From Nitratidesulfovibrio termitidis HI1 (GTDB lineage: Bacteria > Desulfobacterota > Desulfovibrionia > Desulfovibrionales > Desulfovibrionaceae): a DNA stretch of 64,000 nucleotides. Each line of letters begins with the position of its first letter. The first letter of the stretch is position 1. The notes under the pieces are model-generated. The model saw only the letters and a list, made by a program, of their open reading frames with translations, was not told the DNA's origin and did no database searches. The translations under genes were made by a program, and so were the position numbers. Positions 1 through 64,000 of the stretch are shown one piece after another. The stretch lies in contig NZ_KI632512.1 in the NCBI RefSeq assembly GCF_000504305.1, positions 151,307 to 215,306 of the forward strand, written 5' to 3'.

Positions 1-121
1 ACGGGTTGCCGACGACACCGAGCGTGATTACTTCATGGGACCCGCCGAGGCCAAGGAATACGGCATTATCGACAGCATCCTCACCTCGCGGCGGGATGCC
101 ACGCAGAACCAAGCGAAGTAG
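1..121 (+). CDS. clpP: ATP-dependent Clp protease proteolytic subunit ClpP, C-terminal end only
   Basis: The frame from the window edge to the TAG at 119-121 encodes the typical ClpP C-terminus: [20 protein letters not shown] followed by a short polar tail. In ClpP this segment contains the last helix of the head domain, and ClpP is the serine peptidase core that pairs with ClpX. The catalytic Ser, His and Asp lie upstream of the window. The gene ends 7 bases before clpX, so the two are almost certainly co-transcribed. The 5' part is cut by the window edge, not truncated biologically as far as can be seen. Confidence 0.93.
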
Positions 122-128
122 GTACATC

Positions 129-1382
129 ATGGCCAATACCAAGGGCGGCTCGGAACGCGAGCTGCGTTGTTCCTTCTGCGGCAAGGGGCAGGACGCCGTG
201 CAGCGCCTCATTGCCGGGCCCGGCGTCTACATCTGCGACGAATGCGTCTCGCTCTGCAACGAGATCATCGCGCAGGAGCACATCACCGAAACGGTGGAAG
301 AGGGCAAGCTGCTCACTCCCGCCGAGATCAAGGCCAAGCTCGACGAGTACGTGATCGGCCAGCACCAGGCCAAGAAGATCCTGTCCGTGGCGGTGCACAA
401 CCACTACAAGCGGGTCTTTTTCGCCAGCGCCCTCGGCGGCGAGGTGGAACTGGAAAAGAGCAACATCCTGCTCATCGGTCCTTCCGGCAGCGGCAAGACC
501 CTGCTGGCCAAGACCCTGGCCCGCGTGCTGAAGGTGCCCTTCGCCATTGCCGACGCCACCACCCTGACCGAAGCCGGCTACGTGGGCGAAGACGTGGAAA
601 ACATCCTCGTCCAGCTGCTCCAGAATGCCGACTACGACATCGAGGCGGCGTCCAAGGGCATCATCTACATCGATGAAATCGACAAGATCTCCCGCAAGGG
701 CGACGGTCCCTCCATCACCCGCGACGTGTCGGGCGAAGGGGTGCAGCAGGCCCTCCTGAAGATCATCGAAGGCACCGAGGCCAACATCCCGCCCAAGGGC
801 GGGCGCAAGCACCCGCAGCAGGAATTCATCAGGATGGACACCTCGAACATCCTGTTCATCCTTGGCGGGGCGTTCATCGGGCTGGACAAGCTGATCGGGC
901 AGCGCATCGGCGGCGGGGCCATGGGCTTCGGCGCCAAGGTCGCCACCCGCAAGGATCTGCCCTTTGGCGAACTGCTGGGCCAGGTGCATCCCAACGACCT
1001 CGTGAAGTTCGGCCTGATTCCCGAATTCGTGGGTCGTATCCCCGTGGTGACCCACGTGGAGGAACTGAGCGAGGACGACCTGGTGCGCATCCTCACCGAG
1101 CCCAAGAACGCGCTGGTGCGCCAGTACCAGAAGCTGTTCGAACTGGACAAGGTGAGCCTGCGCTTCACCGCCAACGCGCTGAAGAGCATCGCCAGCCAGG
1201 CCATCGAGCGCAAGACCGGCGCGCGCGGCCTGCGCAACGTCATGGAATCGGTGATGCTCGACATCATGTACAAGCTGCCCTCGCAGCAGGACATCAAGGA
1301 GTGCGTCATCAACCGCGCCGTGGTGGAGAAAAGCCGCGAACCGGTGATGATCTACCACACCGAGGCCAAGACCGGCTCCTAG
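129..1382 (+). CDS. clpX: ATP-dependent Clp protease ATP-binding subunit ClpX
   Basis: Unfoldase that recognises tagged proteins and threads them into ClpP (cytoplasm). The 417-residue protein has an N-terminal four-cysteine zinc-binding domain (C14, C17, C36, C39), Walker A GPSGSGKT at about 117-124, Walker B IIYIDEID at about 178-185, the GYVG pore loop at 150-153 and a GGRKHPQQ pore-2 region. The ClpP-docking loop reads MGF rather than the more common IGF. The frame is open further upstream, but the ATG at 129 gives the conserved MANTKGG-type start just after clpP, so I take that one. Length is normal for the family. A terminator hairpin follows at 1387-1422. Confidence 0.98.
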
Positions 1383-1386
1383 TGAA

Positions 1387-1422
1387 TGCAACGGCGCGGT
1401 CCGCAAGGGCCGCGCCGTTATG
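1387..1422 (+). terminator. Terminator after clpX
   Basis: Perfect stem AACGGCGCGG (1390-1399) with CCGCGCCGTT (1410-1419). The inner bases TCC and GGG extend it to 13 pairs, closed by a GCAA tetraloop. Only a short T run (ATGGTTT) follows, so termination may be incomplete. Confidence 0.65.
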
Positions 1423-1566
1423 GTTTCGCCCCACGCGCCTGCGGGGGGGGGCCTCATCGGCCTTCCGTAGGCTGCCTCCGCTCCCCTTCCTCCATATCCG
1501 GTGGGAACTTTTACGGGGGGCGCCCGTGCACGGGGCATCCGGCATGGCGCCAGCGGTGGATTTCCG

Positions 1567-1590
1567 CATGGTATCCCCCAAGATACCATG
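1567..1590. promoter_or_regulatory. Perfect inverted repeat upstream of the lon promoter
   Basis: CATGGTATC (1567-1575) and its exact complement GATACCATG (1582-1590) are separated by six bases. The centre lies about 45 bases before the -35 box of the proposed lon promoter, in the 362-base gap between clpX and lon. It is not the HrcA/CIRCE sequence (TTAGCACTC-N9-GAGTGCTAA). It looks like a binding site for a dimeric regulator. Apart from the clpX terminator, this repeat and the promoter, I see nothing else in the gap. Confidence 0.5.
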
Positions 1591-1622
1591 ACGATTCCCA
1601 CGGTGCCCCTGCGGTGGATGCG

Positions 1623-1650
1623 TTGACAACGGGAATCGGGACACTAGTTT
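1623..1650 (+). promoter_or_regulatory. Probable housekeeping promoter for lon
   Basis: TTGACA at 1623-1628, a 16-base spacer, then TAGTTT at 1645-1650. The -35 box matches consensus fully; the -10 box is weak. It lies about 95 bases before the lon start and after the clpX terminator, so lon can be transcribed separately from clpPX. Confidence 0.5.
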
Positions 1651-1744
1651 GTGAGCATTGCGCCCCGTCTCGCACGCGGGGCTCCCGCGCCCCCTTCCGG
1701 CGCGCGGGCACCCGGCGGCCCTTGCCGCCGTTCTGGAGGAATGA

Positions 1745-4204
1745 ATGAGCGATTTCGACGTTGATGGCGAAAAGGCCCGTCCCGTTCTGGACCTGCCGCT
1801 GATGTCGCTGCGCGAGGTGGTGATGTTCCCGCGCTCCATCGTGCCCCTGTTCGTGGGGCGCGAGGCGTCCATACGGGCCATCGAGAACGCCATCTCCGAT
1901 TACGGCAAGAAGATATTCCTGGTGGCCCAGCGCGAGCCCGAAGTGGAAAAGCCCGGCGGCGAAGACCTGTTCGAGGTCGGCACCGTCAGCAAGATACTGC
2001 AACTGCTGCGCCTGCCCGACGGCACCATCAAGGTGCTGTTCGAAGGCCTGTACCGTGCCCGCTGGGAAGCCCTTGGCGAAGAAGGCGAGGGCGACTTTCC
2101 CCGCGCCTCCATCCTGCCCCTGCGCGAATCCGACGCCCTGACCGCAGAGTCCGAGGCTTTGGTGCGCGCCACGCAGGAAGCGCTGGAGGAATACAGCAAG
2201 ATCAACAAGAAGCTGGCGCAGGAAACCCTGCTTGCCATCACCGCCATCAACACGGCGGGCCGTCTCGCCGACGCGGTGATGCCCCACCTGAAGGTGGACT
2301 ACCGCAAGAAGCAGGAAGTGCTGGAACTGGAAGACCCGGTGGTGCGCCTTGAAAAGGTGTACGAGCTGCTCCAGGGCGAGATTGCCATCTCGTCCATGGA
2401 AAAGCGCATCAAGAACCGCGTCAAGAACCAGATGGAGCGCAACCAGCGCGAGTACTACCTGAACGAGCAGATCAAGGCCATCCACAAGGAAATGGGTCGC
2501 GAGGAAGACCCCCAGGCCGAGGTCAACGAGCTTGAACAGCGCCTGGCGGAAAAGAACATGCCCGACGAGGCGCGCGAGAAGGCCCTGCGCGAGATGAAGA
2601 AGCTGCGCCAGATGCCGCCTTCGTCCGCAGAGTACACCGTGGTGCGCAACTACGTGGACTGGATTCTCGACCTGCCGTGGAACACCCTGAAGGAAACCGA
2701 GATCGACATCGAGAAGGCCCGCACGGTTCTCGACGCCGATCACTACGGCCTGGAAAAGCCCAAGGAACGCATCCTTGAGTATCTGGCAGTCCAGAAGCTG
2801 GTGAACCGCCTGAAGGGCCCCATCCTGTGCCTGGTCGGCCCCCCCGGCGTGGGCAAGACCTCGCTGGCCAAGTCCGTGGCCAAGGCCACGGGCCGCGAGT
2901 TCGTGCGCCTGTCCCTGGGCGGCGTGCGCGACGAGGCCGAAATCCGCGGTCACCGGCGCACCTACGTGGGTGCGTTGCCCGGCAAGATCATCCAGTCGCT
3001 GAAGCGGGTGAAGTTCAACAACCCCCTGTTCTGCCTGGACGAAATCGACAAGATGAGCATGGACTTCCGGGGCGACCCTTCCGCCGCCCTGCTGGAAGTG
3101 CTGGACCCCGAGCAGAACAACACCTTCAACGACCACTACCTGGACATGGACTACGACCTGTCGCAGGTGTTCTTCATCACCACGGCCAACAGCCTGCATT
3201 CCATCCCCCTGCCGTTGCAGGACCGCATGGAAATCATCCGGCTGCCCGGCTACCTCGAAACGGAAAAGCGCCGCATCGCGCGCGAATTCCTGCTGCCCAA
3301 GCAGATCGAGGCGCACGGCATCAAGCCCGAGAACCTGAAGATGTCGGACAACGCCGTGCTGGAGATGATCCGCACCTACACCCGCGAGGCGGGGGTGCGT
3401 AACCTCGAGCGCGAACTGGCGGGGATATGCCGCAAGGTGGCCATGCAGATCGTCGAGGCCGATGACCTGGACAAGACGGTCACCGTCACCCGGCAGAACC
3501 TGTCCCAGTTGCTGGGCGTGAAGAAGTTCCGCTATGGCGAGCGCGAGGCCAACGCGCAGGTTGGCGTGACCACCGGCCTTGCCTGGACCGAACTTGGCGG
3601 CGAACTGCTGATGGTGGAAACCGCCCTCATGCCCGGCACCGGCAAGGTGGTCATCACCGGCAAGCTCGGCGACGTCATGACCGAATCGGCCAAGGCCGCC
3701 CTGTCCTATGTGCGCTCGCGGTCCAACATGTTCGGCCTGCGCAGCGACTTCCACAAGGACATCGACATCCATGTGCACGTGCCCGAAGGCGCCACCCCCA
3801 AGGACGGCCCCTCCGCCGGCATCACCCTGGCCACCTCGCTGGTCTCCGCGCTGCTTGGCATACCCGTGCGCAACGACGTGGCCATGACCGGCGAGATCAC
3901 CCTGCGCGGTCGCGTGCTGCCCATCGGCGGCCTGCGCGAGAAGCTGCTGGCCGCCCACCGGGGCCTGATCACCAAGGTGCTCGTGCCGCGCGACAACAAG
4001 AAGGACCTCAAGGACGTCCCCGACGAAATCCTCAAGGACCTGACCATCACCTTCGTGGATCACGTGGACGAAGTGCTGCCCCTGGCCCTCGAAAGCGAGG
4101 CCGAAGCCATCTTCTCCGGACGCGCCGAAGGCCTGCCGCTCTTCCGCACCCTGCGCGAAGGCGCGGGCTGCGACGTGACCCCGCCCGTGCCCACCGCGCA
4201 CTAG
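1745..4204 (+). CDS. lon: ATP-dependent protease Lon
   Basis: Cytoplasmic AAA+ serine protease that degrades misfolded and regulatory proteins. The 819-residue protein starts with the Lon substrate-binding domain (roughly 15-215), followed by an AAA+ module with Walker A GPPGVGKT at 365-372 and Walker [10 protein letters not shown]. The C-terminal protease domain has the catalytic Ser690 in DGPSAG and Lys733 in LREKLLAAH, 43 residues apart as in E. coli Lon (S679/K722). GGAGG just before the ATG is a good ribosome site. Some delta-proteobacteria carry more than one Lon; nothing here shows whether this is the only copy. Confidence 0.98.
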
Positions 4205-4224
4205 GCGAAATGAATGTGAGAGCG

Positions 4225-4263
4225 CCGGGGAGGGGACCCTTTGAAAAGGGTCTCCCTCCCCGG
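4225..4263 (+). repeat. Dispersed terminator-like hairpin repeat, empty form
   Basis: Left arm CCGGGGAGGGGACCCTTT (4225-4242) pairs imperfectly with AAAGGGTCTCCCTCCCCGG, ending at 4263; the loop is only two bases. The same arms recur at 21217-21312, where a 59-base palindromic element occupies the loop, so this copy is the unoccupied form. It follows lon directly and can act as its terminator. Confidence 0.75.
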
Positions 4264-4300
4264 ACCCCTCCCCCCCAAACTTTTCAATTGGCTTGGTGAA

Positions 4301-4335
4301 CCCCCGTCGCGGAAACGCGACGGGGGCTCTTTGTT
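4301..4335 (+). terminator. Second terminator after lon
   Basis: CCCCCGTCGCG (4301-4311) and CGCGACGGGGG (4316-4326) form a perfect 11-pair stem with a GAAA tetraloop, followed by CTCTTTGTTT. It is a good intrinsic terminator for plus-strand transcripts from lon. Confidence 0.75.
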
Positions 4336-4487
4336 TGCGAAGTGATGCTGGGGAGAGGGGAGGATTTCGGTGCGTCAAATAGGAGCCGCCCCGTCCTGAA
4401 CGGCAGGGCGGGGCGGTCCGTATCCTGGGCGTGGTGCCCGGGCCCTGGCCCTGCTGGCGCGCAGGGCTGGGCGTCGGAATTTGTAGG

Positions 4488-5063
4488 TCAGCGCAGGCTG
4501 GTGCCCACGCTGGGCCGGATGGGGCCAATGCGCGAGGCGTCCACCAGCAGTGGGCGCAGTTCCTCGGAAACCGGCACCGTGGCCGTGCCCATGGCCAGCA
4601 CCTCGTTGGTGGGGGTGTGGATGAGCCGCATGTTGAAGCGCACGGCCTTGGGGGTGATGGTGTAGGTGCCCGCCAGAATGGCCACGCTGGCCACGTTCTG
4701 GGTGCCCAGCAGTTCCGTCTTGCGGGTCAGCAGCAGTTCGCCCGTTTCCGGCTGGAACAGGATGGTGCGGCCCTTGCGGATTTCCTGCACCCGGTAGCCC
4801 GCCTGCACGAACCAGCGGGACATTTCCTCGGCCATCTGGCGGGCCAGCCCGTTGGCGCCTTCCAGGTCGCCAAGGTCCACCGGGGTGGTGACCATGATGC
4901 TGATGCCCTTGGCGGGCGGGGCTTCCTGCCCCAGTTTGCGGGCCATCTGCACGTCCATGGCCGCAGCCATGGCGTCGGCGGCTTCGGGCACGCTGGCGGC
5001 GGCCGCCGCCAGGGGCAGCAGCAGGCCTATGGTCAGCACGAGCAGGGCGAGTATGCGCTTCAT
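4488..5063 (-). CDS. Exported FlgO-domain protein
   Basis: A 191-residue protein with a clear signal peptide (MKRILALLVLTIGLLLPLAAAAA). The mature part matches the FlgO-like pattern: a conserved block (LARQMAEEMSRWFVQAGYRV) followed by a segment ending in GELLLTRKTELL. FlgO-family proteins are outer-membrane-associated factors linked to flagellar stability in Vibrio. Here there are no flagellar genes nearby, so an envelope role is only inferred. The start is supported by GGAG six bases upstream. It is the last gene of a three-gene minus-strand unit with the lipoprotein (5086-5352) and a second FlgO-domain protein (5370-6305). Confidence 0.8.
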   Translation of the reverse strand: MKRILALLVLTIGLLLPLAAAAASVPEAADAMAAAMDVQMARKLGQEAPPAKGISIMVTTPVDLGDLEGANGLARQMAEEMSRWFVQAGYRVQEIRKGRTILFQPETGELLLTRKTELLGTQNVASVAILAGTYTITPKAVRFNMRLIHTPTNEVLAMGTATVPVSEELRPLLVDASRIGPIRPSVGTSLR

Positions 5064-5085
5064 GGGATGCTCCGGAATCGCCGCG

Positions 5086-5352
5086 TCAGCGCAGCGTCTT
5101 TATCTGGCGGTCCACCACGTCCACTTCGCGGGCCAGGGCGTCGCGCACATCGTCCGAGCGCGCGGCGGCCAGCGCCAGCAGGTAGTGTTCGCGGGCCAGT
5201 TCGTAGCGGCCCTGAGCCTGATAGGTGCGGCCCTGATGCCAGTTGTATAGGGCCTCGTCGCTGTCCGGTACGGAGGCCACCTGCCTGCCGCATCCGCCAA
5301 GGGCGGGCAGGGCAAGGCTGGCCAGCAGCAGAAGTATGGCAGGGATGCGCAT
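5086..5352 (-). CDS. Small lipoprotein with TPR-like repeat
   Basis: An 88-residue lipoprotein. The signal peptide MRIPAILLLLASLALPALGG ends in a lipobox (LGGC). The mature part has one tetratricopeptide-like unit (ALYNWHQGRTYQAQGRYELA) and a second helix pair. A GTG at 5367 would add five residues, but the ATG at 5352 has GAGGG at a better distance. It lies between two FlgO-domain proteins, 22 bases before the downstream one and 17 bases after the upstream one. Role unknown; an outer-membrane scaffold or assembly helper for its neighbours is a guess from context. Confidence 0.75.
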   Translation of the reverse strand: MRIPAILLLLASLALPALGGCGRQVASVPDSDEALYNWHQGRTYQAQGRYELAREHYLLALAAARSDDVRDALAREVDVVDRQIKTLR

Positions 5353-5369
5353 GATGGGTGCCCTCACGG

Positions 5370-6305
5370 CTATTTCCGGGTAGTCCGGTCGAAATCGCCG
5401 ATGTTCATGGAACCGCCCGTCAACTTGCGCCCGGTGTTGGCCAGCATGCGGCCCAGCAGCCCGTTGGCGGGTGTCACCAGTTCCGCCGTGCGCAGCACCA
5501 GGCCGTCCGCCGCGCGGATCAGCCGTGCGTTGATGAACACGCTGTACTTGTCGCGGTAGTAGGTGCCCGCCACGAACACGGCCCAGCCTTCGCGCGCGGG
5601 CAGCACGCCCACGTTGCGCGACAGCAGGAATTCGCCTTCGCCCTCGCGCGGGCGCAGGGTGCCGGGCAGGCGGTATTCGCGCACGGGAAAACCGCGCTGG
5701 TTGAATTCGTAGAACAGTTGTTCCGCAATGTAGCGGCCAAGCGACGACGATTCGTCAAAGTCGTCCTGATTCACAAACGACGTTGGCAGGGCAATGTACC
5801 CCATCAGCGCGTCGTTGGGCACGGTGGCCAGCAACTGGTCCACCAGTTCACGCACCTTCAGCTTCAGTTCGCGGGCTTCCATGTAGTTGGGGTCCGCCTG
5901 GGGGCGCGGCGCGCCCTTGCTCCAGAACATGCCGCCCTGATTGTCGGGCACCATGAAGCCGTTGTCGTGGGTGACCACCGTGGACAGGGGCATGGTTTGC
6001 CCGTTCACGTTGGCCTCGCCCGATTCCCTGGCCTCCAGCGGGGCGCCGGGGTCAGCGCCGAGACGCGGCGGATGGGGCGCCATGGAGGATGGCTGCGGCG
6101 GGACGCCCTGCGACTGGCGCATCTCGGCCCCGGCGGATGTACCGCCGGGGGGCAGCAGGGGCAGGGCGGCAAGGGCCAGCCCGGTCAGGACGATACCCGT
6201 GCGGGCCAGCGCCGCAACGCCCGTGCCTGCCGTCTTGTCCTGCCCCTTGGCGGGGGTCTTCTGCGGAATATGTGACTCGCGGGGTACGCGGGATTCACGG
6301 GACAT
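5370..6305 (-). CDS. Large FlgO-domain protein
   Basis: A 311-residue protein. The N-terminus has a polar, basic stretch (MSRESRVPRESHIPQKTPAK), then one hydrophobic segment at about 30-55 (GIVLTGLALAALPLLPP) that could be a late signal peptide or a membrane anchor. A Pro/Gly-rich linker follows. The C-terminal 200 residues form a FlgO-like domain with LGRYIAEQLFYEFNQRGFPV and a GEFLLSRNVG core. The frame stays open far upstream, but the ATG at 6305 is followed by plausible coding sequence and preceded by a GGAGG-like site (CCGGAGGC). First gene of the trio running to 4488. No flagellar gene is near, so its function is unknown. Confidence 0.75.
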   Translation of the reverse strand: MSRESRVPRESHIPQKTPAKGQDKTAGTGVAALARTGIVLTGLALAALPLLPPGGTSAGAEMRQSQGVPPQPSSMAPHPPRLGADPGAPLEARESGEANVNGQTMPLSTVVTHDNGFMVPDNQGGMFWSKGAPRPQADPNYMEARELKLKVRELVDQLLATVPNDALMGYIALPTSFVNQDDFDESSSLGRYIAEQLFYEFNQRGFPVREYRLPGTLRPREGEGEFLLSRNVGVLPAREGWAVFVAGTYYRDKYSVFINARLIRAADGLVLRTAELVTPANGLLGRMLANTGRKLTGGSMNIGDFDRTTRK

Positions 6306-6517
6306 GGGTTGCCTCCGGGGGTATCCGCGCGGCGCCGGGCCGCGCGCTGCATGCCATGGGAAGGAGCGTTGACCGGCAATGGTCCTGGCGCTTCCCTCGG
6401 GATGCTTCGTTGCTCGTCCTATCGGCGGAAACACGAAAAGCTTGAGGTTGCAATCCGCACGGTCGGGGTGTTCATCGGCATGTCGCAAGCGGGCGACGGC
6501 AAGGGGGTGTGCGAAGG

Positions 6518-6572
6518 GGGCAATGTTTGCGGCATGCGCCAGCGGCAGGTGGTGGTGCACGCAACATTGCCC
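6518..6572. promoter_or_regulatory. Inverted repeat with 35-base loop
   Basis: GGGCAATGTT (6518-6527) is the exact complement of AACATTGCCC (6563-6572). The neighbouring bases TGCG and CGC extend the pairing after a one-base bulge. It lies between divergent units, about 410 bases before the hydrogenase regulator and 210 before the FlgO gene. It could be a pair of operator half-sites or an RNA hairpin; no poly-T follows on either strand. Confidence 0.4.
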
Positions 6573-6668
6573 ACGCCGGTGTATTGTTTGATGACACAAC
6601 CCGGAATGTCGCCATTGATGAAATCTATTTTCATGATAGGCAACGTACACGAAAAATGTAGCACGAAA

Positions 6669-6697
6669 TTGACATAGGTAACACATGAGGGTAATCG
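6669..6697 (+). promoter_or_regulatory. Candidate promoter for the hydrogenase operon
   Basis: TTGACA at 6669-6674, a 17-base spacer, then TAATCG at 6692-6697. The -35 is perfect and the -10 partial. It is the best housekeeping-type promoter on the plus strand before the hydrogenase operon, leaving a leader of about 280 bases. That leader contains the 6727-6739 palindrome. Confidence 0.4.
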
Positions 6698-6986
6698 CAA
6701 TAAAAAACATAACACGCAGGTCGTAACGTGCGACGCACGCTGGTGTGCGACGGACAGGGCGGCTTCGCGTGCAGGCTCGCGGTTGTTGCGGGATTACGCA
6801 GCCCGCGTGGCGGTGGCATGCCATCCGGTGCGCCGTGCACCGTCTGGCTCTCTGCCCTGCCATGTCAGGCATTCCGGGCCGTGCCCTGCCATGCCGTATC
6901 GGGCAGTATCGGGCGGATGGCGGGATGGGGACCGGCGAAATTGGTGCGGCTGGCATGACCGGCGAGCCTGGGGAGACCGGGTGGGG

Positions 6987-7256
6987 ATGCAAGCCAACGG
7001 ACAATGCAAGCGCGTGGGCGTGGTGGCGCTGCTGGTCAGCAACCGCGAGGCCTGCGCGGACAAGGTCAATGCCGTGATCAGCGAGTTCGGTTCGCTGGTC
7101 ATCGGACGCATGGGGGTGCCGTACCGGGAGCGCGGAGTGGGCGTCATTTCGCTGATCGTGGACGGCACCACCGACGAACTGGGGGCGATGACGGGCAGGC
7201 TGGGGGCCATCCCCGGCGTGCGCATCAAGACGCTTCTGCTTACCGACGCGGCATGA
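6987..7256 (+). CDS. TM1266-type iron-only hydrogenase system putative regulator
   Basis: An 89-residue protein of the small ACT-like/ferredoxin-fold family found beside [FeFe] hydrogenase maturation genes (the TM1266 family). Typical features are VGVVALLVSNREACADKVNA, then a glycine-rich stretch, then ISLIVDGTTDELGAMTGRLG and VRIKTLLL near the end. It resembles the C-terminal ligand-binding domain of NikR but has no DNA-binding domain. An in-frame GTG at 6981, five bases after GGGAG, is an equally good start and would add two residues. First gene of the operon, 33 bases before hydG. The regulatory role is a family annotation, not visible in the sequence. Confidence 0.85.
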   Translation: MQANGQCKRVGVVALLVSNREACADKVNAVISEFGSLVIGRMGVPYRERGVGVISLIVDGTTDELGAMTGRLGAIPGVRIKTLLLTDAA

Positions 7257-7289
7257 GCCGCGCCGCCATACCGTGGAAGGAGCAGGACC

Positions 7290-8699
7290 ATGGGCAAGGC
7301 AACGGATGCCGACAGGGACGTTTCGTGGCTTGACGACGGCTTCATCGCGGACACGCTGGCCCGCAACACCACCGAGGACGCGGGCAAGATCCGCGAGGTG
7401 CTGGCCAAGGCCCGCGAACTGGAAGGGCTGGACCACGACGACGTGGCCGCGCTGATGCACGTGCAAAGCCCCGGCCTTGTCGATGAACTGTTCGACACGG
7501 CCCGCCGGGTCAAGGAAGAGATTTACGGCAACCGGCTGGTCATGTTCGCGCCGCTGTACATCTCCAACCTGTGCGCCAACGAATGTCTGTACTGTGCGTT
7601 TCGCGCCACCAACAGGGATCTGGACCGCCGTGCCCTGTCCATGGACGAGGTGGCCGCGGAAACCCGCGTGCTGGTGCGCCAGGGCCACAAGCGGGTGCTG
7701 CTGGTGGCGGGCGAATCGTACCCCGGCGAGGGCTTCGAGTACGTGCTGAAGGCCATCGACGCGGTGTACTCGGTGCATGAGGAAAGCGGCGAGATCCGGC
7801 GGGTCAACGTCAACGTGGCCCCGCTGACGGTGGAAGACTTCACCCGGCTGAAGGAACGCGGCATCGGCACCTACCAGCTGTTCCAGGAAACCTACCATCG
7901 GCCCACCTACACCCGCGTGCATGTGGGCGGCCTGAAGCGCGACTTCGACTGGCGCGCCTCGGCCATGGACCGTGCCATGCGCGCGGGCATCGACGACGTG
8001 GGCCTGGGCGTGCTGTACGGGCTGGCCGACTGGCGGTTCGACACCCTGGCGCTGATGAGCCACATCCGCCATCTGGAAGACCGCTTCGGCGTGGGCTGCC
8101 ACACCATCAGCGTGCCGCGCATCGAGCCCGCCGTGGGTTCCGAGATGGCCAGCTGTCCGCCGCAGGCCGTGACCGACGACGAATTCCGCAAGCTGGTGGC
8201 CATCCTGCGGCTGGCCGTGCCCTACACCGGGCTGATCATGTCCACGCGAGAGAACGCAGAGGTGCGCCACGCCACCCTGGCCCTTGGCGTGTCGCAGATA
8301 TCGGCGGGCAGCCGCACCAACCCCGGCGGCTACACCGAGGCGGAAAAGTTCGAATCCAGCCAGTTCCAGCTCGGCGACCACCGCAGTCTTTCCGAGGTCG
8401 TGGCCGACATCGGACGCATGGGCTACATCCCCTCGTTCTGTACCGCCTGCTACCGGTTGGGCCGCACCGGGCAGGACTTCATGGACCTGGCCAAGCCCGG
8501 CCTGATCAAGGAAAAGTGCGCCCCCAACGCACTGTCCACCTTCCTCGAATACCTCATCGACTACGGCAGCCCCATGGAGCGCGAGGTGGGACAGGGCGTC
8601 ATAGCCGCCGAACTCGGCTGCATGGACGACCGTACCCGCCGCGTGGCCGAACGCATGCTGGGCAAGGTGCAGGAAGGGCGCAGGGATGTCTTCTGCTGA
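7290..8699 (+). CDS. hydG: [FeFe] hydrogenase maturase HydG (radical SAM tyrosine lyase)
   Basis: HydG cleaves tyrosine to p-cresol and dehydroglycine and makes the CO and CN ligands of the H-cluster as an Fe(CO)2CN synthon. The 469-residue protein has the radical-SAM motif CANECLYC (C95, C99, C102). The C-terminal auxiliary-cluster motif begins with CTACYRLGRTGQ and has a third cysteine in KEKC, the CX2CX22C spacing that separates HydG from ThiH. AAGGAG lies seven bases before the ATG. It overlaps the aspartase gene by 14 bases, so translation is probably coupled. Confidence 0.97.
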   Translation: MGKATDADRDVSWLDDGFIADTLARNTTEDAGKIREVLAKARELEGLDHDDVAALMHVQSPGLVDELFDTARRVKEEIYGNRLVMFAPLYISNLCANECLYCAFRATNRDLDRRALSMDEVAAETRVLVRQGHKRVLLVAGESYPGEGFEYVLKAIDAVYSVHEESGEIRRVNVNVAPLTVEDFTRLKERGIGTYQLFQETYHRPTYTRVHVGGLKRDFDWRASAMDRAMRAGIDDVGLGVLYGLADWRFDTLALMSHIRHLEDRFGVGCHTISVPRIEPAVGSEMASCPPQAVTDDEFRKLVAILRLAVPYTGLIMSTRENAEVRHATLALGVSQISAGSRTNPGGYTEAEKFESSQFQLGDHRSLSEVVADIGRMGYIPSFCTACYRLGRTGQDFMDLAKPGLIKEKCAPNALSTFLEYLIDYGSPMEREVGQGVIAAELGCMDDRTRRVAERMLGKVQEGRRDVFC

Positions 8700-10398
8700 A
8701 CCCGTTGCATATGCAGGGCAGGGCACGGTGGCCGGATCGTCCGCACCTTCCGCGCCCTCCGTCCCGCTCGTGCCGTCCGGTACGAACGGGGCGGCCGTGA
8801 CGCCGTCCACCGCCGGAATCCCCGGCATGGGCGGTACGATCGGCATCGCCAACCTGCCCTCGGATACCTGCGGGACGTGCAACCGCGCGGCGTACGCACC
8901 CGTCCGCGCGGAACACGACCTGCTGGGCGAAATGTCCGTGCCCGCGGATGCCTACCACGGCATCCATACCCTGCGGGCACTGGACAACTTCGCCGTTGCC
9001 GGGCGGCGCCTCCACCCGGGACTCGTGGAGGCGCTTGCCCTGGTCAAGAAGGCCTGCGCCCGCGCCAACGCCGAACTGGGCCATCTGGAGCCCCGCGTGG
9101 CCGATGCCGTATGCGCCGCCTGCGACGAGATGCTGCACGGCGATCTGGGCGCGCACGTGCTGGTTGATGCCTTGCAGGGGGGCGCGGGCACCTCGGCCAA
9201 CATGAACGTCAACGAGGTGCTGGCCAACCGGGCGGAAGAATTCATGGGCGGCACGCGCGGCGCGTACCGGCTGGCGCACCCGCTGGACCACGTCAACCTG
9301 CACCAGTCCACAAATGACGTCTTTCCCACGGCGCTGCGGGTGGCGGCCATGCGCGGCCTGCGCGAACTGGAGCGGGCCGTGGCCGCGCTGCAACGCGCCT
9401 TTCAGGACCGCGAACGCGACTTCGCCGGGGTGGTCAAGCTGGGCCGTACGCAGTTGCAGGACGCCGTGCCCATGACCCTGGGGGCGGAATGCTCCGCCTG
9501 GGCGGAAGCCCTTTCGCGCGACCGCTGGCGCATCTTCAAGTGCGAGGAGCGGCTGCGCGTGGTCAACCTGGGCGGCACGGCGGTGGGCACGGGCATCACC
9601 GCCCCGCGCGACTACATCTTTCTGGTGGTGGAGCGGCTGCGCGAGGTGACCGGCCTTGGCCTGGCCCGTGCCGAGAATCTGGTGGACGCCACCCAGAACG
9701 CCGACGTGTTCGTGGAGGTTTCCGGCATCCTGAAGGCGCACGCGGTGAACCTGCTGAAGATTTCCGCCGACCTGCGGCTGCTGGCCTCCGGCCCGCGCGG
9801 TGGGCTGGGCGAACTGGCGCTGCCCGCCGTGCAGGCCGGGTCCAGCCTGATGCCCGGCAAGGTCAACCCGGTGATCTGCGAGGCTGTGGCCCAGGCGGCC
9901 ATGCGCGCCCTGGGCAACGACGCGGCCCTGACCCTGGCCGCGCAGGCCGGGCAACTGGAACTGAACGCGTTCCTGCCGCTGGTGGCGGATGCGCTGCTGG
10001 ACACCATTTCCATTCTCACCCGCGCCTGCGTCATGTTTCGCACCCGCTGCGTGGAAGGCATGCGGGCGGACGCGGCGGCCTGCGCGCGCCACGTGGACGA
10101 TTCGTGGGGCACGGTGACCGCGCTGGTGCCGGTGCTGGGCTACGAGGGGGCCACCCGGCTGGTCGGCGTCATGCGCGAGCGCGGCTGCGGCCTGCGCGAG
10201 GCCGCGCGCCACACCGGCCTGCTGGACGAGGCCGCGCTGGAAGCGCTGCTGTCGCCCGAGGCCATGGCCCGGCTGGGAAGGCCGACAGGGCAGGCGATGC
10301 GCTCCGGCGTCCTCCGAAACGGTCGGGACAGTAGCCCTGACAATGCCCCTGGCAATGGCCGCGACGACGACCACGGCAACGGGCAGGGACGGCCATGA
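8686..10398 (+). CDS. aspA: Aspartate ammonia-lyase-like protein within the hydrogenase maturation operon
   Basis: Member of the aspartase/fumarase superfamily, 570 residues. The signature GSSLMPGKVNPV is at 385-396, and the other conserved blocks GTSANMNVNEVLANRA, LHQSTNDVFPT and GRTQLQDAVPMTLG are present, as in aspartases (aspartate to fumarate plus ammonia). The first 75 residues are an extra Ser/Pro/Gly-rich segment ending in CGTCN, and the C-terminus has an Asn/Asp/Gly-rich tail; neither belongs to the core fold. It overlaps hydG by 14 bases and hydE by 4, so it is embedded in the operon. Ammonium is thought to be the nitrogen source for the azadithiolate bridge, so a supply role is plausible but inferred. 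Fumarate hydratase is excluded mainly by similarity to the aspartase blocks. Confidence 0.88.
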   Translation: MSSAEPVAYAGQGTVAGSSAPSAPSVPLVPSGTNGAAVTPSTAGIPGMGGTIGIANLPSDTCGTCNRAAYAPVRAEHDLLGEMSVPADAYHGIHTLRALDNFAVAGRRLHPGLVEALALVKKACARANAELGHLEPRVADAVCAACDEMLHGDLGAHVLVDALQGGAGTSANMNVNEVLANRAEEFMGGTRGAYRLAHPLDHVNLHQSTNDVFPTALRVAAMRGLRELERAVAALQRAFQDRERDFAGVVKLGRTQLQDAVPMTLGAECSAWAEALSRDRWRIFKCEERLRVVNLGGTAVGTGITAPRDYIFLVVERLREVTGLGLARAENLVDATQNADVFVEVSGILKAHAVNLLKISADLRLLASGPRGGLGELALPAVQAGSSLMPGKVNPVICEAVAQAAMRALGNDAALTLAAQAGQLELNAFLPLVADALLDTISILTRACVMFRTRCVEGMRADAAACARHVDDSWGTVTALVPVLGYEGATRLVGVMRERGCGLREAARHTGLLDEAALEALLSPEAMARLGRPTGQAMRSGVLRNGRDSSPDNAPGNGRDDDHGNGQGRP

Positions 10399-11438
10399 TG
10401 CACCGCGACGAGATTCTCGGCCTGCTGTTCGAAACACCCTTCGACCAGCTTGCGGCCCGCGCCGACGCGGTTCGCCGCGAAGTTAAAGGCGACGTGGTGC
10501 ACGTGCGCGGCATCGTGGAATTTTCCAATCATTGCATCCGCAATTGCGTGTACTGCGGGCTGCGCCGCGACAACGCGCAGGCGCGCCGCTACCGGCTGAC
10601 CCTGCCGGAGGTGCTGACGGCGGCGGGCGAGGCTGCCGCAGCCGGGGCGGACACCGTGGTGCTGCAATCGGGCGACGATTACGGCATGGCCCCGCGCGCC
10701 CTTGCCGACATGGTGGAGGTGGTGAAGACCCGGCTGGGTCTTGCCGTCACCCTGAGCGTGGGCGAACGCCCGGCACGGGATTACGCCCTGTGGCGTGCCG
10801 CCGGGGCGGACCGCTTTCTGATGAAGCACGAGACGGCGGACGCCGCCCTGTACGCCCGTCTGCATCCCGGCAAGACGCTGGCCCAGCGGCTTGCGGCCCT
10901 GCGCCACCTGCGCGACGCGGGCTACGAGGTGGGCAGCGGGTTCATCGTGGGGGTGCCGGGGCAGCGCCCCGAATCGCTGGCCGACGACGTGCTGCTGGTG
11001 TGCGAACTGGCGGCGGACATGTGCGGGGCCGGTCCTTTCGTGCCCAACAGCGCAACCCCGCTGGCCGGGGCGGCGCACGGCCCGGTGGAACTGACCCTGC
11101 GCTGCATGGCCGCGCTGCGCATCGCCCGTCCCGGCCTGAACCTGCCCGCCACCACCGCCCTGGCCACCCTGGCCCCGCAGGACGGGCAGCTTGCCGGTCT
11201 GCACGCGGGCGGCAATGTGCTGATGCCGGGCTTCACCCCCGCAGCCCGCCGGGCGGACTACCACATTTACGACCACAAGCGGCGCGTGGACATGGACGAC
11301 GCGCTGGACACCATCCGCCGGGCCGGGCGCGTGCCCGCAGCGGCGCAAGGAGCAAGGGCATGCAGGATACCCCAAGGGGACTGCGGCTGCACATCGGCAT
11401 CTACGGACGCCGCAACGTCGGCAAGTCGTCGCTGCTGA
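10395..11438 (+). CDS. hydE: [FeFe] hydrogenase maturase HydE (radical SAM)
   Basis: Radical-SAM enzyme that acts on the HydG synthon to build the diiron precursor of the H-cluster. The 347-residue protein has CIRNCVYC (C47, C51, C54), a GSGFIVGVPGQ segment and the C-terminal ANVLMPGFTP-like block (GGNVLMPGFTP). The ATG at 10395 overlaps the aspartase stop as ATGA; a second ATG follows at once. The last 26 codons lie over the start of hydF in another frame, a 79-base overlap, giving a cysteine-rich tail (CRIPQGDCGCTS) that is probably not part of the fold. Length is normal for HydE (about 350). Confidence 0.95.
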   Translation: MMHRDEILGLLFETPFDQLAARADAVRREVKGDVVHVRGIVEFSNHCIRNCVYCGLRRDNAQARRYRLTLPEVLTAAGEAAAAGADTVVLQSGDDYGMAPRALADMVEVVKTRLGLAVTLSVGERPARDYALWRAAGADRFLMKHETADAALYARLHPGKTLAQRLAALRHLRDAGYEVGSGFIVGVPGQRPESLADDVLLVCELAADMCGAGPFVPNSATPLAGAAHGPVELTLRCMAALRIARPGLNLPATTALATLAPQDGQLAGLHAGGNVLMPGFTPAARRADYHIYDHKRRVDMDDALDTIRRAGRVPAAAQGARACRIPQGDCGCTSASTDAATSASRRC

Positions 11439-12610
11439 ACGGGCTGGTGGGGCAGGGCGCGTCCATCGTTTCGGACACGCCGGGCACCACTACCGACCCC
11501 GTGGAAAAGACGCTGGAGCTCGACCCGGTGGGCCCCGTGGTGTTCATAGACACGGCGGGCATCGACGACGAGGGGGCGCTGGGCGCGCTGCGCCGCGAAC
11601 GCTCGGAGCGCGCGCTGGACCGCACCGACGTGGCCCTGCTGGTCACCGACGGCGCGTGGGGCCGCGACGAGGAGGCGCTGGCGGAGGCCTTTGCCGCGCG
11701 CAAGCTGCCGTACTTCGTGGTGGCCAACAAGGCGGACCTTGCGGACGGCACGCCCGGCGGGGCGCTGTACCCGACCGTGCGCGATGCGCTTGCCGGGCGC
11801 GGCATCCCCGTGGTGGCGGCCTCGGCCCTGCTGGGCCAGGGGCTGGACGCCGTGCGCGAGCGCATCGCCATGCTGGCCCCGGAACACGCCATCGCCCAAC
11901 CGCACATGTTGTCCGACCTGGTGCCGCCGGGGGGACTCGTGGTGCTGGTGGCGCCCATCGACCTCGGCGCGCCCAGGGGGCGGCTGATCCTGCCGCAGGT
12001 GCAGGCCATCCGCGACCTGCTGGACGGCGACCAGATGTGCCTGGTGGTCAAGGAGCGCGAACTGCGCGCCGCGCTGGATCGCCTGTCCGCGCCGCCGGAC
12101 CTTGTGGTGTGCGACTCGCAGGTGGTGCTGAAGGCGGCGGCGGATACCCCGCCCGGCGTGCCCCTGACCACCTTTTCCATTCTGATGGCCCGGCTGAAGG
12201 GCGACCTGGTGGAACTGGCGCGCGGGGCTGCGGCCATCGAACGGCTGGGGCCCGGCGACCGGGTGCTGATAGCCGAGGCCTGCACCCACCACCCCCTGGC
12301 CGACGACATAGGTCGGGTCAAGATTCCCCGCTGGCTGCGCCAGTATGCGGGCGGCGACATCGAAATCGACGTCGCCGCGGGCAAGGAACTTTCCGAGGAC
12401 ATGGCCGCTTATGCGCTGGTGGTGCATTGCGGCGGCTGCGTCATCAACCGGGGCAACATGCTGGCCCGGCTGCGCGCGGCGCGGCGGGCGGGGGTGCCCA
12501 TGACCAATTACGGGCTGGCCATTTCGCTGACGCAAGGGGTGCTGCCCCGCGCGCTGGGACCGTTCCCGGCGGCGCTGGACGCCTTCCGCGCGGCGGCGAA
12601 GGACGCCTGA
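11360..12610 (+). CDS. hydF: [FeFe] hydrogenase maturase HydF (GTPase scaffold)
   Basis: GTPase and iron-sulfur scaffold that assembles the diiron subcluster and delivers it to the apo-hydrogenase. The 416-residue protein begins with a Ras-like G domain: P-loop GRRNVGKS at 16-23, DTPGTTTD, DTAG and NKAD. The C-terminal cluster-binding part carries CTHHPLAD and VVHCGGC, the expected CxH...HCxxC ligands. The ATG at 11360 lies inside the hydE frame after an AAGGAGCAAGGG site. The next gene, for the large subunit, begins 124 bases later after a stretch with two copies of CGGTACAAGG, whose meaning is unclear. Confidence 0.96.
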   Translation: MQDTPRGLRLHIGIYGRRNVGKSSLLNGLVGQGASIVSDTPGTTTDPVEKTLELDPVGPVVFIDTAGIDDEGALGALRRERSERALDRTDVALLVTDGAWGRDEEALAEAFAARKLPYFVVANKADLADGTPGGALYPTVRDALAGRGIPVVAASALLGQGLDAVRERIAMLAPEHAIAQPHMLSDLVPPGGLVVLVAPIDLGAPRGRLILPQVQAIRDLLDGDQMCLVVKERELRAALDRLSAPPDLVVCDSQVVLKAAADTPPGVPLTTFSILMARLKGDLVELARGAAAIERLGPGDRVLIAEACTHHPLADDIGRVKIPRWLRQYAGGDIEIDVAAGKELSEDMAAYALVVHCGGCVINRGNMLARLRAARRAGVPMTNYGLAISLTQGVLPRALGPFPAALDAFRAAAKDA

Positions 12611-12734
12611 CGCCACCCCGGTGGCGGCGGGCGGTGTCGGACCGGTACAAGGCGGCGCGGTACAAGGAGGTGTTCGGACGGCGTCGCGGGTGCCAACGAC
12701 GTGATCGCAACCTACAACCACAGGAGACGTGCAG

Positions 12735-14000
12735 ATGAGCCGTATCGAAATGGAGAAGATCTTCTACGAAGATCATTCTCCGGACCCCAAGACGGATCCC
12801 GACAAGCTCTTCTTCATCCAGATCGATGAATCGAAGTGCATCGGGTGCGACACCTGCCAGCAGTACTGCCCCACGGGCGCCATTTTCGGCGACACGGGCG
12901 ACGCGCACAAGATTCCCCACGAGGAACTGTGCATCAACTGCGGCCAGTGTCTGACCCACTGCCCCGTGGGCGCCATCTACGAATCGCAGTCGTGGGTGAC
13001 CGAGATCGACAAGCAGATCAAGGCCAAGGACGTCAAGGTCATCGCCATGCCCGCGCCCGCCGTGCGCTACGCCCTGGGCGACGCCTTCGGCCTGCCCGTG
13101 GGCGCCGTGACCACCGGCAAGATGTTCTCGGCGCTCAAGGAACTGGGCTTCGACCACTGCTGGGACAACGAATTCACCGCCGACGTGACCATCTGGGAAG
13201 AAGGCACCGAATTCGTGCAGCGCCTGACCAAGAAGCTGGACAAGCCGCTGCCCCAGTTCACCTCGTGCTGCCCCGGCTGGCACAAGTACGTGGAATCGCT
13301 GTATCCGGACCTGTTCCCGCACATGTCGTCGTGCAAGTCGCCCATCGGCATGCTGGGCACGCTGGCCAAGACCTACGGCGCGGACCGCATGAAGTACGAC
13401 CGTTCCAAGGTGTACACCGTGTCCATCATGCCCTGCACCGCCAAGAAGTACGAAGGCATGCGCCCGCAGCTGTGGGACAGTGGCTACAAGGACATCGACG
13501 CCACCATCGACACCCGCGAACTGGCGTACATGATCAAGAAGGCCAAGATCGACTTCACCAAGCTGCCCGACGGCAAGCGCGACACCCTGATGGGTGAATC
13601 CACCGGCGGCGCGACCCTGTTCGGCGTTACCGGCGGCGTCATGGAAGCGGCCCTGCGCTACGCCTACCAGGCCGTCACCGGCAAGAAGCCGGAAAGCCTG
13701 GACTTCAAGGGCGTGCGCGGGTTGCAGGGCGTGAAGGAGGCCACGGTGAACGTGGGCGGCGTAGACGTGAAGGTGGCCGTGGTGCACGGGGCCAAGCGCT
13801 TCCATGACGTGTGCGAACTGGTGAAGGCGGGCAAGGCCCCGTGGCACTTCATCGAGTTCATGGCCTGCCCCGGCGGTTGCGTGTGCGGCGGCGGCCAGCC
13901 GGTGATGCCCGGCGTGCTCGAAGCAGCGGACCGGCGGGTTACGAAGATGTACGCGGGTCTCAAGAAGCGCTTGGCCATGGCCAGCGCCAGCCGGGCATAG
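12735..14000 (+). CDS. hydA: Periplasmic [FeFe] hydrogenase large subunit
   Basis: Catalytic subunit for reversible hydrogen oxidation. The 421-residue protein has two ferredoxin-type 4Fe-4S sites (C35, C38, C41, C45 and C66, C69, C72, C76). The H-cluster motifs are TSCCPGW (C178, C179), MPCTAKKYE (C234) and [13 protein letters not shown], the same residue numbers as in the D. desulfuricans enzyme. C178 is the expected proton-transfer cysteine. It has no signal peptide of its own; export is by partnership with the Tat-signalled small subunit. A further ATG six bases upstream exists, but AGGAGA sits best for 12735. The C-terminal end ([10 protein letters not shown]) resembles the processed tail of the D. 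vulgaris enzyme. Confidence 0.98.
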
Positions 14001-14011
14001 GAGGAACCACC

Positions 14012-14386
14012 ATGCAGATCGTCAACCTTACCCGGCGCGGCTTTCTGAAGGCCGCCTGCGTCGTCACCGGCGGCGCCCTGATCAGCATCCGCATGACCGG
14101 CAAGGCCGCGGCCGCCACCAAGCAGCTGAAGGACTACATGATGGACCGCATCAACGCGGTCTACGGGGCGGACGCCAGGTTCCCGGTGCGCGCCTCTCAG
14201 GACAACAAGCAGGTGCAGGAACTGTACAAGACCTTCCTTGAGCACCCCATGGGGCACAAGGCGGAGCAACTGCTGCACACCCACTGGGTGGACCGCTCCA
14301 AGGCCATCGAGCGCATGAAGGCCGAAGGGGCCTACCCCAACCCGCGCGCCAAGGAATTCGCGGGCAACACCTACCCCTACGAATAG
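14012..14386 (+). CDS. hydB: Periplasmic [FeFe] hydrogenase small subunit
   Basis: A 124-residue partner of the large subunit. It begins with a twin-arginine signal ([20 protein letters not shown]), which should carry the folded heterodimer across the inner membrane through the Tat system. The mature part ([19 protein letters not shown] and on) wraps around the catalytic subunit in known structures. AGGAGG is well placed before the ATG, 11 bases after the large-subunit stop. Last gene of the operon; a strong hairpin follows at 14545-14598. Confidence 0.96.
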
Positions 14387-14709
14387 CGGCGGGGGTGCCG
14401 CGCTGGCGTGGTGCCAGACACGACGCCCTGACGCGGGCATTGGCCCGCACCCGTGCATGATCCGACGGCCCGCCTGCGACGAGGGGAGAAAACCCCTGAC
14501 ACCAAGGGCGAGGTCACGGAACGAAGCGAAGATGCAGATGCATGACGGCGCAAGGGCCGGGCATCCGGATGGTTCCGGGTGCCCGGCCCTTGCGCCGTGT
14601 GTTGGGAAATGTGGCAGGAAGGTTTGGCGGCGCGGGTAAGGGAAGGGTGCGCCGCGCGCGGCGGGGGGATGTCAGGAACGGTTGCCCAGTGGAATCGGAT
14701 CGAGCGGAA
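14387..14709. other. Intergenic region between convergent hydrogenase and zinc operons
   Basis: 323 bases between the hydB stop and the zur stop (minus strand). The only clear element is the 19-pair hairpin at 14545-14598. I see no credible small gene here. Confidence 0.6.
14545..14598. terminator. Large perfect hairpin between convergent operons
   Basis: A 19-base arm (14545-14563, starting ACGGCGCAAGG) and its exact complement (14580-14598) surround a 16-base loop. It lies between hydB (plus) and zur (minus), so it can end transcription from both sides. No long T run follows on either strand, so it may act by blocking or protecting RNA ends. Confidence 0.65.
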
Positions 14710-15177
14710 TCAGTCCCTGCGGCACCGCCTGCACACACCGTCCAGGCGCACTTCCACGTGCTCCACGGTAACCCCGGCGGGCAGCAGGGTGGCCGCGTCC
14801 AGCGCCTTGGGCAGCGGGGGCAGGCAGGTCATCACCCCGCAACGGGTGCACTGGAAATGGCCGTGCGGCGCGTTTTCCCCCGCCGGGGCCATACAGTGCC
14901 GGAAGGCGCCGTCGGCCCCGCTGTGGCGTTGCAGGATGCCCGCTTCCACCAGCAGGTCCAGGGTGCGGTACAGGGTCACCTTGTCCATGCGGGTGGTGCG
15001 GCGCACCGCGTCCAGCAGTTCCTGCGCGGCGGGGGCATGGGGCAGGGCGGCCAGGGCCTCCAGCACGGCGATGCGGCGGGGGGTGGCTTCCAGCCCGGCG
15101 TGTTCCAGCCGGGCGCGGGCGTCGGGCTCGGCAGGGGCGTGCGGGGCGGTGGCGTGGTGATGCGCGGTGTTGGTCAT
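14710..15177 (-). CDS. zur: Fur-family zinc-uptake regulator (Zur)
   Basis: A 155-residue Fur-family repressor. The N-terminus is His-rich (MTNTAHHHATAPH), followed by a winged-helix domain (ATPRRIAVLEAL; MDKVTLYRTLDLLVEAGIL) and a dimerisation domain with HCMAP, HGHFQCTRCG and a terminal CRRC. The two CxxC pairs fit the structural zinc site. It is the last gene of the znuA-znuC-znuB-zur unit and overlaps znuB by four bases (ATGA). That context, and the palindrome at the znuA promoter, favour Zur over Fur or PerR. Confidence 0.9.
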   Translation of the reverse strand: MTNTAHHHATAPHAPAEPDARARLEHAGLEATPRRIAVLEALAALPHAPAAQELLDAVRRTTRMDKVTLYRTLDLLVEAGILQRHSGADGAFRHCMAPAGENAPHGHFQCTRCGVMTCLPPLPKALDAATLLPAGVTVEHVEVRLDGVCRRCRRD

Positions 15178-16025
15178 GAAGCAACCTTGGCTTGCGCCCG
15201 TCGGGCGGTCTTGCGGGCCATGATGCGGCGCAGCATACCCGCGCCGGACACGGCCATGAACCCTGCCGAGGCCACGGCGATGATGGCCGCGCCGGATGTC
15301 ACGTCCCAGCGGTAGGCCAGGGCCAGCCCGCCCACGCAGAACACGGTGCTCCACGCGGTGGCGGCAGCCATCATGGAGGGCAGCGAGCGGGCCGAGCGCG
15401 CCGCGATGAACGGCGGGATGGTCAGCAGGGCCATGACCAGCACCAGCCCCACCACGCGGATCAGCATCACCACGCCCACCGCCGTCATGCCCACCACCAG
15501 GTAGTGCGCGGTGCGCACCGGCAGGCCGCGCGCCTCGGCGAATTCGCGGTCGAAGGATGTCACCAGCAGGGTCTGGTGGCACAGGGCCACCACGGCCAGC
15601 AGTACGGCATCCAGCGCGGCCATCAGGTACAGGTCGGTGGCCGGCACGGCCAGGATGGACCCGAACAGAAAGCTCATCAGGTCGGCCTTGTAGCCGGGGG
15701 TAAGGTCTATGAGGATGATCCCGAAGGCCATGCCCGCCGCCCACAGCACGCCGATGGCCGTATCCGCCTTTTCGGGCCGCTTCAGCGCCACCCCGGCCAT
15801 GAGCATGGACGAGGCCACGGAAAAGCCGATGGCGCTGGGCAGCACCGGCCAGCCGTAATGGAAGGCCAGCCCCACGCCACCGTAGGCCGCGTGCGACACG
15901 CCGCCAGCCAGAAACACCAGCCGGTTCACCACCACCAGGGTGCCGATGACCCCGCAGGCAATGCTGGCCAGCAAGGATGCGGCCAGGGCCTGCTGCATGA
16001 AGTCGTAGGAGAGCGCGTCGAGCAT
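15174..16025 (-). CDS. znuB: Zinc ABC transporter permease ZnuB
   Basis: A 283-residue integral membrane protein of the ABC-3 family with about eight hydrophobic segments, including LAASLLASIACGVIGTLVVV near the N-terminus and a conserved GGVSHAAYGGVGLA block. It forms the inner-membrane channel for zinc delivered by ZnuA. Its start shares one base with the znuC stop and its stop overlaps zur, so the four genes are tightly coupled. Manganese transport by a close relative cannot be excluded from this protein alone. Confidence 0.92.
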   Translation of the reverse strand: MLDALSYDFMQQALAASLLASIACGVIGTLVVVNRLVFLAGGVSHAAYGGVGLAFHYGWPVLPSAIGFSVASSMLMAGVALKRPEKADTAIGVLWAAGMAFGIILIDLTPGYKADLMSFLFGSILAVPATDLYLMAALDAVLLAVVALCHQTLLVTSFDREFAEARGLPVRTAHYLVVGMTAVGVVMLIRVVGLVLVMALLTIPPFIAARSARSLPSMMAAATAWSTVFCVGGLALAYRWDVTSGAAIIAVASAGFMAVSGAGMLRRIMARKTARRAQAKVAS

Positions 16026-16945
16026 CAGGCGTCCTTTGCGGCGGGGGAGGTCTGCGAGGTGGAGGCGGTCGTGGAATCGGTGGGCGCGGCGGCGGCGGAG
16101 GGCGGCATGTCGCCCATACGCGGCAGCACCGGAAACAGCCCGGACACGGAGGAGATGAACGCCCCCATGGGGCAGGTCTTTTCGTGGTGGCCATAGAGCA
16201 TGCTCAGCATGTCCGGGGTCAGCCCCGCGCCCCGGCTGTGCACCAGGGTGCGGTTGACGAAGGCCACGTTGGAGAAGGTGGACGTGGCGATGGACAGGTC
16301 GTGGCTGACCACCACCAGGGTGTGCGGGCCGCGCAGGGTGCCCAGAAATTCGAAGAAGCAGAACGAGCCCTGCGGGTCGATGGAGGCGGTGGGCTCGTCC
16401 AGCAACAGCAGTTCCGGCTGGGCCATCAGGGCGCGCGCCACCACGGCCCGCTGTCGCTGCCCGCCGGAAAGCTCGCCCACCATGCGCCGCTCCATGCCGG
16501 AAAGGCCCACCTGGTCCAACGCCTCGCGGGCGCGGTCGATGGACGCGGCATCACGTGACCAGTGGCGGCCCAGCAGGCCGCGCCGGGTGCCCGCAAGGCC
16601 CATCAGCACCACGTCCAGCACGGTGACGGGAAAGTCCAGCCGGGCCGTGGAATACTGCGGCACGTAGCCGATGCGCGGCAGCGCAGCCTGTGGTGCGCCG
16701 CCAAACAGCGTGACGCTGCCGGAACGCGGGGCCAGCAGGCCCAGCAGCAGTTTGAGCAGGGTGGTCTTGCCGCCGCCGTTGGGCCCGAGCACGGCCAGGA
16801 ATTCGCCGCGCTCGACGGTAAGGTCCACGTGGTCCAGCACCGGTTCATCGCCATAGGCGAAGCACAGGTCGCGCACGGCGATGACCGGTTCGTGCGGTGT
16901 ATGCGGTGCGCCCGGCATGCCGGGCGCACTGGCGGACATGTGCAT
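16025..16945 (-). CDS. znuC: Zinc ABC transporter ATP-binding protein ZnuC
   Basis: A 306-residue ABC ATPase. Walker A GPNGGGKT is at 54-61, the signature is LSGGQRQR, and Walker B is [12 protein letters not shown], with the switch histidine in VVVSHD. The last 45 residues form a Ser/Thr/Pro/Ala-rich tail not needed for ATPase function. The ATG at 16945, five bases after GTAGG, is preferred; another ATG at 16939 is possible. It lies seven bases downstream of znuA. Confidence 0.93.
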
Positions 16946-16951
16946 GCGTGC

Positions 16952-18001
16952 CTACTTGTTCAGGGTTTTGGCCATGGCCTCGGCCACGCGGCGAATGTTG
17001 GCGGCCCAGTCTTCGGCCAGCGGATCGGCCTCGATGAGCGTGGCGCCCACGTTGCGGGCGATGGTTTCCGCGCCGCGTTTGGAGAACTGCGGCTGGACGA
17101 AGATGGTTTCGATCTTCTCCTTCTTGGCGAACTCCACGATGCGGGTCAACTGCTTCGGCCCCGGTTCGCGTCCCTCCACCTCTATGGCCACTTCGCGCAG
17201 GTTGTAGTTGTGGGCAAAGTAGCTCCACGCCGGGTGAAAGACCATGAAGCGGCGACGGTTTTCGGGCACGTTCTCGAACAGGCCGTTGATATGCAGGTCC
17301 AGGTCGTCCAGTTCGCGCACGAAGGCGTCGTGGTTGGCGCGGTACAGGGCGGCATGGGCCGGGTCGGCCTTGACCAGCGCGGCCTTGATGGAACCGGCCA
17401 GCACCTTCACCAGCGCGGGAGACAGCCAGATGTGCGGGTCGCCGCCTTCGTGGTGATGGTGATGACCTTCGGCGGCCTCGCCGTCATGGTGGTCGTGGTC
17501 TGCGTCATGGTCACCGTCATGATCGTGGTCATGCATTGCGTCGTGGTCATGGTCCTCGTCCATGGCGTGTTCTTCTGCCGGGGCGTGTTCTTCTTCCGGC
17601 AAAAGGTCGATGCCCTTTTCCAGGCGCACCAGGGTCATGTCCTTGCCGCCCGCCGCCGTGATGCGGTCCAGCCAGGCCTTTTCGAAGGGCACGCCGATGG
17701 TCATGTACAGTCTGGCAGCCGCCAGCCCGCGCATCTGGCTGGGTTTCGGCTCGTAGGTGTGCGGGTCTGCGCCGGGGGGCACCATCACCGTCACCTCGGC
17801 CAGGTCACCCGCGATGCGCTGGACGAAATACTTCTGCGGCAGGATGCTGACCGCCACCTGCACGGCGGCAGCGGCGCTGGCGGGCGCAACGGCGGGGGAA
17901 CCGGGCACGGCAAGCAGGCCGGACAGCAGGAACAGGGAGAGCAGGGCGAATCGGGCAACCCGGGTCGGGATGGCTTTCGGAAGGGCAAAGGAGATGTTCA
18001 T
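16952..18001 (-). CDS. znuA: Zinc ABC transporter substrate-binding protein ZnuA
   Basis: A 349-residue periplasmic metal-binding protein of cluster A-I. The signal peptide spans about 1-45. Metal-ligand motifs are ADPHTYEP (H81), DPHIWLSP (H190) and HPAWSYFAHNY. Between the first two lies a long Asp/His/Glu-rich loop (about 139-187, with many HD and HH pairs), typical of zinc rather than manganese binding proteins. A GGAGG site sits before the ATG at 18001. Its promoter has a perfect 9-3-9 palindrome, so zinc-responsive repression by Zur is likely. Confidence 0.94.
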   Translation of the reverse strand: MNISFALPKAIPTRVARFALLSLFLLSGLLAVPGSPAVAPASAAAAVQVAVSILPQKYFVQRIAGDLAEVTVMVPPGADPHTYEPKPSQMRGLAAARLYMTIGVPFEKAWLDRITAAGGKDMTLVRLEKGIDLLPEEEHAPAEEHAMDEDHDHDAMHDHDHDGDHDADHDHHDGEAAEGHHHHHEGGDPHIWLSPALVKVLAGSIKAALVKADPAHAALYRANHDAFVRELDDLDLHINGLFENVPENRRRFMVFHPAWSYFAHNYNLREVAIEVEGREPGPKQLTRIVEFAKKEKIETIFVQPQFSKRGAETIARNVGATLIEADPLAEDWAANIRRVAEAMAKTLNK

Positions 18002-18033
18002 GGCGCCTCCGGAGGAACGGGATGAAGGGTTGA

Positions 18034-18054
18034 AAATGCAACTCGGTTGCATTT
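18034..18054. promoter_or_regulatory. Probable Zur operator
   Basis: AAATGCAAC (18034-18042) and GTTGCATTT (18046-18054) are perfect complements separated by TCG. The site lies 33 bases upstream of the znuA ATG, immediately downstream of the -10 box at 18059-18064, so a bound dimer would block initiation. Assignment to Zur rests on the adjacent genes. Confidence 0.75.
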
Positions 18055-18058
18055 GAGC

Positions 18059-18087
18059 CATGTAGCCCTCCGTCCGTATGCTGTCAA
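18059..18087 (-). promoter_or_regulatory. Promoter of the znuACB-zur operon
   Basis: On the minus strand TTGACA (18087-18082), a 17-base spacer and TACATG (18064-18059). The palindrome at 18034-18054 starts five bases after the -10. In the rest of the 364-base gap up to ispG I see only a run of CTGC/CTGT tetranucleotides at about 18207-18240 and no gene. Confidence 0.65.
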
Positions 18088-18365
18088 CGCAAAGGCGTGC
18101 AACGTGACGGTTCATCTTCCGGGTGCGGGGCTGGCAGGCATGTTCGCCGGTTGCCTTTTGTCGCTTTCTGGCGTCCCCCAGCCGCATGCCCTTGCCGCCG
18201 TCCCCCGTCTGCCTGCCTGCCCGTCTGTCTGCCTGTCTGGCGCGCTGTCCCGGCGGCTGGCGTGCCCTTGGCGAGCAGGGGGAAATGCAGTATGAACCAT
18301 CAATTCGGCCCGCGCCTTCCGAGCACCCAGGGTGCCGCCGGGCCGTCCATTTTCAGGGACCATTC

Positions 18366-19457
18366 ATGACCATAGAACGCAGGCGGACCCGCGAGGTCCG
18401 CATCGGCTCCGTGCGCATCGGGGGGGACAACCCCGTGGTGGTGCAGAGCATGGCCAACACCGACACCCGCGACGTGGACGCCACCGTGGCGCAAATCCGC
18501 GCGCTGTCCGCCGTGGGGTGCGAGGTGGTGCGGCTTGCCGTGCTGAACGAGGCGGCGGCTGCGGCCATCGGCCCCATTCGCGCCGCATCGCCCGTGCCGC
18601 TGGTGGCGGACATCCATTTCGATCATCGCCTGGCCGTGGCCGCGCTGGAAGCGGGCGTGGATGCCCTGCGCATCAACCCCGGCAACATCGGGGGCGAGGC
18701 CAACGTGGCCCGCGTGGTGGATGCGGCCCGCGCGCGCGGCGCGTGCATCCGGGTGGGGGTCAATTCCGGCTCGGTGGAAAGGCACCTGCTGGAACGCTTT
18801 GGCGGGCCGACGCCCGAAGCCATGGTGGAAAGCGCCCTCGGCCATGTGCGCATGCTGGAGGACCGGGGATTCGGCGACATCAAGATATCGCTCAAGTCCT
18901 CGTCGGTGCTGCACACCATAGACGCCTACCGCATGCTGGCCGAACGGTGCGATTACCCCCTGCACATCGGGGTGACAGAGGCGGGCACCATGATGCGCGG
19001 GTCGGTCAAGTCGTCCGTGGGGCTTGGCGTGCTGCTGTGGCTGGGCATTGGCGACACGCTGCGCGTTTCGCTGACCAGCGACCCGATGGAGGAAATCCCC
19101 GTGGCGTGGGAAATCCTGCGTTCGCTGGGGCTGCGCAACCGGGGGCCGGAAATCATTTCCTGTCCGACCTGCGGGCGGACGGAGATCGGCCTGATCAGCC
19201 TTGCGCAGGAGGTGGAGCGCCGCCTTGCGGGCGAGACGGAAAACTTCAAGGTGGCCGTCATGGGCTGCGCCGTGAACGGCCCCGGCGAGGCGCGCGAGGC
19301 CGACATCGGCATTGCGGGCGGGCGCGACAAAGGCATCATCTTCCGCAAGGGAGAGATCATACGAACAGTCAAGGGCGGCGCGAACCTGCTCGCCGCCTTC
19401 ATGGAAGAACTCGATACGTTCCTTGCCGAACGCAAGGCAGCCAGAAAGGACAGCTGA
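18366..19457 (+). CDS. ispG: 4-hydroxy-3-methylbut-2-en-1-yl diphosphate synthase IspG
   Basis: Iron-sulfur enzyme of the MEP pathway that converts MEcPP to HMBPP. The 363-residue protein opens with a TIM-barrel part ([40 protein letters not shown]) and ends with the 4Fe-4S-binding part: CPTCGRTE and [10 protein letters not shown] supply the three cysteines. The frame is open upstream, but [14 protein letters not shown] at 18366 matches family N-termini and follows AGGGA. It shares one base with proS (TGATG), so the pair is co-translated. Shorter than the two-domain plant enzyme, as usual for bacteria. Confidence 0.97.
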
Positions 19458-21193
19458 TGCGCTGGAGCAATTGCTACATCCCCACCCTGAAGGAAGCCCC
19501 GGCAGACGCCGAGGTGGTCAGCCACAAGCTGCTCACCCGCGCGGGCATGATCCGCAAGCTTACCTCGGGCATTTACATCTACATGCCGCTCGGCCTGAAG
19601 GCCATCGAGAAGACTGCCGCCATCGTGCGCGAGGAAATGAACCGCGCGGGCGCGCTGGAACTTTCCATGCCCATGGTGCAGCCCGCCGACCTGTGGCAGG
19701 AATCGGGCCGCTGGGAATTCTACGGCAAGGAACTGCTGCGCTTTCAGGACCGCAACGGGCGCGACTACTGCCTTGGACCCACGCACGAGGAAGTCATCAC
19801 CGATCTCGTGCGCGGCGAGGTGCGCTCGTACCGCCAGTTGCCCATCAACCTGTACCAGATCCAGACCAAGTTCCGCGACGAGATTCGCCCGCGCTTCGGC
19901 CTGATGCGCGGCCGCGAATTCATCATGAAGGACGCCTACTCCTTCGACCGTGACGAGGCAGGGGCCGACAAGAGCTACTGGGCCATGTACGAGGCCTATC
20001 AGCAGGTGTTCAAGCGCCTTGGCCTGCGCTTCCGCGCGGTGGAGGCGGATTCCGGCTCCATCGGCGGCAGCTTCTCGCACGAGTTCATGGTGCTGGCCGA
20101 TACCGGCGAGGACACCATTGCCGCCTGCACCGGCTGCCAGTACGCCGCCAACGTGGAACGCGCCGAGGTGGCCGCGCCCCCCCTGTCCGGGGGCACCGCC
20201 ACGTTGCCCGCCGTGGGCGCCATCGAAGAAGTGCCCACCCCCGGCAAGCACACCGTGGAAGAGGTGTGCGCGTTCCTTGGCGTGCCGCAGTCCGCGCTGG
20301 TCAAGACGCTGATCCTGGTGGCCGACGGCAAGCCCGTGGCCGCCCTGGTGCGCGGCGACCGCGAACTGAACGACGTGAAGCTGAAGAACCTGCTGAAGTG
20401 CGACGAACTGGAACTGGCCGCGCCCGAACTGGTGCAGCAGGTTACCGGCGCGCCCGTGGGCTTTGCCGGGCCGGTGGGCCTGAACGTGGAACGCGTCTTT
20501 GCCGACCATGAACTGCTGGCCTCCGACGGCTGGATCACCGGGGCCAACAAGGGCGACACCCACCTGCGCAACGTCAGCCTGCCACGCGACGCCAAGGTCG
20601 AACGCTACGCCGACCTGCGCGTGATCACCCCCGCCGATGCCTGCCCGCGTTGCGGCCAGCCCATCGAGCTGACGCGCGGCATCGAGGTGGGCCACGTGTT
20701 CAAGCTGGGCACCAAGTACAGCGAACCCCTGAAGTGCACCTTCCTTGACGAGGACGGCAAGGAAAAGGTCATGATCATGGGCTGCTACGGCATCGGCGTG
20801 TCGCGCGTGGTGGCCTCGTGCATCGAGCAGAACCACGACGCCGACGGCATCGTGTTCCCGCCGCCCATCGCCCCGTTCGAAGCCGTGTTGTGCTGTCTGG
20901 ACCCCAAGAACGGCGAAACCCTTGGCAAGGCCGAGGAATTCTACGCTGAACTCAAGGCTCAGGGCGTGGACGTCATTCTGGACGACCGCGACGAACGCCC
21001 CGGCGTCAAGTTCAAGGACGCCGACCTCGTGGGCATGCCCCTGCAACTGGTGGTCGGCGGCAAGGGCCTGGCACGCGGCATCGTGGAAGCCAAGGACCGC
21101 CGCACCGGCGAAAAGACCGAACTGCCCGTGGAAGGCTTTGCCGAAGCCTTCCGCACCTGGCGCGCCGCCGTGCGCGCGGGCTGGGGGCTGTAA
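19457..21193 (+). CDS. proS: Prolyl-tRNA synthetase
   Basis: Class II aminoacyl-tRNA synthetase of the bacterial type, 578 residues. Motif 2 lies in the region [21 protein letters not shown], and motif 3 in [14 protein letters not shown]. Between them is the YbaK/INS editing insertion (about 225-385), which clears Ala-tRNA(Pro). The C-terminal anticodon-binding domain begins near [13 protein letters not shown]. Length and order match E. coli ProS. Its start overlaps the ispG stop. A composite hairpin repeat follows the stop codon. Confidence 0.98.
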
Positions 21194-21216
21194 GGTTATC
21201 AGACTATGAAGAGTTA

Positions 21217-21312
21217 CCGGGGAGGGGACCCTTTAACGCTCTGCGGTCCTCATCCGTAAGGTTCGCGCGTTGCGCTTACCTAACGGCTGAGGCAAAGGGT
21301 CTCCCTCCCCGG
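21217..21312 (+). repeat. Terminator-like hairpin repeat with a palindromic element in its loop
   Basis: Arms CCGGGGAGGGGACCCTTT (21217-21234) and AAAGGGTCTCCCTCCCCGG (21294-21312) are identical to those at 4225-4263. Here a 59-base element (21235-21293) lies between them. The insert contains CCTCA/TGAGG and CCGTAAGG/CCTAACGG pairings, so it folds on its own. The unit sits between proS and xseA. Confidence 0.8.
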
Positions 21313-21357
21313 ACCCCACCCCCCCCAAATTTTTTAATTGGCCCATCGCACCCGAAA

Positions 21358-21406
21358 GGGGGTGCAGGGGGCAGCGCCCCCTGCCCGCCGGAGGCGCATA
21401 AAAAAC
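21358..21406 (+). repeat. Second type of GC-rich hairpin repeat, empty form
   Basis: GCAGGGGGC-AGC-GCCCCCTGC forms a perfect 9-pair hairpin (21364-21384), followed by CCGCCGGAGGCGCATAAAAAAC. The same flanks, in the opposite orientation, surround the 119-base element at 55528-55646. It lies just before the xseA start and may end transcripts from proS. Confidence 0.65.
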
Positions 21407-21416
21407 CTCGCGCGCC

Positions 21417-22916
21417 ATGAGCACCATCTACACCGTGGGTGAATTGACCCGGGCCATCCGGGCCGCCATTGAGGGCGGATTTCCCTTCGTGTGGGTGCGC
21501 GGGCAGGTGAGCAACCTGTCGCGCCCGGCCTCGGGGCATTGCTATTTCGCGCTCAAGGACGAGGACGCGGTGCTGAACTGCGTGTGGTTCCGGGGCAACC
21601 AGCGCGACGCGGAACATTTCGATCCCATGACCGGCGAGGTGTTCGAGGACGGGCCACGGCCCGGCTTGGCGCGCACCATGGCCAACGGGCAGGAACTGCT
21701 GTGCGCGGGGCGGCTGACGGTGTACCCGCCGCGCGGCGGGTACCAGTTGGTGGTCGAGATGGCGCAGGACGCGGGCCTGGGGCGGCTGCACGCCCAGTTC
21801 GAGGCGCTGAAGGCCCGCCTTGCCGAGCGGGGATATTTCGACGCGGCGCGCAAGCGACCGCTGCCGCGCCATCCCAGGCGGGTGGCGGTGATCACGGCTT
21901 CCAGCGGTGCGGCGGTGCGCGACTTTCTGCGCATGGCGGACGAGCGCGGCTGGGGCTGCGAGATACGCATCCACCCGGTGCCGGTGCAGGGCGACGAGGC
22001 CCCCCCGCGCATCGCGGCGGCGCTGGCCGAGGTGGCCGCGCAGGGCTGGGCGCAGGTGGCGGTGCTGATTCGCGGCGGCGGTTCGCTGGAAGACCTGTGG
22101 GCCTTCAACGACGAGCGGGTGGCCACTGCGGTGTTCGGCAGCCCCTTGCCGGTGCTGGCGGGCATCGGCCACGAGGTGGACCACACCATGGCCGACATGA
22201 CCGCCGACGTGCGCGCGGCCACGCCCACCCACGCGGCGCAGTTGCTGTGGCCGGAGCGGCGTGAACTGGCGCAGCGCGTGGACGAACTGGAAATGGCCCT
22301 GACGCGGGGCATGGAACGGCGCTTCGCCCGGCTGGACGAACAGTTGGGTGCGCTGGTGCGCGGGCTGGCCTGGCTGTCGCCGGAACGGGCGCTGGCCCGG
22401 CTGGATGAACGCTTTGCCGACGCGGCGGCCCGCCTGGGCCGGGCGTGGGATGCGCTGGCGCTGCGCGATGCGGCGCGGCTGGACGCGGCGGACGCGGCCT
22501 TGGCCCGCAGGCTGGGGCCGGAGACGTGGGAGCGCCGTGAACGCGCCGTGGACGCGCTGGAAGCGCGCCTGCATTGGGCAGGCGAACGTGCGGTGACCGG
22601 GCGTGAGCATGAGTTGGAACGTCACGCCCTGCGGCTGGACGCACTGGACCCGCTGCGCCCGCTGGAGCGTGGCTACAGCCTGGTGCGTCGGGCCGACGGC
22701 GGCTTTTTGCGCAGCGTGGCTGAGGTGGCACCCGGCGATGCGCTGGCCGTGCTGGTGCGCGACGGCGAGGTGGACGTGACCGTGCGCGGGGCGCGGCCCG
22801 GAGAGATGCTGGAGCCGGGCGGCGCGACCGATGCTGGCCGCACTGCGGGAAACGGCGATAACGGCGAGAATGCCGGAAAGGGCGCCACGGAGCGGGACGC
22901 CGGAGATATTTCGTGA
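21417..22916 (+). CDS. xseA: Exodeoxyribonuclease VII large subunit
   Basis: Nuclease subunit that degrades single-stranded DNA with XseB. The 499-residue protein has an N-terminal OB fold (about 1-110, IYTVGELTRAIRAAIEGGFP and VWVRGQVSNLSRPASGHCYF). The catalytic core has VITASSGAAVRDFL, IRGGGSLEDLWAFNDE and GIGHEVDHTMADM. A long helical, arginine-rich region follows, and the C-terminus ends in LRPLERGYSLVRR and a short Gly/Asn/Asp-rich tail. The start follows the repeat at 21358. It shares a base with the peptidase gene that follows, and xseB lies one gene further on. Confidence 0.97.
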   Translation: MSTIYTVGELTRAIRAAIEGGFPFVWVRGQVSNLSRPASGHCYFALKDEDAVLNCVWFRGNQRDAEHFDPMTGEVFEDGPRPGLARTMANGQELLCAGRLTVYPPRGGYQLVVEMAQDAGLGRLHAQFEALKARLAERGYFDAARKRPLPRHPRRVAVITASSGAAVRDFLRMADERGWGCEIRIHPVPVQGDEAPPRIAAALAEVAAQGWAQVAVLIRGGGSLEDLWAFNDERVATAVFGSPLPVLAGIGHEVDHTMADMTADVRAATPTHAAQLLWPERRELAQRVDELEMALTRGMERRFARLDEQLGALVRGLAWLSPERALARLDERFADAAARLGRAWDALALRDAARLDAADAALARRLGPETWERRERAVDALEARLHWAGERAVTGREHELERHALRLDALDPLRPLERGYSLVRRADGGFLRSVAEVAPGDALAVLVRDGEVDVTVRGARPGEMLEPGGATDAGRTAGNGDNGENAGKGATERDAGDIS

Positions 22917-23965
22917 TGCAACGGTTTTTGTTTTTCGGGTTGGGGGGATATAGTGGACGATGTGGTCTCGGGGTCGCTCGCCTGCTGTTGATGTCAGCGG
23001 TTAGCTGGTGTCTGGCCGTTCCCTTGGTTCTGCTGCCGGCGCTGCTGCCCGTTGCTTCGGCCACACCCGCACAGGCGGCGGTGCTGTCGCTGGATGCGCC
23101 GGAATCCACCGGCGACGGCAAGCCCTTTGTGGTCACGGTAACGGCGGATGCGCCGGGCGACGTGGTGCTGGACTGGCGCGGCCAGACTCTCACCGTGCCC
23201 GTGGCGTCCACTACTGCTGGCGCTGTCACCGGGGCCACTGCCGGAGCCTCGGCCCCCGCCCGCTGGACTGGCCAGGCCATCCTGGCCGTGCCGCTGGATG
23301 CAAAGCCGGGTACGGAAACGCTGCGCGCCCGCGTAGCCGGGCAGCCCAAGGCAGTGCCCGCCGTCACCCGCGCCATCGCCGTGGTCCGCGCCGCCTATCC
23401 GGAGCAGCGCCTGACCGTGGAGGGCAAGTACGTCAACCCGGACAAGGCCGCGCTGGAACGCCACGAGGCGGAACGCGCCCGCATCAAGGCCGCGTTGGCC
23501 CTGCGCACCCCGGAGCGGCTGTGGGCGCTGCCCATGACGCGTCCCGTGCCGGGCGACGTGTCCAGCCTGTTCGGCCTGCGCCGGGTGTTCAACGGCGAGC
23601 CGCGCGCGCCGCATCGCGGGCTGGACCTGCGCGGTGAGGCGGGTGAATCGGTGGCCGCCTGCGCGTCGGGCCGGGTGGTTCTGGCAGAGAATCATTATTT
23701 CGCAGGCAATTCCGTGTACATCGACCACGGCATGGGAGTGCTGAGCATGTATTTTCATCTGTCCGCCATGGACGTGACCCCCGGCCAGATGGTGGAACGG
23801 GGGCAGGTCATCGGCAGGGTGGGCAGTACGGGCCGGGTTACCGGGCCGCACCTGCATTTCGGCATGGCGGTGCTTGGCGACATGGTGGACCCTCAGGTAT
23901 TGCTGGACCCTCAGGTATCGTTGGACAGGGCGTCCGCCAACACGGGCGCGCCCACACGGGAGTGA
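22916..23965 (+). CDS. M23-family (LytM) zinc metallopeptidase, exported
   Basis: A 349-residue envelope protein. A hydrophobic signal segment is at about 20-55. A beta-rich domain follows, then a helical linker with EAERARIKAAL, and then a LytM domain: HRGLDLRGEAG, GNSVYIDHGMGVLSMYFHLS and TGPHLHFGM carry the zinc ligands and the catalytic HxH. Such enzymes cleave peptidoglycan cross-links or activate amidases. The ATG at 22916 shares its A with the xseA stop; a GTG at 22913 is an alternative start. It sits between xseA and xseB, three bases before xseB. Confidence 0.9.
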   Translation: MQRFLFFGLGGYSGRCGLGVARLLLMSAVSWCLAVPLVLLPALLPVASATPAQAAVLSLDAPESTGDGKPFVVTVTADAPGDVVLDWRGQTLTVPVASTTAGAVTGATAGASAPARWTGQAILAVPLDAKPGTETLRARVAGQPKAVPAVTRAIAVVRAAYPEQRLTVEGKYVNPDKAALERHEAERARIKAALALRTPERLWALPMTRPVPGDVSSLFGLRRVFNGEPRAPHRGLDLRGEAGESVAACASGRVVLAENHYFAGNSVYIDHGMGVLSMYFHLSAMDVTPGQMVERGQVIGRVGSTGRVTGPHLHFGMAVLGDMVDPQVLLDPQVSLDRASANTGAPTRE

Positions 23966-23968
23966 CGC

Positions 23969-24280
23969 ATGGCCGCGCGCACACGAAGGAATGCGGGGGC
24001 AAAGGCCCCCGTCGGTGGTGACGGTGTTGATGGTGTTGTGGAAAAGGCCGAGGCGACGGTGGATTACGAAGCCGCCATGGCCCGTCTGCAAGAGGTTGTG
24101 GCCGCGCTGGAGGCGGGCGACCTGCCGCTGGAGCGCAGCGTGGCCCTGTACAAGGAAGGCCTTGGCCTGTCCCGCGCCTGCCGCGACCGGCTGCGCACGG
24201 CCCGCAACGAGATACGCCTGTTCACCGAAGGCGGCGTAACGGATTTTGAAGGGGTGGGGGACGATGCTGACGCCGAGTGA
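23969..24280 (+). CDS. xseB: Exodeoxyribonuclease VII small subunit
   Basis: A 103-residue helical-hairpin protein. The core [40 protein letters not shown] and ARNEIRLF are the family hallmarks; the first 30 residues are an Ala/Gly/Val-rich extension. It binds the XseA large subunit. It overlaps ispA by 17 bases, the common xseB-ispA-dxs order in proteobacteria. Confidence 0.95.
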
Positions 24281-25199
24281 GATCAAGGCCCGCCTGCGCG
24301 ATGCTGCCGCCGGGGTGGAGCGCTACCTGGCCGCGTGCCTGGCCAACCGGGGCATTCCCGCGCGGCTGCGCGCGTCCATGGAATACAGCCTGAACGCGGG
24401 CGGCAAGCGGGTGCGACCGGTGCTGTGCCTGACCGCCGCCGCGCTGTTCGGCCTGCCTGCGGAACGGGTGATGCCCTTTGCCGCCGCCATCGAGATGATC
24501 CACACCTATTCGCTCATCCATGACGATCTGCCCGCCATGGACGACGACGACCTGCGGCGCGGCAAGCCCTCGAACCACAAGATGTTCGACGAGGCCACGG
24601 CCATTCTGGCCGGTGACGGCCTGCTCACCGATGCCTTCGATTTCATGGCTGGCGTCGGGGCGGGCGTGGGGGGCAGCGCCGCAGACGGTGACACCGCCGC
24701 CATCCCCGCCGCCAACGTGCTTGCCGCCCTGCGCGCCGTTGCCCGCGCCGCCGGTGCCCCCGGCATGGTAGGCGGGCAGGCGCTGGACATGGAGTATACG
24801 GGCCGCACGGGCGTGACCCTGGACGAAATGGCTGCCATGCACGCCATGAAGACCGGGGCGCTGCTGCGCGCGTCATGCCTGTCCGGCGCATTGCTGGCAG
24901 GTGCCGACGCCGACGCGCAGGCCCGAATCGGCGATTATGGCGCGCACATCGGCGCGGCCTTCCAGATCGTGGATGATATCCTCGACGAGGTCGGCGACGA
25001 GGCGGAAATCGGCAAGCCCGTGGGCAGCGACGCGGAGCAGGGCAAGACCACCTACCCGTCGTTGCTGGGCGTGGAGCGCAGCCGCACCCTGGCCCGTGAA
25101 CGGGCCGACGCGGCCATAGAGCGGCTTTCGCCCTACACCGGGCCGGACGCCGATTTCCTGCGCAGCCTGGCCAGCTATATCGTGGATCGCGCTTCCTGA
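24264..25199 (+). CDS. ispA: Farnesyl diphosphate synthase (short-chain polyprenyl synthase)
   Basis: Makes C15 (or C20) prenyl diphosphate from IPP and DMAPP. The 311-residue protein has GGKRVRPVL, the first Asp-rich motif [14 protein letters not shown] at about 90-103 and the second FQIVDDILD. The chain-length region before the first motif (MIHTYSLIH) fits a farnesyl-type enzyme, though geranylgeranyl synthase cannot be excluded. The ATG at 24264 follows GGGTGGGGG; a TTG upstream at 24246 is less likely. It is 86 bases before dxs. Confidence 0.95.
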
Positions 25200-25285
25200 C
25201 GCCGCGCGAGAGCAATGTACGGCACGACAACAACGCCTTGCCTCACCGGGCGCGCCCCGCGCGGCCCGATAACGGATACCCACGC

Positions 25286-27238
25286 ATGACCGGACAGCTA
25301 CCGCCCTCGCTTTTTCCTTCGGGACATCCCCAAGGGCAATTCGCTGACACGCCCCTTCTGGATTCCCTCGCCAGCCCGCGCGACGTGGCCGGTCTGGCCC
25401 CCGAGTTTGTCCCGCAACTGGCCGACGAACTGCGTCAGCGCATCATCGCCACCGTGTCCCGTAACGGCGGACATCTTGCTCCCTCGCTGGGCGTGGTGGA
25501 ACTGACCATCGCGCTGCTGACCTCGTTCGACGTCGAGCGGGACAAGGTCGTCTGGGACGTGGGGCATCAGGCGTACGCCTGGAAGCTGCTGACGGGACGC
25601 GCCGCCAGCTTCCACACCCTGCGGCGCGGCGGCGGCATCAGCGGCTTTCCCAAGATGACGGAAAGCCCGTACGACCACTTCGGGGTGGGGCATTCCTCCA
25701 CGTCCATTTCCGCAGCGCTGGGCATGGCCATGGCGCGCGACCTGGCCGGGGGCGACAGCAATGTCGTGGCCGTCATCGGCGACGGCTCCATGACCGCGGG
25801 TCTTGCCTTCGAAGGGCTGAACCAGGCCGGGGCCATGGACCGCAAGCTCATCGTCGTGCTGAACGACAACGAGATGTCCATTTCCAAGAACGTGGGCGCG
25901 CTGTCGCTGTTCCTCAGCCGCAACCTGTCCAAGCGCTGGGTGCGCCGCATGAAGAAGGATATGGAAACCTTCATGCGTTCCATCCCCGGCATCGGCGAGG
26001 ACATGCTGGGCTACGCCAAGCGCAGCGAACACAGCCTGAAGGGGTTCTTCACGCCGGGCATGCTGTTCGAGGCGTTCGGGTTCAACTACATCGGTCCGGT
26101 GAACGGCCACGACGTCAAGGCGCTTACCCGCACCTTCGACATGGCCCGCACCCTGGATGAGCCGGTGTTGCTGCACGTGCTGACCCGCAAGGGCAAGGGT
26201 TACGCCCCGGCGGAAACCAACCCCACCCATTTCCACGGGGTGGGCCGCTTCGAGCCGGAAACGGGCAGGGCCGCCAAGCTGGCCGACGCCCCGGCGCTGC
26301 CCAGTTTCACCGACGTGTTCGGCGAAACGCTGTGCATGCTGGCCGACGAGGACAAGCGGGTCATAGCCATTACCGCCGCCATGCCGGAAGGCACCGGCAC
26401 CAGCTGTTTCTGTACGCGTCACCCCGAGCGGTTCGTGGATGTGGGCATCTGCGAGCAGCACGCGGTGACCTTTGCCGCGGGCCTTGCCACGCAGGGGCTG
26501 CGGCCGTTCGTGGCCATCTATTCCACCTTCCTGCAACGCTCGTACGATCAGGTGGTGCACGACGTGTGCATCCAGAACCTGCCGGTGGTGTTCTGCGTGG
26601 ACCGCGCCGGTCTGGTGGGCGAGGACGGCCCCACTCACCACGGGGTGTTCGACCTGTCGTACCTGCGACACATCCCCAACATGCACATTCTGGCCCCGCG
26701 CGACGAGGCGCAACTGCGCCACGCCATGCGCACCGCCCTGGCTTTGAACGCGCCGATGGCCATACGCTACCCGCGCGGCGTGGGCACGGGGGCCGCGTTG
26801 CCCCCGCGCGGCGAAGTGCAGCCCCTTGGCCGGGGCGAGGTGTTGAAGCAGGGTCGGGGGGTGGCCGTCATTGCCTGCGGCAGCCGGGTGGCCCCGGCGC
26901 TGGAGGCGGCGGAACGGGTGGCCGAGGAATCGGGCCGTCAGGTCACCGTGTTTGACGCCGTATGGGTAAAGCCGTTGCCGGAAGCGCAATTGCTGGAACT
27001 GGCCGCCACCCATGATGCGCTGCTGTTGCTGGAGGAGAACGCCCTGGCGGGCGGATTCACCTCTGCCGTGCTGGAATGTCTGGCCGACCACGGCGCGCTG
27101 CGCGGGCAGGCCATCCGCAGGCTGGGCGTGCCCGACCACTTCGTGGAGCATGGCAGCCAGAAGGAACTGCGGGCCAAGCTGGGCCTGTGCGTGGACGGCA
27201 TTGAAGAGGCTCTGCGGAGCATGCTGGGGCTGGAGTAA
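25286..27238 (+). CDS. dxs: 1-deoxy-D-xylulose-5-phosphate synthase
   Basis: Thiamin-diphosphate enzyme that starts the MEP pathway from pyruvate and glyceraldehyde 3-phosphate. The 650-residue protein has the thiamin motif GDGSMTAGLAFEGLNQAG followed by NDNEMSIS. The transketolase pyrimidine-binding part has DVGICEQHAVTFAAGLA, and DRAGLVGEDGPTHHG is fully conserved. The frame is open a little upstream, but the ATG at 25286 begins a normal N-terminus. It ends a block with ispG and ispA that supplies isoprenoid precursors. A terminator hairpin follows at 27277-27312. Confidence 0.97.
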   Translation: MTGQLPPSLFPSGHPQGQFADTPLLDSLASPRDVAGLAPEFVPQLADELRQRIIATVSRNGGHLAPSLGVVELTIALLTSFDVERDKVVWDVGHQAYAWKLLTGRAASFHTLRRGGGISGFPKMTESPYDHFGVGHSSTSISAALGMAMARDLAGGDSNVVAVIGDGSMTAGLAFEGLNQAGAMDRKLIVVLNDNEMSISKNVGALSLFLSRNLSKRWVRRMKKDMETFMRSIPGIGEDMLGYAKRSEHSLKGFFTPGMLFEAFGFNYIGPVNGHDVKALTRTFDMARTLDEPVLLHVLTRKGKGYAPAETNPTHFHGVGRFEPETGRAAKLADAPALPSFTDVFGETLCMLADEDKRVIAITAAMPEGTGTSCFCTRHPERFVDVGICEQHAVTFAAGLATQGLRPFVAIYSTFLQRSYDQVVHDVCIQNLPVVFCVDRAGLVGEDGPTHHGVFDLSYLRHIPNMHILAPRDEAQLRHAMRTALALNAPMAIRYPRGVGTGAALPPRGEVQPLGRGEVLKQGRGVAVIACGSRVAPALEAAERVAEESGRQVTVFDAVWVKPLPEAQLLELAATHDALLLLEENALAGGFTSAVLECLADHGALRGQAIRRLGVPDHFVEHGSQKELRAKLGLCVDGIEEALRSMLGLE

Positions 27239-27276
27239 GCCTGGCAGACGTTTCCGGTTGCGGAATCTCATGCAAT

Positions 27277-27312
27277 GAACGCGGCGGCGGGAATATCTTC
27301 CCGCCGCCGTTC
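27277..27312 (+). terminator. Terminator after dxs
   Basis: GAACG with GCGGCGGGAA on the left pairs with TTCCCGCCGCCGTTC on the right, with a two-base bulge and a TATC loop. It lies 38 bases after the dxs stop. Few Ts follow. Confidence 0.6.
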
Positions 27313-27334
27313 GCGTTGTCCGGGCGGTCGACGC

Positions 27335-27368
27335 AAAAGGGGCACGCGGACGAGAGTCCGCGTGCCCC
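27335..27368 (-). terminator. Terminator after dctM
   Basis: GGGGCACGCGGAC (27339-27351) and GTCCGCGTGCCCC (27356-27368) form a perfect 13-pair stem with a four-base loop. On the minus strand TTTT follows (27338-27335), as expected for an intrinsic terminator of the TRAP operon. Confidence 0.85.
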
Positions 27369-27398
27369 GTGTGTTTGCGGGCAGCCGGGTATCGTGCG

Positions 27399-28679
27399 CT
27401 ACATCAGCCAGCGCAGCGGAATCAGGGACAGCTTGGGGAAAAGCACCAGCAGGAACAATACCACGACCTCGATGAGGATGAACGGCAGCATCTTGAGCAC
27501 CAGTTCGCTCAGCTTGATGTTGCCGATGCCGCACACCACGTACAGTACCGTGCCCACTGGCGGGGTGATGACCCCGATGCCCAGGTTCAGCACGAACAGC
27601 AGGCCGAAGTGGTACGGGTCGATGCCGGCCTGCTGGATCAGCGGGTAGAACACGGGGGCGAAGATCAGGATGTTCGGCGTAAGGTCCATGACCATGCCCG
27701 CCACCAGCAGGAAGCACATGATGATCAACAGCAGCAGCGTGGGGCTGTCGATGAACGGCGCGAACAGGTTGGTGATGTGCATGGGGATCTGGGCCAGGGT
27801 GATGAAGTAGCCCACGGCGGATGCCGTGGCCACGATGAGCATCACCACGGCCGTGGTGCGCGCTGCCGCCGCGCTGACGCGCAGCAACTGCCGCAGGGTC
27901 AGTTCGCGGTAGTAGGCCATGCACACGAAGATGGCGAACACCGCCGCAACGGCGCCGCCCTCGGTGGGGGTGAACACGCCGAAGCGGATGCCGCCCAGCA
28001 GCAGCAGGGGCAGCATGAAGGCGGGGCTGGCGTCCTTGAGGATGGCCAGCTTTTCCGCGCGGGTGAAGTGGATGGTTTCGGTGTATCCATCCTTGCGCAC
28101 CACGAACCACCACATGACCAGCAGGCCCAGGCCCAGCATCAGGCCCGGGAACAGGCCGACCATGAACAGCTTGGTGATGGACAGGCTGACGGTGGACCCC
28201 AGGATGATGAAGTTGGTGCTGGGCGGAATGATGGGGCCGAGGATGGCGCCAGAGGCGATGATGCCCCCTGCGCGGCCCTTGTTGTAGCCCACCTGCTGCA
28301 TCATGGGCAGCAGCAGGCCGCCCAGGGCGGCAGCCTCGCCCACCGAACTGCCCATGAGCCCGGCAAAGATGATGCTGGCGACGATGGCCGCGTAGCCAAG
28401 GCCGCCCTTTACCCCGCCGATCATCAACTGGGCCAGTTGCACCACCCGTTTGGACAGGCCGCCCACGGCCATGATCTCGCCCGCGAAGACGAAGAACGGA
28501 ATGGCCATCAGCGGGTAGTTGTTGGCGCCGTCCAGCATGATGTTGGGGATGGTCATGGCATCCCACATGCCGGAATTCCACATCAGCACGATGGAGCACA
28601 GCACCAGCACCATGGAGATGGGAATGCCAAGGCACAGGAAGACGGCCAGGCTGCCGAAGAAGTAATAAAGCTGTTCCAC
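27399..28679 (-). CDS. dctM: TRAP transporter large membrane subunit DctM
   Basis: Twelve-helix permease subunit of a tripartite ATP-independent periplasmic transporter for carboxylates. The 426-residue protein has the DctM pattern MAIPFFVFAGEIMAVGGLSK, GSSVGEAAALGGLLLPMM and PPVGTVLYVVCGIG. I choose the GTG at 28679 because AAGGAG lies eight bases before it and it is four bases after dctQ; translation from the in-frame ATG at 28715 would run through dctQ. The solute is unknown from sequence. Last gene of the dctPQM unit. Confidence 0.93.
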   Translation of the reverse strand: MEQLYYFFGSLAVFLCLGIPISMVLVLCSIVLMWNSGMWDAMTIPNIMLDGANNYPLMAIPFFVFAGEIMAVGGLSKRVVQLAQLMIGGVKGGLGYAAIVASIIFAGLMGSSVGEAAALGGLLLPMMQQVGYNKGRAGGIIASGAILGPIIPPSTNFIILGSTVSLSITKLFMVGLFPGLMLGLGLLVMWWFVVRKDGYTETIHFTRAEKLAILKDASPAFMLPLLLLGGIRFGVFTPTEGGAVAAVFAIFVCMAYYRELTLRQLLRVSAAAARTTAVVMLIVATASAVGYFITLAQIPMHITNLFAPFIDSPTLLLLIIMCFLLVAGMVMDLTPNILIFAPVFYPLIQQAGIDPYHFGLLFVLNLGIGVITPPVGTVLYVVCGIGNIKLSELVLKMLPFILIEVVVLFLLVLFPKLSLIPLRWLM

Positions 28680-28683
28680 GGCG

Positions 28684-29235
28684 TTACTCCTTGGTCTTCT
28701 GCATGGCTTCTTCAAGCATGTCGGGGCGGACGAATTCGCTGGCCGGCTTCTTCAGCAGGCGGATGAAATCGGGAAGCTTGATGAGTATGGCGGCGGCGGC
28801 CATGATCGGCAGGGTGCCGTTGATGAACGCCATGTTCACGTTGGTGGCCACGGAGTTGGTGTCCATGGTCTGCTGCACCAGGATGATGCCGCCCCACAAC
28901 AGCAGGCCCAACGTGGCCAGGGTGAGCGATTGCGCGATGATGTCGATGCACTTGCGCAGCATGCCGCTGGTGAGGTTGGTGAACATGTCCACCGCGATGT
29001 GCCGGTTGCGGTAGAATGCTTCGATGGCCCCGAAGAAGGTGATGTAGATGAACAGGAAACGGGCCCATTCCTCGCTGGGGGCGAAGCTGGATCCGAACAC
29101 GTAGCGGAGGAAGGCGTTGTAGAACACAAGGCCGATCATCCCGAGGAAGATGACGGCGCAAAAAACCTCGAACGCGAACTCACCCTTGCTCGTGGTCGGC
29201 GGGATGGCCACGTTCGGCGTGGTGTCGTGGGTCAT
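28684..29235 (-). CDS. dctQ: TRAP transporter small membrane subunit DctQ
   Basis: A 183-residue protein with four hydrophobic segments, including FEVFCAVIFLGMIGLVFYNAF and FIYITFFGAIEAFYRNRHIAVD. The latter is the DctQ signature block with the RNRHIAVD core. It bridges DctP and DctM in the inner membrane. The start at 29235 is supported by GGAGA; the longer frame to 29316 would run into the terminator before it. The end has an acidic and basic cytoplasmic tail. Confidence 0.92.
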   Translation of the reverse strand: MTHDTTPNVAIPPTTSKGEFAFEVFCAVIFLGMIGLVFYNAFLRYVFGSSFAPSEEWARFLFIYITFFGAIEAFYRNRHIAVDMFTNLTSGMLRKCIDIIAQSLTLATLGLLLWGGIILVQQTMDTNSVATNVNMAFINGTLPIMAAAAILIKLPDFIRLLKKPASEFVRPDMLEEAMQKTKE

Positions 29236-29290
29236 GGATGTCTCCACAGCGGTTACGGTACTCCGGGGCGGGGTGCCGCCCCGGATGCCG

Positions 29291-29327
29291 AAAAAAAGGG
29301 AACCCCTTGCAGGCAAAGGGTTCCCCT
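29291..29327 (-). terminator. Terminator between dctP and dctQ
   Basis: On the minus strand GGGGAACCC, TTG, a short loop, CAA and GGGTTCCC form a hairpin followed by seven Ts (complement of A at 29291-29297). It lies 15 bases after the dctP stop and 56 bases before the dctQ start. The likely effect is high dctP expression with partial read-through into dctQM. Confidence 0.85.
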
Positions 29328-29341
29328 CGTCGTTACGACGG

Positions 29342-30337
29342 CTACTTGTACGATTCGGCGCTTTCCAGGATTTCCTTGGCGTTGGGCACGGTGTCGTAGA
29401 ACAGCTTCCAGCTGCGCTTGCCCGCGGCCTTCATGGCGTCGTGGAATTCGGGGGTGGGGGTGGAGACGGTGCCCTTGTTTTCCTCGATGGTCTTCACGGC
29501 GTTCTTTTCAAGCTGGGCCATCAGGTTCCACACGTAGTCGGCGGATTCCTTGGCGGCCTGGTTCACCCAGCCCTTTTCCTGCTCGGAAAGGCCCTGGTAG
29601 AACTTTTCGTTGATGTACAGCGAGTGGATGACCAGGATGTGCCCGCTCAGGGTGATCTGGGGGGCGATTTCGTACATCTTCAGGGCGATGATGTCGGCGA
29701 AGGGGCTGTCGCCGCCGTCGATGACGCCCTGGTCCAGGGCGCTGGGCACTTCGGCGAACGGCATGGGCTGGCCGCTGATGCCGCATTCCTTGGCGAAGTT
29801 CAGGTACAGCGGAATGTTGGGCACGCGCAGGCGCAGGCCCTTCAGGTCGTCCATGTTTTTCAGGGGCTTCTTGGTGTAGAAGTGGCGGAAGCCCAGGGGG
29901 AAGGCGTTCAGGGTGCGCAGGCCCGACTTTTCGGTGAAGCCCTGGTTGATCAGCTCAAAGGTCTTGCCTTCCATGGCCCGGCGGGCGTGGGCCAGGTTGT
30001 CGAACAGCATGGGCGTTTCCAGCATGGCCATGGCCGGGTGCAGGGCCGAGGTCTGGGTGCCGGTGGCGCACATCTGGATCATGCCGCGGCGGGTGTTGGC
30101 GATGTAGGCGTCTTCCTTGCCCAGTTGGCTGTTGGGAAACACCTGCACGGTGAACTTGCCGCCGGACAGCTTGGCGAGGATTTCGCCGAACTTGTGCATG
30201 CCCAGGGTTTCCGGCTCGCCCTCGGGCTTCATGCCGGCGATCTTGATGACCACCTGGTCGGCGGCGGAAGCGGTGGCAACCATGCCGCAGGCGAATACGG
30301 CCAGCGCGAGGAGGATAGCGAGAGATTTCTTCATCAT
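29342..30337 (-). CDS. dctP: TRAP transporter periplasmic solute-binding protein DctP
   Basis: A 331-residue periplasmic binding protein. The signal peptide is MMKKSLAILLALAVFACGMVATASA. The mature part has the DctP features LGMHKFGEILAKLSGGKFTV, LRVPNIPLYL and ALDQGVIDGGDSPF. The conserved Arg that usually binds the carboxylate is probably in the GLRLRVP block. Two consecutive ATGs exist (30337 and 30334); GGAG is six bases before the second, so 30334 may be the true start. The substrate is an organic acid of unknown identity. Confidence 0.93.
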   Translation of the reverse strand: MMKKSLAILLALAVFACGMVATASAADQVVIKIAGMKPEGEPETLGMHKFGEILAKLSGGKFTVQVFPNSQLGKEDAYIANTRRGMIQMCATGTQTSALHPAMAMLETPMLFDNLAHARRAMEGKTFELINQGFTEKSGLRTLNAFPLGFRHFYTKKPLKNMDDLKGLRLRVPNIPLYLNFAKECGISGQPMPFAEVPSALDQGVIDGGDSPFADIIALKMYEIAPQITLSGHILVIHSLYINEKFYQGLSEQEKGWVNQAAKESADYVWNLMAQLEKNAVKTIEENKGTVSTPTPEFHDAMKAAGKRSWKLFYDTVPNAKEILESAESYK

Positions 30338-30857
30338 GTGCTCCTTCTGTATCCTGGTGGGTGTACGAACCAGGGCGGCCCGGCGGACCGCCCCAACAGG
30401 CGTTGGAGCGCAACGTCGGTTCGCCCGCCACAAGGGTACGGGAGGGCAGGGACGCAGCGCTTTCCGGACGGGATGACAGGCAGGGGACAAGCCGTGCGCG
30501 CAGGCAATGCGCAGGCAAGCGCGCATGGCATGCGGAGCGCGTGCATGGAAACAACCCCTCGACCATCCCGCGCTCAGATAGCAATAGAAAATTTTTCAGA
30601 ATACTGGAAGTTGGAAACGGTCATGTTACGAAACAATGACAAATTTGAGACAAAACTGTGACCTGGATGATAATGTTCGTAAATACAGATAATTGCATGT
30701 ATCGGGCGGTGTGGATAGCGGAGAATGTGGCGGGGACAGGCCTGCGATGTGCGGAGTGGGGAGCGGCGGGGGGCGTTGTGTGTGGGATGGCAGGGGCAGG
30801 CAAAGGACAGGGAGCGGGGGGGGCGGAACAATATCCGCCCCCGTCCGGTGATGGGTG
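30338..30857. other. Intergenic region upstream of dctP
   Basis: About 520 bases between dctP and the end of the chemoreceptor gene, both on the minus strand. The stretch 30580-30700 is AT-rich and probably holds the dctP promoter. TGTTACGAAACA at 30624-30635 is a near-perfect palindrome. A hairpin GGGGGCGGA (30819-30827) with TCCGCCCCC (30834-30842) may end chemoreceptor transcripts. I see no gene. Confidence 0.5.
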
Positions 30858-33173
30858 TCAGGCGCGCATTTCCGCGATGATGGATTTCAGCTCCACGGCC
30901 AGCCGGGCCAGTTCGGTGACGGCCTGCGACGACTGACCCATGGCTTCCGCCGTTTCCGAGGCGATGCGGTTGATGTCTTCCGTGCCGCGCCCCACCTCTT
31001 CGCTGGCGGCGGACTGCTGCTCGCTGGCCGCCGCTATGGCGCGCACGTTGTCCGAGGTGCGTTCCACCAGCCCCACGATGCTGCGCAGCGAATCGCCGGA
31101 AAGGTTGGCGGTGCGGGTGCAGTCCACGATGGCGGCGGTGGTGTTTTCCGTGCTCTGGATGTTGGCCCGCGCGCTTTGCTGCACCGAGCGGATGTAGCCG
31201 CCCACCTGGGTGGTGGCGGTCATCGTCTTTTCGGCCAGCTTGCGCACCTCGTCGGCCACCACGGCAAAACCGCGCCCGGCGTCGCCGGCCCGCGCGGCCT
31301 CGATGGCGGCGTTCAGCGCCAGCAGGTTGGTCTGGTCGGCAATGTCGGCGATGACCGTCATGATCTGGCCGATGCCGTCGGCCTGGCGGCCCAACTCGGT
31401 CATGTCGGCCTTCAGGCTTTCCGCCTGGCCGTTGATGGCGTTGATGGTGTTCACCACCGATTCCACAAGGCGCGCCCCCTCCTGGGCCTGCGAGCGGGCG
31501 GAATCGGCAAGGTCCGCCGTTTCCGCGGCGTTGCGCGCAACGCTCATGGATGCGGCATTCATTTCCTCCACGGCGGCGGCTGCCTCTGCCGTGCGGCCCC
31601 GCTGCTCGTCGCTGCCGCGGGAAGACTGTTCGATCTGCGCGGCCAGTTGCTCGGACGCCGAGGCCAGCATGTTGGCCACTTCATCGGCCTTTACCGCGGC
31701 ATGGGCGATGCGTTCGTTCTGCTGCTCTATGCGGGCGTGCTGGGTCTTGATGTCCGTCTGGTCCGAAATCAGGGCAAACCCGGCAATGAGCGTGCCGTCC
31801 AGGTCATACATGGGGGCTGCGTCCACGCTGGCGTGCAACCGCGCGCCCTTGCGCCCTGTCAGTTCCGTCTGCACGCCGCGCTGGGCGCGGCGCTCGGCCA
31901 TGCAGGCGCCGATGACCGTGGCATGGTTGTCGTCGCCGTGGAAGATGCGCCCCACAGGCACCCCCATGAAGGACTGCGGGTCGCCGTCGATCTGCATGTA
32001 GTCGAGAGTGGCGCGGTTGACGAACAGCACCCGCTGGTCGGGCCCGGCCACCACGCAGGGCAGGGTGATGCCGTCCAGCAGCCCCTGCGCGAAACCCAGC
32101 TTGTTCTTGAGCTCGCCCACCATGGCGCGCACGTTGTCGCCCAGGCTGCGGAATTCGTACTTGAAGTTCTGGTGCAGGTCGGCGTGCAGGTTGCCCCCGG
32201 CCACGGCGCGGGTGAATGCCTCGATGTCCGCCACCGGACGGGCCACCAGCCGCCGCACCAGCAGCGAGATCACCCCCGCCAGCACCAGCAGCGCCGCCGC
32301 GCCGATGCCCAGCAGGGTGTTGCGCTGGGCGATGGCGGTGCCCGCCAGTTCGTCGGTGTAGGCGCTCATGCACACCAGCCAGCCGGTTGTCGGTTCGGTG
32401 GCGACGGTCATGTATTTGCGCCCGTCCTGCCAGTCATAGAAGGCGTTGCCGTTTTTCATGGACAGGGCGGTGCGCACGAATTCGTGCCCGGTCAGGTCCT
32501 TGAGCATCATGTTCTTGTCGGGGTGGGCGATGATGTGGCCGCTGCCGTCCAGCATGAAACCGTAGCCGCGCTGGCCGAAACGCAGCCCGCTGACGAAGGT
32601 GGAGGTGAAATTTTCCCAACGCGGGAAGATGCCCACCCCGCCGATGACCCGGCCATCGGCATCGCGGATGGCCTTCACCGCCACGAAGATGAACATGTTG
32701 CCGCCGCCGGACCTAGCGGTGATGATGGACTTGCCGATAAAGCTGTCCTGCCCGGCCATGACGGCCCTGAAGTAGTCGCGGTCGCCGCGCTTGCCGCCGG
32801 TCAGGTCTTCCATGTCGGCGTTGATTCCCGCACGGATGATGCCCTTGTCGTCGAAGACGAGGGCCGACCAGATGTTGGGATCGTTGCGCACGATGTCCTT
32901 CAGGCGGCCCTGGGCAATGGCGGCATCGCCGGTCAGGGCTTCCAGCACGAGCCGCTGCCTGGAAAGCGCGTTGATGGTGCCGATGAAGTTTTGCACGTAC
33001 AGCGCCAGCGCATCGCGCGCGCTTTCGCCTGCCTGTTCCATGGCGTGCTGTTCCAGTTCCAGCGCCATGCGGTACGAGGAACCCGTCACGTAGTATATGA
33101 TGCCGCCGAATGCCGCTATGACGGCCACCATGACGGAAACGATGAACACCGGTGCGACGCTTTTCGCTTTCAT
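30858..33173 (-). CDS. Methyl-accepting chemotaxis protein with dCache-type sensor and PAS domain
   Basis: A 771-residue transmembrane chemoreceptor. The first membrane helix is at about 8-29, the periplasmic double-Cache-like sensor at about 30-280, the second membrane helix at about 286-307, and HAMP at about 308-360. A PAS domain (about 361-480) follows, and then the cytoplasmic signalling domain with the highly conserved tip (about 614-650: [20 protein letters not shown], then [15 protein letters not shown]). The C-terminal tail has no CheR-binding pentapeptide. The ligand is unknown. The promoter and a 12-base palindrome lie upstream (33201-33240). Confidence 0.92.
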
Positions 33174-33200
33174 GAACACCCCTGGCTGCTGCGATTTTAC

Positions 33201-33212
33201 TCTTGTACAAGA
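33201..33212. promoter_or_regulatory. Palindrome at the chemoreceptor promoter
   Basis: TCTTGTACAAGA is a perfect 12-base palindrome next to the -10 box of the promoter on the minus strand. A bound regulator there would block transcription. The protein is unknown. Confidence 0.45.
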
Positions 33213-33240
33213 ATTAGACGCATGATGCATGGAGTGTCAA
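33211..33240 (-). promoter_or_regulatory. Promoter of the chemoreceptor gene
   Basis: On the minus strand TTGACA (33240-33235), an 18-base spacer and TAATTC (33216-33211). The -35 is perfect and the -10 partial. It lies about 40 bases before the ATG at 33173. Confidence 0.5.
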
Positions 33241-33350
33241 GGAATGCGGGTACTACCTTGAGTATGGGGGGAAGGAGAAGGGAAGCGTCCTGCCTGCAGT
33301 ATGCATTACCCCATACGGGGCGGGATGCTGTCGGCAGCATTGCATCGCCG

Positions 33351-33968
33351 TTACAATGACGTGACGAAAAGGCGTATGCCGTTTTCCAGCATCTGTACGG
33401 CCATCATGATCAGCACGAGGCCCATCAGCCGCTCCATGGCGCGCATGGTGCGCGGGCCCAGCAGGCGGGCGATGTCCGGGGTGAAGGCCATGATGGCGGC
33501 GGTGGCCGCCCAGGCCATCAGGATGCCCGCCAGCACGTTGACCTGGGCCATCATGCCGCCCTGGGCCTGTCGGGCAAAGACCATCACCGCCGCCAGCAGC
33601 GATGGCCCGGCGATGAGCGGCACGGCAATGGGCACGATGAACGGATCGTGGGCCACGGCTTCGGTGTCGCCCTCCTGCGGCGGAAAGACCATCTTCATGG
33701 AAATGATGAACAGGATCAGCCCGCCGGACAGGCGCAGGGTGGACTGTTCTATTTCCAGCATGCCCAGCAGTGCATCGCCCAGCACGTGAAAGCCCAGGAT
33801 GATGCCGAGGGCGAACAGCAGTTCGCGCCGCAGTATGGCGCGCTGCCGGGCCTCGCCGTGCTCGCGCAGCATGCCGAGGCAGGCGGCGGCGTTGCCCACC
33901 GGGTCCATGATCAGGAACAGCGGCAGGGCGATCTCGAAGGCGGTGCGGAAGTTGAAGGCGTCGAACAT
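33351..33968 (-). CDS. MarC-family integral membrane protein
   Basis: A 205-residue protein with six hydrophobic helices. The pattern FLIMDPVGNAAACLGMLREH near the N-terminus and VPLIAGPSLLAAVMVFARQA in the middle identify the MarC/UPF0056 family. It is probably an inner-membrane transporter or channel; the family has no settled function despite its name. It lies between the chemoreceptor and QueD on the same strand, with over 170 bases on both sides, so it is probably its own unit. Confidence 0.88.
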   Translation of the reverse strand: MFDAFNFRTAFEIALPLFLIMDPVGNAAACLGMLREHGEARQRAILRRELLFALGIILGFHVLGDALLGMLEIEQSTLRLSGGLILFIISMKMVFPPQEGDTEAVAHDPFIVPIAVPLIAGPSLLAAVMVFARQAQGGMMAQVNVLAGILMAWAATAAIMAFTPDIARLLGPRTMRAMERLMGLVLIMMAVQMLENGIRLFVTSL

Positions 33969-34075
33969 GAGGTGATCCGTGTAGTGAGGATGGTCCGTTT
34001 TATCGGGGGGCCATTCTGGCCCGTGTGGTGGCGCGGGGTTCCGGTTCCGGCGTGACAGGTCGGACGAAATGGTGC

Positions 34076-34112
34076 GCCCGGCGGGGCCGCGCTATCGCGG
34101 GTGCCGCCGGGC
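34076..34112. terminator. Hairpin between queD and the MarC gene
   Basis: GCCCGGCGG (34076-34084) and CCGCCGGGC (34104-34112) enclose a second stem CCGCG-CTAT-CGCGG. It is 36 bases after the queD stop on the minus strand. No T run follows, so it may be a weak terminator. Confidence 0.45.
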
Positions 34113-34147
34113 GGAAACTGTCGGGGCGGCGCCGCCGCGCTATACGG

Positions 34148-34540
34148 CTATTCGTCGATTTCCATGTAGGTGGCCGACTGGGCGGCCTTTTCCGACACGG
34201 TCACGGCGTGCAGGCGTACCCCGTGCGGGGCCAGGCGCGGCGCAAGCTGCTGCCAGATGTGCCGCGAAAGGTTTTCGGACGAGGGATTGATGGTGTCGAA
34301 CGGCGCAACGTCGTTCAGGTTCTTGTGGTCCAGGGTGTCGAGCACTGCGTTCAGTTCACGCTTCAGCACCTTGAAGTCCAGCACGATTTCTGTGTCGCCG
34401 GTCAGGCGGTCACCCTCTGCCACCATTTCCACGGCAAAGTTGTGGCCGTGCATGGATTCGCATTTGCCTTCGTAATGGCGCAGCGCGTGCGAGGCGCAGA
34501 ACTCCGAGCGCACGGTCAGCCGCCAGATGGATTTTTTCAC
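34148..34540 (-). CDS. queD: 6-carboxy-5,6,7,8-tetrahydropterin synthase QueD
   Basis: Queuosine-pathway enzyme (6-pyruvoyl-tetrahydropterin synthase fold) that converts dihydroneopterin triphosphate to carboxy-tetrahydropterin. The 130-residue protein has the zinc ligands in FCASHALRHY and CESMHGHNF (C27, H31 and H33), and the catalytic and ligand block LDHKNLNDVAPFDTINPSSE. The conserved CxxxHGH distinguishes QueD from true PTPS enzymes. It follows dnaE by 79 bases. No preQ1-type riboswitch is visible in front of it. Confidence 0.93.
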   Translation of the reverse strand: MKKSIWRLTVRSEFCASHALRHYEGKCESMHGHNFAVEMVAEGDRLTGDTEIVLDFKVLKRELNAVLDTLDHKNLNDVAPFDTINPSSENLSRHIWQQLAPRLAPHGVRLHAVTVSEKAAQSATYMEIDE

Positions 34541-34619
34541 GGTGTGTCTCCTGAGCGATGAGGCCAGAAAAAACGAAAGGTACAGGTGCGTTCAGGGCTG
34601 TTGCCGACAGGGTGCGGCG

Positions 34620-37600
34620 CTATTCGGGCCCTTCGGTCCAATGGGCAATATCGGTTTCGAACGCCGGGCCGGGCTGCACCATCCACTGCGGGCCGAACTG
34701 CAGCAGGCACTCGGACTCGTCCACCACCAGCCGCACGTTCACCGGCACCGGGCCGCGGTGCCGCTCCAGTATGGCGCGCAGGGCGGCAAGGCTGGCCGGC
34801 TCCACGCGGGGCAGGGGCATGTCGATGGTCACGGGCTGGTCGCTGGCGCCGCAGGCCCGGGCCAGCGGAATGACCTTGTCGCCCAGCAGCTTGATTTCGC
34901 GCGGTATGTCGTCGTCTTCTTCAGGCATGCCCCCTGCGCCGGACATGCCGTCGCCGCCCCCGTTGCCGTTCCTGCCGCCGTCGTCGTTCTGCTGCTTGCT
35001 GATGGTGGCCTCCAGCAGCAGCGGCTGGTCCGACTTCAGCAGTTCGCGGAATTCCGCATACGGTTCGGGAAAGAACACGCATTCACCGGACGCGGTCAGG
35101 TCTTCCACCTGCAGAAAGGCCATGCGCGCGCCCTTCTTGGTCATGTGCTCCTTGATGCCGGTGACCAGCACGGCGGTCTTCAGCGACATGCCGGGGGCCA
35201 TGTCCCGCGTTTCGTCCAGCGGGGTAAGGCGCAGGCGGAACAGTTCCTTGCGGTAGGGCTGCAGCGGGTGGCTGGTCAGAAAGAAGCCCAGCGCCTCCTT
35301 TTCGAAGCGCAGCTTCTGGTCGTCGTCCCATTCTTGGGCCTGCTGCTCCTCGCAGTCAAAGCCGATGCCGGGGCACACGGCGGGCTCTTCCGGCACCATG
35401 GTGAACAGCGAGACCTGGTTGGATTCCTTGTCCTTCAGGCGCTTCTGGGCCTTGCTGACCACGTTGTCCAGCGCGGCCAGCATGCCCGCGCGGGTGCAGC
35501 CCAGGCAATCGCACGCGCCGCCCTTGATCAGGCTTTCCAGTACGCGCTTGGTCACCTTGCGCAGGTTCACGCGCATGCACAGGTCCAGCAGCGAGGCGAA
35601 CACCCCGCCTTCCTCGCGGGCCTCCACTATTTCGCGGATGGCTTCGTCGCCCACGTTCTTGATGCCGCCAAGGCCGAAGACGATGGCCCCCTCGTGCACG
35701 GTGAACTCGCGGCGGCTGGCCTGCACGTTGGGCTGCAATACGGCAATGCCCATGTCCTTGCACGCGGCCACGTACTTCAGCAGCTTGTCCTGGTTGCCCA
35801 TTTCGGACGTGAGCAGGGCGGCCATGAACTCGGTGGGAAAGTGCACCTTCAGGAACGCGGTGTAGTACGAGATGAGCGCATAGGCCGCGCTGTGCGACTT
35901 GTTGAAGCCGTACTCCGCGAACTTTTCCATCAGGTCGAAGATTTCGTCGGCCTTGGCCTTGGGAACCTCGTTCTTCTGCGCGCCCTCCACGAACTTGATG
36001 CGCTGCTGGCCCATTTCCTCGGCGTTCTTCTTGCCCATGGCGCGGCGCAGAAGGTCGGCGCCGCCCAGGGTGTAGCCCGCCGCGATCTGGGCGATCTGCA
36101 TCACCTGTTCCTGGTACACGATGACGCCGTAGGTATCGCGCAGGCAGTCTTCAAGCGAGGGCAGGGGGTAGGTGACGGGCACCTCGCCGTGCTTGCGCTT
36201 GATGAATTCGTCCACCATGCCCGAGCCCAGCGGGCCGGGCCGGTACAGGGCCAGCATGGCGATGACGTCGTCGAAGCAGGAGGGCTTGAGCATGCGCAGG
36301 TACTGGCGCATGCCCGAGCTTTCCACCTGGAAGATGCCGTCGGTGTCCCCGCGCGAGTACAGCTCGTAGGTTTCCGGGTCGTCCAGGGCCAGGTTGTCGA
36401 GGTCGGGCGGGGTCTTGCCCTGCCGGGCGATCTCGTCCAGCGAATCCTGCACCAGGGTCATGGTGCGCAGGCCCAGAAAGTCGAACTTCACCAGCCCGAC
36501 CTTCTCGACCATCTTCATGTCGAACTGGGTGACTATTTCACCCTTCTTTCCCCGGTACAGCGGCAGGTACTCGCGCATGGGCTTGTCGGACACCACGACC
36601 CCCGCCGCGTGGGTGGAAGCGTGGCGCGACAGCCCTTCGAGCCGCATGGAAACGTCCAGCAGCTTGCGGATCTGCGTATCGGTCTTGTACAGCGCGGCCA
36701 GGTCCGGTTCCGCGTCGATAGCCTTCTTGACCGTCATCTTCAGGTCTTCGGGCACCAGCTTGGCGATGCGGTCGGTCTCGGCAAAGGTCATGCCCAGGGC
36801 ACGGCCCACGTCGCGCACCACCGCTTTCGCCTTCATCTTCCCGAAGGTGGTGATCTGCGCCACCATGTCTTCGCCGTACTTCTCGCCCACGTACCTGATG
36901 ACCTCGGTACGGCGGCGTTCGCAGAAGTCCACGTCGATATCGGGCATGGACACGCGTTCGATGTTCAGGAAGCGTTCGAACAGCAGGTTGTACGGGATGG
37001 GATCGAGGTTGGTGATGCGTAGCGACCACGCCACCAGCGAACCGGCGGCGGAACCGCGCCCCGGACCCACGGGGATGCCGTTGTCCTTGGCCCAGTTGAT
37101 GAAGTCCTGCACGATGAGGAAGTAACCGGGAAAGCCCATCTGGCCGATGACGTCCAGTTCCAGCTCAAGGCGCTTCCAGTACAGGTCGTGGTCGATGGTG
37201 TCGCGGTTGGGGTGGCGTTCCAGGCGGCGCTTCAGCCCTTCGCGCGAGAGGCGGCGGAACTCGTCCTCCAGGGTCATGCCCTCGGGCAGGGCGTACACGG
37301 GAAAGACGTACTTGCCGAATTCGAACTTCACCGCGCACTGCTCGGCGATGCGACCGGTGTTGGCCACGGCGTCGGGCACGTGGGCGAACGCCTTCGCCAT
37401 TTCCTCCGGCGACTTGTAGTACAGTTCCTTGGTCTCGAAGCGCATCCGGCGCTCGTCGTCCACCTTGGCCTGGGTCTGGATGCACAGCAGCACGTCGTGG
37501 GCTTCCACGTCGCTGGCTTCCAGATAGTGGCAGTCGTTGGTGGCCACCAGGGGCAGCTTGGTGTGGTCGGCCAGTTCCAGCAGCTTCTCGTTCAGCTCGT

Positions 37601-38144
37601 CCTGTTCCTTCAGGCCGTTGGACTGCAATTCCAGATAGAAGTTGCCGGGGTAGATGGCCTCGTATTCGCGGGCGATGCGGATGGCGTCGTCCATGCCGCT
37701 GCGCAAGAGCGCGCGCGGCACCTGCCCGGCCAGGCAGGCGGAAAGGGCGGTGATGCCGCCCGAATACTGACGCAGCAGGTCCATGTCCACGCGCGGCTTG
37801 TAGTGAAAACCGTGCAGAAAGCCGTGCGACACCAGCTTGACCAGGTTGTGGTAGCCTTCGTTGTCACGCGCCAGCAGCACCAGGTGATGGCGCACGCGGG
37901 CCAGTTCCGAGGTCTTGTCCGTGTGGTCGTTGGCCACGTAGACTTCGCAGCCGATGATGGGCTTTATGCCGAACTGCTTGCAGGTATTGTAAAAGTACAC
38001 GGCGCCGTAGAGGTTGCCGTGGTCGGTGATGGCGGCGGCGGGCATGCCGAAGTCCACCGCCTTGGCGCACAGGTCCTTAAGGCGGATGGCCCCGTCGAGC
38101 AGGCTGTATTCGGTGTGGCAATGCAGATGGACGAAATCGGACAT
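34620..38144 (-). CDS. dnaE: DNA polymerase III alpha subunit DnaE
   Basis: Replicative polymerase, 1174 residues, C-family. The N-terminal PHP domain has HLHCHTEYSLL, ITDHGNL, HHLVLLARD and NDCHY, so its metal ligands look intact; it may have proofreading activity. The catalytic PDIDVDF is at about 401-407. The finger and tandem HhH region (about 800-900) follow; an OB-fold (about 1000-1080, TAVLVTGIKEHMTKKGARM) and a C-terminal domain follow that. The frame extends upstream of 38144, but MSDFVHLHCHTEYSLLDG is the standard start. A Gly/Asn-rich insertion interrupts the C-terminal region (near NDDGGRNGNGGGDG). Confidence 0.98.
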   Translation of the reverse strand: MSDFVHLHCHTEYSLLDGAIRLKDLCAKAVDFGMPAAAITDHGNLYGAVYFYNTCKQFGIKPIIGCEVYVANDHTDKTSELARVRHHLVLLARDNEGYHNLVKLVSHGFLHGFHYKPRVDMDLLRQYSGGITALSACLAGQVPRALLRSGMDDAIRIAREYEAIYPGNFYLELQSNGLKEQDELNEKLLELADHTKLPLVATNDCHYLEASDVEAHDVLLCIQTQAKVDDERRMRFETKELYYKSPEEMAKAFAHVPDAVANTGRIAEQCAVKFEFGKYVFPVYALPEGMTLEDEFRRLSREGLKRRLERHPNRDTIDHDLYWKRLELELDVIGQMGFPGYFLIVQDFINWAKDNGIPVGPGRGSAAGSLVAWSLRITNLDPIPYNLLFERFLNIERVSMPDIDVDFCERRRTEVIRYVGEKYGEDMVAQITTFGKMKAKAVVRDVGRALGMTFAETDRIAKLVPEDLKMTVKKAIDAEPDLAALYKTDTQIRKLLDVSMRLEGLSRHASTHAAGVVVSDKPMREYLPLYRGKKGEIVTQFDMKMVEKVGLVKFDFLGLRTMTLVQDSLDEIARQGKTPPDLDNLALDDPETYELYSRGDTDGIFQVESSGMRQYLRMLKPSCFDDVIAMLALYRPGPLGSGMVDEFIKRKHGEVPVTYPLPSLEDCLRDTYGVIVYQEQVMQIAQIAAGYTLGGADLLRRAMGKKNAEEMGQQRIKFVEGAQKNEVPKAKADEIFDLMEKFAEYGFNKSHSAAYALISYYTAFLKVHFPTEFMAALLTSEMGNQDKLLKYVAACKDMGIAVLQPNVQASRREFTVHEGAIVFGLGGIKNVGDEAIREIVEAREEGGVFASLLDLCMRVNLRKVTKRVLESLIKGGACDCLGCTRAGMLAALDNVVSKAQKRLKDKESNQVSLFTMVPEEPAVCPGIGFDCEEQQAQEWDDDQKLRFEKEALGFFLTSHPLQPYRKELFRLRLTPLDETRDMAPGMSLKTAVLVTGIKEHMTKKGARMAFLQVEDLTASGECVFFPEPYAEFRELLKSDQPLLLEATISKQQNDDGGRNGNGGGDGMSGAGGMPEEDDDIPREIKLLGDKVIPLARACGASDQPVTIDMPLPRVEPASLAALRAILERHRGPVPVNVRLVVDESECLLQFGPQWMVQPGPAFETDIAHWTEGPE

Positions 38145-38514
38145 GGACGTTGGACGTGTTCCCGACAGGGCGGCGCAGGCCGGGCCGCGCGGGGGCGGCG
38201 CCTGGTCGTCTGTCTGTTCGCGTGTGAATCCGGATGGTTGCCGCTCTGAAAGCCGCCCAGCGGGGCGGCGGCGGTGCCGTGACGGGGATGGCACACCCTA
38301 GCAGAAGGGGGGCGCACCCACAACGCCGGAGTGGGGGGCTGTGCGGGACGGGCGGGACATGTGGCGTCGGAATCATCGGTCGGGTGCGGGGTTCTTGCGC
38401 GTGGCTTGCCCGGCAGATGGGGAATGCGTACAACCACGGCTGCCGCCGCAGCCAGCGGACGGCACAGAAGCCAGCGGACGGCACAGGAGCCAGCCGACGG
38501 CACAGGAGGTTGAC
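38145..38514. other. Divergent gap between dnaE and a small membrane protein
   Basis: 370 bases. It must contain the dnaE promoter on the minus strand, but I cannot place it with confidence. On the plus side it holds three 19-base tandem repeats (38451-38507) leading into the ribosome site of the next gene. No other gene is visible. Confidence 0.5.
38451..38507 (+). repeat. Three 19-base tandem repeats with embedded ribosome-site-like cores
   Basis: Copies start at 38451, 38470 and 38489 with the consensus GCCAGCGGACGGCACAGGA; the first ends in AGAA and the third has one change near the middle. The last copy runs into AGGAGG, which serves the GTG at 38515. Copy number could differ between strains. 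Confidence 0.8.
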
Positions 38515-38880
38515 GTGTTCGATGTGACCATGGCCCATGCGGCCACCGCAGCCACCGTGGCAACGGACGCGGGGCTGGGGGGGCTGATTCTGGAAAAGGC
38601 GGGACAGTATGTTCTGATCATTGCCTTTTTCGGGTCCATCATCTGGTTTCTGCGTTTTCTGTACGGGCCCAAGGGCATATTCCGCGACCCGACCTGGGAC
38701 CGCTGGAACGACCAGGCCCGGCGCGAGGCGGAGCTTGCGGCACGCGACGCCGAGGCACAGGCGCAGGCTGCGGGTTCGCACACGGCTGCCCATGTCGCTT
38801 CCCCCACGGTTCCCCCTGTCGCCCCCCATTTTGCACAGTCCACCGGGGCGGCTGCGCCTTCCGACGGGGAACGGCGGTAG
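38515..38880 (+). CDS. Small membrane protein, unknown function
   Basis: A 121-residue protein with one clear transmembrane helix (about 32-50, YVLIIAFFGSIIWFLRFLYG) and a cytoplasmic tail rich in Ala, Arg and Glu (about 65-90) that may be coiled coil. I choose the GTG at 38515 because AGGAGG lies five bases upstream; an ATG at 38530 is the alternative. I do not recognise a family. Its stop is two bases before the HD-domain gene, so the two are likely co-expressed. Confidence 0.65.
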   Translation: MFDVTMAHAATAATVATDAGLGGLILEKAGQYVLIIAFFGSIIWFLRFLYGPKGIFRDPTWDRWNDQARREAELAARDAEAQAQAAGSHTAAHVASPTVPPVAPHFAQSTGAAAPSDGERR

Positions 38881-38882
38881 CC

Positions 38883-39752
38883 ATGGACGCCGCACGCGAC
38901 ATTTCCCGGCACGAGGCCTGGTTCGGCCAGTACGTGGACCGCTTTCTGACCGGCGATGCGGCGCATGACGCGCACATCGAACTCAAGCGCGAACATTCCC
39001 TGCTGGTGCTGGGCAATGCCCGCGTCATCGTGGCCGAGGCCGTGGCGGCGGGGAGCATGGACGTGGTCTGCGCCCGCGCGGCGTTGCTGGGCGCGCTGTA
39101 CCACGACATCGGGCGGTTCCGGCAGTATCGGCGCTGGCAGACCTTCAGCGATGCGCGTTCGGTCAACCACGGCCTGCTGGGCGGGTGCGTCCTGAACGAC
39201 GAACGCCCCCTGCGCGACGAGGCCCCGGCCGTGCGGCATCTGGCCGCCTGCGCAGTGGTGCTGCACAACCGCTTTGCCATTCCGGCGGGCGTTTCCATGC
39301 GCGCCCGTCAGGTGACCCGCGTGGTGCGCGATGCCGACAAACTGGACATCTTTCGGGTGCTGGCCGCCCACATGGAACCCGGCGGCCCCCGCGACGACGT
39401 GGTGGTGATGCACCTGCCGGAAGTGCAGGGGGCGTGGACCCCCGCCGTGCTGGACGCGGTGCGCGCCGGGCGTCTGGCCAGTTATGCGGACATGCGCTGC
39501 CTGAACGATTTCCGCATCCTGCTGTGCGGCTGGTGTTTCGACCTGGGGTTTGCCGCCTCGCGCAGGCTGCTGCGCGAATCCGGTCGGGTGGAACAGTTGC
39601 TGGCGTGGCTGCCCGCGCCGGACGAGGTGCCGGAAATGGCCGAACTGCGCTGCCGGGTGCTGGCGGCCCTGCACGATGAAAGCGACATGTCGGATTGCCG
39701 CGCCGACATGGCAGGCACTGCCGTGGAAAATTCGGAATCCGTAACCCCGTAA
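38883..39752 (+). CDS. HD-domain phosphohydrolase
   Basis: A 289-residue HD-superfamily protein. The metal-binding residues are visible: H38 (REHSLLV), H74-D75 (YHDIGRF), then conserved histidines in NHGLLG and VLHNRF and the last Asp in DADKLD. Such proteins hydrolyse nucleotides or phosphodiesters, but the substrate cannot be read from sequence. A few residues near the end are cysteines (CRVLAAL, DCRADM). It lies two bases after the small membrane protein. Confidence 0.85.
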   Translation: MDAARDISRHEAWFGQYVDRFLTGDAAHDAHIELKREHSLLVLGNARVIVAEAVAAGSMDVVCARAALLGALYHDIGRFRQYRRWQTFSDARSVNHGLLGGCVLNDERPLRDEAPAVRHLAACAVVLHNRFAIPAGVSMRARQVTRVVRDADKLDIFRVLAAHMEPGGPRDDVVVMHLPEVQGAWTPAVLDAVRAGRLASYADMRCLNDFRILLCGWCFDLGFAASRRLLRESGRVEQLLAWLPAPDEVPEMAELRCRVLAALHDESDMSDCRADMAGTAVENSESVTP

Positions 39753-39840
39753 TCACGCGACCATGTGATGGTTGATGGGCACGCTTGCCCGCCCCGTACC
39801 TTGCGGGTGTCGCCCCATGCCCCAAACCCCGGAAAACTCC

Positions 39841-40494
39841 ATGACCGCCGACCCGTATGCCCGCATCGCGGCGTGGTATGACACGCTGCTGAACCCCGTG
39901 CTGGACGGGGTACGCCGGGCCGTGGCCGACGTCTGCCGCGCCGAGCGGCTGTTGCGGGTGCTGGACGCCTGCTGCGGCACCGGGCGGCAATGCGCGGTGC
40001 TGCGCGGCGCGGGCGTGACCTGCGTGGGTACGGACCTTTCCCCGGCCATGCTGGGCGCGGCGCGAGCGGTGTCAGTTTCCGCAACGTCACCCCTGTTTTC
40101 TTCTCCTTCGCTTGCATTGTCGCGCGCCGATGCGCGCGCGCTGCCCTTTGCAGACAATGCCTTCGACGCGGTGGTGTTGTCGCTGGCCCTGCACGAAATG
40201 CCGGAAGCCATGGGCAACGCGGCCCTGACCGAGGCCCTGCGCGTGGCCCCGCGCGTACTGCTGGCCGACTACCGACTGGCGGAGCGCAACCTGGATCTGC
40301 CCGCCGCCCTGTTCGTGCACCTGCCGGAGCGGCTGGCCGGGGCGGAGCACTATCGCAACTTCCGGGGGTTCATGGCCCGTGGCGGTGTGGAGGGGCTGGC
40401 GCACCGGGCGGGGTTGTCGGTCATCCGCCGCGAACGGTTGTTCGGCGGAGCCGGGGCGTTGCTGCTGGCAGAGCGGAACAACAAAGCGAGATGA
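39841..40494 (+). CDS. Class I SAM-dependent methyltransferase
   Basis: A 217-residue Rossmann-fold methyltransferase with motif I VLDACCGTGRQCAVL (about 37-51), a motif II region with GTDLSPAMLGAAR and an Asp-containing SRADARALPFADNAFDAVVL. This resembles the UbiE/Methyltransf_11 type, so the substrate may be a small molecule or lipid. The ATG at 39841 has only a weak site (GGAAAA) upstream; in-frame ATGs at 39817 and 39772 would add 8 or 23 residues. A strong terminator follows at 40607. Confidence 0.8.
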   Translation: MTADPYARIAAWYDTLLNPVLDGVRRAVADVCRAERLLRVLDACCGTGRQCAVLRGAGVTCVGTDLSPAMLGAARAVSVSATSPLFSSPSLALSRADARALPFADNAFDAVVLSLALHEMPEAMGNAALTEALRVAPRVLLADYRLAERNLDLPAALFVHLPERLAGAEHYRNFRGFMARGGVEGLAHRAGLSVIRRERLFGGAGALLLAERNNKAR

Positions 40495-40606
40495 CGACAC
40501 GCGCCGACGGGTGCAGTGACGGGCGCGATGCCTGCACCATGCCTCCCGTACCTGCTTCGTACATGCTCCATGCTTGGCGCGCACACCATGTTCCTGTTCG
40601 CCCATA

Positions 40607-40644
40607 ACGCGAAACGCCCGGTTCAAGCCGGGCGTTTCGCGTTC
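40607..40644. terminator. Bidirectional terminator
   Basis: AACGCGAAACGCCCGG (40607-40622) and CCGGGCGTTTCGCGTT (40629-40644) form a perfect 16-pair stem with a six-base loop. It separates the methyltransferase (plus) and the lipoprotein gene (minus). Confidence 0.8.
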
Positions 40645-40682
40645 AAGGACGGCAAGGCCGCCATACGGGCAGAGCCGGTGCG

Positions 40683-41222
40683 TCACTGTTTCGCCGTTCC
40701 CTCTCCGGTGGCGGCAGCGGGCACGGCGGCCACCAGGTCCAGGGTTGGCTGGGTCACCCGGCCCTCGGCCAGCAGGCGCTGGCGGGCGTCGGCCACGCGC
40801 AGGATGGACAGCGGCGTTGCCAGCAGCGGCACCAGGCCGGAGGTCAGGGCGTCGCGGTAGTAAGCGGTGTCCTCGTGCTTGCCCAGGAACTCGCGCAGGG
40901 TGGCGTCGAGGGAATAGCCCTCTTCCCTGAAGGCATCGTCAAAGGCGCGGTACATGTCCAGCCGCAAGCCTTCCCCGGTGAATTTCGGGCCGGTGGCCGT
41001 GCCGGTCAGCGCGCCCAGCAGCCCTTGCACCACGGCCTGCTGCCCGGCGCTGACGGCCTTGTTCTGCACCCGTTCGAACACCGGTTTGGTGCAGCTTTCA
41101 CGCGGGGGGCAGACCCGCCCGGCACAGGCGGCGCACAGGGCAACTGCAACCAGCAGCACGAGGACGGCGGCTTTCGGAAGGGCGGCGCGGGTGGGGAATG
41201 CGCTGTCGGGCGTGAAGGGCAT
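40683..41222 (-). CDS. Putative lipoprotein, unknown function
   Basis: A 179-residue exported protein. A hydrophobic signal (about 17-35, AAVLVLLVAVALCAACAG) ends in a cysteine that could be lipidated, but the lipobox is not classical (CAAC). The mature part has a Cys pair (VCPPRESC), then a helical body and an Ala/Gly/Thr-rich C-terminus. AGGAGA lies seven bases before the ATG at 41222. I do not recognise a family. It follows the HAD gene on the same strand by 113 bases. Confidence 0.65.
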   Translation of the reverse strand: MPFTPDSAFPTRAALPKAAVLVLLVAVALCAACAGRVCPPRESCTKPVFERVQNKAVSAGQQAVVQGLLGALTGTATGPKFTGEGLRLDMYRAFDDAFREEGYSLDATLREFLGKHEDTAYYRDALTSGLVPLLATPLSILRVADARQRLLAEGRVTQPTLDLVAAVPAAATGEGTAKQ

Positions 41223-41335
41223 GGCACGGTCTCCTGCGTGACGTTGATGGCCAAGGGCGTATCTTTCAATAGGCCGTGGGGCGTGCCGATGCAACCGGTC
41301 GGAGCAGGAACGGATGGTGATTGCGGGGCAGGGGG

Positions 41336-42058
41336 CTAGCCCGGCGCGGCGGGATTCGTCCAGGTGAACCCCAGGCGGACCATCAGCGCCGCGCAGTCGT
41401 CGGCCACCACATGCGCCCCGGCTTCGTGCAGGGCACGGGCCGGGCTTTCGCCGCTGGCCACCCCGGCGGTCAGGGTGCCCGCGCGGTGACCGGTCAGGAT
41501 GTCCATGGGGTGGTCGCCCACCATCAACGCCTCGCCGGGGGCACGGCCCAGCATGCCCAGCGCACGCAACAGATGGTCCGGGTCGGGCTTTACGCTGGGC
41601 ACGTCGTCGCGGGTAAGCAGGCAGGGGCACAGGGCGTCCACGTCGGGAAACACGGCCCGCACCGCCTCCGGGCAGTTGCGGGTGACGATGCCCACGGGCA
41701 CGTCCAGTGCGGCAAGACCCGCCAGCATGGGCCGCGTGAACGGGAACAGGCTGCCTCGCGCGGCGGCCTCCACTTCCACCCGGCGGATGGCGGCATGGGC
41801 ATCGGCATGCAGGGCGGCGGCGTCGGCACTGCGGCCATGCTGTTCCAGCAGGTCCGCCACGTGGGCGATCCACTCCATCACCGGCAGGTCGGCGCGGTGT
41901 GGCGGTTCCTGATGGCTGGTCAGATGTACCCGCATGGCCTCTGCCACGGCACGGCGCATCACGCCGAAGTCCAGCGTGGGCGCGGCAAGGGTGCCGTCGA
42001 AGTCGAAGACCACGGCGCGTACGGACACCCCGGCGCAATGCAGCGTGCGTCCGGGCAT
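41336..42058 (-). CDS. HAD-superfamily hydrolase (phosphoglycolate phosphatase-like)
   Basis: A 240-residue HAD phosphatase. Motif I DFDGT is at 19-23, with D19 the nucleophile and D21 the acid. Motif II is GIVTRN, motif III is VKPDPDHLLRALG (catalytic Lys), and motif IV is VGDHPMDI. The helical cap follows motif I. The substrate is not clear. Its ATG overlaps the stop of the DUF3179 gene (ATGA), so the pair is translated together. Confidence 0.85.
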   Translation of the reverse strand: MPGRTLHCAGVSVRAVVFDFDGTLAAPTLDFGVMRRAVAEAMRVHLTSHQEPPHRADLPVMEWIAHVADLLEQHGRSADAAALHADAHAAIRRVEVEAAARGSLFPFTRPMLAGLAALDVPVGIVTRNCPEAVRAVFPDVDALCPCLLTRDDVPSVKPDPDHLLRALGMLGRAPGEALMVGDHPMDILTGHRAGTLTAGVASGESPARALHEAGAHVVADDCAALMVRLGFTWTNPAAPG

Positions 42059-43323
42059 CACTGGAACGGGGCCAGCCCCGGCACGTTCAATTGGGGCTGG
42101 GGTTGGGAAGGGGCGGGCCATGCGTCGTTGGTCGGCACCACCAGCGTTGCCGGATGAAAGCTGGACCAGGCGAACCACATGGCGTTGACGGGGATCAGTT
42201 CGTTCAGCACGGCGCCCTTCATGGGACCAGCCTCGGCCTTGCCGTCGATGGACCATTCGCTGCCGCTTTCGGTGTCCACAAGACGGTTGGGGCTGCCCTT
42301 CTTGAGCGCGAAGGTGGCGGGTTTGCCCCATACCGTGCGGTCGTACACCCGGATCACGTCCAGCCGCCGGTCCACCACGGCCAGCAGCGGCATGGGCCCT
42401 TGGTCGATGTTGGCCACGCCGTCCTTATGCACCGTAGCGGTGTCGATGGCCAGTTGTTGGCCCTGCACGTCCAGCCCGAGGATGCGTGTCTTGGGTTTCA
42501 TGCGCCTGTCCAGCCTGGGCACGGCGTACATGATGCGGTCGTCGTCGTAGTAGGTGCCGGGCAGCAGGTAGGAACCGTACGGGTCCTTGCCGTACGAACG
42601 GCGGATGCCGCTGGGGGTGGCCAGCACCTTGGCGTCGGGCATGGCGTCGCGCGCCACGCCCCAGGTGGTCCACCAGGCGGGAATGCGTTGCAGCACCTTG
42701 CCGCGCAGGGGGCCGTCAATGGCAATGCCCAGCAGTTGCGACCACAGGCTGCCGGTGGCCCTGTCGAACAGCACGGTGTTGTTGTACAGCAGGCGGCCAT
42801 CCACGCCGAAGGTGGTCATGAACCGGCCCGCCTGGCCCTTGTAGGCGGCCAGCACCCCGGTGAGCGGGCTGTAGCTGATGCAGTAGGTGGCGTCGCCCAC
42901 CACCTCGTTGACCGCCTCGTGCCAGACCATGATGCGCTGGGGATAGATGCGCGGGCCATCGGGCAGGCGCACCACGAAGACCGGTTCCGGGTCTTCCAGG
43001 CTGAGGGCGGCGCTGATGGTGGAGGTGTATTCCGGGCGGTACAGGGCAGGAATGGCGTCGGGCTTGATCTTGGTTTCCAGCAGGCTGGCGGTCAGTTGCT
43101 TCAGGTCGTCGTCGTTGCGGGGGCCCGCAAGGGCGGAGACCGCCGCCGACAGGAACAGCACGGCGGCAAGGCAGGCCAGCGAAAGTCCCGCAAGCGGGCG
43201 CAGTCGGGGATTGTGCGCAACACGACCGTGCGGCGTGTGGCCGGGGCGTGCGGGGATGTGCCGTGCCCGCACGGAGCAGTGGAGCGGGAATGTTGCGCCG
43301 TGTGGTTGCATCCGTTGCCGCAT
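42058..43323 (-). CDS. DUF3179-family protein, exported
   Basis: A 421-residue protein whose hydrophobic segment lies about 45 residues in (about 46-66, LSLACLAAVLFLSAAVSALA). It is a DUF3179 protein: YPQRIMVWHEAVNEVVGDATYCISYSPLTG, then GRLLYNNTVLFDRATGSLWSQLLG, and DGPLRGKVLQRIPAWWTTW. The conserved His, Cys and Trp residues suggest binding or catalysis, but the function is unknown. The basic, Arg/His-rich stretch before the signal makes a later start possible. The gene opens a two-gene unit with the HAD phosphatase. Confidence 0.85.
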   Translation of the reverse strand: MRQRMQPHGATFPLHCSVRARHIPARPGHTPHGRVAHNPRLRPLAGLSLACLAAVLFLSAAVSALAGPRNDDDLKQLTASLLETKIKPDAIPALYRPEYTSTISAALSLEDPEPVFVVRLPDGPRIYPQRIMVWHEAVNEVVGDATYCISYSPLTGVLAAYKGQAGRFMTTFGVDGRLLYNNTVLFDRATGSLWSQLLGIAIDGPLRGKVLQRIPAWWTTWGVARDAMPDAKVLATPSGIRRSYGKDPYGSYLLPGTYYDDDRIMYAVPRLDRRMKPKTRILGLDVQGQQLAIDTATVHKDGVANIDQGPMPLLAVVDRRLDVIRVYDRTVWGKPATFALKKGSPNRLVDTESGSEWSIDGKAEAGPMKGAVLNELIPVNAMWFAWSSFHPATLVVPTNDAWPAPSQPQPQLNVPGLAPFQ

Positions 43324-43553
43324 GTGTTAGGTTCTCCTTGGCTGACGGCATGTTGCGGGGGCAATGCGTCCCCTGCCCGTCATGCTGTCATGCGTGCCGT
43401 GCGCAGCGTGCGCGCCGGAAGCGGGTGCATCGGAAGCAGGTACCCATGACCGATGCCCAGCATCTGGACAAGAATAGAGAAAACGGCGGCATGGGGCAAG
43501 GATGCCCGCAACCGCCACGGCTCCGTTTTCCGGACGCCATCTCAGGAGGAACC

Positions 43554-44609
43554 ATGGGCGAAACACCCATCTGCAACGTGCTGGTCTGCGGCGGGGCGGG
43601 CTACATCGGCTCGCACATGGTGCGGGCGCTGGTGGCGCGCGGCTGCACGCCCGTGATTTTCGACAATCTTTCCACCGGCCATGCCGATGCCGTGGATGCC
43701 GCCGCCCCCGACTGCGACCTGGTGCGCGGCGACCTGCTGGATCGCCAGGCCCTGCGCCGACTGTTCGCCGAGCACTGCTTTGACGCGGTAATGCACTTTT
43801 CCGCCCGCAGCCTGGTGGGCGAGTCGGTGCGCGAACCCGCACTGTACTACGCCAACAACGTCACCGGCACCCTGAACCTGCTGGACGCCATGCGCGAGGC
43901 AGGCGTGCTGCGGCTGGTGTTCTCGTCCACGGCGGCGGTGTACGGCAACCCGGTTACCGAACGCATCGCCGAGACGCATCCGCTGGCCCCGGTGAACCCC
44001 TACGGCGCGTCCAAGCTGATGGTGGAACGCATGCTGGCGGACCACGCCACGGCCTACGGGCTGCGTTCGGTGGCCCTGCGCTATTTCAACGCCGCCGGGG
44101 CGGACCGGGCGGGGGGCATAGGCGAATCGCATGCGCCGGAAACGCACCTTATTCCCAACATCCTGCGCGCGGTGCTGGGCACGGGGCCAGCGCTCACCGT
44201 GTTCGGCAGCGACTACGACACCCCGGACGGCACCTGCGTGCGCGACTACATCCACGTCAACGACCTGTGCGAGGCGCATCTGGCCGCGCTGGACAGGCTG
44301 CTGGCCGCACCCGTGGGCACGGCGGCCCTGAAGGACGAGGTGGCGGCAGAACCAGGCGGGAAGGGCGCCCTGCACTACAACCTGGGCAACGGGCTGGGGT
44401 TCACCGTGCGGCAGGTCATCGACGCGGCGGCGCGGGTGACCGGGCGCGAGGTGCCCTTTACCGTGGGGCCGCGCCGCGATGGCGACCCGGCCCGGCTGGT
44501 GGCCGACAGCACGCTGGCGGGCAGGGAACTGGGCTGGACCCCGAAGGTTACGGATATCCGCGAGATCATCGAGACCGCCTGGGCCTGGCACAGCGACCAG
44601 AAGTACTGA
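43554..44609 (+). CDS. galE: UDP-glucose 4-epimerase GalE
   Basis: Short-chain dehydrogenase of the extended type that interconverts UDP-glucose and UDP-galactose for envelope polysaccharides. The 351-residue protein has GGAGYIGS at 14-21 for NAD, the catalytic YGASK motif, SSTAAVYG and RYFNAAGAD, and the long LPS-type stretch RDYIHVNDLCEAHLAAL. AGGAGG sits before the ATG at 43554; the upstream frame would overlap the divergent gene. A composite hairpin repeat follows. Confidence 0.94.
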   Translation: MGETPICNVLVCGGAGYIGSHMVRALVARGCTPVIFDNLSTGHADAVDAAAPDCDLVRGDLLDRQALRRLFAEHCFDAVMHFSARSLVGESVREPALYYANNVTGTLNLLDAMREAGVLRLVFSSTAAVYGNPVTERIAETHPLAPVNPYGASKLMVERMLADHATAYGLRSVALRYFNAAGADRAGGIGESHAPETHLIPNILRAVLGTGPALTVFGSDYDTPDGTCVRDYIHVNDLCEAHLAALDRLLAAPVGTAALKDEVAAEPGGKGALHYNLGNGLGFTVRQVIDAAARVTGREVPFTVGPRRDGDPARLVADSTLAGRELGWTPKVTDIREIIETAWAWHSDQKY

Positions 44610-44640
44610 GCGGGAAGGGACTGGACAGAGCAGAAAATAT

Positions 44641-44737
44641 CCGGGGGGAAGGGGGCTTTGCGCTCTGCGGTCGCCATCCGTAAGGTTCGCAAGCTCACCT
44701 AACGGCTGCCGCAAAAGGTGGTTCCTCCCTCCCCCGG
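44641..44737. repeat. Hairpin repeat carrying a palindromic element between galE and lpxB
   Basis: Arms CCGGGGGGAAGGGGGCTTT (44641-44659) and AAAAGGTGG...CTCCCTCCCCCGG (44713-44737) are a divergent version of the 4225 and 21217 repeats. Their loop holds a 53-base element (44660-44712) with the core CCGTAAGG...CCTAACGG, shared with the insert at 21235. It can also act as terminator for galE and lpxB. Confidence 0.75.
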
Positions 44738-44745
44738 TTCTGTTT

Positions 44746-45975
44746 CTATGCCATATCGTCCAGGATGATCTTCGCTGCGGCGTCCGCCGCTCCGGGTGGC
44801 CCGCAGCGGCGGCGCAGGTCGGCCAGGTCGGCGCGCACGCGGTCCAGTTCGCCGGGCGTGCCCAGCCAGCGCAGGGCATGATGGGCCAGCACCGCGCCGT
44901 CGGCGTTTTCCTGCAACAGTTCGGGAAACACCTCGCGGTTCAGCACAAGGTTGGGCAGGCTGACCCATTTGACCTTCACCAGCCGCTTGCCCAGCCAGTA
45001 CGAGAACGGCGACACGCGATAGGCCACCAGCGTGGGCACGCCCAGCAGGGCCGTTTCCAGCGTGGCCGTGCCGGATGCGGCCAGCAGCAACTGGCAGGTG
45101 CGCAGGGTGGCGTAGCGGTCGTCCGGCGATTCGACGGTCAGGGGGATGTCCGCGGGCCACAGGGCGCGCAGGGCGTCTTCGGTCACGTTGGGGGCGCGCA
45201 CGCAGTGAAAGGACAGGCCGGGGCGGCTTTCCAGCAGCAGGCGGGCGGCCTTGCCGTATTCCGGCATCAGCGCCTCTGTCTCCTTGCGGCGGCTGCCGGG
45301 CATCAGGCCGATGCGCCCCGGCACGGGAGCGATGGCGTCCAGCCGCTGCCAGTCCATCATGTCCAGCAGCGGGTTGCCCACGTAGTCCACGTCCATGCCG
45401 TGGCGGCGGTAGAATTCCACCTCGAAGGGCAGGATGCAGATCATCCGGCGGATGTGGCGGCGGATGAAGTTGACCCGCCCGGTGCGCCACGCCCATATCT
45501 TGGGGCTGATGTAGTAATGCACCGGAATGCCCAGCGCTTGGGCGGCCTTGGCGATGCGGAAGTTGAATTCCGGCGCGTCGATGAGCACCACCGCGTCGGG
45601 CCTGCGCGCGGCCAGCTCCGCCTTGATGCGGCGCAGCATGCCGAGGATGCGCGGCAGGTAGCCCAGCACCTCGGTAATGCCCATGACGGACAGGTCTTCC
45701 ACCCGCAGCAGGGCGTCCTGTCCGGCCTCGCGCAGGTGCGGCCCGCCCATGCCGATGCAGCACAGCGACGGGTCGCGGCGGCGCAGGGCTTCCAGCAGGC
45801 GTCCGCCGTGCATGTCGCCGGAGAGTTCACCGGCGTTGATCCACACGGTGCGCGGCGGGGTGGTGGGCGTCGTGGTGTTCGTCACCGTGGTGCCCGTTTC
45901 GGGGGTGCCCGTCGCGGGAGTGCCGGATGCGGCAGCGTCGGCCTGTTGCGTGGTCGGCTGGGGGGTGTCCGTCAT
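44746..45975 (-). CDS. lpxB: Lipid-A-disaccharide synthase LpxB
   Basis: Glycosyltransferase (GT19) that joins UDP-2,3-diacylglucosamine and lipid X in lipid A synthesis at the inner membrane. The 409-residue protein has the N-terminal AGELSGDMHGGRLL and the typical blocks GGPHLREAG, LIDAPEFNFRIAK, PKIWAW and LMPGSRRKE. The first 42 residues are an unusual Thr/Pro/Ala-rich segment (TTPTTPPR), which is not in E. coli LpxB. It is ten bases downstream of the gate-domain gene. Since the ATG is close to that stop, I keep the long start. Confidence 0.93.
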   Translation of the reverse strand: MTDTPQPTTQQADAAASGTPATGTPETGTTVTNTTTPTTPPRTVWINAGELSGDMHGGRLLEALRRRDPSLCCIGMGGPHLREAGQDALLRVEDLSVMGITEVLGYLPRILGMLRRIKAELAARRPDAVVLIDAPEFNFRIAKAAQALGIPVHYYISPKIWAWRTGRVNFIRRHIRRMICILPFEVEFYRRHGMDVDYVGNPLLDMMDWQRLDAIAPVPGRIGLMPGSRRKETEALMPEYGKAARLLLESRPGLSFHCVRAPNVTEDALRALWPADIPLTVESPDDRYATLRTCQLLLAASGTATLETALLGVPTLVAYRVSPFSYWLGKRLVKVKWVSLPNLVLNREVFPELLQENADGAVLAHHALRWLGTPGELDRVRADLADLRRRCGPPGAADAAAKIILDDMA

Positions 45976-45985
45976 GCCCTGCCGC

Positions 45986-46969
45986 CTACACGCCCATGCT
46001 CGCCGTGGTGACCGGCGACGGCGTGGGCCGCAGCCGGTCGTACAGCCGGATGAGCAGCATCACCACCACCATGGAGAAGATCAGCCGCGCCCACAGCGTG
46101 CCGCCAAGGTGCGCCCCGATAAGGGTCATCAGCAGGGTGTCCTCGATGAGCGCGTGCGACAGGCCCATCAGCGACAGCGAACTGAACACGTCGCGCGGGG
46201 GCACCTTGCCGCCCTGCACCTCGTGCACGATAAGCCCGCCGCCGTAGGCGATGCCAAGGCTGAGGCCCACGATGGTGATGGTGGCGGCGTTGTCGCCGAT
46301 GCCCATCAGCCGCAGCACCGGGCGCAGGCAGGCGTTGAGCAGTTTGGTGATGCCCACGGCGTCCAGCACGCGCATCAGGCCCATCAGCACCAGCACGATG
46401 CCGAACACGGAGAGAAGGTTGCGCGCTTCGTTCAGGGCCCAGGCGGCCAGGGTGGCCGGGGCCTCGCGCGGGGCCCACAGCATGGTGGCGGGCTCGGAAA
46501 GGTAGCCGGTGGCGTCGAAGAAGGCGCGCATCAGCATGCCGCACAGCAGCGCCCCGCCAAAACGCAGCGCGATCTGGGTGGTCATGTTCAGGCCGCACTG
46601 CTGGGCAATGCGCCCTTCCACCAGCACGTTGTGGGCGATGAGGGTCATGGTGGCAAAGGTGGTCACCTGGGCCACGCTCAGCTGTTCCATGCCCGGCAGC
46701 AGCCCGGCGTACACGAACAGGCCGCTGTAGATGTTCACCAGCATGCTGGTGGCCCACGACAGGCCGAGGTCCGCGGGCAGGCCCACAAGACCCATGACGG
46801 GCGACAGCGGCAGGGCCAGGTAGCGCACCAGGTCCAGCTCGGTCAGCACCTTGACCACGATGATGATGGGCACCATCACCTTGACCAGCGTGAGCCAGAC
46901 GTGGAAGGCATCCCTGGTGGTGCCACGCGCGGCGCGTGCGAGTGTGCGAAGGTTTTCGGCGGGCGGCAT
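45986..46969 (-). CDS. Gate-domain (nucleoside recognition) membrane protein
   Basis: A 327-residue inner-membrane protein with two gate-domain repeats, recalling spore maturation protein A/B. Helices such as VWLTLVKVMVPIIIVVKVL and VFGIVLVLMGLMRV are clear. The conserved FATMTLIAHNVLVEG and the LMGLSHALIEDTLL blocks fit. The substrate is unknown; AAGGGA lies about six bases before the ATG. It precedes lpxB by ten bases, so it is likely in the same operon. Confidence 0.85.
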   Translation of the reverse strand: MPPAENLRTLARAARGTTRDAFHVWLTLVKVMVPIIIVVKVLTELDLVRYLALPLSPVMGLVGLPADLGLSWATSMLVNIYSGLFVYAGLLPGMEQLSVAQVTTFATMTLIAHNVLVEGRIAQQCGLNMTTQIALRFGGALLCGMLMRAFFDATGYLSEPATMLWAPREAPATLAAWALNEARNLLSVFGIVLVLMGLMRVLDAVGITKLLNACLRPVLRLMGIGDNAATITIVGLSLGIAYGGGLIVHEVQGGKVPPRDVFSSLSLMGLSHALIEDTLLMTLIGAHLGGTLWARLIFSMVVVMLLIRLYDRLRPTPSPVTTASMGV

Positions 46970-47036
46970 GTCGTTTCCCTTGGGATTTTCTGATCGTTGA
47001 TGGCCGCTGGCCGAAGTGCGGTCTGCCCGCGCGACG

Positions 47037-47918
47037 TCAGGCGTCGTGCATGGCGGGCAGGCATTCCTTGTAGATATAGTCGCGCAGGGCCTGCGGCCAC
47101 GGGCGCGGGGTGATGCCTGTCACCTGGGTGAAGCGGGCGGTGTCCAGCACCGAAAAGGGCGGGCGCTGGGCCTTTTGCGGGTAATCGCGCGATGGTATCG
47201 CGTGCACCTTGCAGGGCAGCCCGGCCAGGTTCACGGCTTCGGACGCCAGTTCGCACCAACTGGCCTGCCCGGCGTTGGCCACGTGGAAGATGCCGGTGGC
47301 CCGCAGTTCGGCCAGCTTCACGCTGCCCGCCGCCAGGTCCAGGGTGTAGGTGGGCGAGCCGATCTGGTCGTGCACCACGCGGGCCTCGCCCTTGTCGTGG
47401 CAGATGTCCAGGATGACCTTGACGAAATTGCGACGGCCCGGCCCGAACAGCCAGGATGTGCGCACCACGCAGGCGTTGTCCGGGCACTGTTGCAGCACGG
47501 CCTGTTCACCGGCCAGCTTGCTTGCGCCGTAGACGGACGCCGGGTCCGGCGTGTCTTCCGGCGTGTAGGGCGCGCCCTTCTTGCCGCTGAACACGAAATC
47601 GGTGCTGAAGTGCACAAGGTGCATGGACGTGCCGCGCACCATGCGCGCGAGGCAGGTGGGCAGTTGCCGGTTGAGGCGGGTGGCTTCTTCCTCGCGCTCT
47701 TCGGCCAGGTCCACCTGGGTCCAGGCCACGGTGTTGAAGATCACGGTGGGTTCTGCGCGTTCGATGAACGAGGCCAGCGCCCCGGAATCGAGCACGTTCA
47801 CGTCGTCGCGCCCGGTGGGCAGGGCGTCCCAGCCCGATTCGCGTAGCGTGCGCACCAGGGCCTGGCCGAGCAGCCCGCTCCTGCCGCCGAGCACCAGCGC
47901 CTTGGGGCGCGGGCTCAC
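47037..47918 (-). CDS. rfbD: dTDP-4-dehydrorhamnose reductase RfbD
   Basis: Last enzyme of dTDP-L-rhamnose synthesis, an extended SDR of 293 residues. It has GGRSGLLGQ for NADPH, the active-site YGASKLAGE, and DFVFSGKKGAPYTPED. The start is GTG (47918), overlapping the rfbB stop by four bases (GTGA). The usual partners rfbA and rfbC are not in the window, so they must lie elsewhere or the sugar may be modified differently. Confidence 0.9.
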   Translation of the reverse strand: MSPRPKALVLGGRSGLLGQALVRTLRESGWDALPTGRDDVNVLDSGALASFIERAEPTVIFNTVAWTQVDLAEEREEEATRLNRQLPTCLARMVRGTSMHLVHFSTDFVFSGKKGAPYTPEDTPDPASVYGASKLAGEQAVLQQCPDNACVVRTSWLFGPGRRNFVKVILDICHDKGEARVVHDQIGSPTYTLDLAAGSVKLAELRATGIFHVANAGQASWCELASEAVNLAGLPCKVHAIPSRDYPQKAQRPPFSVLDTARFTQVTGITPRPWPQALRDYIYKECLPAMHDA

Positions 47919-48937
47919 AGTCGTTCTCCGTACCAGCGTTGCATGAATTCCCTGTACGCCCCCGAGGCCACGCTTTCAAGCCATGCCGCGTTATCCCGGT
48001 ACCAGGCCACGGTTTCGGCCAGGCCCCGCTCGAAGTCGTATTCCGGCGCATAGCCAAGCTCTTGCGCCGCCAGCGAAAAATCCATGGCGTAGCGGCGGTC
48101 GTGGCCGGGACGGTCGGTAACGTGGCGGATCAGGCTTTCCGGCTTGCCCACCAGGCGCAGGATGGCGCGCACCACCTCTATGTTGGGGCGTTCCGCCGCG
48201 CCGCCGAAGTTGTAGACCGCGCTGGGGCGGCCCTTTTCCAGGGCCAGCAGCACCCCCCGGCAGTGGTCGCCCACGTGAATCCAGTCGCGCACGTTCATGC
48301 CGTCGCCGTAGACGGGCAGTGTCTCGTCGCGCCCGGCCCGGCCGATCATCAGCGGGATGAGCTTTTCGGGGAACTGGTAGGGGCCGTAGTTGTTGGAGCA
48401 GCGGGTGATGACCACCGGATAGCCGTAGGTCTCGAACCAGGCGCGGGCCATCAGGTCGCCCGACGCCTTGGAGGCGGAGTAGGGGCTGTTGGGGGCCAGC
48501 GGGGTGGATTCGGTGAAGCGGCCCTCCGGGCCCAGGGTGCCGTATACTTCGTCGGTGGAAACATGGACGAAGCGGGCCACGCCAGCCGCGCGCGCGGCGG
48601 TGAGCAGGGTTTGCGTGCCCAGCACGTTGGTGACCACGAAGGGCGCGGGGTCGTCGATGGAACGGTCCACGTGGGTTTCTGCCGCAAAGTTGACCACCGC
48701 GTCGATGCGGTGCTGCGTAAGGATGCGGCGCACCGCGTCCGCGTCTGCGATGTCGGCGTGTTCGAAGAAATAGCGGGCGCCGCCGTGGGTCTTCTCCACG
48801 TCGGCGAGATTCAGCGGGTTGCCCGCATAGGTCAGCTTGTCGAGGTTGACCACCGTGATGTCGGGACGGCGATCTATGATGAGACGGACGAAGTTGGTGC
48901 CGATGAAGCCGCAACCGCCCGTTACGAGTAAGCGCAT
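47915..48937 (-). CDS. rfbB: dTDP-glucose 4,6-dehydratase RfbB
   Basis: Makes dTDP-4-keto-6-deoxyglucose from dTDP-glucose. The 340-residue protein has GGCGFIGTNFV for NAD, AAETHVDRSIDDP, STDEVYG, YSASKASGD, and the late block RDWIHVGDHCRG. These are all typical of RfbB/RmlB. The ATG at 48937 follows GGAG. It is the first gene of a two-gene unit with rfbD. Confidence 0.95.
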   Translation of the reverse strand: MRLLVTGGCGFIGTNFVRLIIDRRPDITVVNLDKLTYAGNPLNLADVEKTHGGARYFFEHADIADADAVRRILTQHRIDAVVNFAAETHVDRSIDDPAPFVVTNVLGTQTLLTAARAAGVARFVHVSTDEVYGTLGPEGRFTESTPLAPNSPYSASKASGDLMARAWFETYGYPVVITRCSNNYGPYQFPEKLIPLMIGRAGRDETLPVYGDGMNVRDWIHVGDHCRGVLLALEKGRPSAVYNFGGAAERPNIEVVRAILRLVGKPESLIRHVTDRPGHDRRYAMDFSLAAQELGYAPEYDFERGLAETVAWYRDNAAWLESVASGAYREFMQRWYGERL

Positions 48938-49557
48938 CGTGTCTCCGTGAAGGTGACGGGTGTGCAAGGAGCTGCCTCTAATTTGTCTTTTCGCCCGTTG
49001 GCATCCGACCCGAAGGGCGCGAAGCGTGCCCGTTAGGCGAGCTTGCGAGCTTTACGGGCATCGTGCGCAGAGCGGTCAAGCTTCACCTGCCATAGCTCTG
49101 CTGTCCTTATCCGTAAGGTTCGCAAGCTCACCTAACGGCTAAGGCTCGGTCGAATACGAGAAGAGTATACTCCCTCATGGCAGGCTCGTTTTCCTTGCCA
49201 ACGAACGAAAATCCTAATTTAGAGACAGCCCCTAGGAATGAAAACCGGGAGGCAAGGCCCGGCGAGGCCCGGTGCCCATGCTCGGGCCAGGCTCTGCAAG
49301 GCCCGGATGGTACAGGCAGCGGCGGGGCAAGGTCAATATGGCGCGGTGGGCGGGGGTGGCGCATGGAGTGCGGCGCATCGTGCAGAAATAACTTGCAATA
49401 TCACATTGTCGCAGGTAGCGTGCATCATGGTGCTTCACGTCGCTGCGCCGCCGGGCGTGGCGGCGTGGAGCTGAGAGCGCCTGGGCGCTCCGCACGCGGA
49501 ACATCCGCGCCGCCTGACGCACGCGCATTTCGCATACGGTTCTTACGGCACCCGCAA
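48938..49557. other. Gap between rfbB and cbiK containing a two-arm palindromic repeat
   Basis: 620 bases, divergent. Besides the repeat at 49025-49145 it has an AT-rich stretch at 49195-49245 and a small hairpin AGCGCC-TGG-GCGCT near 49475. Frames here are open by chance; none has a recognisable protein or ribosome site. Confidence 0.5.
49025..49145. repeat. Full-length palindromic element (two inverted arms)
   Basis: The left arm (49028-49059) is CCCGTTAGGC, a loop GAGCTTGCGA, then GCTTTACGGG. The right arm (49105-49144) begins CCTTATCCGTAAGG, with loop TTCGCAAGCTC, then ACCTAACGGCTAAGG. The two arms are inverted copies of each other, and each also folds alone. In the centre GCAGAGC (about 49067) and GCTCTGC can pair. 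Same family as the elements at 21235, 44660 and 55528. Confidence 0.8.
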
Positions 49558-50400
49558 ATGAAAAAAGGCATCCTTCTCGCCGCATTCGGCTCCGGCACCC
49601 CGCAGGGGCAGTCCACCCTTCGTCTGTTCGACGAACGGGTGCGCGCGCTGTTTCCCGACGTGCCGGTGCGCTGGGCGTTCACCTCGGTTGTCATGCGCAA
49701 CCGGCTGGCAGCCGCGCGCAAGAAGACCGATTCCGTGCAGAAGGCCCTGCGCAAGATGTGGTTCGAAAAGTACACCCATGTCGCCGTGCAGTCGCTGCAT
49801 TCCATCCCCGGCGCGGAGTATGCCGACCTGCTGGCCGACGTGGAGGGTATGCGCGCGACGGAAGGCAGGCAGGAAGGCTTCGTGCGGGCCAGCGTGGGCG
49901 CTCCCCTGCTGGATTCCGACGAGGACATCCGCCGCGCCACCGCCGCGCTGCTGACCCATCTGCCGCCGGAGCGCGCCCCCGGCGAGGCCTGCGTGTTCAT
50001 GGGGCACGGCACCTGGCACGAGGGCGAATCGCGCTACGGGGTGCTGTCCGCCCAGGTGCGCCAGCGCGACCCGTTGGTGCACATTGGCACCATGGACGGC
50101 GATTGCACCATCGACGACATCCTGCCCCGCCTCGTGGAGGCCGGGGTGCGCCGGGTGTGGCTGCTGCCGCTGCTTTCCGTGGTGGGGCGGCATGCCATGC
50201 TGGACATGGCCGGTGACGCGCCGGATTCGTGGCGGTCGCGCATCGTGGCGGCGGGCATGGACTGCGTGCCCGTGCTGCGCGGCACGGCGGAATATGGCGG
50301 CTTCGTCGACATCTGGCTGGACCATCTGGGCGTGGCCTTGGGTGCGCTGGACGCGGAAGGGGGCGCTGATGTGGATGAGGGCGGGGTGTCGACCCGATAG
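49558..50400 (+). CDS. cbiK: Sirohydrochlorin cobaltochelatase CbiK (cytoplasmic type)
   Basis: Inserts cobalt (or iron) into sirohydrochlorin for cobalamin or siroheme synthesis. The 280-residue class II chelatase has two candidate catalytic histidines: H150 in FMGHGTWHEG and H212 in VVGRHAMLDMAGD. It has no signal peptide, so it is the cytoplasmic type; D. vulgaris also has a periplasmic one. The frame is open upstream, but MKKGILLAAFGSGTPQGQ at 49558 is the family start. No cobalamin riboswitch is recognisable upstream. Confidence 0.92.
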   Translation: MKKGILLAAFGSGTPQGQSTLRLFDERVRALFPDVPVRWAFTSVVMRNRLAAARKKTDSVQKALRKMWFEKYTHVAVQSLHSIPGAEYADLLADVEGMRATEGRQEGFVRASVGAPLLDSDEDIRRATAALLTHLPPERAPGEACVFMGHGTWHEGESRYGVLSAQVRQRDPLVHIGTMDGDCTIDDILPRLVEAGVRRVWLLPLLSVVGRHAMLDMAGDAPDSWRSRIVAAGMDCVPVLRGTAEYGGFVDIWLDHLGVALGALDAEGGADVDEGGVSTR

Positions 50401-50669
50401 AGCCTGACGCCGCAAATTTTCCATCGCCTGACAGCACAGCGTTATCTGCCGCGCCAGATTCTCCTGACACGCGGGACAACCCGAGGGCCGAGCGGGCCGA
50501 CGTGCCCGTCGCCCGATTTCCTGTCCCCGCATTCTCGCGGGCAGCTTCCCCTTCAACCCGTTCCTGCTCCCCGTTCCCCGTCCCGCTCCCCCGCCCGCGC
50601 TGGCGTTCGGAGGCGAAATCGGCTACAACGCCACGGAACGACACCATTTTGCAGAACTCCGGAGTATTC

Positions 50670-51689
50670 ATGATGTTCCGTTGTCCCAGCCGCCGCACGC
50701 GCGGCCACGGGGCGGCTCCGTCCCCCCGCCATACAGCGTCCCACGGGATGCTTTCCTGCCTTGCGTCCGGCGTGTCTGGCGTGTTTGGCGCGTCTGGGTC
50801 GCCGTGGCGACTCTTGTGCGGCCTTGCCGTCGCGCTCGCCGTGCTGTGCCAGGCCGTGCCGGGCCATGCCCGCCGTGCCGAAGCCGTATGGGGTGAAGGG
50901 CAGGCCTCCAAGACCCGCGCCCAGGCCCAGGGCGAGGCCTTTACTTCTGCCGTCACCGACGAGGCCCTGGACATCCTGCGCGCGCCCCTTTCCGAGGCGC
51001 GCCGCGCCGCGCTGCGCGAGTACCTGTCCACCGTCACCGGCGAGGTGGTGCGCGGCTACAGCGAACTGGGCATGACCCAGGTGCAGGGCGGCACCCGACT
51101 TGCCGTGGATGTGGACGTGAACCGCGACATGCTCAAGGAACGCCTGCGCCAGATCGGCGCCTACTATACCGCCGAAGAGCCCGTGCCCATGGTGTTGCAG
51201 CTTTCCGGCGCTTCGCCGGAGGTGGCGGAGCGGGTGAGCAGGCTGCAACTGTTGTACGGGGTGGAGCAGCGCGCCGGGGCCCCGGTACGTATCGCCCTGC
51301 GGCCGCAGAACCCGCAGAGCAAGGGCTGGTACGGCACGCTGGACGCGCCCGAGGGGTCCACATCCGCGGATGGGGCCAGCGCGGACGACGTGTGGCGCGG
51401 GTTGTGGGCGTGGTATTTCTCGCACCGTCAGGTGGCCGGGGCGGCGGCGGGCCAGCAGGCCGTGCTGCGGGTTTCCGGCTGGCTCACCGCCGACAGCGTG
51501 GAATCCTTCGACCGTGCCCTGCGCGACTGGGACCGCGCCCTGCAGAGCGCGCAGTTGCAGGACGTGACCATGCGGCCCGGCGGGCTGGTGGCCACGTGGA
51601 AGCTGGTGCTGGTGAACCGGGTGGAACTGGACCGGCGTCTGGACGAGTATCTTGCGCCGCGCAAGCTGACGCGCGAGGTGCTTCCGTAA
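50670..51689 (+). CDS. Exported protein of unknown function with a FlgT/LPP20-like N-terminus
   Basis: A 339-residue protein. After a basic leader (MMFRCPSRRTRGHG) there is a hydrophobic signal at about 46-62. The mature part starts with AVWGEGQASKTRAQAQGEAF, resembling the duplicated-helix start of FlgT/LPP20 lipoproteins, but I cannot assign a family. A Ser/Ala/Asp-rich loop follows near 230. GGAG precedes the ATG at 50670 by five bases. It stands alone, with cbiK 270 bases upstream. Confidence 0.65.
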   Translation: MMFRCPSRRTRGHGAAPSPRHTASHGMLSCLASGVSGVFGASGSPWRLLCGLAVALAVLCQAVPGHARRAEAVWGEGQASKTRAQAQGEAFTSAVTDEALDILRAPLSEARRAALREYLSTVTGEVVRGYSELGMTQVQGGTRLAVDVDVNRDMLKERLRQIGAYYTAEEPVPMVLQLSGASPEVAERVSRLQLLYGVEQRAGAPVRIALRPQNPQSKGWYGTLDAPEGSTSADGASADDVWRGLWAWYFSHRQVAGAAAGQQAVLRVSGWLTADSVESFDRALRDWDRALQSAQLQDVTMRPGGLVATWKLVLVNRVELDRRLDEYLAPRKLTREVLP

Positions 51690-51701
51690 CGCGGAAACAA
51701 G

Positions 51702-51732
51702 GAAACCCGGCGGGCATGCCGCGCCGGGTTTC
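51702..51732. terminator. Bidirectional terminator between an exported protein gene and tatA
   Basis: GAAACCCGGCG (51702-51712) and CGCCGGGTTTC (51722-51732) form an 11-pair stem with a nine-base loop. It lies between convergent genes. Confidence 0.75.
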
Positions 51733-51761
51733 GAAAAATGTCGGTCGGGCGCGTGGCCCGG

Positions 51762-51965
51762 TTATGCCTGCTTGTCGTCCTTGTCGATCTTGCCGTTCTT
51801 CTTGCCCGGAGTGATGTCGATTTCATCGGGCTCGCTGGTGGCCCGCTTGAAGTTCCGGATGGCACGCCCGAGCCCGCCGCCGATTTCGGGCAGCTTGTTG
51901 GCCCCGAACACCAGCAGGACCAGAACGAGAACGACCAACAATTCCTGAATGCCGATACCGAACAT
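51762..51965 (-). CDS. tatA: Sec-independent translocase subunit TatA
   Basis: A 67-residue Tat[22 protein letters not shown] is the membrane helix, followed by the hinge and amphipathic helix [20 protein letters not shown] and an acidic and lysine-rich tail. It forms the pore for folded Tat substrates such as the hydrogenase pair encoded in this window. The GGAGG is seven bases before the ATG at 51965, not those further upstream. Confidence 0.95.
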
Positions 51966-52090
51966 ATGCATGCCTCCGTTAGTGGTGTCATGCATATACA
52001 CATCGGGTACACCCCGGTCAAGGCGCGCAACGCCGGGGGATGGCCTGTGTTCCAAGGTGGTTGCGCACACTTCAATGAATGGAGCGATAC

Positions 52091-53983
52091 ATGCGACGCA
52101 TCGTTGTCATAGGTTCCGGTGTGGGGGCGGGCAAGCTTGCCGCGCGCGTCAAGCGGCTGCTGCCGGGGTGCGAGGTGAACATGATCATGCCCGAGGCGGG
52201 AGCCGAAGGCAGCGGTCCGTTTTCCGCGTGCATTGCGGGGCGGCGCGCCTCGCGCGTGCTGCTGGCCGCCCGTGAGGTGGGCGTGCTGGATGCCTCCGAA
52301 CTTTCCGTGGACCTCGACGCCAATACCGTCATCACCGGCTCCAGCCGGGGCAGGCTGGCCGTGCGCTACGATCAGCTGGCCATGGAAATCGACGCCACCC
52401 CGCGCATTCCCCGCGCCCTGCGCGGCGCGCCCAACGTGTTCGCCTGGCCCTGCGCCGACGCCACGGGCCTTGATGCCCTGCTGGCAGAGCGCGTGGCTGC
52501 CGGTGCCTGCCGGGCCGTGGTGGTGGGGCAGGGGGCCGAGGCGCTGGAAGCCCTGCGCCTTGCCCGCGCCGCCGGGGCCACCCCGGTGTGGGTGCGCACC
52601 CGCGCCGCAGTTGGCGACGCCGCCAACGCAGTGGATGCCGACATGTGGCGCCACGCGGCGCGCATGGCCCGCCGCAACGGCGTGGAAACGGTGAACTGGA
52701 CCGGCGTGGCCATGGAACGCATGGGCGCGCTGCCCGCCGAAGGCGGCGGTTTTGCCGGGCTGGTGGCCGTTGCCCCCGAACGTGCAGAAGGGGCAGGCGG
52801 TTCCGAACTGCGCGTGGAAGGCGACCTGTTCATCTGGACCGCCCCCATGGTGGTGCAGAATCCTGCCCTGACCCTGGACGGCATCAGCCTTGACGACACC
52901 GGGCGCATCGACGTGGACGGCTGCCTGCGCACCGGCGCGCCCGGCGTGTACGTGTTCGGCACCGGCGTCGGCGTCGAGCGCATGGCCCCGGACGGCAGCG
53001 TGGAGCAGGCCGCCGCCGTGCCTGCGGAGGTGCCGGGCCTTGTCCGCGCCCTGGCCGACCATCTGGCCTCCATCGACGGCAGCGGTGTCAGCGTGGCCCC
53101 CGCGCGGGGCGTGGCTGCCTGCCCCGCAGGTGAACTGGCGGCGGAACTGGCCCGGTCCGATGCTGCGGCCGTCGCGGGCGTGGCCGATGATCAGGCTGCC
53201 GATCTGGCTGCCGATCTGGCCATGGCGCTGGGCGACTGCCCCTGCCGCCTGCCCGCCCTGGGCGCCGTGCACGGCGAAGGCCCCGGCGTCACCGTGTCCG
53301 CCGTGGGGCTGGGCTCTGCCGCCTGCGTCCGGGCCGAGGTGGAAACCGAGTTTTCCGTGTACGCAACGCCCGCCGTGCAGGGTGGGGCTGGCCGGAACGC
53401 CTCTGGTGAAGAGGCGGACGATGCCGCCGCCTGGGGCGGTCTGCCCGCAGGGCATGCCGTGAAGTTGCTGGCCGCCAGGTCCGGCGGCGCGCTGCTGGGT
53501 GCGCAGGTGGTCGGGCGCGACGCCGAACTGTGCGCCGCCGTGGTGTCCGCCGCGTCGCTTGCGCTGCGCGCGGGCATGCGCGTGGCCGATCTTGCCCAGG
53601 CGGAACTGCCCGGCGGGGCCGGTGAACTGCTGCGCCGCGCCGCGGCCGTGCTGGCCAACAAGCTGGCGGGCCGCTACTTCGGCATCACCGCTGACGAATT
53701 CATCGCCTCGCGCGAGACCGGGGCGGAATTCTTCACCCTGGACCTGCGCAGCGCGCCAGACTGGCGTGCGGGCCACCTGCCCGACGCGTACAACATCCCG
53801 CACACCCAGTTGCGCAAGCGGTTGCAGGACGAAGTGCCGCGCTTCACGCCCATCGTGCTGGTGGCGGCAACCTCCGACGCGGCATGGAGCGTGGCGTGCA
53901 TGCTGGGCGGCCTTGGGGCCACCGACCTCTACGTGCTGGACGGCGGCATGGCCTTCTGGCCCCACGCGCTGGAGACGGCATGA
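52091..53983 (+). CDS. CoA-disulfide-reductase-like flavoprotein fused to an inactive rhodanese domain
   Basis: A 630-residue fusion. The N-terminal 460 residues look like a pyridine-nucleotide-disulfide reductase: GSGVGAG at 8-14 and a candidate redox cysteine C47 in GPFSACIAG, which resembles the single-cysteine site of CoA-disulfide reductase and NADH oxidases. The last 110 residues are a rhodanese fold ([20 protein letters not shown]), but the active-site loop reads [13 protein letters not shown] (about 589-601), so the catalytic Cys is Ala. The ATG at 52091 follows GGAG by six bases; an upstream ATG at 52079 is possible. It overlaps the Cys-rich gene. Confidence 0.8.
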
Positions 53984-54486
53984 CCTTTGAGAAAAACGGC
54001 AATAAGCCCGGCAAGGGTGGATGTCCACCCGCCGGGCCGTTGGCTTCCGGCAGGCCGGATGCCAGCGGCTCCCCCGCCACCGGCGGGCGGGGTCGCCTCA
54101 TGCGCCTGCCCGGCATCAACTGCCGCTTTCACGAGGCCGGGCACTGCGCCGTGGACGAAACCATGAACCCCGGCCTGAACGAGGACTGGCGCTGCGGCGA
54201 GGAACAGCGCATCGTCCGCGCCTACGACCATTTCCTCGAACAGGCGGAAACCTTCGACCTGTCTTCGGAGCAGGCCACGGCGCTGTGGGAGCGCCGTCTG
54301 GCCACCATTCCGCCGCCCGGCGGACTGTGCGCCGACTACACGCCGCCCGCCCGCTGCCCGTCCTGTACGGGCGACGGTTGCGGCGGCGAGACGGACTGGC
54401 TGGATTGCACCCACTTCCGCGAGGGGGTGTGCGTGTTGCTGCTGCCCCGTTGCGACGGCATCTGCGAACGGTTCCAGGGGGCGTGA
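53980..54486 (+). CDS. Cysteine-rich protein, unknown function
   Basis: A 168-residue cytoplasmic protein with 12 cysteines. They lie in CRFHEAGHC, DWRCGEEQ, GLCADY, ARCPSCTGDGC, LDCTHFREGVC and RCDGICERF. Such spacing suggests iron-sulfur or zinc sites, but I do not recognise the family. Its start overlaps the flavoprotein stop by four bases, and it has a Pro/Gly-rich N-terminal stretch. A role in sulfur or redox chemistry with its neighbour is inferred only from operon order. Confidence 0.75.
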   Translation: MTFEKNGNKPGKGGCPPAGPLASGRPDASGSPATGGRGRLMRLPGINCRFHEAGHCAVDETMNPGLNEDWRCGEEQRIVRAYDHFLEQAETFDLSSEQATALWERRLATIPPPGGLCADYTPPARCPSCTGDGCGGETDWLDCTHFREGVCVLLLPRCDGICERFQGA

Positions 54487-54517
54487 ACGGTCGTGGCGCA
54501 CGACGCCCCGTTCACGC
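54481..54517 (+). terminator. Hairpin after the cysteine-rich gene
   Basis: GCGTGAACGG (54481-54490) and CCGTTCACGC (54508-54517) surround TCGTG-GCG-CACGA, a stem of about 15 pairs that includes the stop codon of the upstream gene. GGTTTCAG follows, so the terminator is probably partial. Confidence 0.55.
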
Positions 54518-54544
54518 GGTTTCAGAGACTTCAAGCCCTTACCG

Positions 54545-55495
54545 ATGGTGACCATGCACAACGCTTCCGAACATCCCGTGCTCTACATTCCGCTGCTGCA
54601 CCGTGAGCTGGCCCCCGCCTGTCTGCCCGAAGGCGTGGAGTTCCTGTCCGCCGGCCTGCCCGCCGCTCCTTCCGTGGCTGGCGGCGCATCGCAAGCCCCT
54701 GCAACCCCTTCCGCCGCTGCCCCGTGGCGGTCGCCCCTGTTGCCCCTGTCCGAGGCGGAGGCGCGCGCCTGCCTGGCCGAACTGCTGGACTTCGGCATGA
54801 ACGTGGGTTCCGGCCCGCACGGCGACCTGGCCGCCATGGTGGCCGCGCTGGAAAGCGCGCAGGACGAGGCCCCCTTCTCTCTGGGCCGCTCCGAGTTGGC
54901 CGCGCTGGAAAGCTTTGCCGCCGAAGGTGCCGTGGCCGGTTCTCCTGCCGGTTCCCCCGCGAGCGACCCTGCTCAGGCTGACCGCAACCGGCGCATCGCC
55001 GCGCAGAAGACCCTGATCCTGGCCTGGCATCTGGAAGAGCGCGTGCGCGAACTGGATGCCCTGAAGGAAAAGTTTTCGCGCAGCCGCGAAAGCCTGGCCG
55101 ACATCCTGGGCGTGGAAACGGATGAGGAACTGCGCGAAATGCCCGCACTCGATCCGTATTCCGCCATGCTGCCCGGCAGCGGCGCGGACATCATCGGCCC
55201 TTCGTGGCGGGTCATCGTGGAGAACATGGCACCCTTCCTGCCCGATGGCGCGGTGCTGTTCACCTGCGATGCCGGGATTTCCGCCACCCTGCGCGACGGC
55301 GGGGCCGCCTTCGCCCCCGTCACCGCCGAACAGGCCGCCCGCCTGTGCCCCGCCTGGGGCGACAAGGTGGCCAAACTGGTGGTGCACGCCCGTCTGCCCC
55401 TGTGGCAGGTGGCGGGGCGCCCCGGCCCCGACGCCGCGCGCCCGTGGCTGGACCGCGTGTTCGACGTGGTCTGTTGCGGCAAGTGTGCCCGGTAG
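54545..55495 (+). CDS. Unknown protein with a C-terminal CCxxC motif
   Basis: A 316-residue protein. The N-terminal part is Ala/Pro-rich; a helical, coiled-coil-like segment (about 150-190, HLEERVRELDALKEKFSRSR) follows. The C-terminal domain ends in FDVVCCGKCAR. It has no signal peptide or membrane helix. I do not recognise a family. The start could also be the ATG at 54554, since neither has a strong ribosome site. A palindromic element lies right after it. Confidence 0.6.
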   Translation: MVTMHNASEHPVLYIPLLHRELAPACLPEGVEFLSAGLPAAPSVAGGASQAPATPSAAAPWRSPLLPLSEAEARACLAELLDFGMNVGSGPHGDLAAMVAALESAQDEAPFSLGRSELAALESFAAEGAVAGSPAGSPASDPAQADRNRRIAAQKTLILAWHLEERVRELDALKEKFSRSRESLADILGVETDEELREMPALDPYSAMLPGSGADIIGPSWRVIVENMAPFLPDGAVLFTCDAGISATLRDGGAAFAPVTAEQAARLCPAWGDKVAKLVVHARLPLWQVAGRPGPDAARPWLDRVFDVVCCGKCAR

Positions 55496-55527
55496 GGAAA
55501 CCGTTTTTGTACGCCTCCGGCGGGCAG

Positions 55528-55646
55528 GACGGCAGCTGTTATGCGAGCGCAACGCGCGAGCATTACAGATGGCGATAGCAGAGCTGGCTACGGCGCGTTG
55601 CGATCGCCATCCGTAATGCTCGAAGACTCGCATAACGGCTGCCGTC
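55528..55646. repeat. Full-length palindromic element in the loop of a hairpin repeat
   Basis: A 119-base inverted repeat starting GACGGCAGC and ending GCTGCCGTC. Each arm also folds alone: GTTATGC...GCATTAC on the left (from 55538) and GTAATGC...GCATAAC on the right. Next to it, the flanks CGCCTCCGGCGGGCAGG (55512-55528) and CCCCTGCACCCCCTTT (55646-55661) are identical, in reverse, to those around the empty hairpin at 21358-21406. The element therefore occupies a hairpin loop. Few Ts follow on the plus strand except CTTTTTCTC. Confidence 0.85.
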
Positions 55647-55788
55647 CCCTGCACCCCCTTTTTCTCATGTCCGCAATACGGAGGGGCACGGCCATCGTCG
55701 TTGCCCCCGATGCAGGGCATGACCGGTCTTCGTGGTCATCCTGTCCTCCGGGATGTGAAAACCGGCCAGCCTTTCCTTCGGAGTCATC

Positions 55789-56529
55789 GTGTATCCAACG
55801 GTTCATCGCCTTCAGCAGCTGTTTCCCAGGGGCCTCAAGGGCATCATCTTCGATTGCGACGGCGTGCTGTTCGACTCGCGCGCGTCCAACATCCAGTACT
55901 ACAACCTCATCCTTGGCGCGCTGGGCCAGCCGCCCATGTCGCGCGCGGACGAGGACTACACCCACATGGCCTCGGTGGGGCAGTCGCTGGCGCGCATCGT
56001 GCCGCCCGCGCTCATGTCGAAACTGCCCGAGGCGCGCAAGCGCATCGTCTACCGGCGCGACATCCTGCCCCTGCTGGAGCCGGAACCGGGCCTGATGGCT
56101 CTGTTGCGCTGGCTGCGCGATGCGGGCCTGCGCCGGGGCATCTGCACCAACCGCACCACCACCATGGAATACGTGCTCGACCACTTCGGCATGACCGAGC
56201 TGTTCTTTCCGGTCATGACGGCGTCGCGCGTGCGGGCCAAACCCCACCCGGAGGGCATCTGCGCCACCCTGGACGCCTGGGGCCTTGCCCGCGACGAGGT
56301 GGCCTTCATGGGCGACACCATCGCCGACGAGGAAACCGCCCGCATGGCCGGGGTGTGCTTTTGGGCCTATCGCAGCCCGTCGCTGACCGCGCGCCTGCAT
56401 CTGGACGACTTCTGGACGCTGCGCCGGGTGCTGGCGGAGTATGTCAGGCAAGAGCGGGGGCAAGAGCGTGGGCAGGGTTGCGCGTGGATGAACGGCGGAA
56501 ACGCCGCGTCCGGCTGCTTCCGCCGCTAG
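55789..56529 (+). CDS. HAD-superfamily hydrolase
   Basis: A 246-residue HAD phosphatase. Motif I is FDCDGVLFDS (D22, D24); motif II is CTNRTTT; motif III is RAKPHPEGICATLDAWG with the catalytic Lys; motif IV is MGDTIADEETA. The cap is helical, as in phosphoglycolate phosphatases. The start is GTG after CGGAG. The C-terminal tail ends in a Gly/Gln/Arg-rich, cysteine-containing stretch that is unlikely to be part of the fold. Confidence 0.85.
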   Translation: MYPTVHRLQQLFPRGLKGIIFDCDGVLFDSRASNIQYYNLILGALGQPPMSRADEDYTHMASVGQSLARIVPPALMSKLPEARKRIVYRRDILPLLEPEPGLMALLRWLRDAGLRRGICTNRTTTMEYVLDHFGMTELFFPVMTASRVRAKPHPEGICATLDAWGLARDEVAFMGDTIADEETARMAGVCFWAYRSPSLTARLHLDDFWTLRRVLAEYVRQERGQERGQGCAWMNGGNAASGCFRR

Positions 56530-56673
56530 GGCGCAACCGGTGGCATCCGGCTGGCGGCGTCATGCGCCCGGTGCAGGAGTAACCACTTTTTGCTTGATTC
56601 TTGTGGCGGGTAAGTGGAAGTATCGGTGTTACGGTCGCCCCTCAATTCCGGGGTGCGCTTAACCGGAGGATTC

Positions 56674-56976
56674 ATGTTCGTTTTCTCGAATCTCATTTTC
56701 GGCGTGGCGCGCGTGCTGGATGCCGTGCTGAACCTGTATTTCTGGATCGTCATTGTTTCGGCGGTCCTCTCGTGGGTCAATCCGGATCCCTACAATCCCA
56801 TCGTGCGCATTCTGCGCAACCTGACGGAGCCGGTGTTCTACCGGGTCCGCAAGTGGATTCCGTTCACCTACCTGGGGGGGCTGGACCTGTCCCCGGTGGT
56901 GGTGTTGCTGGCCATCCAGTTCATCAGCGCCGTGCTTGTCCAGTCGTTGTACCAGTTCGCCGTCACCATGCGATAG
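56674..56976 (+). CDS. YggT-family membrane protein
   Basis: A 100-residue protein with two hydrophobic blocks (ILNLYFWIVIVSAVLSW-like region and LSPVVVLLAIQFISAVLV). The motif NPDPYNPIVRILRNLTEPVF is the YGGT signature. The family is linked to cell envelope and division in several bacteria. CCGGAGG before the ATG at 56674 supports that start over an earlier in-frame codon. It is nine bases before divIVA. Confidence 0.9.
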   Translation: MFVFSNLIFGVARVLDAVLNLYFWIVIVSAVLSWVNPDPYNPIVRILRNLTEPVFYRVRKWIPFTYLGGLDLSPVVVLLAIQFISAVLVQSLYQFAVTMR

Positions 56977-56985
56977 GGGCGTCAC

Positions 56986-57495
56986 ATGTCCGTGAGCCGC
57001 ATAGATCTGCTGAACCACAGCTTTTCCAAGTCCCTGCGAGGCTACACCACCGAAGAGGTGGACAGGATGATGCAGGAGGCTGCGGATGCCATTGGCCGCC
57101 TGAGCGAGGAAAAGGCCGCGCTGGCCGGGCAGGTGGCGCGGCTTGAAGAACGCCTGGCAGAATTCAGGGAGCGGGAATCGACGTTGCGAGACACGTTGAT
57201 GACCACCCAGAGGGTTACCGCCGACCTCAAGGCAAGTGCCCAGAGGGAGGCGCAGCTGATCATCGACGCTGCCCATTCCAAGGCGGAGAACCTCATCAAT
57301 CAGGGGCAGCTCCGCCTTGCGCGCATTCAGGAGGACATAGCCGAGGCCCGCAAGGTCAAGGCGCAGTTCGAGATGAAGGTGCGCGCCGTGGTGCAGCAGC
57401 ACCTGCGCATGCTGGACATGGCCCGCGAGGACGACGAGGAACTGGAGGCCGCCGCGGCGCGTATTGCCGGGCGGCAGAAGGGTGGCCAAGCCTGA
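56986..57495 (+). CDS. DivIVA-domain protein
   Basis: A 169-residue coiled-coil protein. It begins with the DivIVA lipid-binding motif (SRIDLLNHSFSKSLRGYTTEEVD) followed by long heptad-like stretches (EKAALAGQVARLEERLAEFR and further). DivIVA proteins mark curved membranes and recruit division or envelope proteins in Gram-positives; in delta-proteobacteria the role is less studied. It lies nine bases after yggT and overlaps the DUF167 gene. Confidence 0.88.
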   Translation: MSVSRIDLLNHSFSKSLRGYTTEEVDRMMQEAADAIGRLSEEKAALAGQVARLEERLAEFRERESTLRDTLMTTQRVTADLKASAQREAQLIIDAAHSKAENLINQGQLRLARIQEDIAEARKVKAQFEMKVRAVVQQHLRMLDMAREDDEELEAAAARIAGRQKGGQA

Positions 57496-57820
57496 TCCCG
57501 TCCGCCCCGAATGGGCGGCCCCTGCCGGGGAAGGGCAATGGGCGGTGCTGGTGCGGGCGGTGCCCGGTGCGCGCAAAAGCGGGTGCGAGGGCACGGCGGA
57601 CGGAAGGCTGAAGGTGCGCCTGGCCGCACCGGCCGTGGACAACAAGGCCAACAAGGCGCTGGAGGAATTCGTGGCCTCCGCGCTGGGAATGCGCCGCAAC
57701 CGCGTGCGCCTGGTATCCGGCCACACGAGCCGGTTGAAGAAACTGATCGTCGAATCGGATGTGGAGCCCAGCTGGGGCCTGCTTGGCACGTGTGGGAAAG
57801 AACAACCCTCAACGCCATAG
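57482..57820 (+). CDS. DUF167 (UPF0235) protein
   Basis: A 112-residue protein of the YggU/DUF167 family: VLVRAVPGARKSGCEGTADG, LKVRLAAPAVDNKANKALEEF and VRLVSGHTSRLKKLIVE. Function unknown. The GTG at 57482 is a guess; a TTG at 57464 is possible, and neither has an ideal ribosome site. It overlaps divIVA by 14 bases and is 12 bases before the YdcH-like gene. The yggT-yggU pairing is common in proteobacteria. Confidence 0.85.
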   Translation: MAKPDPVRPEWAAPAGEGQWAVLVRAVPGARKSGCEGTADGRLKVRLAAPAVDNKANKALEEFVASALGMRRNRVRLVSGHTSRLKKLIVESDVEPSWGLLGTCGKEQPSTP

Positions 57821-57832
57821 GAGTAAAGTTCC

Positions 57833-58063
57833 ATGGAACCGAAAGACAACGCGCTCATCGAGAAGTACGCCGTCACGGACCCCGAACTGAAGGCGCTATG
57901 GGACGAGCATATTCTGTTCGAGAAACAGTTGGAGAAGATCGAATCCAAGTCGTTCCTGACCCCCGCTGAAGAAAAGCAGGCCAAGGAACTGAAGAAACAG
58001 AAACTCGACGGAAAGACCCGGCTCCACGCCATACTGGACCGGTACCGCGCCTTGGAGGGCTAG
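57833..58063 (+). CDS. YdcH-like (DUF465) small protein
   Basis: A 76-residue, highly charged helical protein. DPELKALWDEHILFEKQLEKIE and LTPAEEKQAKELKKQKLDGK are the DUF465 pattern. Cytoplasmic, no known function. AGGAG is well placed before the ATG. The stop TAG touches the ilvB ATG, so the two are surely on one mRNA. Confidence 0.88.
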   Translation: MEPKDNALIEKYAVTDPELKALWDEHILFEKQLEKIESKSFLTPAEEKQAKELKKQKLDGKTRLHAILDRYRALEG

Positions 58064-59752
58064 ATGGAACTGAACGGGGCCCGGATTCTGCTGGAATGCC
58101 TCAAACGGGAAGGCGTGGACGTACTGTTCGGCTACCCCGGCGGGGCCGTCATAGATATTTATGACGAACTGCCCCGGCACGATATCCGGCACATATTGGT
58201 CCGGCACGAACAGGCGGCGGTGCACGCCGCCGACGGTTTTGCCCGCGCATCGGGCAAGGTGGGCGTCTGTCTGGTCACTTCCGGACCGGGCGCCACCAAT
58301 ACCGTGACCGGCATCGCCACGGCCTATGCCGACTCCATTCCCATGGTCGTGCTGACGGGGCAGGTACCCACCCCCCTCATCGGCAACGACGCCTTCCAGG
58401 AAGTGGACATCGTCGGCATCACCCGCCCGTGCACCAAGCACAACTATCTGGTGAAGGACGTGCGCGACCTTGCCCGCGTGCTGCGGCAGGCCTTTTATCT
58501 GGCCCGCTCCGGCAGGCCGGGTCCCGTTCTTGTCGATCTGCCCAAGGACGTCATGCAGGCGAAGACCGAATTCGCCTGGCCAGAGGACGTCAAGATGCGC
58601 AGCTACAATCCCACCTACCGGCCCAACCTGAACCAGTTGCGCCGCGCGGTGGAGGCCCTTATCGAGGCCAGGCGCCCGCTGTTCTTCGCGGGGGGCGGCG
58701 TGGTCATGTCCGACGCCAGCGAAGAGCTTGGCTGGCTGGCCCGCACCCTGAGCATTCCGGTAACCTCCACCCTGATGGGCCTTGGCGCCTTTCCGGGCGA
58801 CGACCCGCTGTGGCTGGGCATGATCGGCATGCACGGCACCTACGCGGGCAACAAGGCCGTGAACAACGCCGACTGCATCGTGGCCGTGGGCGCGCGCTTC
58901 GACGACCGGGTGACCGGACGCCTTTCCGCGTTTGCCTCGGGCGCGCGCATCATCCACATCGACATCGACCCCACGTCCATCCGCAAGAACGTGCAGGTGG
59001 ACATTCCCGTGGTGGGCGACTGCCGCAAGGCGCTGGCGGGCATCCGCGAGATAGCCACCACCCGCCTGGCCGAAAAGGACTGGGCAACGGCGCACGAGCC
59101 GTGGCTGACCCAGGTTACCACCTGGCGCACCGAACAGCCCCTGACCTACGTGCAGAATGGCTCCATCAAGCCGCAGCAGGTGGTGGAAACCATCTTCTCC
59201 ATCACCCGGGGCGACGCCATCGTCACCACCGAGGTGGGCCAGAACCAGATGTGGACGGCCCAGTTCTTCACCTTCCGCAAGCCGCGCACGCTGCTTACCT
59301 CCGGCGGGCTCGGCACCATGGGCTACGGCTTTCCGGCCGCCATCGGCGCGCAGTTCGCCTTTCCGGACAAGCTGGTCATCGACATGGCGGGCGACGGTTC
59401 CATCCAGATGAACATCCAGGAACTGGCCACCGCCGTGTGCAACAAGCTGCCCATCAAGATCGTGATCCTGAACAACGGCTACCTCGGCATGGTACGCCAG
59501 TGGCAGGAACTGTTCTACCAGCGCAACTACTGCTCCACCTGCATGGAGGCGCAGCCCGACTTCGTGAAGCTGGCCGAGGCCTACGGGGCCGAAGGCTACC
59601 GCATTACCGAGCCGGGCGAGCTGGAATCCACGCTGCGCGCGGCCTTCGCCTCGCCTCACACCGCCGTCATCGACGTGCGGGTGGAACGCGAGGAGAACGT
59701 GTACCCCATGGTGCCCGCTGGCGCGGCCCTGGACGAAATGCTGCTGGTCTAG
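58064..59752 (+). CDS. ilvB: Acetolactate synthase large subunit
   Basis: Thiamin-diphosphate enzyme for the first common step of valine, leucine and isoleucine synthesis. The 562-residue protein has [14 protein letters not shown], the catalytic Glu in [18 protein letters not shown], and the ThDP/Mg motif [20 protein letters not shown]. The catabolic (ALS) type is less likely because a regulatory subunit gene follows. It begins directly after the YdcH-like gene. Confidence 0.96.
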
Positions 59753-59764
59753 GGAGGGCAGCCC

Positions 59765-60256
59765 ATGCGACATGTGCTTTCCGTTCTCGTGGAGAACGAA
59801 CCGGGCGTGCTGTCCCGGGTGGCGGGGCTGTTCAGCGGACGCGGTTTCAACATCGAATCGCTGAACGTGGCCCCCACGCTGGAAGAGGGCGTTTCGCTCA
59901 TGACCATCACCACCAGCGGCGAGGAGCAGATCATCGAGCAGATCGTCAAGCAGCTGCGCAAGCTGGTGACGGTGATCAAGGTGGTGGACTTCATCGACGT
60001 GTCCGCCGTGGAACGCGAGATGATGATGGTCAAGGTGCAGGCCGACGACGCCCGCCGGGCCGAGGTGCTGCGCATTGCCGACATCTTTCGCTGCAAGGTG
60101 GTGGATGTCAGCCTGAACGACCTGACCCTGGAAGCCACCGGCGACCACGGAAAGATCCAGGCCATCCTGAGCCTGCTGGCGCGTTTCGGCATCAAGGAAA
60201 TCGCCCGCACCGGCACCGTGGCCATGCGGCGGTCCATGCAGCCGGAAACGACCTGA
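59765..60256 (+). CDS. ilvN: Acetolactate synthase small (regulatory) subunit
   Basis: A 163-residue regulatory subunit. The N-terminal ACT domain has LSVLVENEPGVLSRVAGLFSG and RGFNIESLNVAPT; a C-terminal half with KVVDVSLNDLTLEATG follows. It binds valine and restores ilvB activity. It is 12 bases after ilvB with GGAGGG between. It is the long (IlvH-like) type. Confidence 0.95.
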   Translation: MRHVLSVLVENEPGVLSRVAGLFSGRGFNIESLNVAPTLEEGVSLMTITTSGEEQIIEQIVKQLRKLVTVIKVVDFIDVSAVEREMMMVKVQADDARRAEVLRIADIFRCKVVDVSLNDLTLEATGDHGKIQAILSLLARFGIKEIARTGTVAMRRSMQPETT

Positions 60257-60588
60257 CACCAGCGGGTCTCGGATAGCGGAGCTTTCAGCCGGAATGTTTC
60301 GGGATATTCACGCGCGGCGGCGGGCAGACAATGCCTTTCGCCGCGCGTCCCGCAACGCGGGGTATTACGGCGCTGATTGAACAAATATTCAGTCCGTCGA
60401 GTTTCGGTACCCCCCAAGGGGTAGCCTTCCGCCGCCGAATCCGGTATCGCAATCCATTGCGGCAGCGCTTTCGCTGCTTACGGTGGCAAACCCGCAAGGG
60501 TGCCGGGGCCACTCCTGGCACCGCGCGGGGTCTTCATACACCGCAACCGTCATTTGAGGACGCCGCACCCATGTGCGGCAGGGAGTAG
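60257..60588 (+). other. Long structured leader between ilvN and ilvC
   Basis: 332 bases without a convincing gene. Hairpins include GCAGCG-CTTT-CGCTGC (60462-60477) and GGTGCC...GGCACC (60499-60522), plus GGTACCCC-CCAA-GGGGTAGCC (about 60406-60426). A weak promoter candidate starts at TTGAAC (60377). I could not match it to T-box, cobalamin, SAM or other classes I know, and an 85-codon frame in it is not rich in branched-chain codons. It probably makes ilvC regulation separate from ilvBN. Confidence 0.5.
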
Positions 60589-61584
<996 letters not shown>

Positions 61585-61615
61585 CCGCCAGCCTCATTGT
61601 CTTGCCTGTCAGACA

Positions 61616-61645
61616 GGGGCCGCTCCGTAAGGGGCGGCCCCTTTT
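61616..61645 (+). terminator. Terminator after ilvC
   Basis: GGGGCCGCTCC (61616-61626) and GGGGCGGCCCC (61631-61641) with a GTAA loop, then TTTT. A classical intrinsic terminator, 32 bases after the stop. Confidence 0.85.
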
Positions 61646-61787
61646 GCGTGCGCGGTGGAAAAGGGCAGGGAGTGGGCGTGGGAAGGCAACCAGCGCGTAC
61701 CAGGGGCCTGGCGGGCTGCGCGCGGCGCGCGGGTGTGCCCCATGGACGCACTGTGTGAGCGAAGACGTGAAAAATTGCGAGTGGGCG

Positions 61788-61816
61788 TTGCCCTGGCGGC
61801 GTTCCGGTAGTATTCT
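61788..61816 (+). promoter_or_regulatory. Promoter of the FMN reductase gene
   Basis: TTGCCC (61788-61793), a 17-base spacer, then TATTCT (61811-61816), in the 311-base gap after ilvC. It gives a leader of about 75 bases; AGGAGA precedes the ATG. The rest of the gap is otherwise featureless apart from the ilvC terminator. Confidence 0.55.
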
Positions 61817-61895
61817 ACGGGTAACGTCGTTTCTCCCCCCGGCTGGCGTACCCGCCGGGAACACGGCGATACCTGAAACCACAGGAGAGACACTC

Positions 61896-62462
61896 ATGAG
61901 CACCATATTCAACGTCGCCGTCATCGTGGGCAGCCTGCGCAAGGATTCGCTGAACCGCAAGATGGCCAAGGCCCTGGTGGAACTGGCCCCGCCTGCGTTG
62001 CGCCTCGAATTCGTGGAGGTGGGCAGCCTGCCGCTGTACAATCAGGATCTGGACGACGAAGGCACCCCGCCTGCCGCCTGGGGTGATTTTCGCAAGACCC
62101 TCAAGGGGATGGACGCCGTATTGTTTCTGACGCCGGAATACAACCGCTCCATGCCGGCCACCATCAAGAACGCGCTGGACGTAGGTTCGCGCCCGTACGG
62201 CAGCAGCGTGTGGAACGGCAAGCCCGCTGCCGTCGTCAGCGTGTCGCCGGGCAACATCGGCGGCTTCGGCGCCAACCATCACCTGCGCCAGTCGCTGGTG
62301 TTCCTGAACATGCCCCCGTTGCAGCAGCCGGAAGCGTACATCGGCGGCGCGGACAAGCTGTTCGGTCCCGATGGCGCCCTTACCGATGCTTCCATGCGCG
62401 AGTTCGGCGCCAAGTTCATGAACGCCTTTGCGGGGTGGGTGGCCACCAACGTCAAGCGCTGA
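61896..62462 (+). CDS. NADPH-dependent FMN reductase (ChrR/YieF-like)
   Basis: A 188-residue flavodoxin-like reductase. The phosphate-binding GSLRKDSLNRK is at about 11-21 and PEYNRSMPATIKNALD carries the flavin contact; the C-terminal half has VSVSPGNIGGFGANHHLRQS. Enzymes of this family reduce quinones, chromate or azo compounds with NAD(P)H. The ATG at 61896 is supported by AGGAGA; the frame extends further upstream but has no better site. Single-gene unit with its own promoter and terminator. Confidence 0.9.
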   Translation: MSTIFNVAVIVGSLRKDSLNRKMAKALVELAPPALRLEFVEVGSLPLYNQDLDDEGTPPAAWGDFRKTLKGMDAVLFLTPEYNRSMPATIKNALDVGSRPYGSSVWNGKPAAVVSVSPGNIGGFGANHHLRQSLVFLNMPPLQQPEAYIGGADKLFGPDGALTDASMREFGAKFMNAFAGWVATNVKR

Positions 62463-62529
62463 CGAAGAGTTTTGGCATGGGGTGAACTGCCCTGATGCCG
62501 TGCGCCGCGACCGCGTGACCTGACGAAAC

Positions 62530-62565
62530 GACGGCCCGCGCTCCTTTTGAGGGGCGCGGGCCGTC
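62530..62565. terminator. Terminator after the FMN reductase gene
   Basis: GACGGCCCGCG (62530-62540) and CGCGGGCCGTC (62555-62565), with CTCC/GGGG extending the stem. It lies between convergent genes. Confidence 0.75.
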
Positions 62566-62685
62566 ATGCGTTTGCGGGTATTCTTCACCCCGCACGGGCA
62601 GTACAGGAAGTGGCGATGTGGCTGTGGACTGCGGCGTCCGAAGGCGAGGCAGGGCGGACGGGGTTGCAGCCGCGCCATGCTTCGC

Positions 62686-62901
62686 TCAGGCCCCTTCGGC
62701 CACCAGCCTGGCGTACAGGTCTTCGTGTTCCGGGTACTTCAGCCCTGCGCCGGTCACGATGACGCTGGGGCGCAACTGGTCGGAGCGGGCATCGGTGATG
62801 GGCACGATCTCCCAGCGTCCGTCCTCGCGGCCGACGACCAGTTCCTGCTGCTGCCGGTGGGCAAGCTTGATGGCGAGGATGACGGTTTCCTTGAAGGTCA
62901 T
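62686..62901 (-). CDS. Small hypothetical protein
   Basis: A 71-residue protein (MTFKETVILAIKLAHRQQQE, then VVGREDGRWEIVPITDA and a helical end). No known motif; not a membrane protein. I start it at 62901 because GGAG is five bases upstream; the frame is open further but has no site. Unknown function. Not part of an obvious operon, with 200-base gaps on both sides. Confidence 0.6.
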   Translation of the reverse strand: MTFKETVILAIKLAHRQQQELVVGREDGRWEIVPITDARSDQLRPSVIVTGAGLKYPEHEDLYARLVAEGA

Positions 62902-63055
62902 GGTGGCTCCGTGGCGTTCCTGGGTGCGTGATGCGCGAAGATGCCCGTGCACCCGGCATCGCGTCAAGTACGGCAGGCGTGGAAACAGGGAGAATCCGGC
63001 GGCACGCTGCCGCGCCTGTGCCTCAGTGCAGGCCGGTTGTCCTGCAGCAAATGAA

Positions 63056-63079
63056 AACGGCCCTCCGAAGAGGGCCGTT
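63056..63079 (-). terminator. Terminator after the selenoprotein gene
   Basis: On the minus strand AACGGCCCTC, a TTCG tetraloop, and GAGGGCCGTT, followed by TTCAT after TT. A typical GC hairpin 29 bases after the stop codon of the HesB-like gene. Confidence 0.8.
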
Positions 63080-63107
63080 CGTATGCGTATGACTGGATTC
63101 CGAGAGG

Positions 63108-63428
63108 TTACGAACCGCAGCTGCCAGCGCTGCCGCAGCCGCCGCAGCTGCTGCCGCCGCCAAGCGGCTTGCCGGATTCCACCGAGAACCCCATGTAGCT
63201 GATGTCGATGCGGATGGATTCCGCCATGGTCAGAAGTTCGGCGTTCACGCAGAAGGTGTAGCCGCCTTCTTCGAAGACGTTGTCGGTATCGTTAGGCTCA
63301 TCCAGAGCCAGGGCCAGCCGGGGACCGCTTCAGCCGCCGGGGGCAAGGTAGACCCGGATGGGGTTCTTCTGCTTGTCCGCAAAGTAGGCATCAAGCTCCT
63401 TGCGGGCGTTTTCGGTGATTTCGAACAT
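63108..63428 (-). CDS. HesB/IscA-like selenoprotein with in-frame UGA
   Basis: A 106-residue A-type iron-sulfur-like protein. The reading frame from ATG at 63428 to TAA at 63108 is interrupted only by TGA at 63330-63332 (residue 33), in LAPGG-U-SGPRLAL, where IscA proteins have their first ligand cysteine. C95 and C98 near the C-terminus (GGGSSCGGCGSAGSCGS) match the IscA CxC position, so the protein would have the three-ligand set only if U33 is inserted. GEGYTFC-like block is at 55-60. A short hairpin lies downstream of the UGA (63295-63309). HesB-like selenoproteins are known in sulfate reducers. Frame conservation on both sides argues against a pseudogene. Confidence 0.85.
63295..63332 (-). 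promoter_or_regulatory. Candidate bacterial SECIS element
   Basis: Starting at the UGA (63332-63330, minus strand) a perfect stem GGCUC (63309-63305) with GAGCC (63299-63295) encloses the five-base loop UGGAU. The loop begins 25 bases after the UGA, inside the range described for bacterial SECIS hairpins, and has G in its first two or three bases. A second weak hairpin nearer the UGA (CCGG/CUGG) is an alternative. Confidence 0.55.
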
Positions 63429-63564
63429 GTGTCCTCCACTGTTGGATGTGCGGAGAGCAACAAGTACGTATCCGAGGTGTGTTTGTCAATGAACAGGCCT
63501 TAGGTCCATAGTGATTATCTATGGAACGCTGGGGGCAACGCGAAATCTGGCTCGGCGTTCGCGC

Positions 63565-63595
63565 GTGAAAAAGGGGCTGCATAGCGTGCAACCCC
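63565..63595 (-). terminator. Terminator after the second HesB-like gene
   Basis: On the minus strand AAGGGG, TTGCA, a short loop, TGCA and CCCCTT, followed by TTTCACGC within a T5 run (complement of A at 63566-63570). It separates this gene from the selenoprotein gene downstream. Confidence 0.75.
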
Positions 63596-63671
63596 TTGAA
63601 TTCGTGCGTATGAGAATGGAGCAGGCGTGCCCGGAGCACGGCAGTTGGTGGTGGGCGTCGGCGGGCCAGTC

Positions 63672-63965
63672 TCAGGATGCTTCGGATGTGCGTGCGCTGA
63701 GGGGGCGTTCGCAAATCACTTCGAATCCGGCGTTGCGCGCCTTGATGCGCACGGCGCCTACCTGCTGGGCCAGTCGCTGGCTGATGCAGAAGGTGTAGCC
63801 TTCCACCTGCACCACGTGGTCGCGTTCCGTGGGGGCGTCGGGTCCCAGTACGAGGTGCGGTCCCTTGCTGCCGCGCGGCGAAACGTAGATGCGGATGGGG
63901 CTTTGGGGGTTCTCCGAAAAGTATTCTTCCAGAATGCCCCGCGCGTCGTGTTCGAGGGTGATCAT
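63672..63965 (-). CDS. HesB/IscA-like protein without metal-ligand cysteines
   Basis: A 97-residue paralogue of the selenoprotein at 63108, alignable without gaps over the first 60 residues: IRIYVSPRG-S-KGPHL against IRVYLAPGG-U-SGPRL. Residue 33 is Ser (AGC) instead of Sec, and the C-terminal CxxC is missing. Both keep C60 in YTFC. It therefore cannot bind an iron-sulfur cluster in the IscA way. It lies about 240 bases upstream of the selenoprotein gene, with its own terminator, and may act as a partner or be a diverged relative. Confidence 0.82.
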   Translation of the reverse strand: MITLEHDARGILEEYFSENPQSPIRIYVSPRGSKGPHLVLGPDAPTERDHVVQVEGYTFCISQRLAQQVGAVRIKARNAGFEVICERPLSARTSEAS

Positions 63966-64000
63966 GTCCGTTTCCTTGCGGCCAGTGGCGACGTTAAGGC

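Follow-up and report, generated by a model that had tools for sequence, protein, structure and literature searches.

The window, i.e. the whole 64-kb stretch of DNA that was analysed, carries six copies of an imperfect hairpin of ~50 nt (here referred to as the arm), which were found with the covariance model R1 and which lie in larger hairpins, the hosts. These hosts are terminator-like hairpins (T), the H2 element and a G/C hairpin (H3), and the features are, in window coordinates:

4225..4263, no strand assigned: empty T hairpin with stems identical to those at 21 kb
21217..21234, no strand assigned: 5' stem of a T host hairpin; same stem at 4225, orthologous hairpin empty in the relatives G003 and G004
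21237..21293 (R1 match 21235-21295), + strand: arm in the loop of this T hairpin, outer tag GCTCTGC-GG, 3' boundary C|A
21294..21312, no strand assigned: 3' half of the host T stem; pairing at E -38.5, z -7.4 relative to shuffles
21358..21406, no strand assigned: empty H3 hairpin; empty H3 forms also in G001, G003 and G007
44661..44712 (R1 match 44659-44714), + strand: arm in a T hairpin, the stem halves of which resemble two different relatives
48968..49233, + strand: H2 element, a large hairpin hosting two arms; its helices covary and its internal loops are conserved
49021..49076, - strand: arm at H2 position C, in the 5' strand of an internal loop (R1 match)
49092..49147, + strand: arm at H2 position A (R1 match), tag GCTCTGC-TG, 3' boundary C|T
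55513..55659, no strand assigned: H3 host hairpin with two arms; relatives empty, one-armed or two-armed
55527..55587, - strand: arm in H3, antisense (R1 match)
55592..55647, + strand: arm in H3, sense (R1 match), tag TGC-GA, 3' end GCCGT|C

A first-pass annotation of this DNA had noted related sequence at four places, and it is there that R1 finds the six arms. It had also taken inverted repeats of ~120 bases as the full-length element; these are instead two arms in one H2 (49 kb) and two arms in one H3 (55 kb), and orthologues with half of the repeat, or with neither arm, occur in relatives, which rules out the 120-base repeat as the unit. By eye, the stems of the hairpin at 4225 match those around the 21-kb arm, and the flanks of the hairpin at 21358-21406 match, in reverse, those of the 55-kb pair, as had been described.

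The repeat unit is thus the arm itself, with a 5' tag, GCNNTGC, situated outside the main stem and present at the start of 144 of the 155 listed arms (RNAalifold draws a 3-bp mini-hairpin within it). A strict pattern gave 94 matches in the 4.26-Mb home genome and none when reversed, which excludes chance, while R1 detects at least 150 copies in the same genome and the pattern is present in all eight genus genomes; the proposed dispersed palindromic family was borne out. Two-sided changes occur at five of the ten stem pairs, with a score reached by 0/500 shuffles and a signal that is lost when the registers are slid by 1-3 columns. The compensatory changes seen at first, and the folding constraint read from them, hold beyond the window: the column pair 28-48 is G-C in 14, U-A in 14 and unpaired in 2 of 30 distinct alignment rows. 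A single arm is listed at 61 of 104 sites, an upper bound given that weaker neighbouring arms, seen by eye, are unlisted. No Rfam family reached gathering level in the 64-kb window, and seven loci searched at E<=1 yielded just one tRNA and five matches below their gathering scores. A pattern scan of a wider contig collection included chance matches from unrelated taxa and was used for names only.

Of the listed copies, 154/155 are intergenic, near gene 3' ends, and gaps with arms are convergent in 41 cases vs divergent in two. A host class was assigned to 154 of the 155 by script and reading (the script left 58 without a class, of which 57 were then assigned by hand). Arms occupy fixed positions in their hosts, i.e. 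T loops, H2 positions A, B and C, the H3 loop and the mid-stem of another arm. Stems of the T hosts are unrelated, and all that these hosts have in common is a few T and A bases by the loop. H2 is a covarying 3'-end element locked to stop codons, with two-sided changes at 22 of 43 predicted pairs (18 arm-free copies), and it hosts roughly two thirds of the arms (101/155 listed, tandem arms included; position C arms are under-counted among the matches listed). The earlier suggestion that the loops of two hairpin repeats are preferred stands insofar as other hairpins, often in their loops, are preferred, but host contexts number at least five, arms themselves among them, and not all are plain loops: the T' position is not obviously a loop, and the 3' flank AT of 20 of the 50 listed H2B arms implies that a predicted 4-bp apical helix is interrupted.

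Flanks pair with each other at z<=-4 for 17 of 72 arms vs 8 of 400 positions picked at random downstream of gene ends, the 72 being those that the script put outside H2 and including H2, nested and tandem arms recognised later. The corresponding shuffle test (p<=0.01) was passed by 20/72 in one run and 19 in another, since shuffles vary. A flank-swap duplex test between sites, in which the own partner was among the best three for 12/61, is weak given that the hosts resemble each other, and for this reason it was replaced by the shuffles and random positions.

For orthologous sites, 22 loci were read (19 chosen sites and the window loci at 44, 49 and 55 kb), and at 13 of these a relative has the same host without the arm; the sites were chosen, mostly as single-arm or simple ones, and the fraction is not that of a random sample. 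At the 19 sites, 60 of 73 mapped orthologous stretches were compared, namely seven of G003 and all G004, G006 and G007 matches except G006 at 520321 and G007 at 2064970 and 2439245; the stretches L293, L296, L297, L298 and L300 end at contig ends. Clean empty sites are 172541, 1553538, 2064970, 2433406, 3225496, 4108323, 4919, 1148151 (position A), 2958777 and 3551276, together with 44, 49 and 55 kb in the window. Not counted as empty were 2439245, 3768291 and 1131198 (hosts differ), 520321, 2524431 and 2880093 (filled in relatives), and 2510329, 2754071 and 90653 (host differs or absent).

At 21 kb, the empty loop of G003 and G004, CCCTTTAAAAAGGG, equals the two arm flanks joined exactly. The 44-kb site is empty in G002, empty in G003 as far as the stretch extends, and filled in G005. 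At 49 kb, H2 is without arms in G006, has C alone in G007 and C and A in the home genome, and the 55-kb H3 is empty in G001 and G003, one-armed in G007 and two-armed in G005. Site 3225496 has no arm in G006, one in G004 and three in the home genome, including an arm within an arm. No target duplication was seen by eye at 21 kb or at the other aligned empty sites; arm boundaries are clean, yet many junctions are 1-2 bases off the empty form. The first-pass annotation had made its mobile-insertion reading depend on shared boundaries and on relatives without the element, and both are seen, the copies having their boundaries in common and the arm being absent from relatives in many cases. That the same hairpins are empty in related species suggests that the repeat has been moving; some of the empty sites may represent arm losses.

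The two bases that follow TGC in the tag track the target in the home genome, where GG goes with C|A in 68 of 76 cases and TG with C|T in 36 of 40. In the stretches from relatives, which are partly orthologues of the same arms, the numbers are 15/16 and 4/4, respectively. Such tracking is reminiscent of the guide codes of single-strand transposases. Few host classes are independent in this association and no single pairing rule fits all of them; unrelated hosts carry the same code (T and H2B; T' and H2A). In other genera no tag code was seen, with the tag TC in 14 of 15 regex matches.

The first-pass annotation had likened the nesting to REP/BIME elements moved by RAYT transposases. The home genome has no match to the Y1 transposase (PF01797), by which a resident RAYT is ruled out, and within the genus two of the eight genomes contain a single IS200-like piece, which in G004 is broken and in G006 is truncated by a contig end. 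With R1, no arm was found in the stretches around the Y1 matches of G004 or G006 (the G006 stretch ends with the contig), nor in those of G009, G015, G050, G051 and G062. Among 59 family genomes, Y1 is present in 7 of the 16 that have arms and in 14 of the 43 that lack them (Fisher p 0.54), and its presence does not follow that of arms in the family. Genes between close arm pairs, read by eye at six loci, are housekeeping genes with no transposase lookalike.

On balance we favour, with some reserve, the view that arms constitute a non-autonomous REP-like mobile family that moves as folded single-stranded DNA into host hairpins. The recipient would be a host hairpin with an exposed single-stranded loop, into which the arm is joined, and the two bases after TGC might help to choose the target, as do the guide bases of IS200/IS605 and TnpA_REP. 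The candidate enzyme would act in trans, and it may have been lost, be intermittently present or be of non-Y1 type. Insertions that leave terminator stems intact would be nearly harmless and hence accumulate. A more specific version, in which single-strand mobile hairpins enter folded hairpins by a two-base tag code (GG C|A, TG C|T, GA T|C) with a non-Y1 mover, we regard as rather doubtful.

Arms resemble REP, BIME and REPIN sequences in that they are short, imperfectly palindromic and intergenic (>100 copies) and carry a mismatch in mid-stem and a 5' tag, and thus combine the short imperfect palindrome, high copy number and extragenic location of REPs. They differ in that the tag is GCNNTGC and not GTAG (no terminal unpaired GTAG or CGTC tetranucleotide is found), in that one arm can suffice as the unit, relatives having one of two arms where a BIME or REPIN would move as two inverted units, in that arms insert into other hairpins, and in that the home genome is without a Y1 gene; a resident Y1 transposase flanked by the repeat, as in a REPtron, is not seen. 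MITEs are non-autonomous, short and present in many copies, and so are arms, but arms have no separate terminal inverted repeats and no target-site duplication was seen; H2, with palindromic ends and presence/absence, may be closer to a MITE. Transposition of IS200/IS605 gives no target duplication. For these transposons, PMC8266576 describes single-strand ends that fold and guide bases pairing with the cleavage site, and for Marinomonas TnpA_REP cleavage at C|A or C|T dinucleotides chosen by the tag; these are also the dinucleotides at most arm 3' boundaries. The arm shares with IS200/IS605 a folded hairpin and the lack of a visible target duplication, and its tag bases may act as guides; it differs in lacking a transposase gene, in consisting of a single hairpin where IS200/IS605 has two ends, and in its length of ~50 nt. 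The first-pass statement that no such family had been described needs softening: sections of Di Nocera 2013 (PMC3733652) report REPs inside palindromes in A. variabilis, T. roseum (hundreds of target palindrome copies) and H. neapolitanus, and CGTC REPs apparently without a dedicated transposase. Arms are similar in both respects but lack the CGTC tag and use several unrelated hosts, compared to one target palindrome per species in those sections, and orthologous empty sites and arm-in-arm nesting are documented here (the word "empty" is absent from the main text of PMC3733652).

Spread could also have occurred without a transposase: gene conversion over short tracts, or template switching, between hairpins with loop and stem-top sequence in common (e.g. 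CTTT...AAAG) would carry an arm from a filled hairpin into an empty one, which we consider possible though less probable than transfer as folded DNA. The outer arm bases are host-class specific, with nearest-neighbour agreement of 0.78 (5' outer) and 0.64 (3' outer), compared to 0.50 for the inner arm and 0.25 by chance; the stem halves at 44 kb look hybrid, different arms occupy the same orthologous position in relatives (520321, 2524431, 2880093), and the missing Y1 gene fits as well. Conversion does not readily account for T hosts that share so little around the loop, for a tag code common to unrelated hosts, or for an arm within an arm, which needs a jump to a new context.

Improbable, in our judgement, is the view of arms as ancient peripheral helices within 3'-end RNA structures, passed on together with the host and deleted where hosts are empty. 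H2 with its covariation, its link to stop codons and its fixed arm places would agree with this, as would arms with similar cores in five other family genera, several between complementary flanks (by eye). Empty forms do, however, recur across species with ordinary tight loops (TTTGGAAA, TTTGAAAA, TTTAAAAA), that at 21 kb consists of exactly the two flanks, and nested and tandem arms exist. The large share of arms in H2 and the presence or absence of H2 between species (49 kb in G001, G002 and G004; 90653 in G006 and G007) would fit arms that travel passively, multiplied only when H2 and H3 are copied as MITE-like units. This we regard as very improbable: orthologous hosts differ only in their arms (e.g. 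none, C, or C and A at 49 kb), 1148151 has A in the home genome and C in G006 and G007, 3551276 and 2958777 are empty in one relative, and T hosts have different stems.

Arms bear on the question of how REP-like repeats spread: empty and filled orthologous sites, an exact junction, nesting and the tag-target association make the mover and the target rule of this family testable. Terminators that occur naturally both with an arm in the loop and without would also allow the effect of such inserts on termination to be measured, and the genus that has the arms includes N. vulgaris Hildenborough, a model sulfate reducer.

The unit of the family, here called the arm, is a tagged hairpin repeat of approximately 50 nt, and the hairpin around it is its host. 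The four places at which the first-pass annotation had described related elements do hold related sequence, and the window carries six arms in total. From 5' to 3', the arm has the tag GCNNTGC and two class-specific bases, then one half of the outer stem, which leads into CCGTA A NGN TCG. Beyond a variable loop come the mirror half TAACGG and the other half of the outer stem, with a mostly GC terminus. One A-A mismatch in the stem is conserved, and there are additional mismatches. In the alignment of 30 distinct rows, pairing holds in 98.7% of the cells, and two-sided changes occur at five of the ten pairs. The covariation score was equalled by none of 500 shuffles, the number of two-sided pairs by four of 500, and the signal was lost when the partner was slid by 1-3 columns; the structure was derived from the same 30 rows, which favours it in this test. 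The number of further pair types was not above that in shuffles (497 of 500 as high). We found no account of the family in the open-access papers searched, the nearest precedent being that in PMC3733652.

A strict motif pattern for the arm gave 94 matches in the genome of the window (one contig; 51 plus and 43 minus), and the reversed pattern none. A covariance model (R1), based on 30 strict-pattern loci and the antisense arm at 55 kb of the window, gave at least 150 matches, all with E<1e-4, and the true number of arms is higher; the working set of 155 arms comprises 150 R1 matches and five pattern matches absent from these. Strict-pattern matches vary between 33 and 94 per genome among the eight genomes of the genus, this one included, with one reversed-pattern match altogether (in G003). 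At 1e-5, R1 matches were present in 16 of 59 family genomes: at least 96 in each of two Nitratidesulfovibrio genomes and at most 27 in the remaining positives. The arm core is kept in matches from five other genera, with complementary flanks, judged by eye at 16 loci, around several. In draft relatives, contigs end at or near arm sites (L293, L296, L297, L298 and L300), and arms with their hosts may break short-read assemblies.

By a simple codon-score gene caller 154 of the 155 arms are intergenic, the exception overlapping a low-scoring frame. The gaps are tandem in 100 cases, convergent in 41 and divergent in two, with only one gene seen in 11, and the nearest gene 3' end is a median of 117 nt away. 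Hosts were assigned by script and manual reading.

Host classes of the 155 arms
H2 (large 3'-end element), position B: 50 arms
H2, position A: 26 arms
H2, position C: 7 arms
Other H2: 13 arms
Terminator loops (T): 21 arms
H3 (G/C hairpin): 17 arms
Second place in terminators (T'): 10 arms
In tandem with another arm: 5 arms
Inside another arm: 5 arms
No host: 1 arm

Among the 72 arms outside H2 according to the script, 19 have flanks whose pairing beat 99 or more of 100 shuffles, compared with 26 of 400 random positions after gene ends (Fisher 3e-6), and 17 have flanks that reached z<=-4, compared with eight of the 400 (Fisher 9e-10). The T stems differ widely among one another, and copying of one composite therefore cannot account for the T hosts. 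T' arms lie in a C-run before TCCCCCC AAAACTTTT (e.g. 1553621, 2880016 and 3794421). Arms at H2 position B come in two registers, with the 3' flank AC after a predicted 4-bp apical helix (28 of 50) or AT interrupting it (20 of 50). Since T' is no obvious loop and position B has two registers, a pure loop rule for arm sites is opposed.

Empty orthologous sites, which the first-pass annotation had proposed to look for, were found by reading at 13 of 22 chosen loci, where a relative has the same host without the arm. At 21 kb, G003 and G004 read CCCTTTAAAAAGGG, the counterpart in the window being CCCTTTAA, an arm and AAAGGG. At 3225496, G006 has no arm, G004 one and the genome of the window three: in the T loop, in T' and, nested, in the T' arm, where the entry point is CCG(T)AAGG and the T was lost. 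Site 4919 is empty in G007, holds a single arm in G003 and in G006, and has two in tandem in G004. The 49 kb comparison covers G001-G004, G006 and G007: H2 is absent from G001, G002, G004 and also G003, which has unrelated sequence there, bare in G006, with the C arm alone in G007 and with C and A arms in the window. The H3 hairpin at 55 kb lacks arms in G001 and G003 and holds one in G007 and two in G005; in its place G002, G004 and G006 have a different hairpin with an arm. At 44 kb, G002 is empty, G005 filled and G003 empty as far as the compared stretch reaches; the left stem of the window host is like that of G003 and the right stem like that of G002. In the G004 orthologue of 3768291 (L309), H3 contains a short remnant resembling an arm, GGACGGCAG followed by CCGGAGGC, which may reflect partial deletion of an arm.

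The two bases after TGC were scored against the 3' boundary in the 144 tagged arms of this genome: the boundary is C|A in 68 of 76 GG arms, C|T in 36 of 40 TG arms and T|C in 13 of 14 GA arms, with copies sharing a host class not being independent. GG with C|A is common to T and H2 position B, which are mutually unrelated, and TG with C|T to T' and H2 position A; three TG arms with C|A are among the exceptions. Genus relatives have C|A in 15 of 16 GG arms and C|T in all four TG arms (25 distinct arms, partly orthologues of arms in the genome of the window). Among 15 pattern matches in other genera the tag bases are TC in 14, and no tag code was seen. No single pairing rule covering GG, TG and GA alike could be derived. 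According to PMC8266576, an altered GTAG tag leads the Marinomonas TnpA_REP to a different dinucleotide cut, to which the arm code shows a likeness of kind.

The RAYT-like Y1 gene suggested as the mover did not materialise: PF01797, the Y1 transposase domain, had no match in the genome of the window. Two of the eight genus genomes, G004 and G006, each have one piece whose translation resembles IS200-like TnpA; that of G004 is broken by stops, and that of G006 is truncated by a contig end and could be complete. R1 detected no arms in the stretches surrounding them, and Y1 and arm presence were not associated among the family genomes. A Y1 route for arm movement is thus not supported today; a past or visiting enzyme may have been the mover. 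G009 has a 283-aa Y1-domain protein with a long C-terminal extension (L359, 1009-1860) and no arm within the examined flank.

The strict apical motif of H2 identified 58 copies and its reversed control none. The copy in the window is:
48968-49233: H2, a large hairpin whose helices covary and whose internal loops are conserved

The start was located by script in 51 of 57 copies read, and in 46 of these 51 a coding frame terminates at a stop codon 8-34 nt (mostly 18-20 nt) before the inner motif; this codon is TAG in 40 copies, and the window copy is an exception to this locking. Two-sided changes occur at 22 of 43 predicted pairs (18 arm-free copies), and five H2-bearing loci (L003, L017, L020, L022 and L024) gave no Rfam match to H2 above the gathering score. 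H2 looks like a structured 3'-end RNA, present or absent by turns, and it may represent a novel 3'-end RNA or a mobile element. In the G004 orthologue of window 44.6 kb (L240), H2 lies directly at a TAG stop codon; the orthologues in the genome of the window, G001, G002, G003, G005 and G006 have TGA without H2, and that in G007 has TAG with no H2 visible. Part of the stop codon may come from H2.
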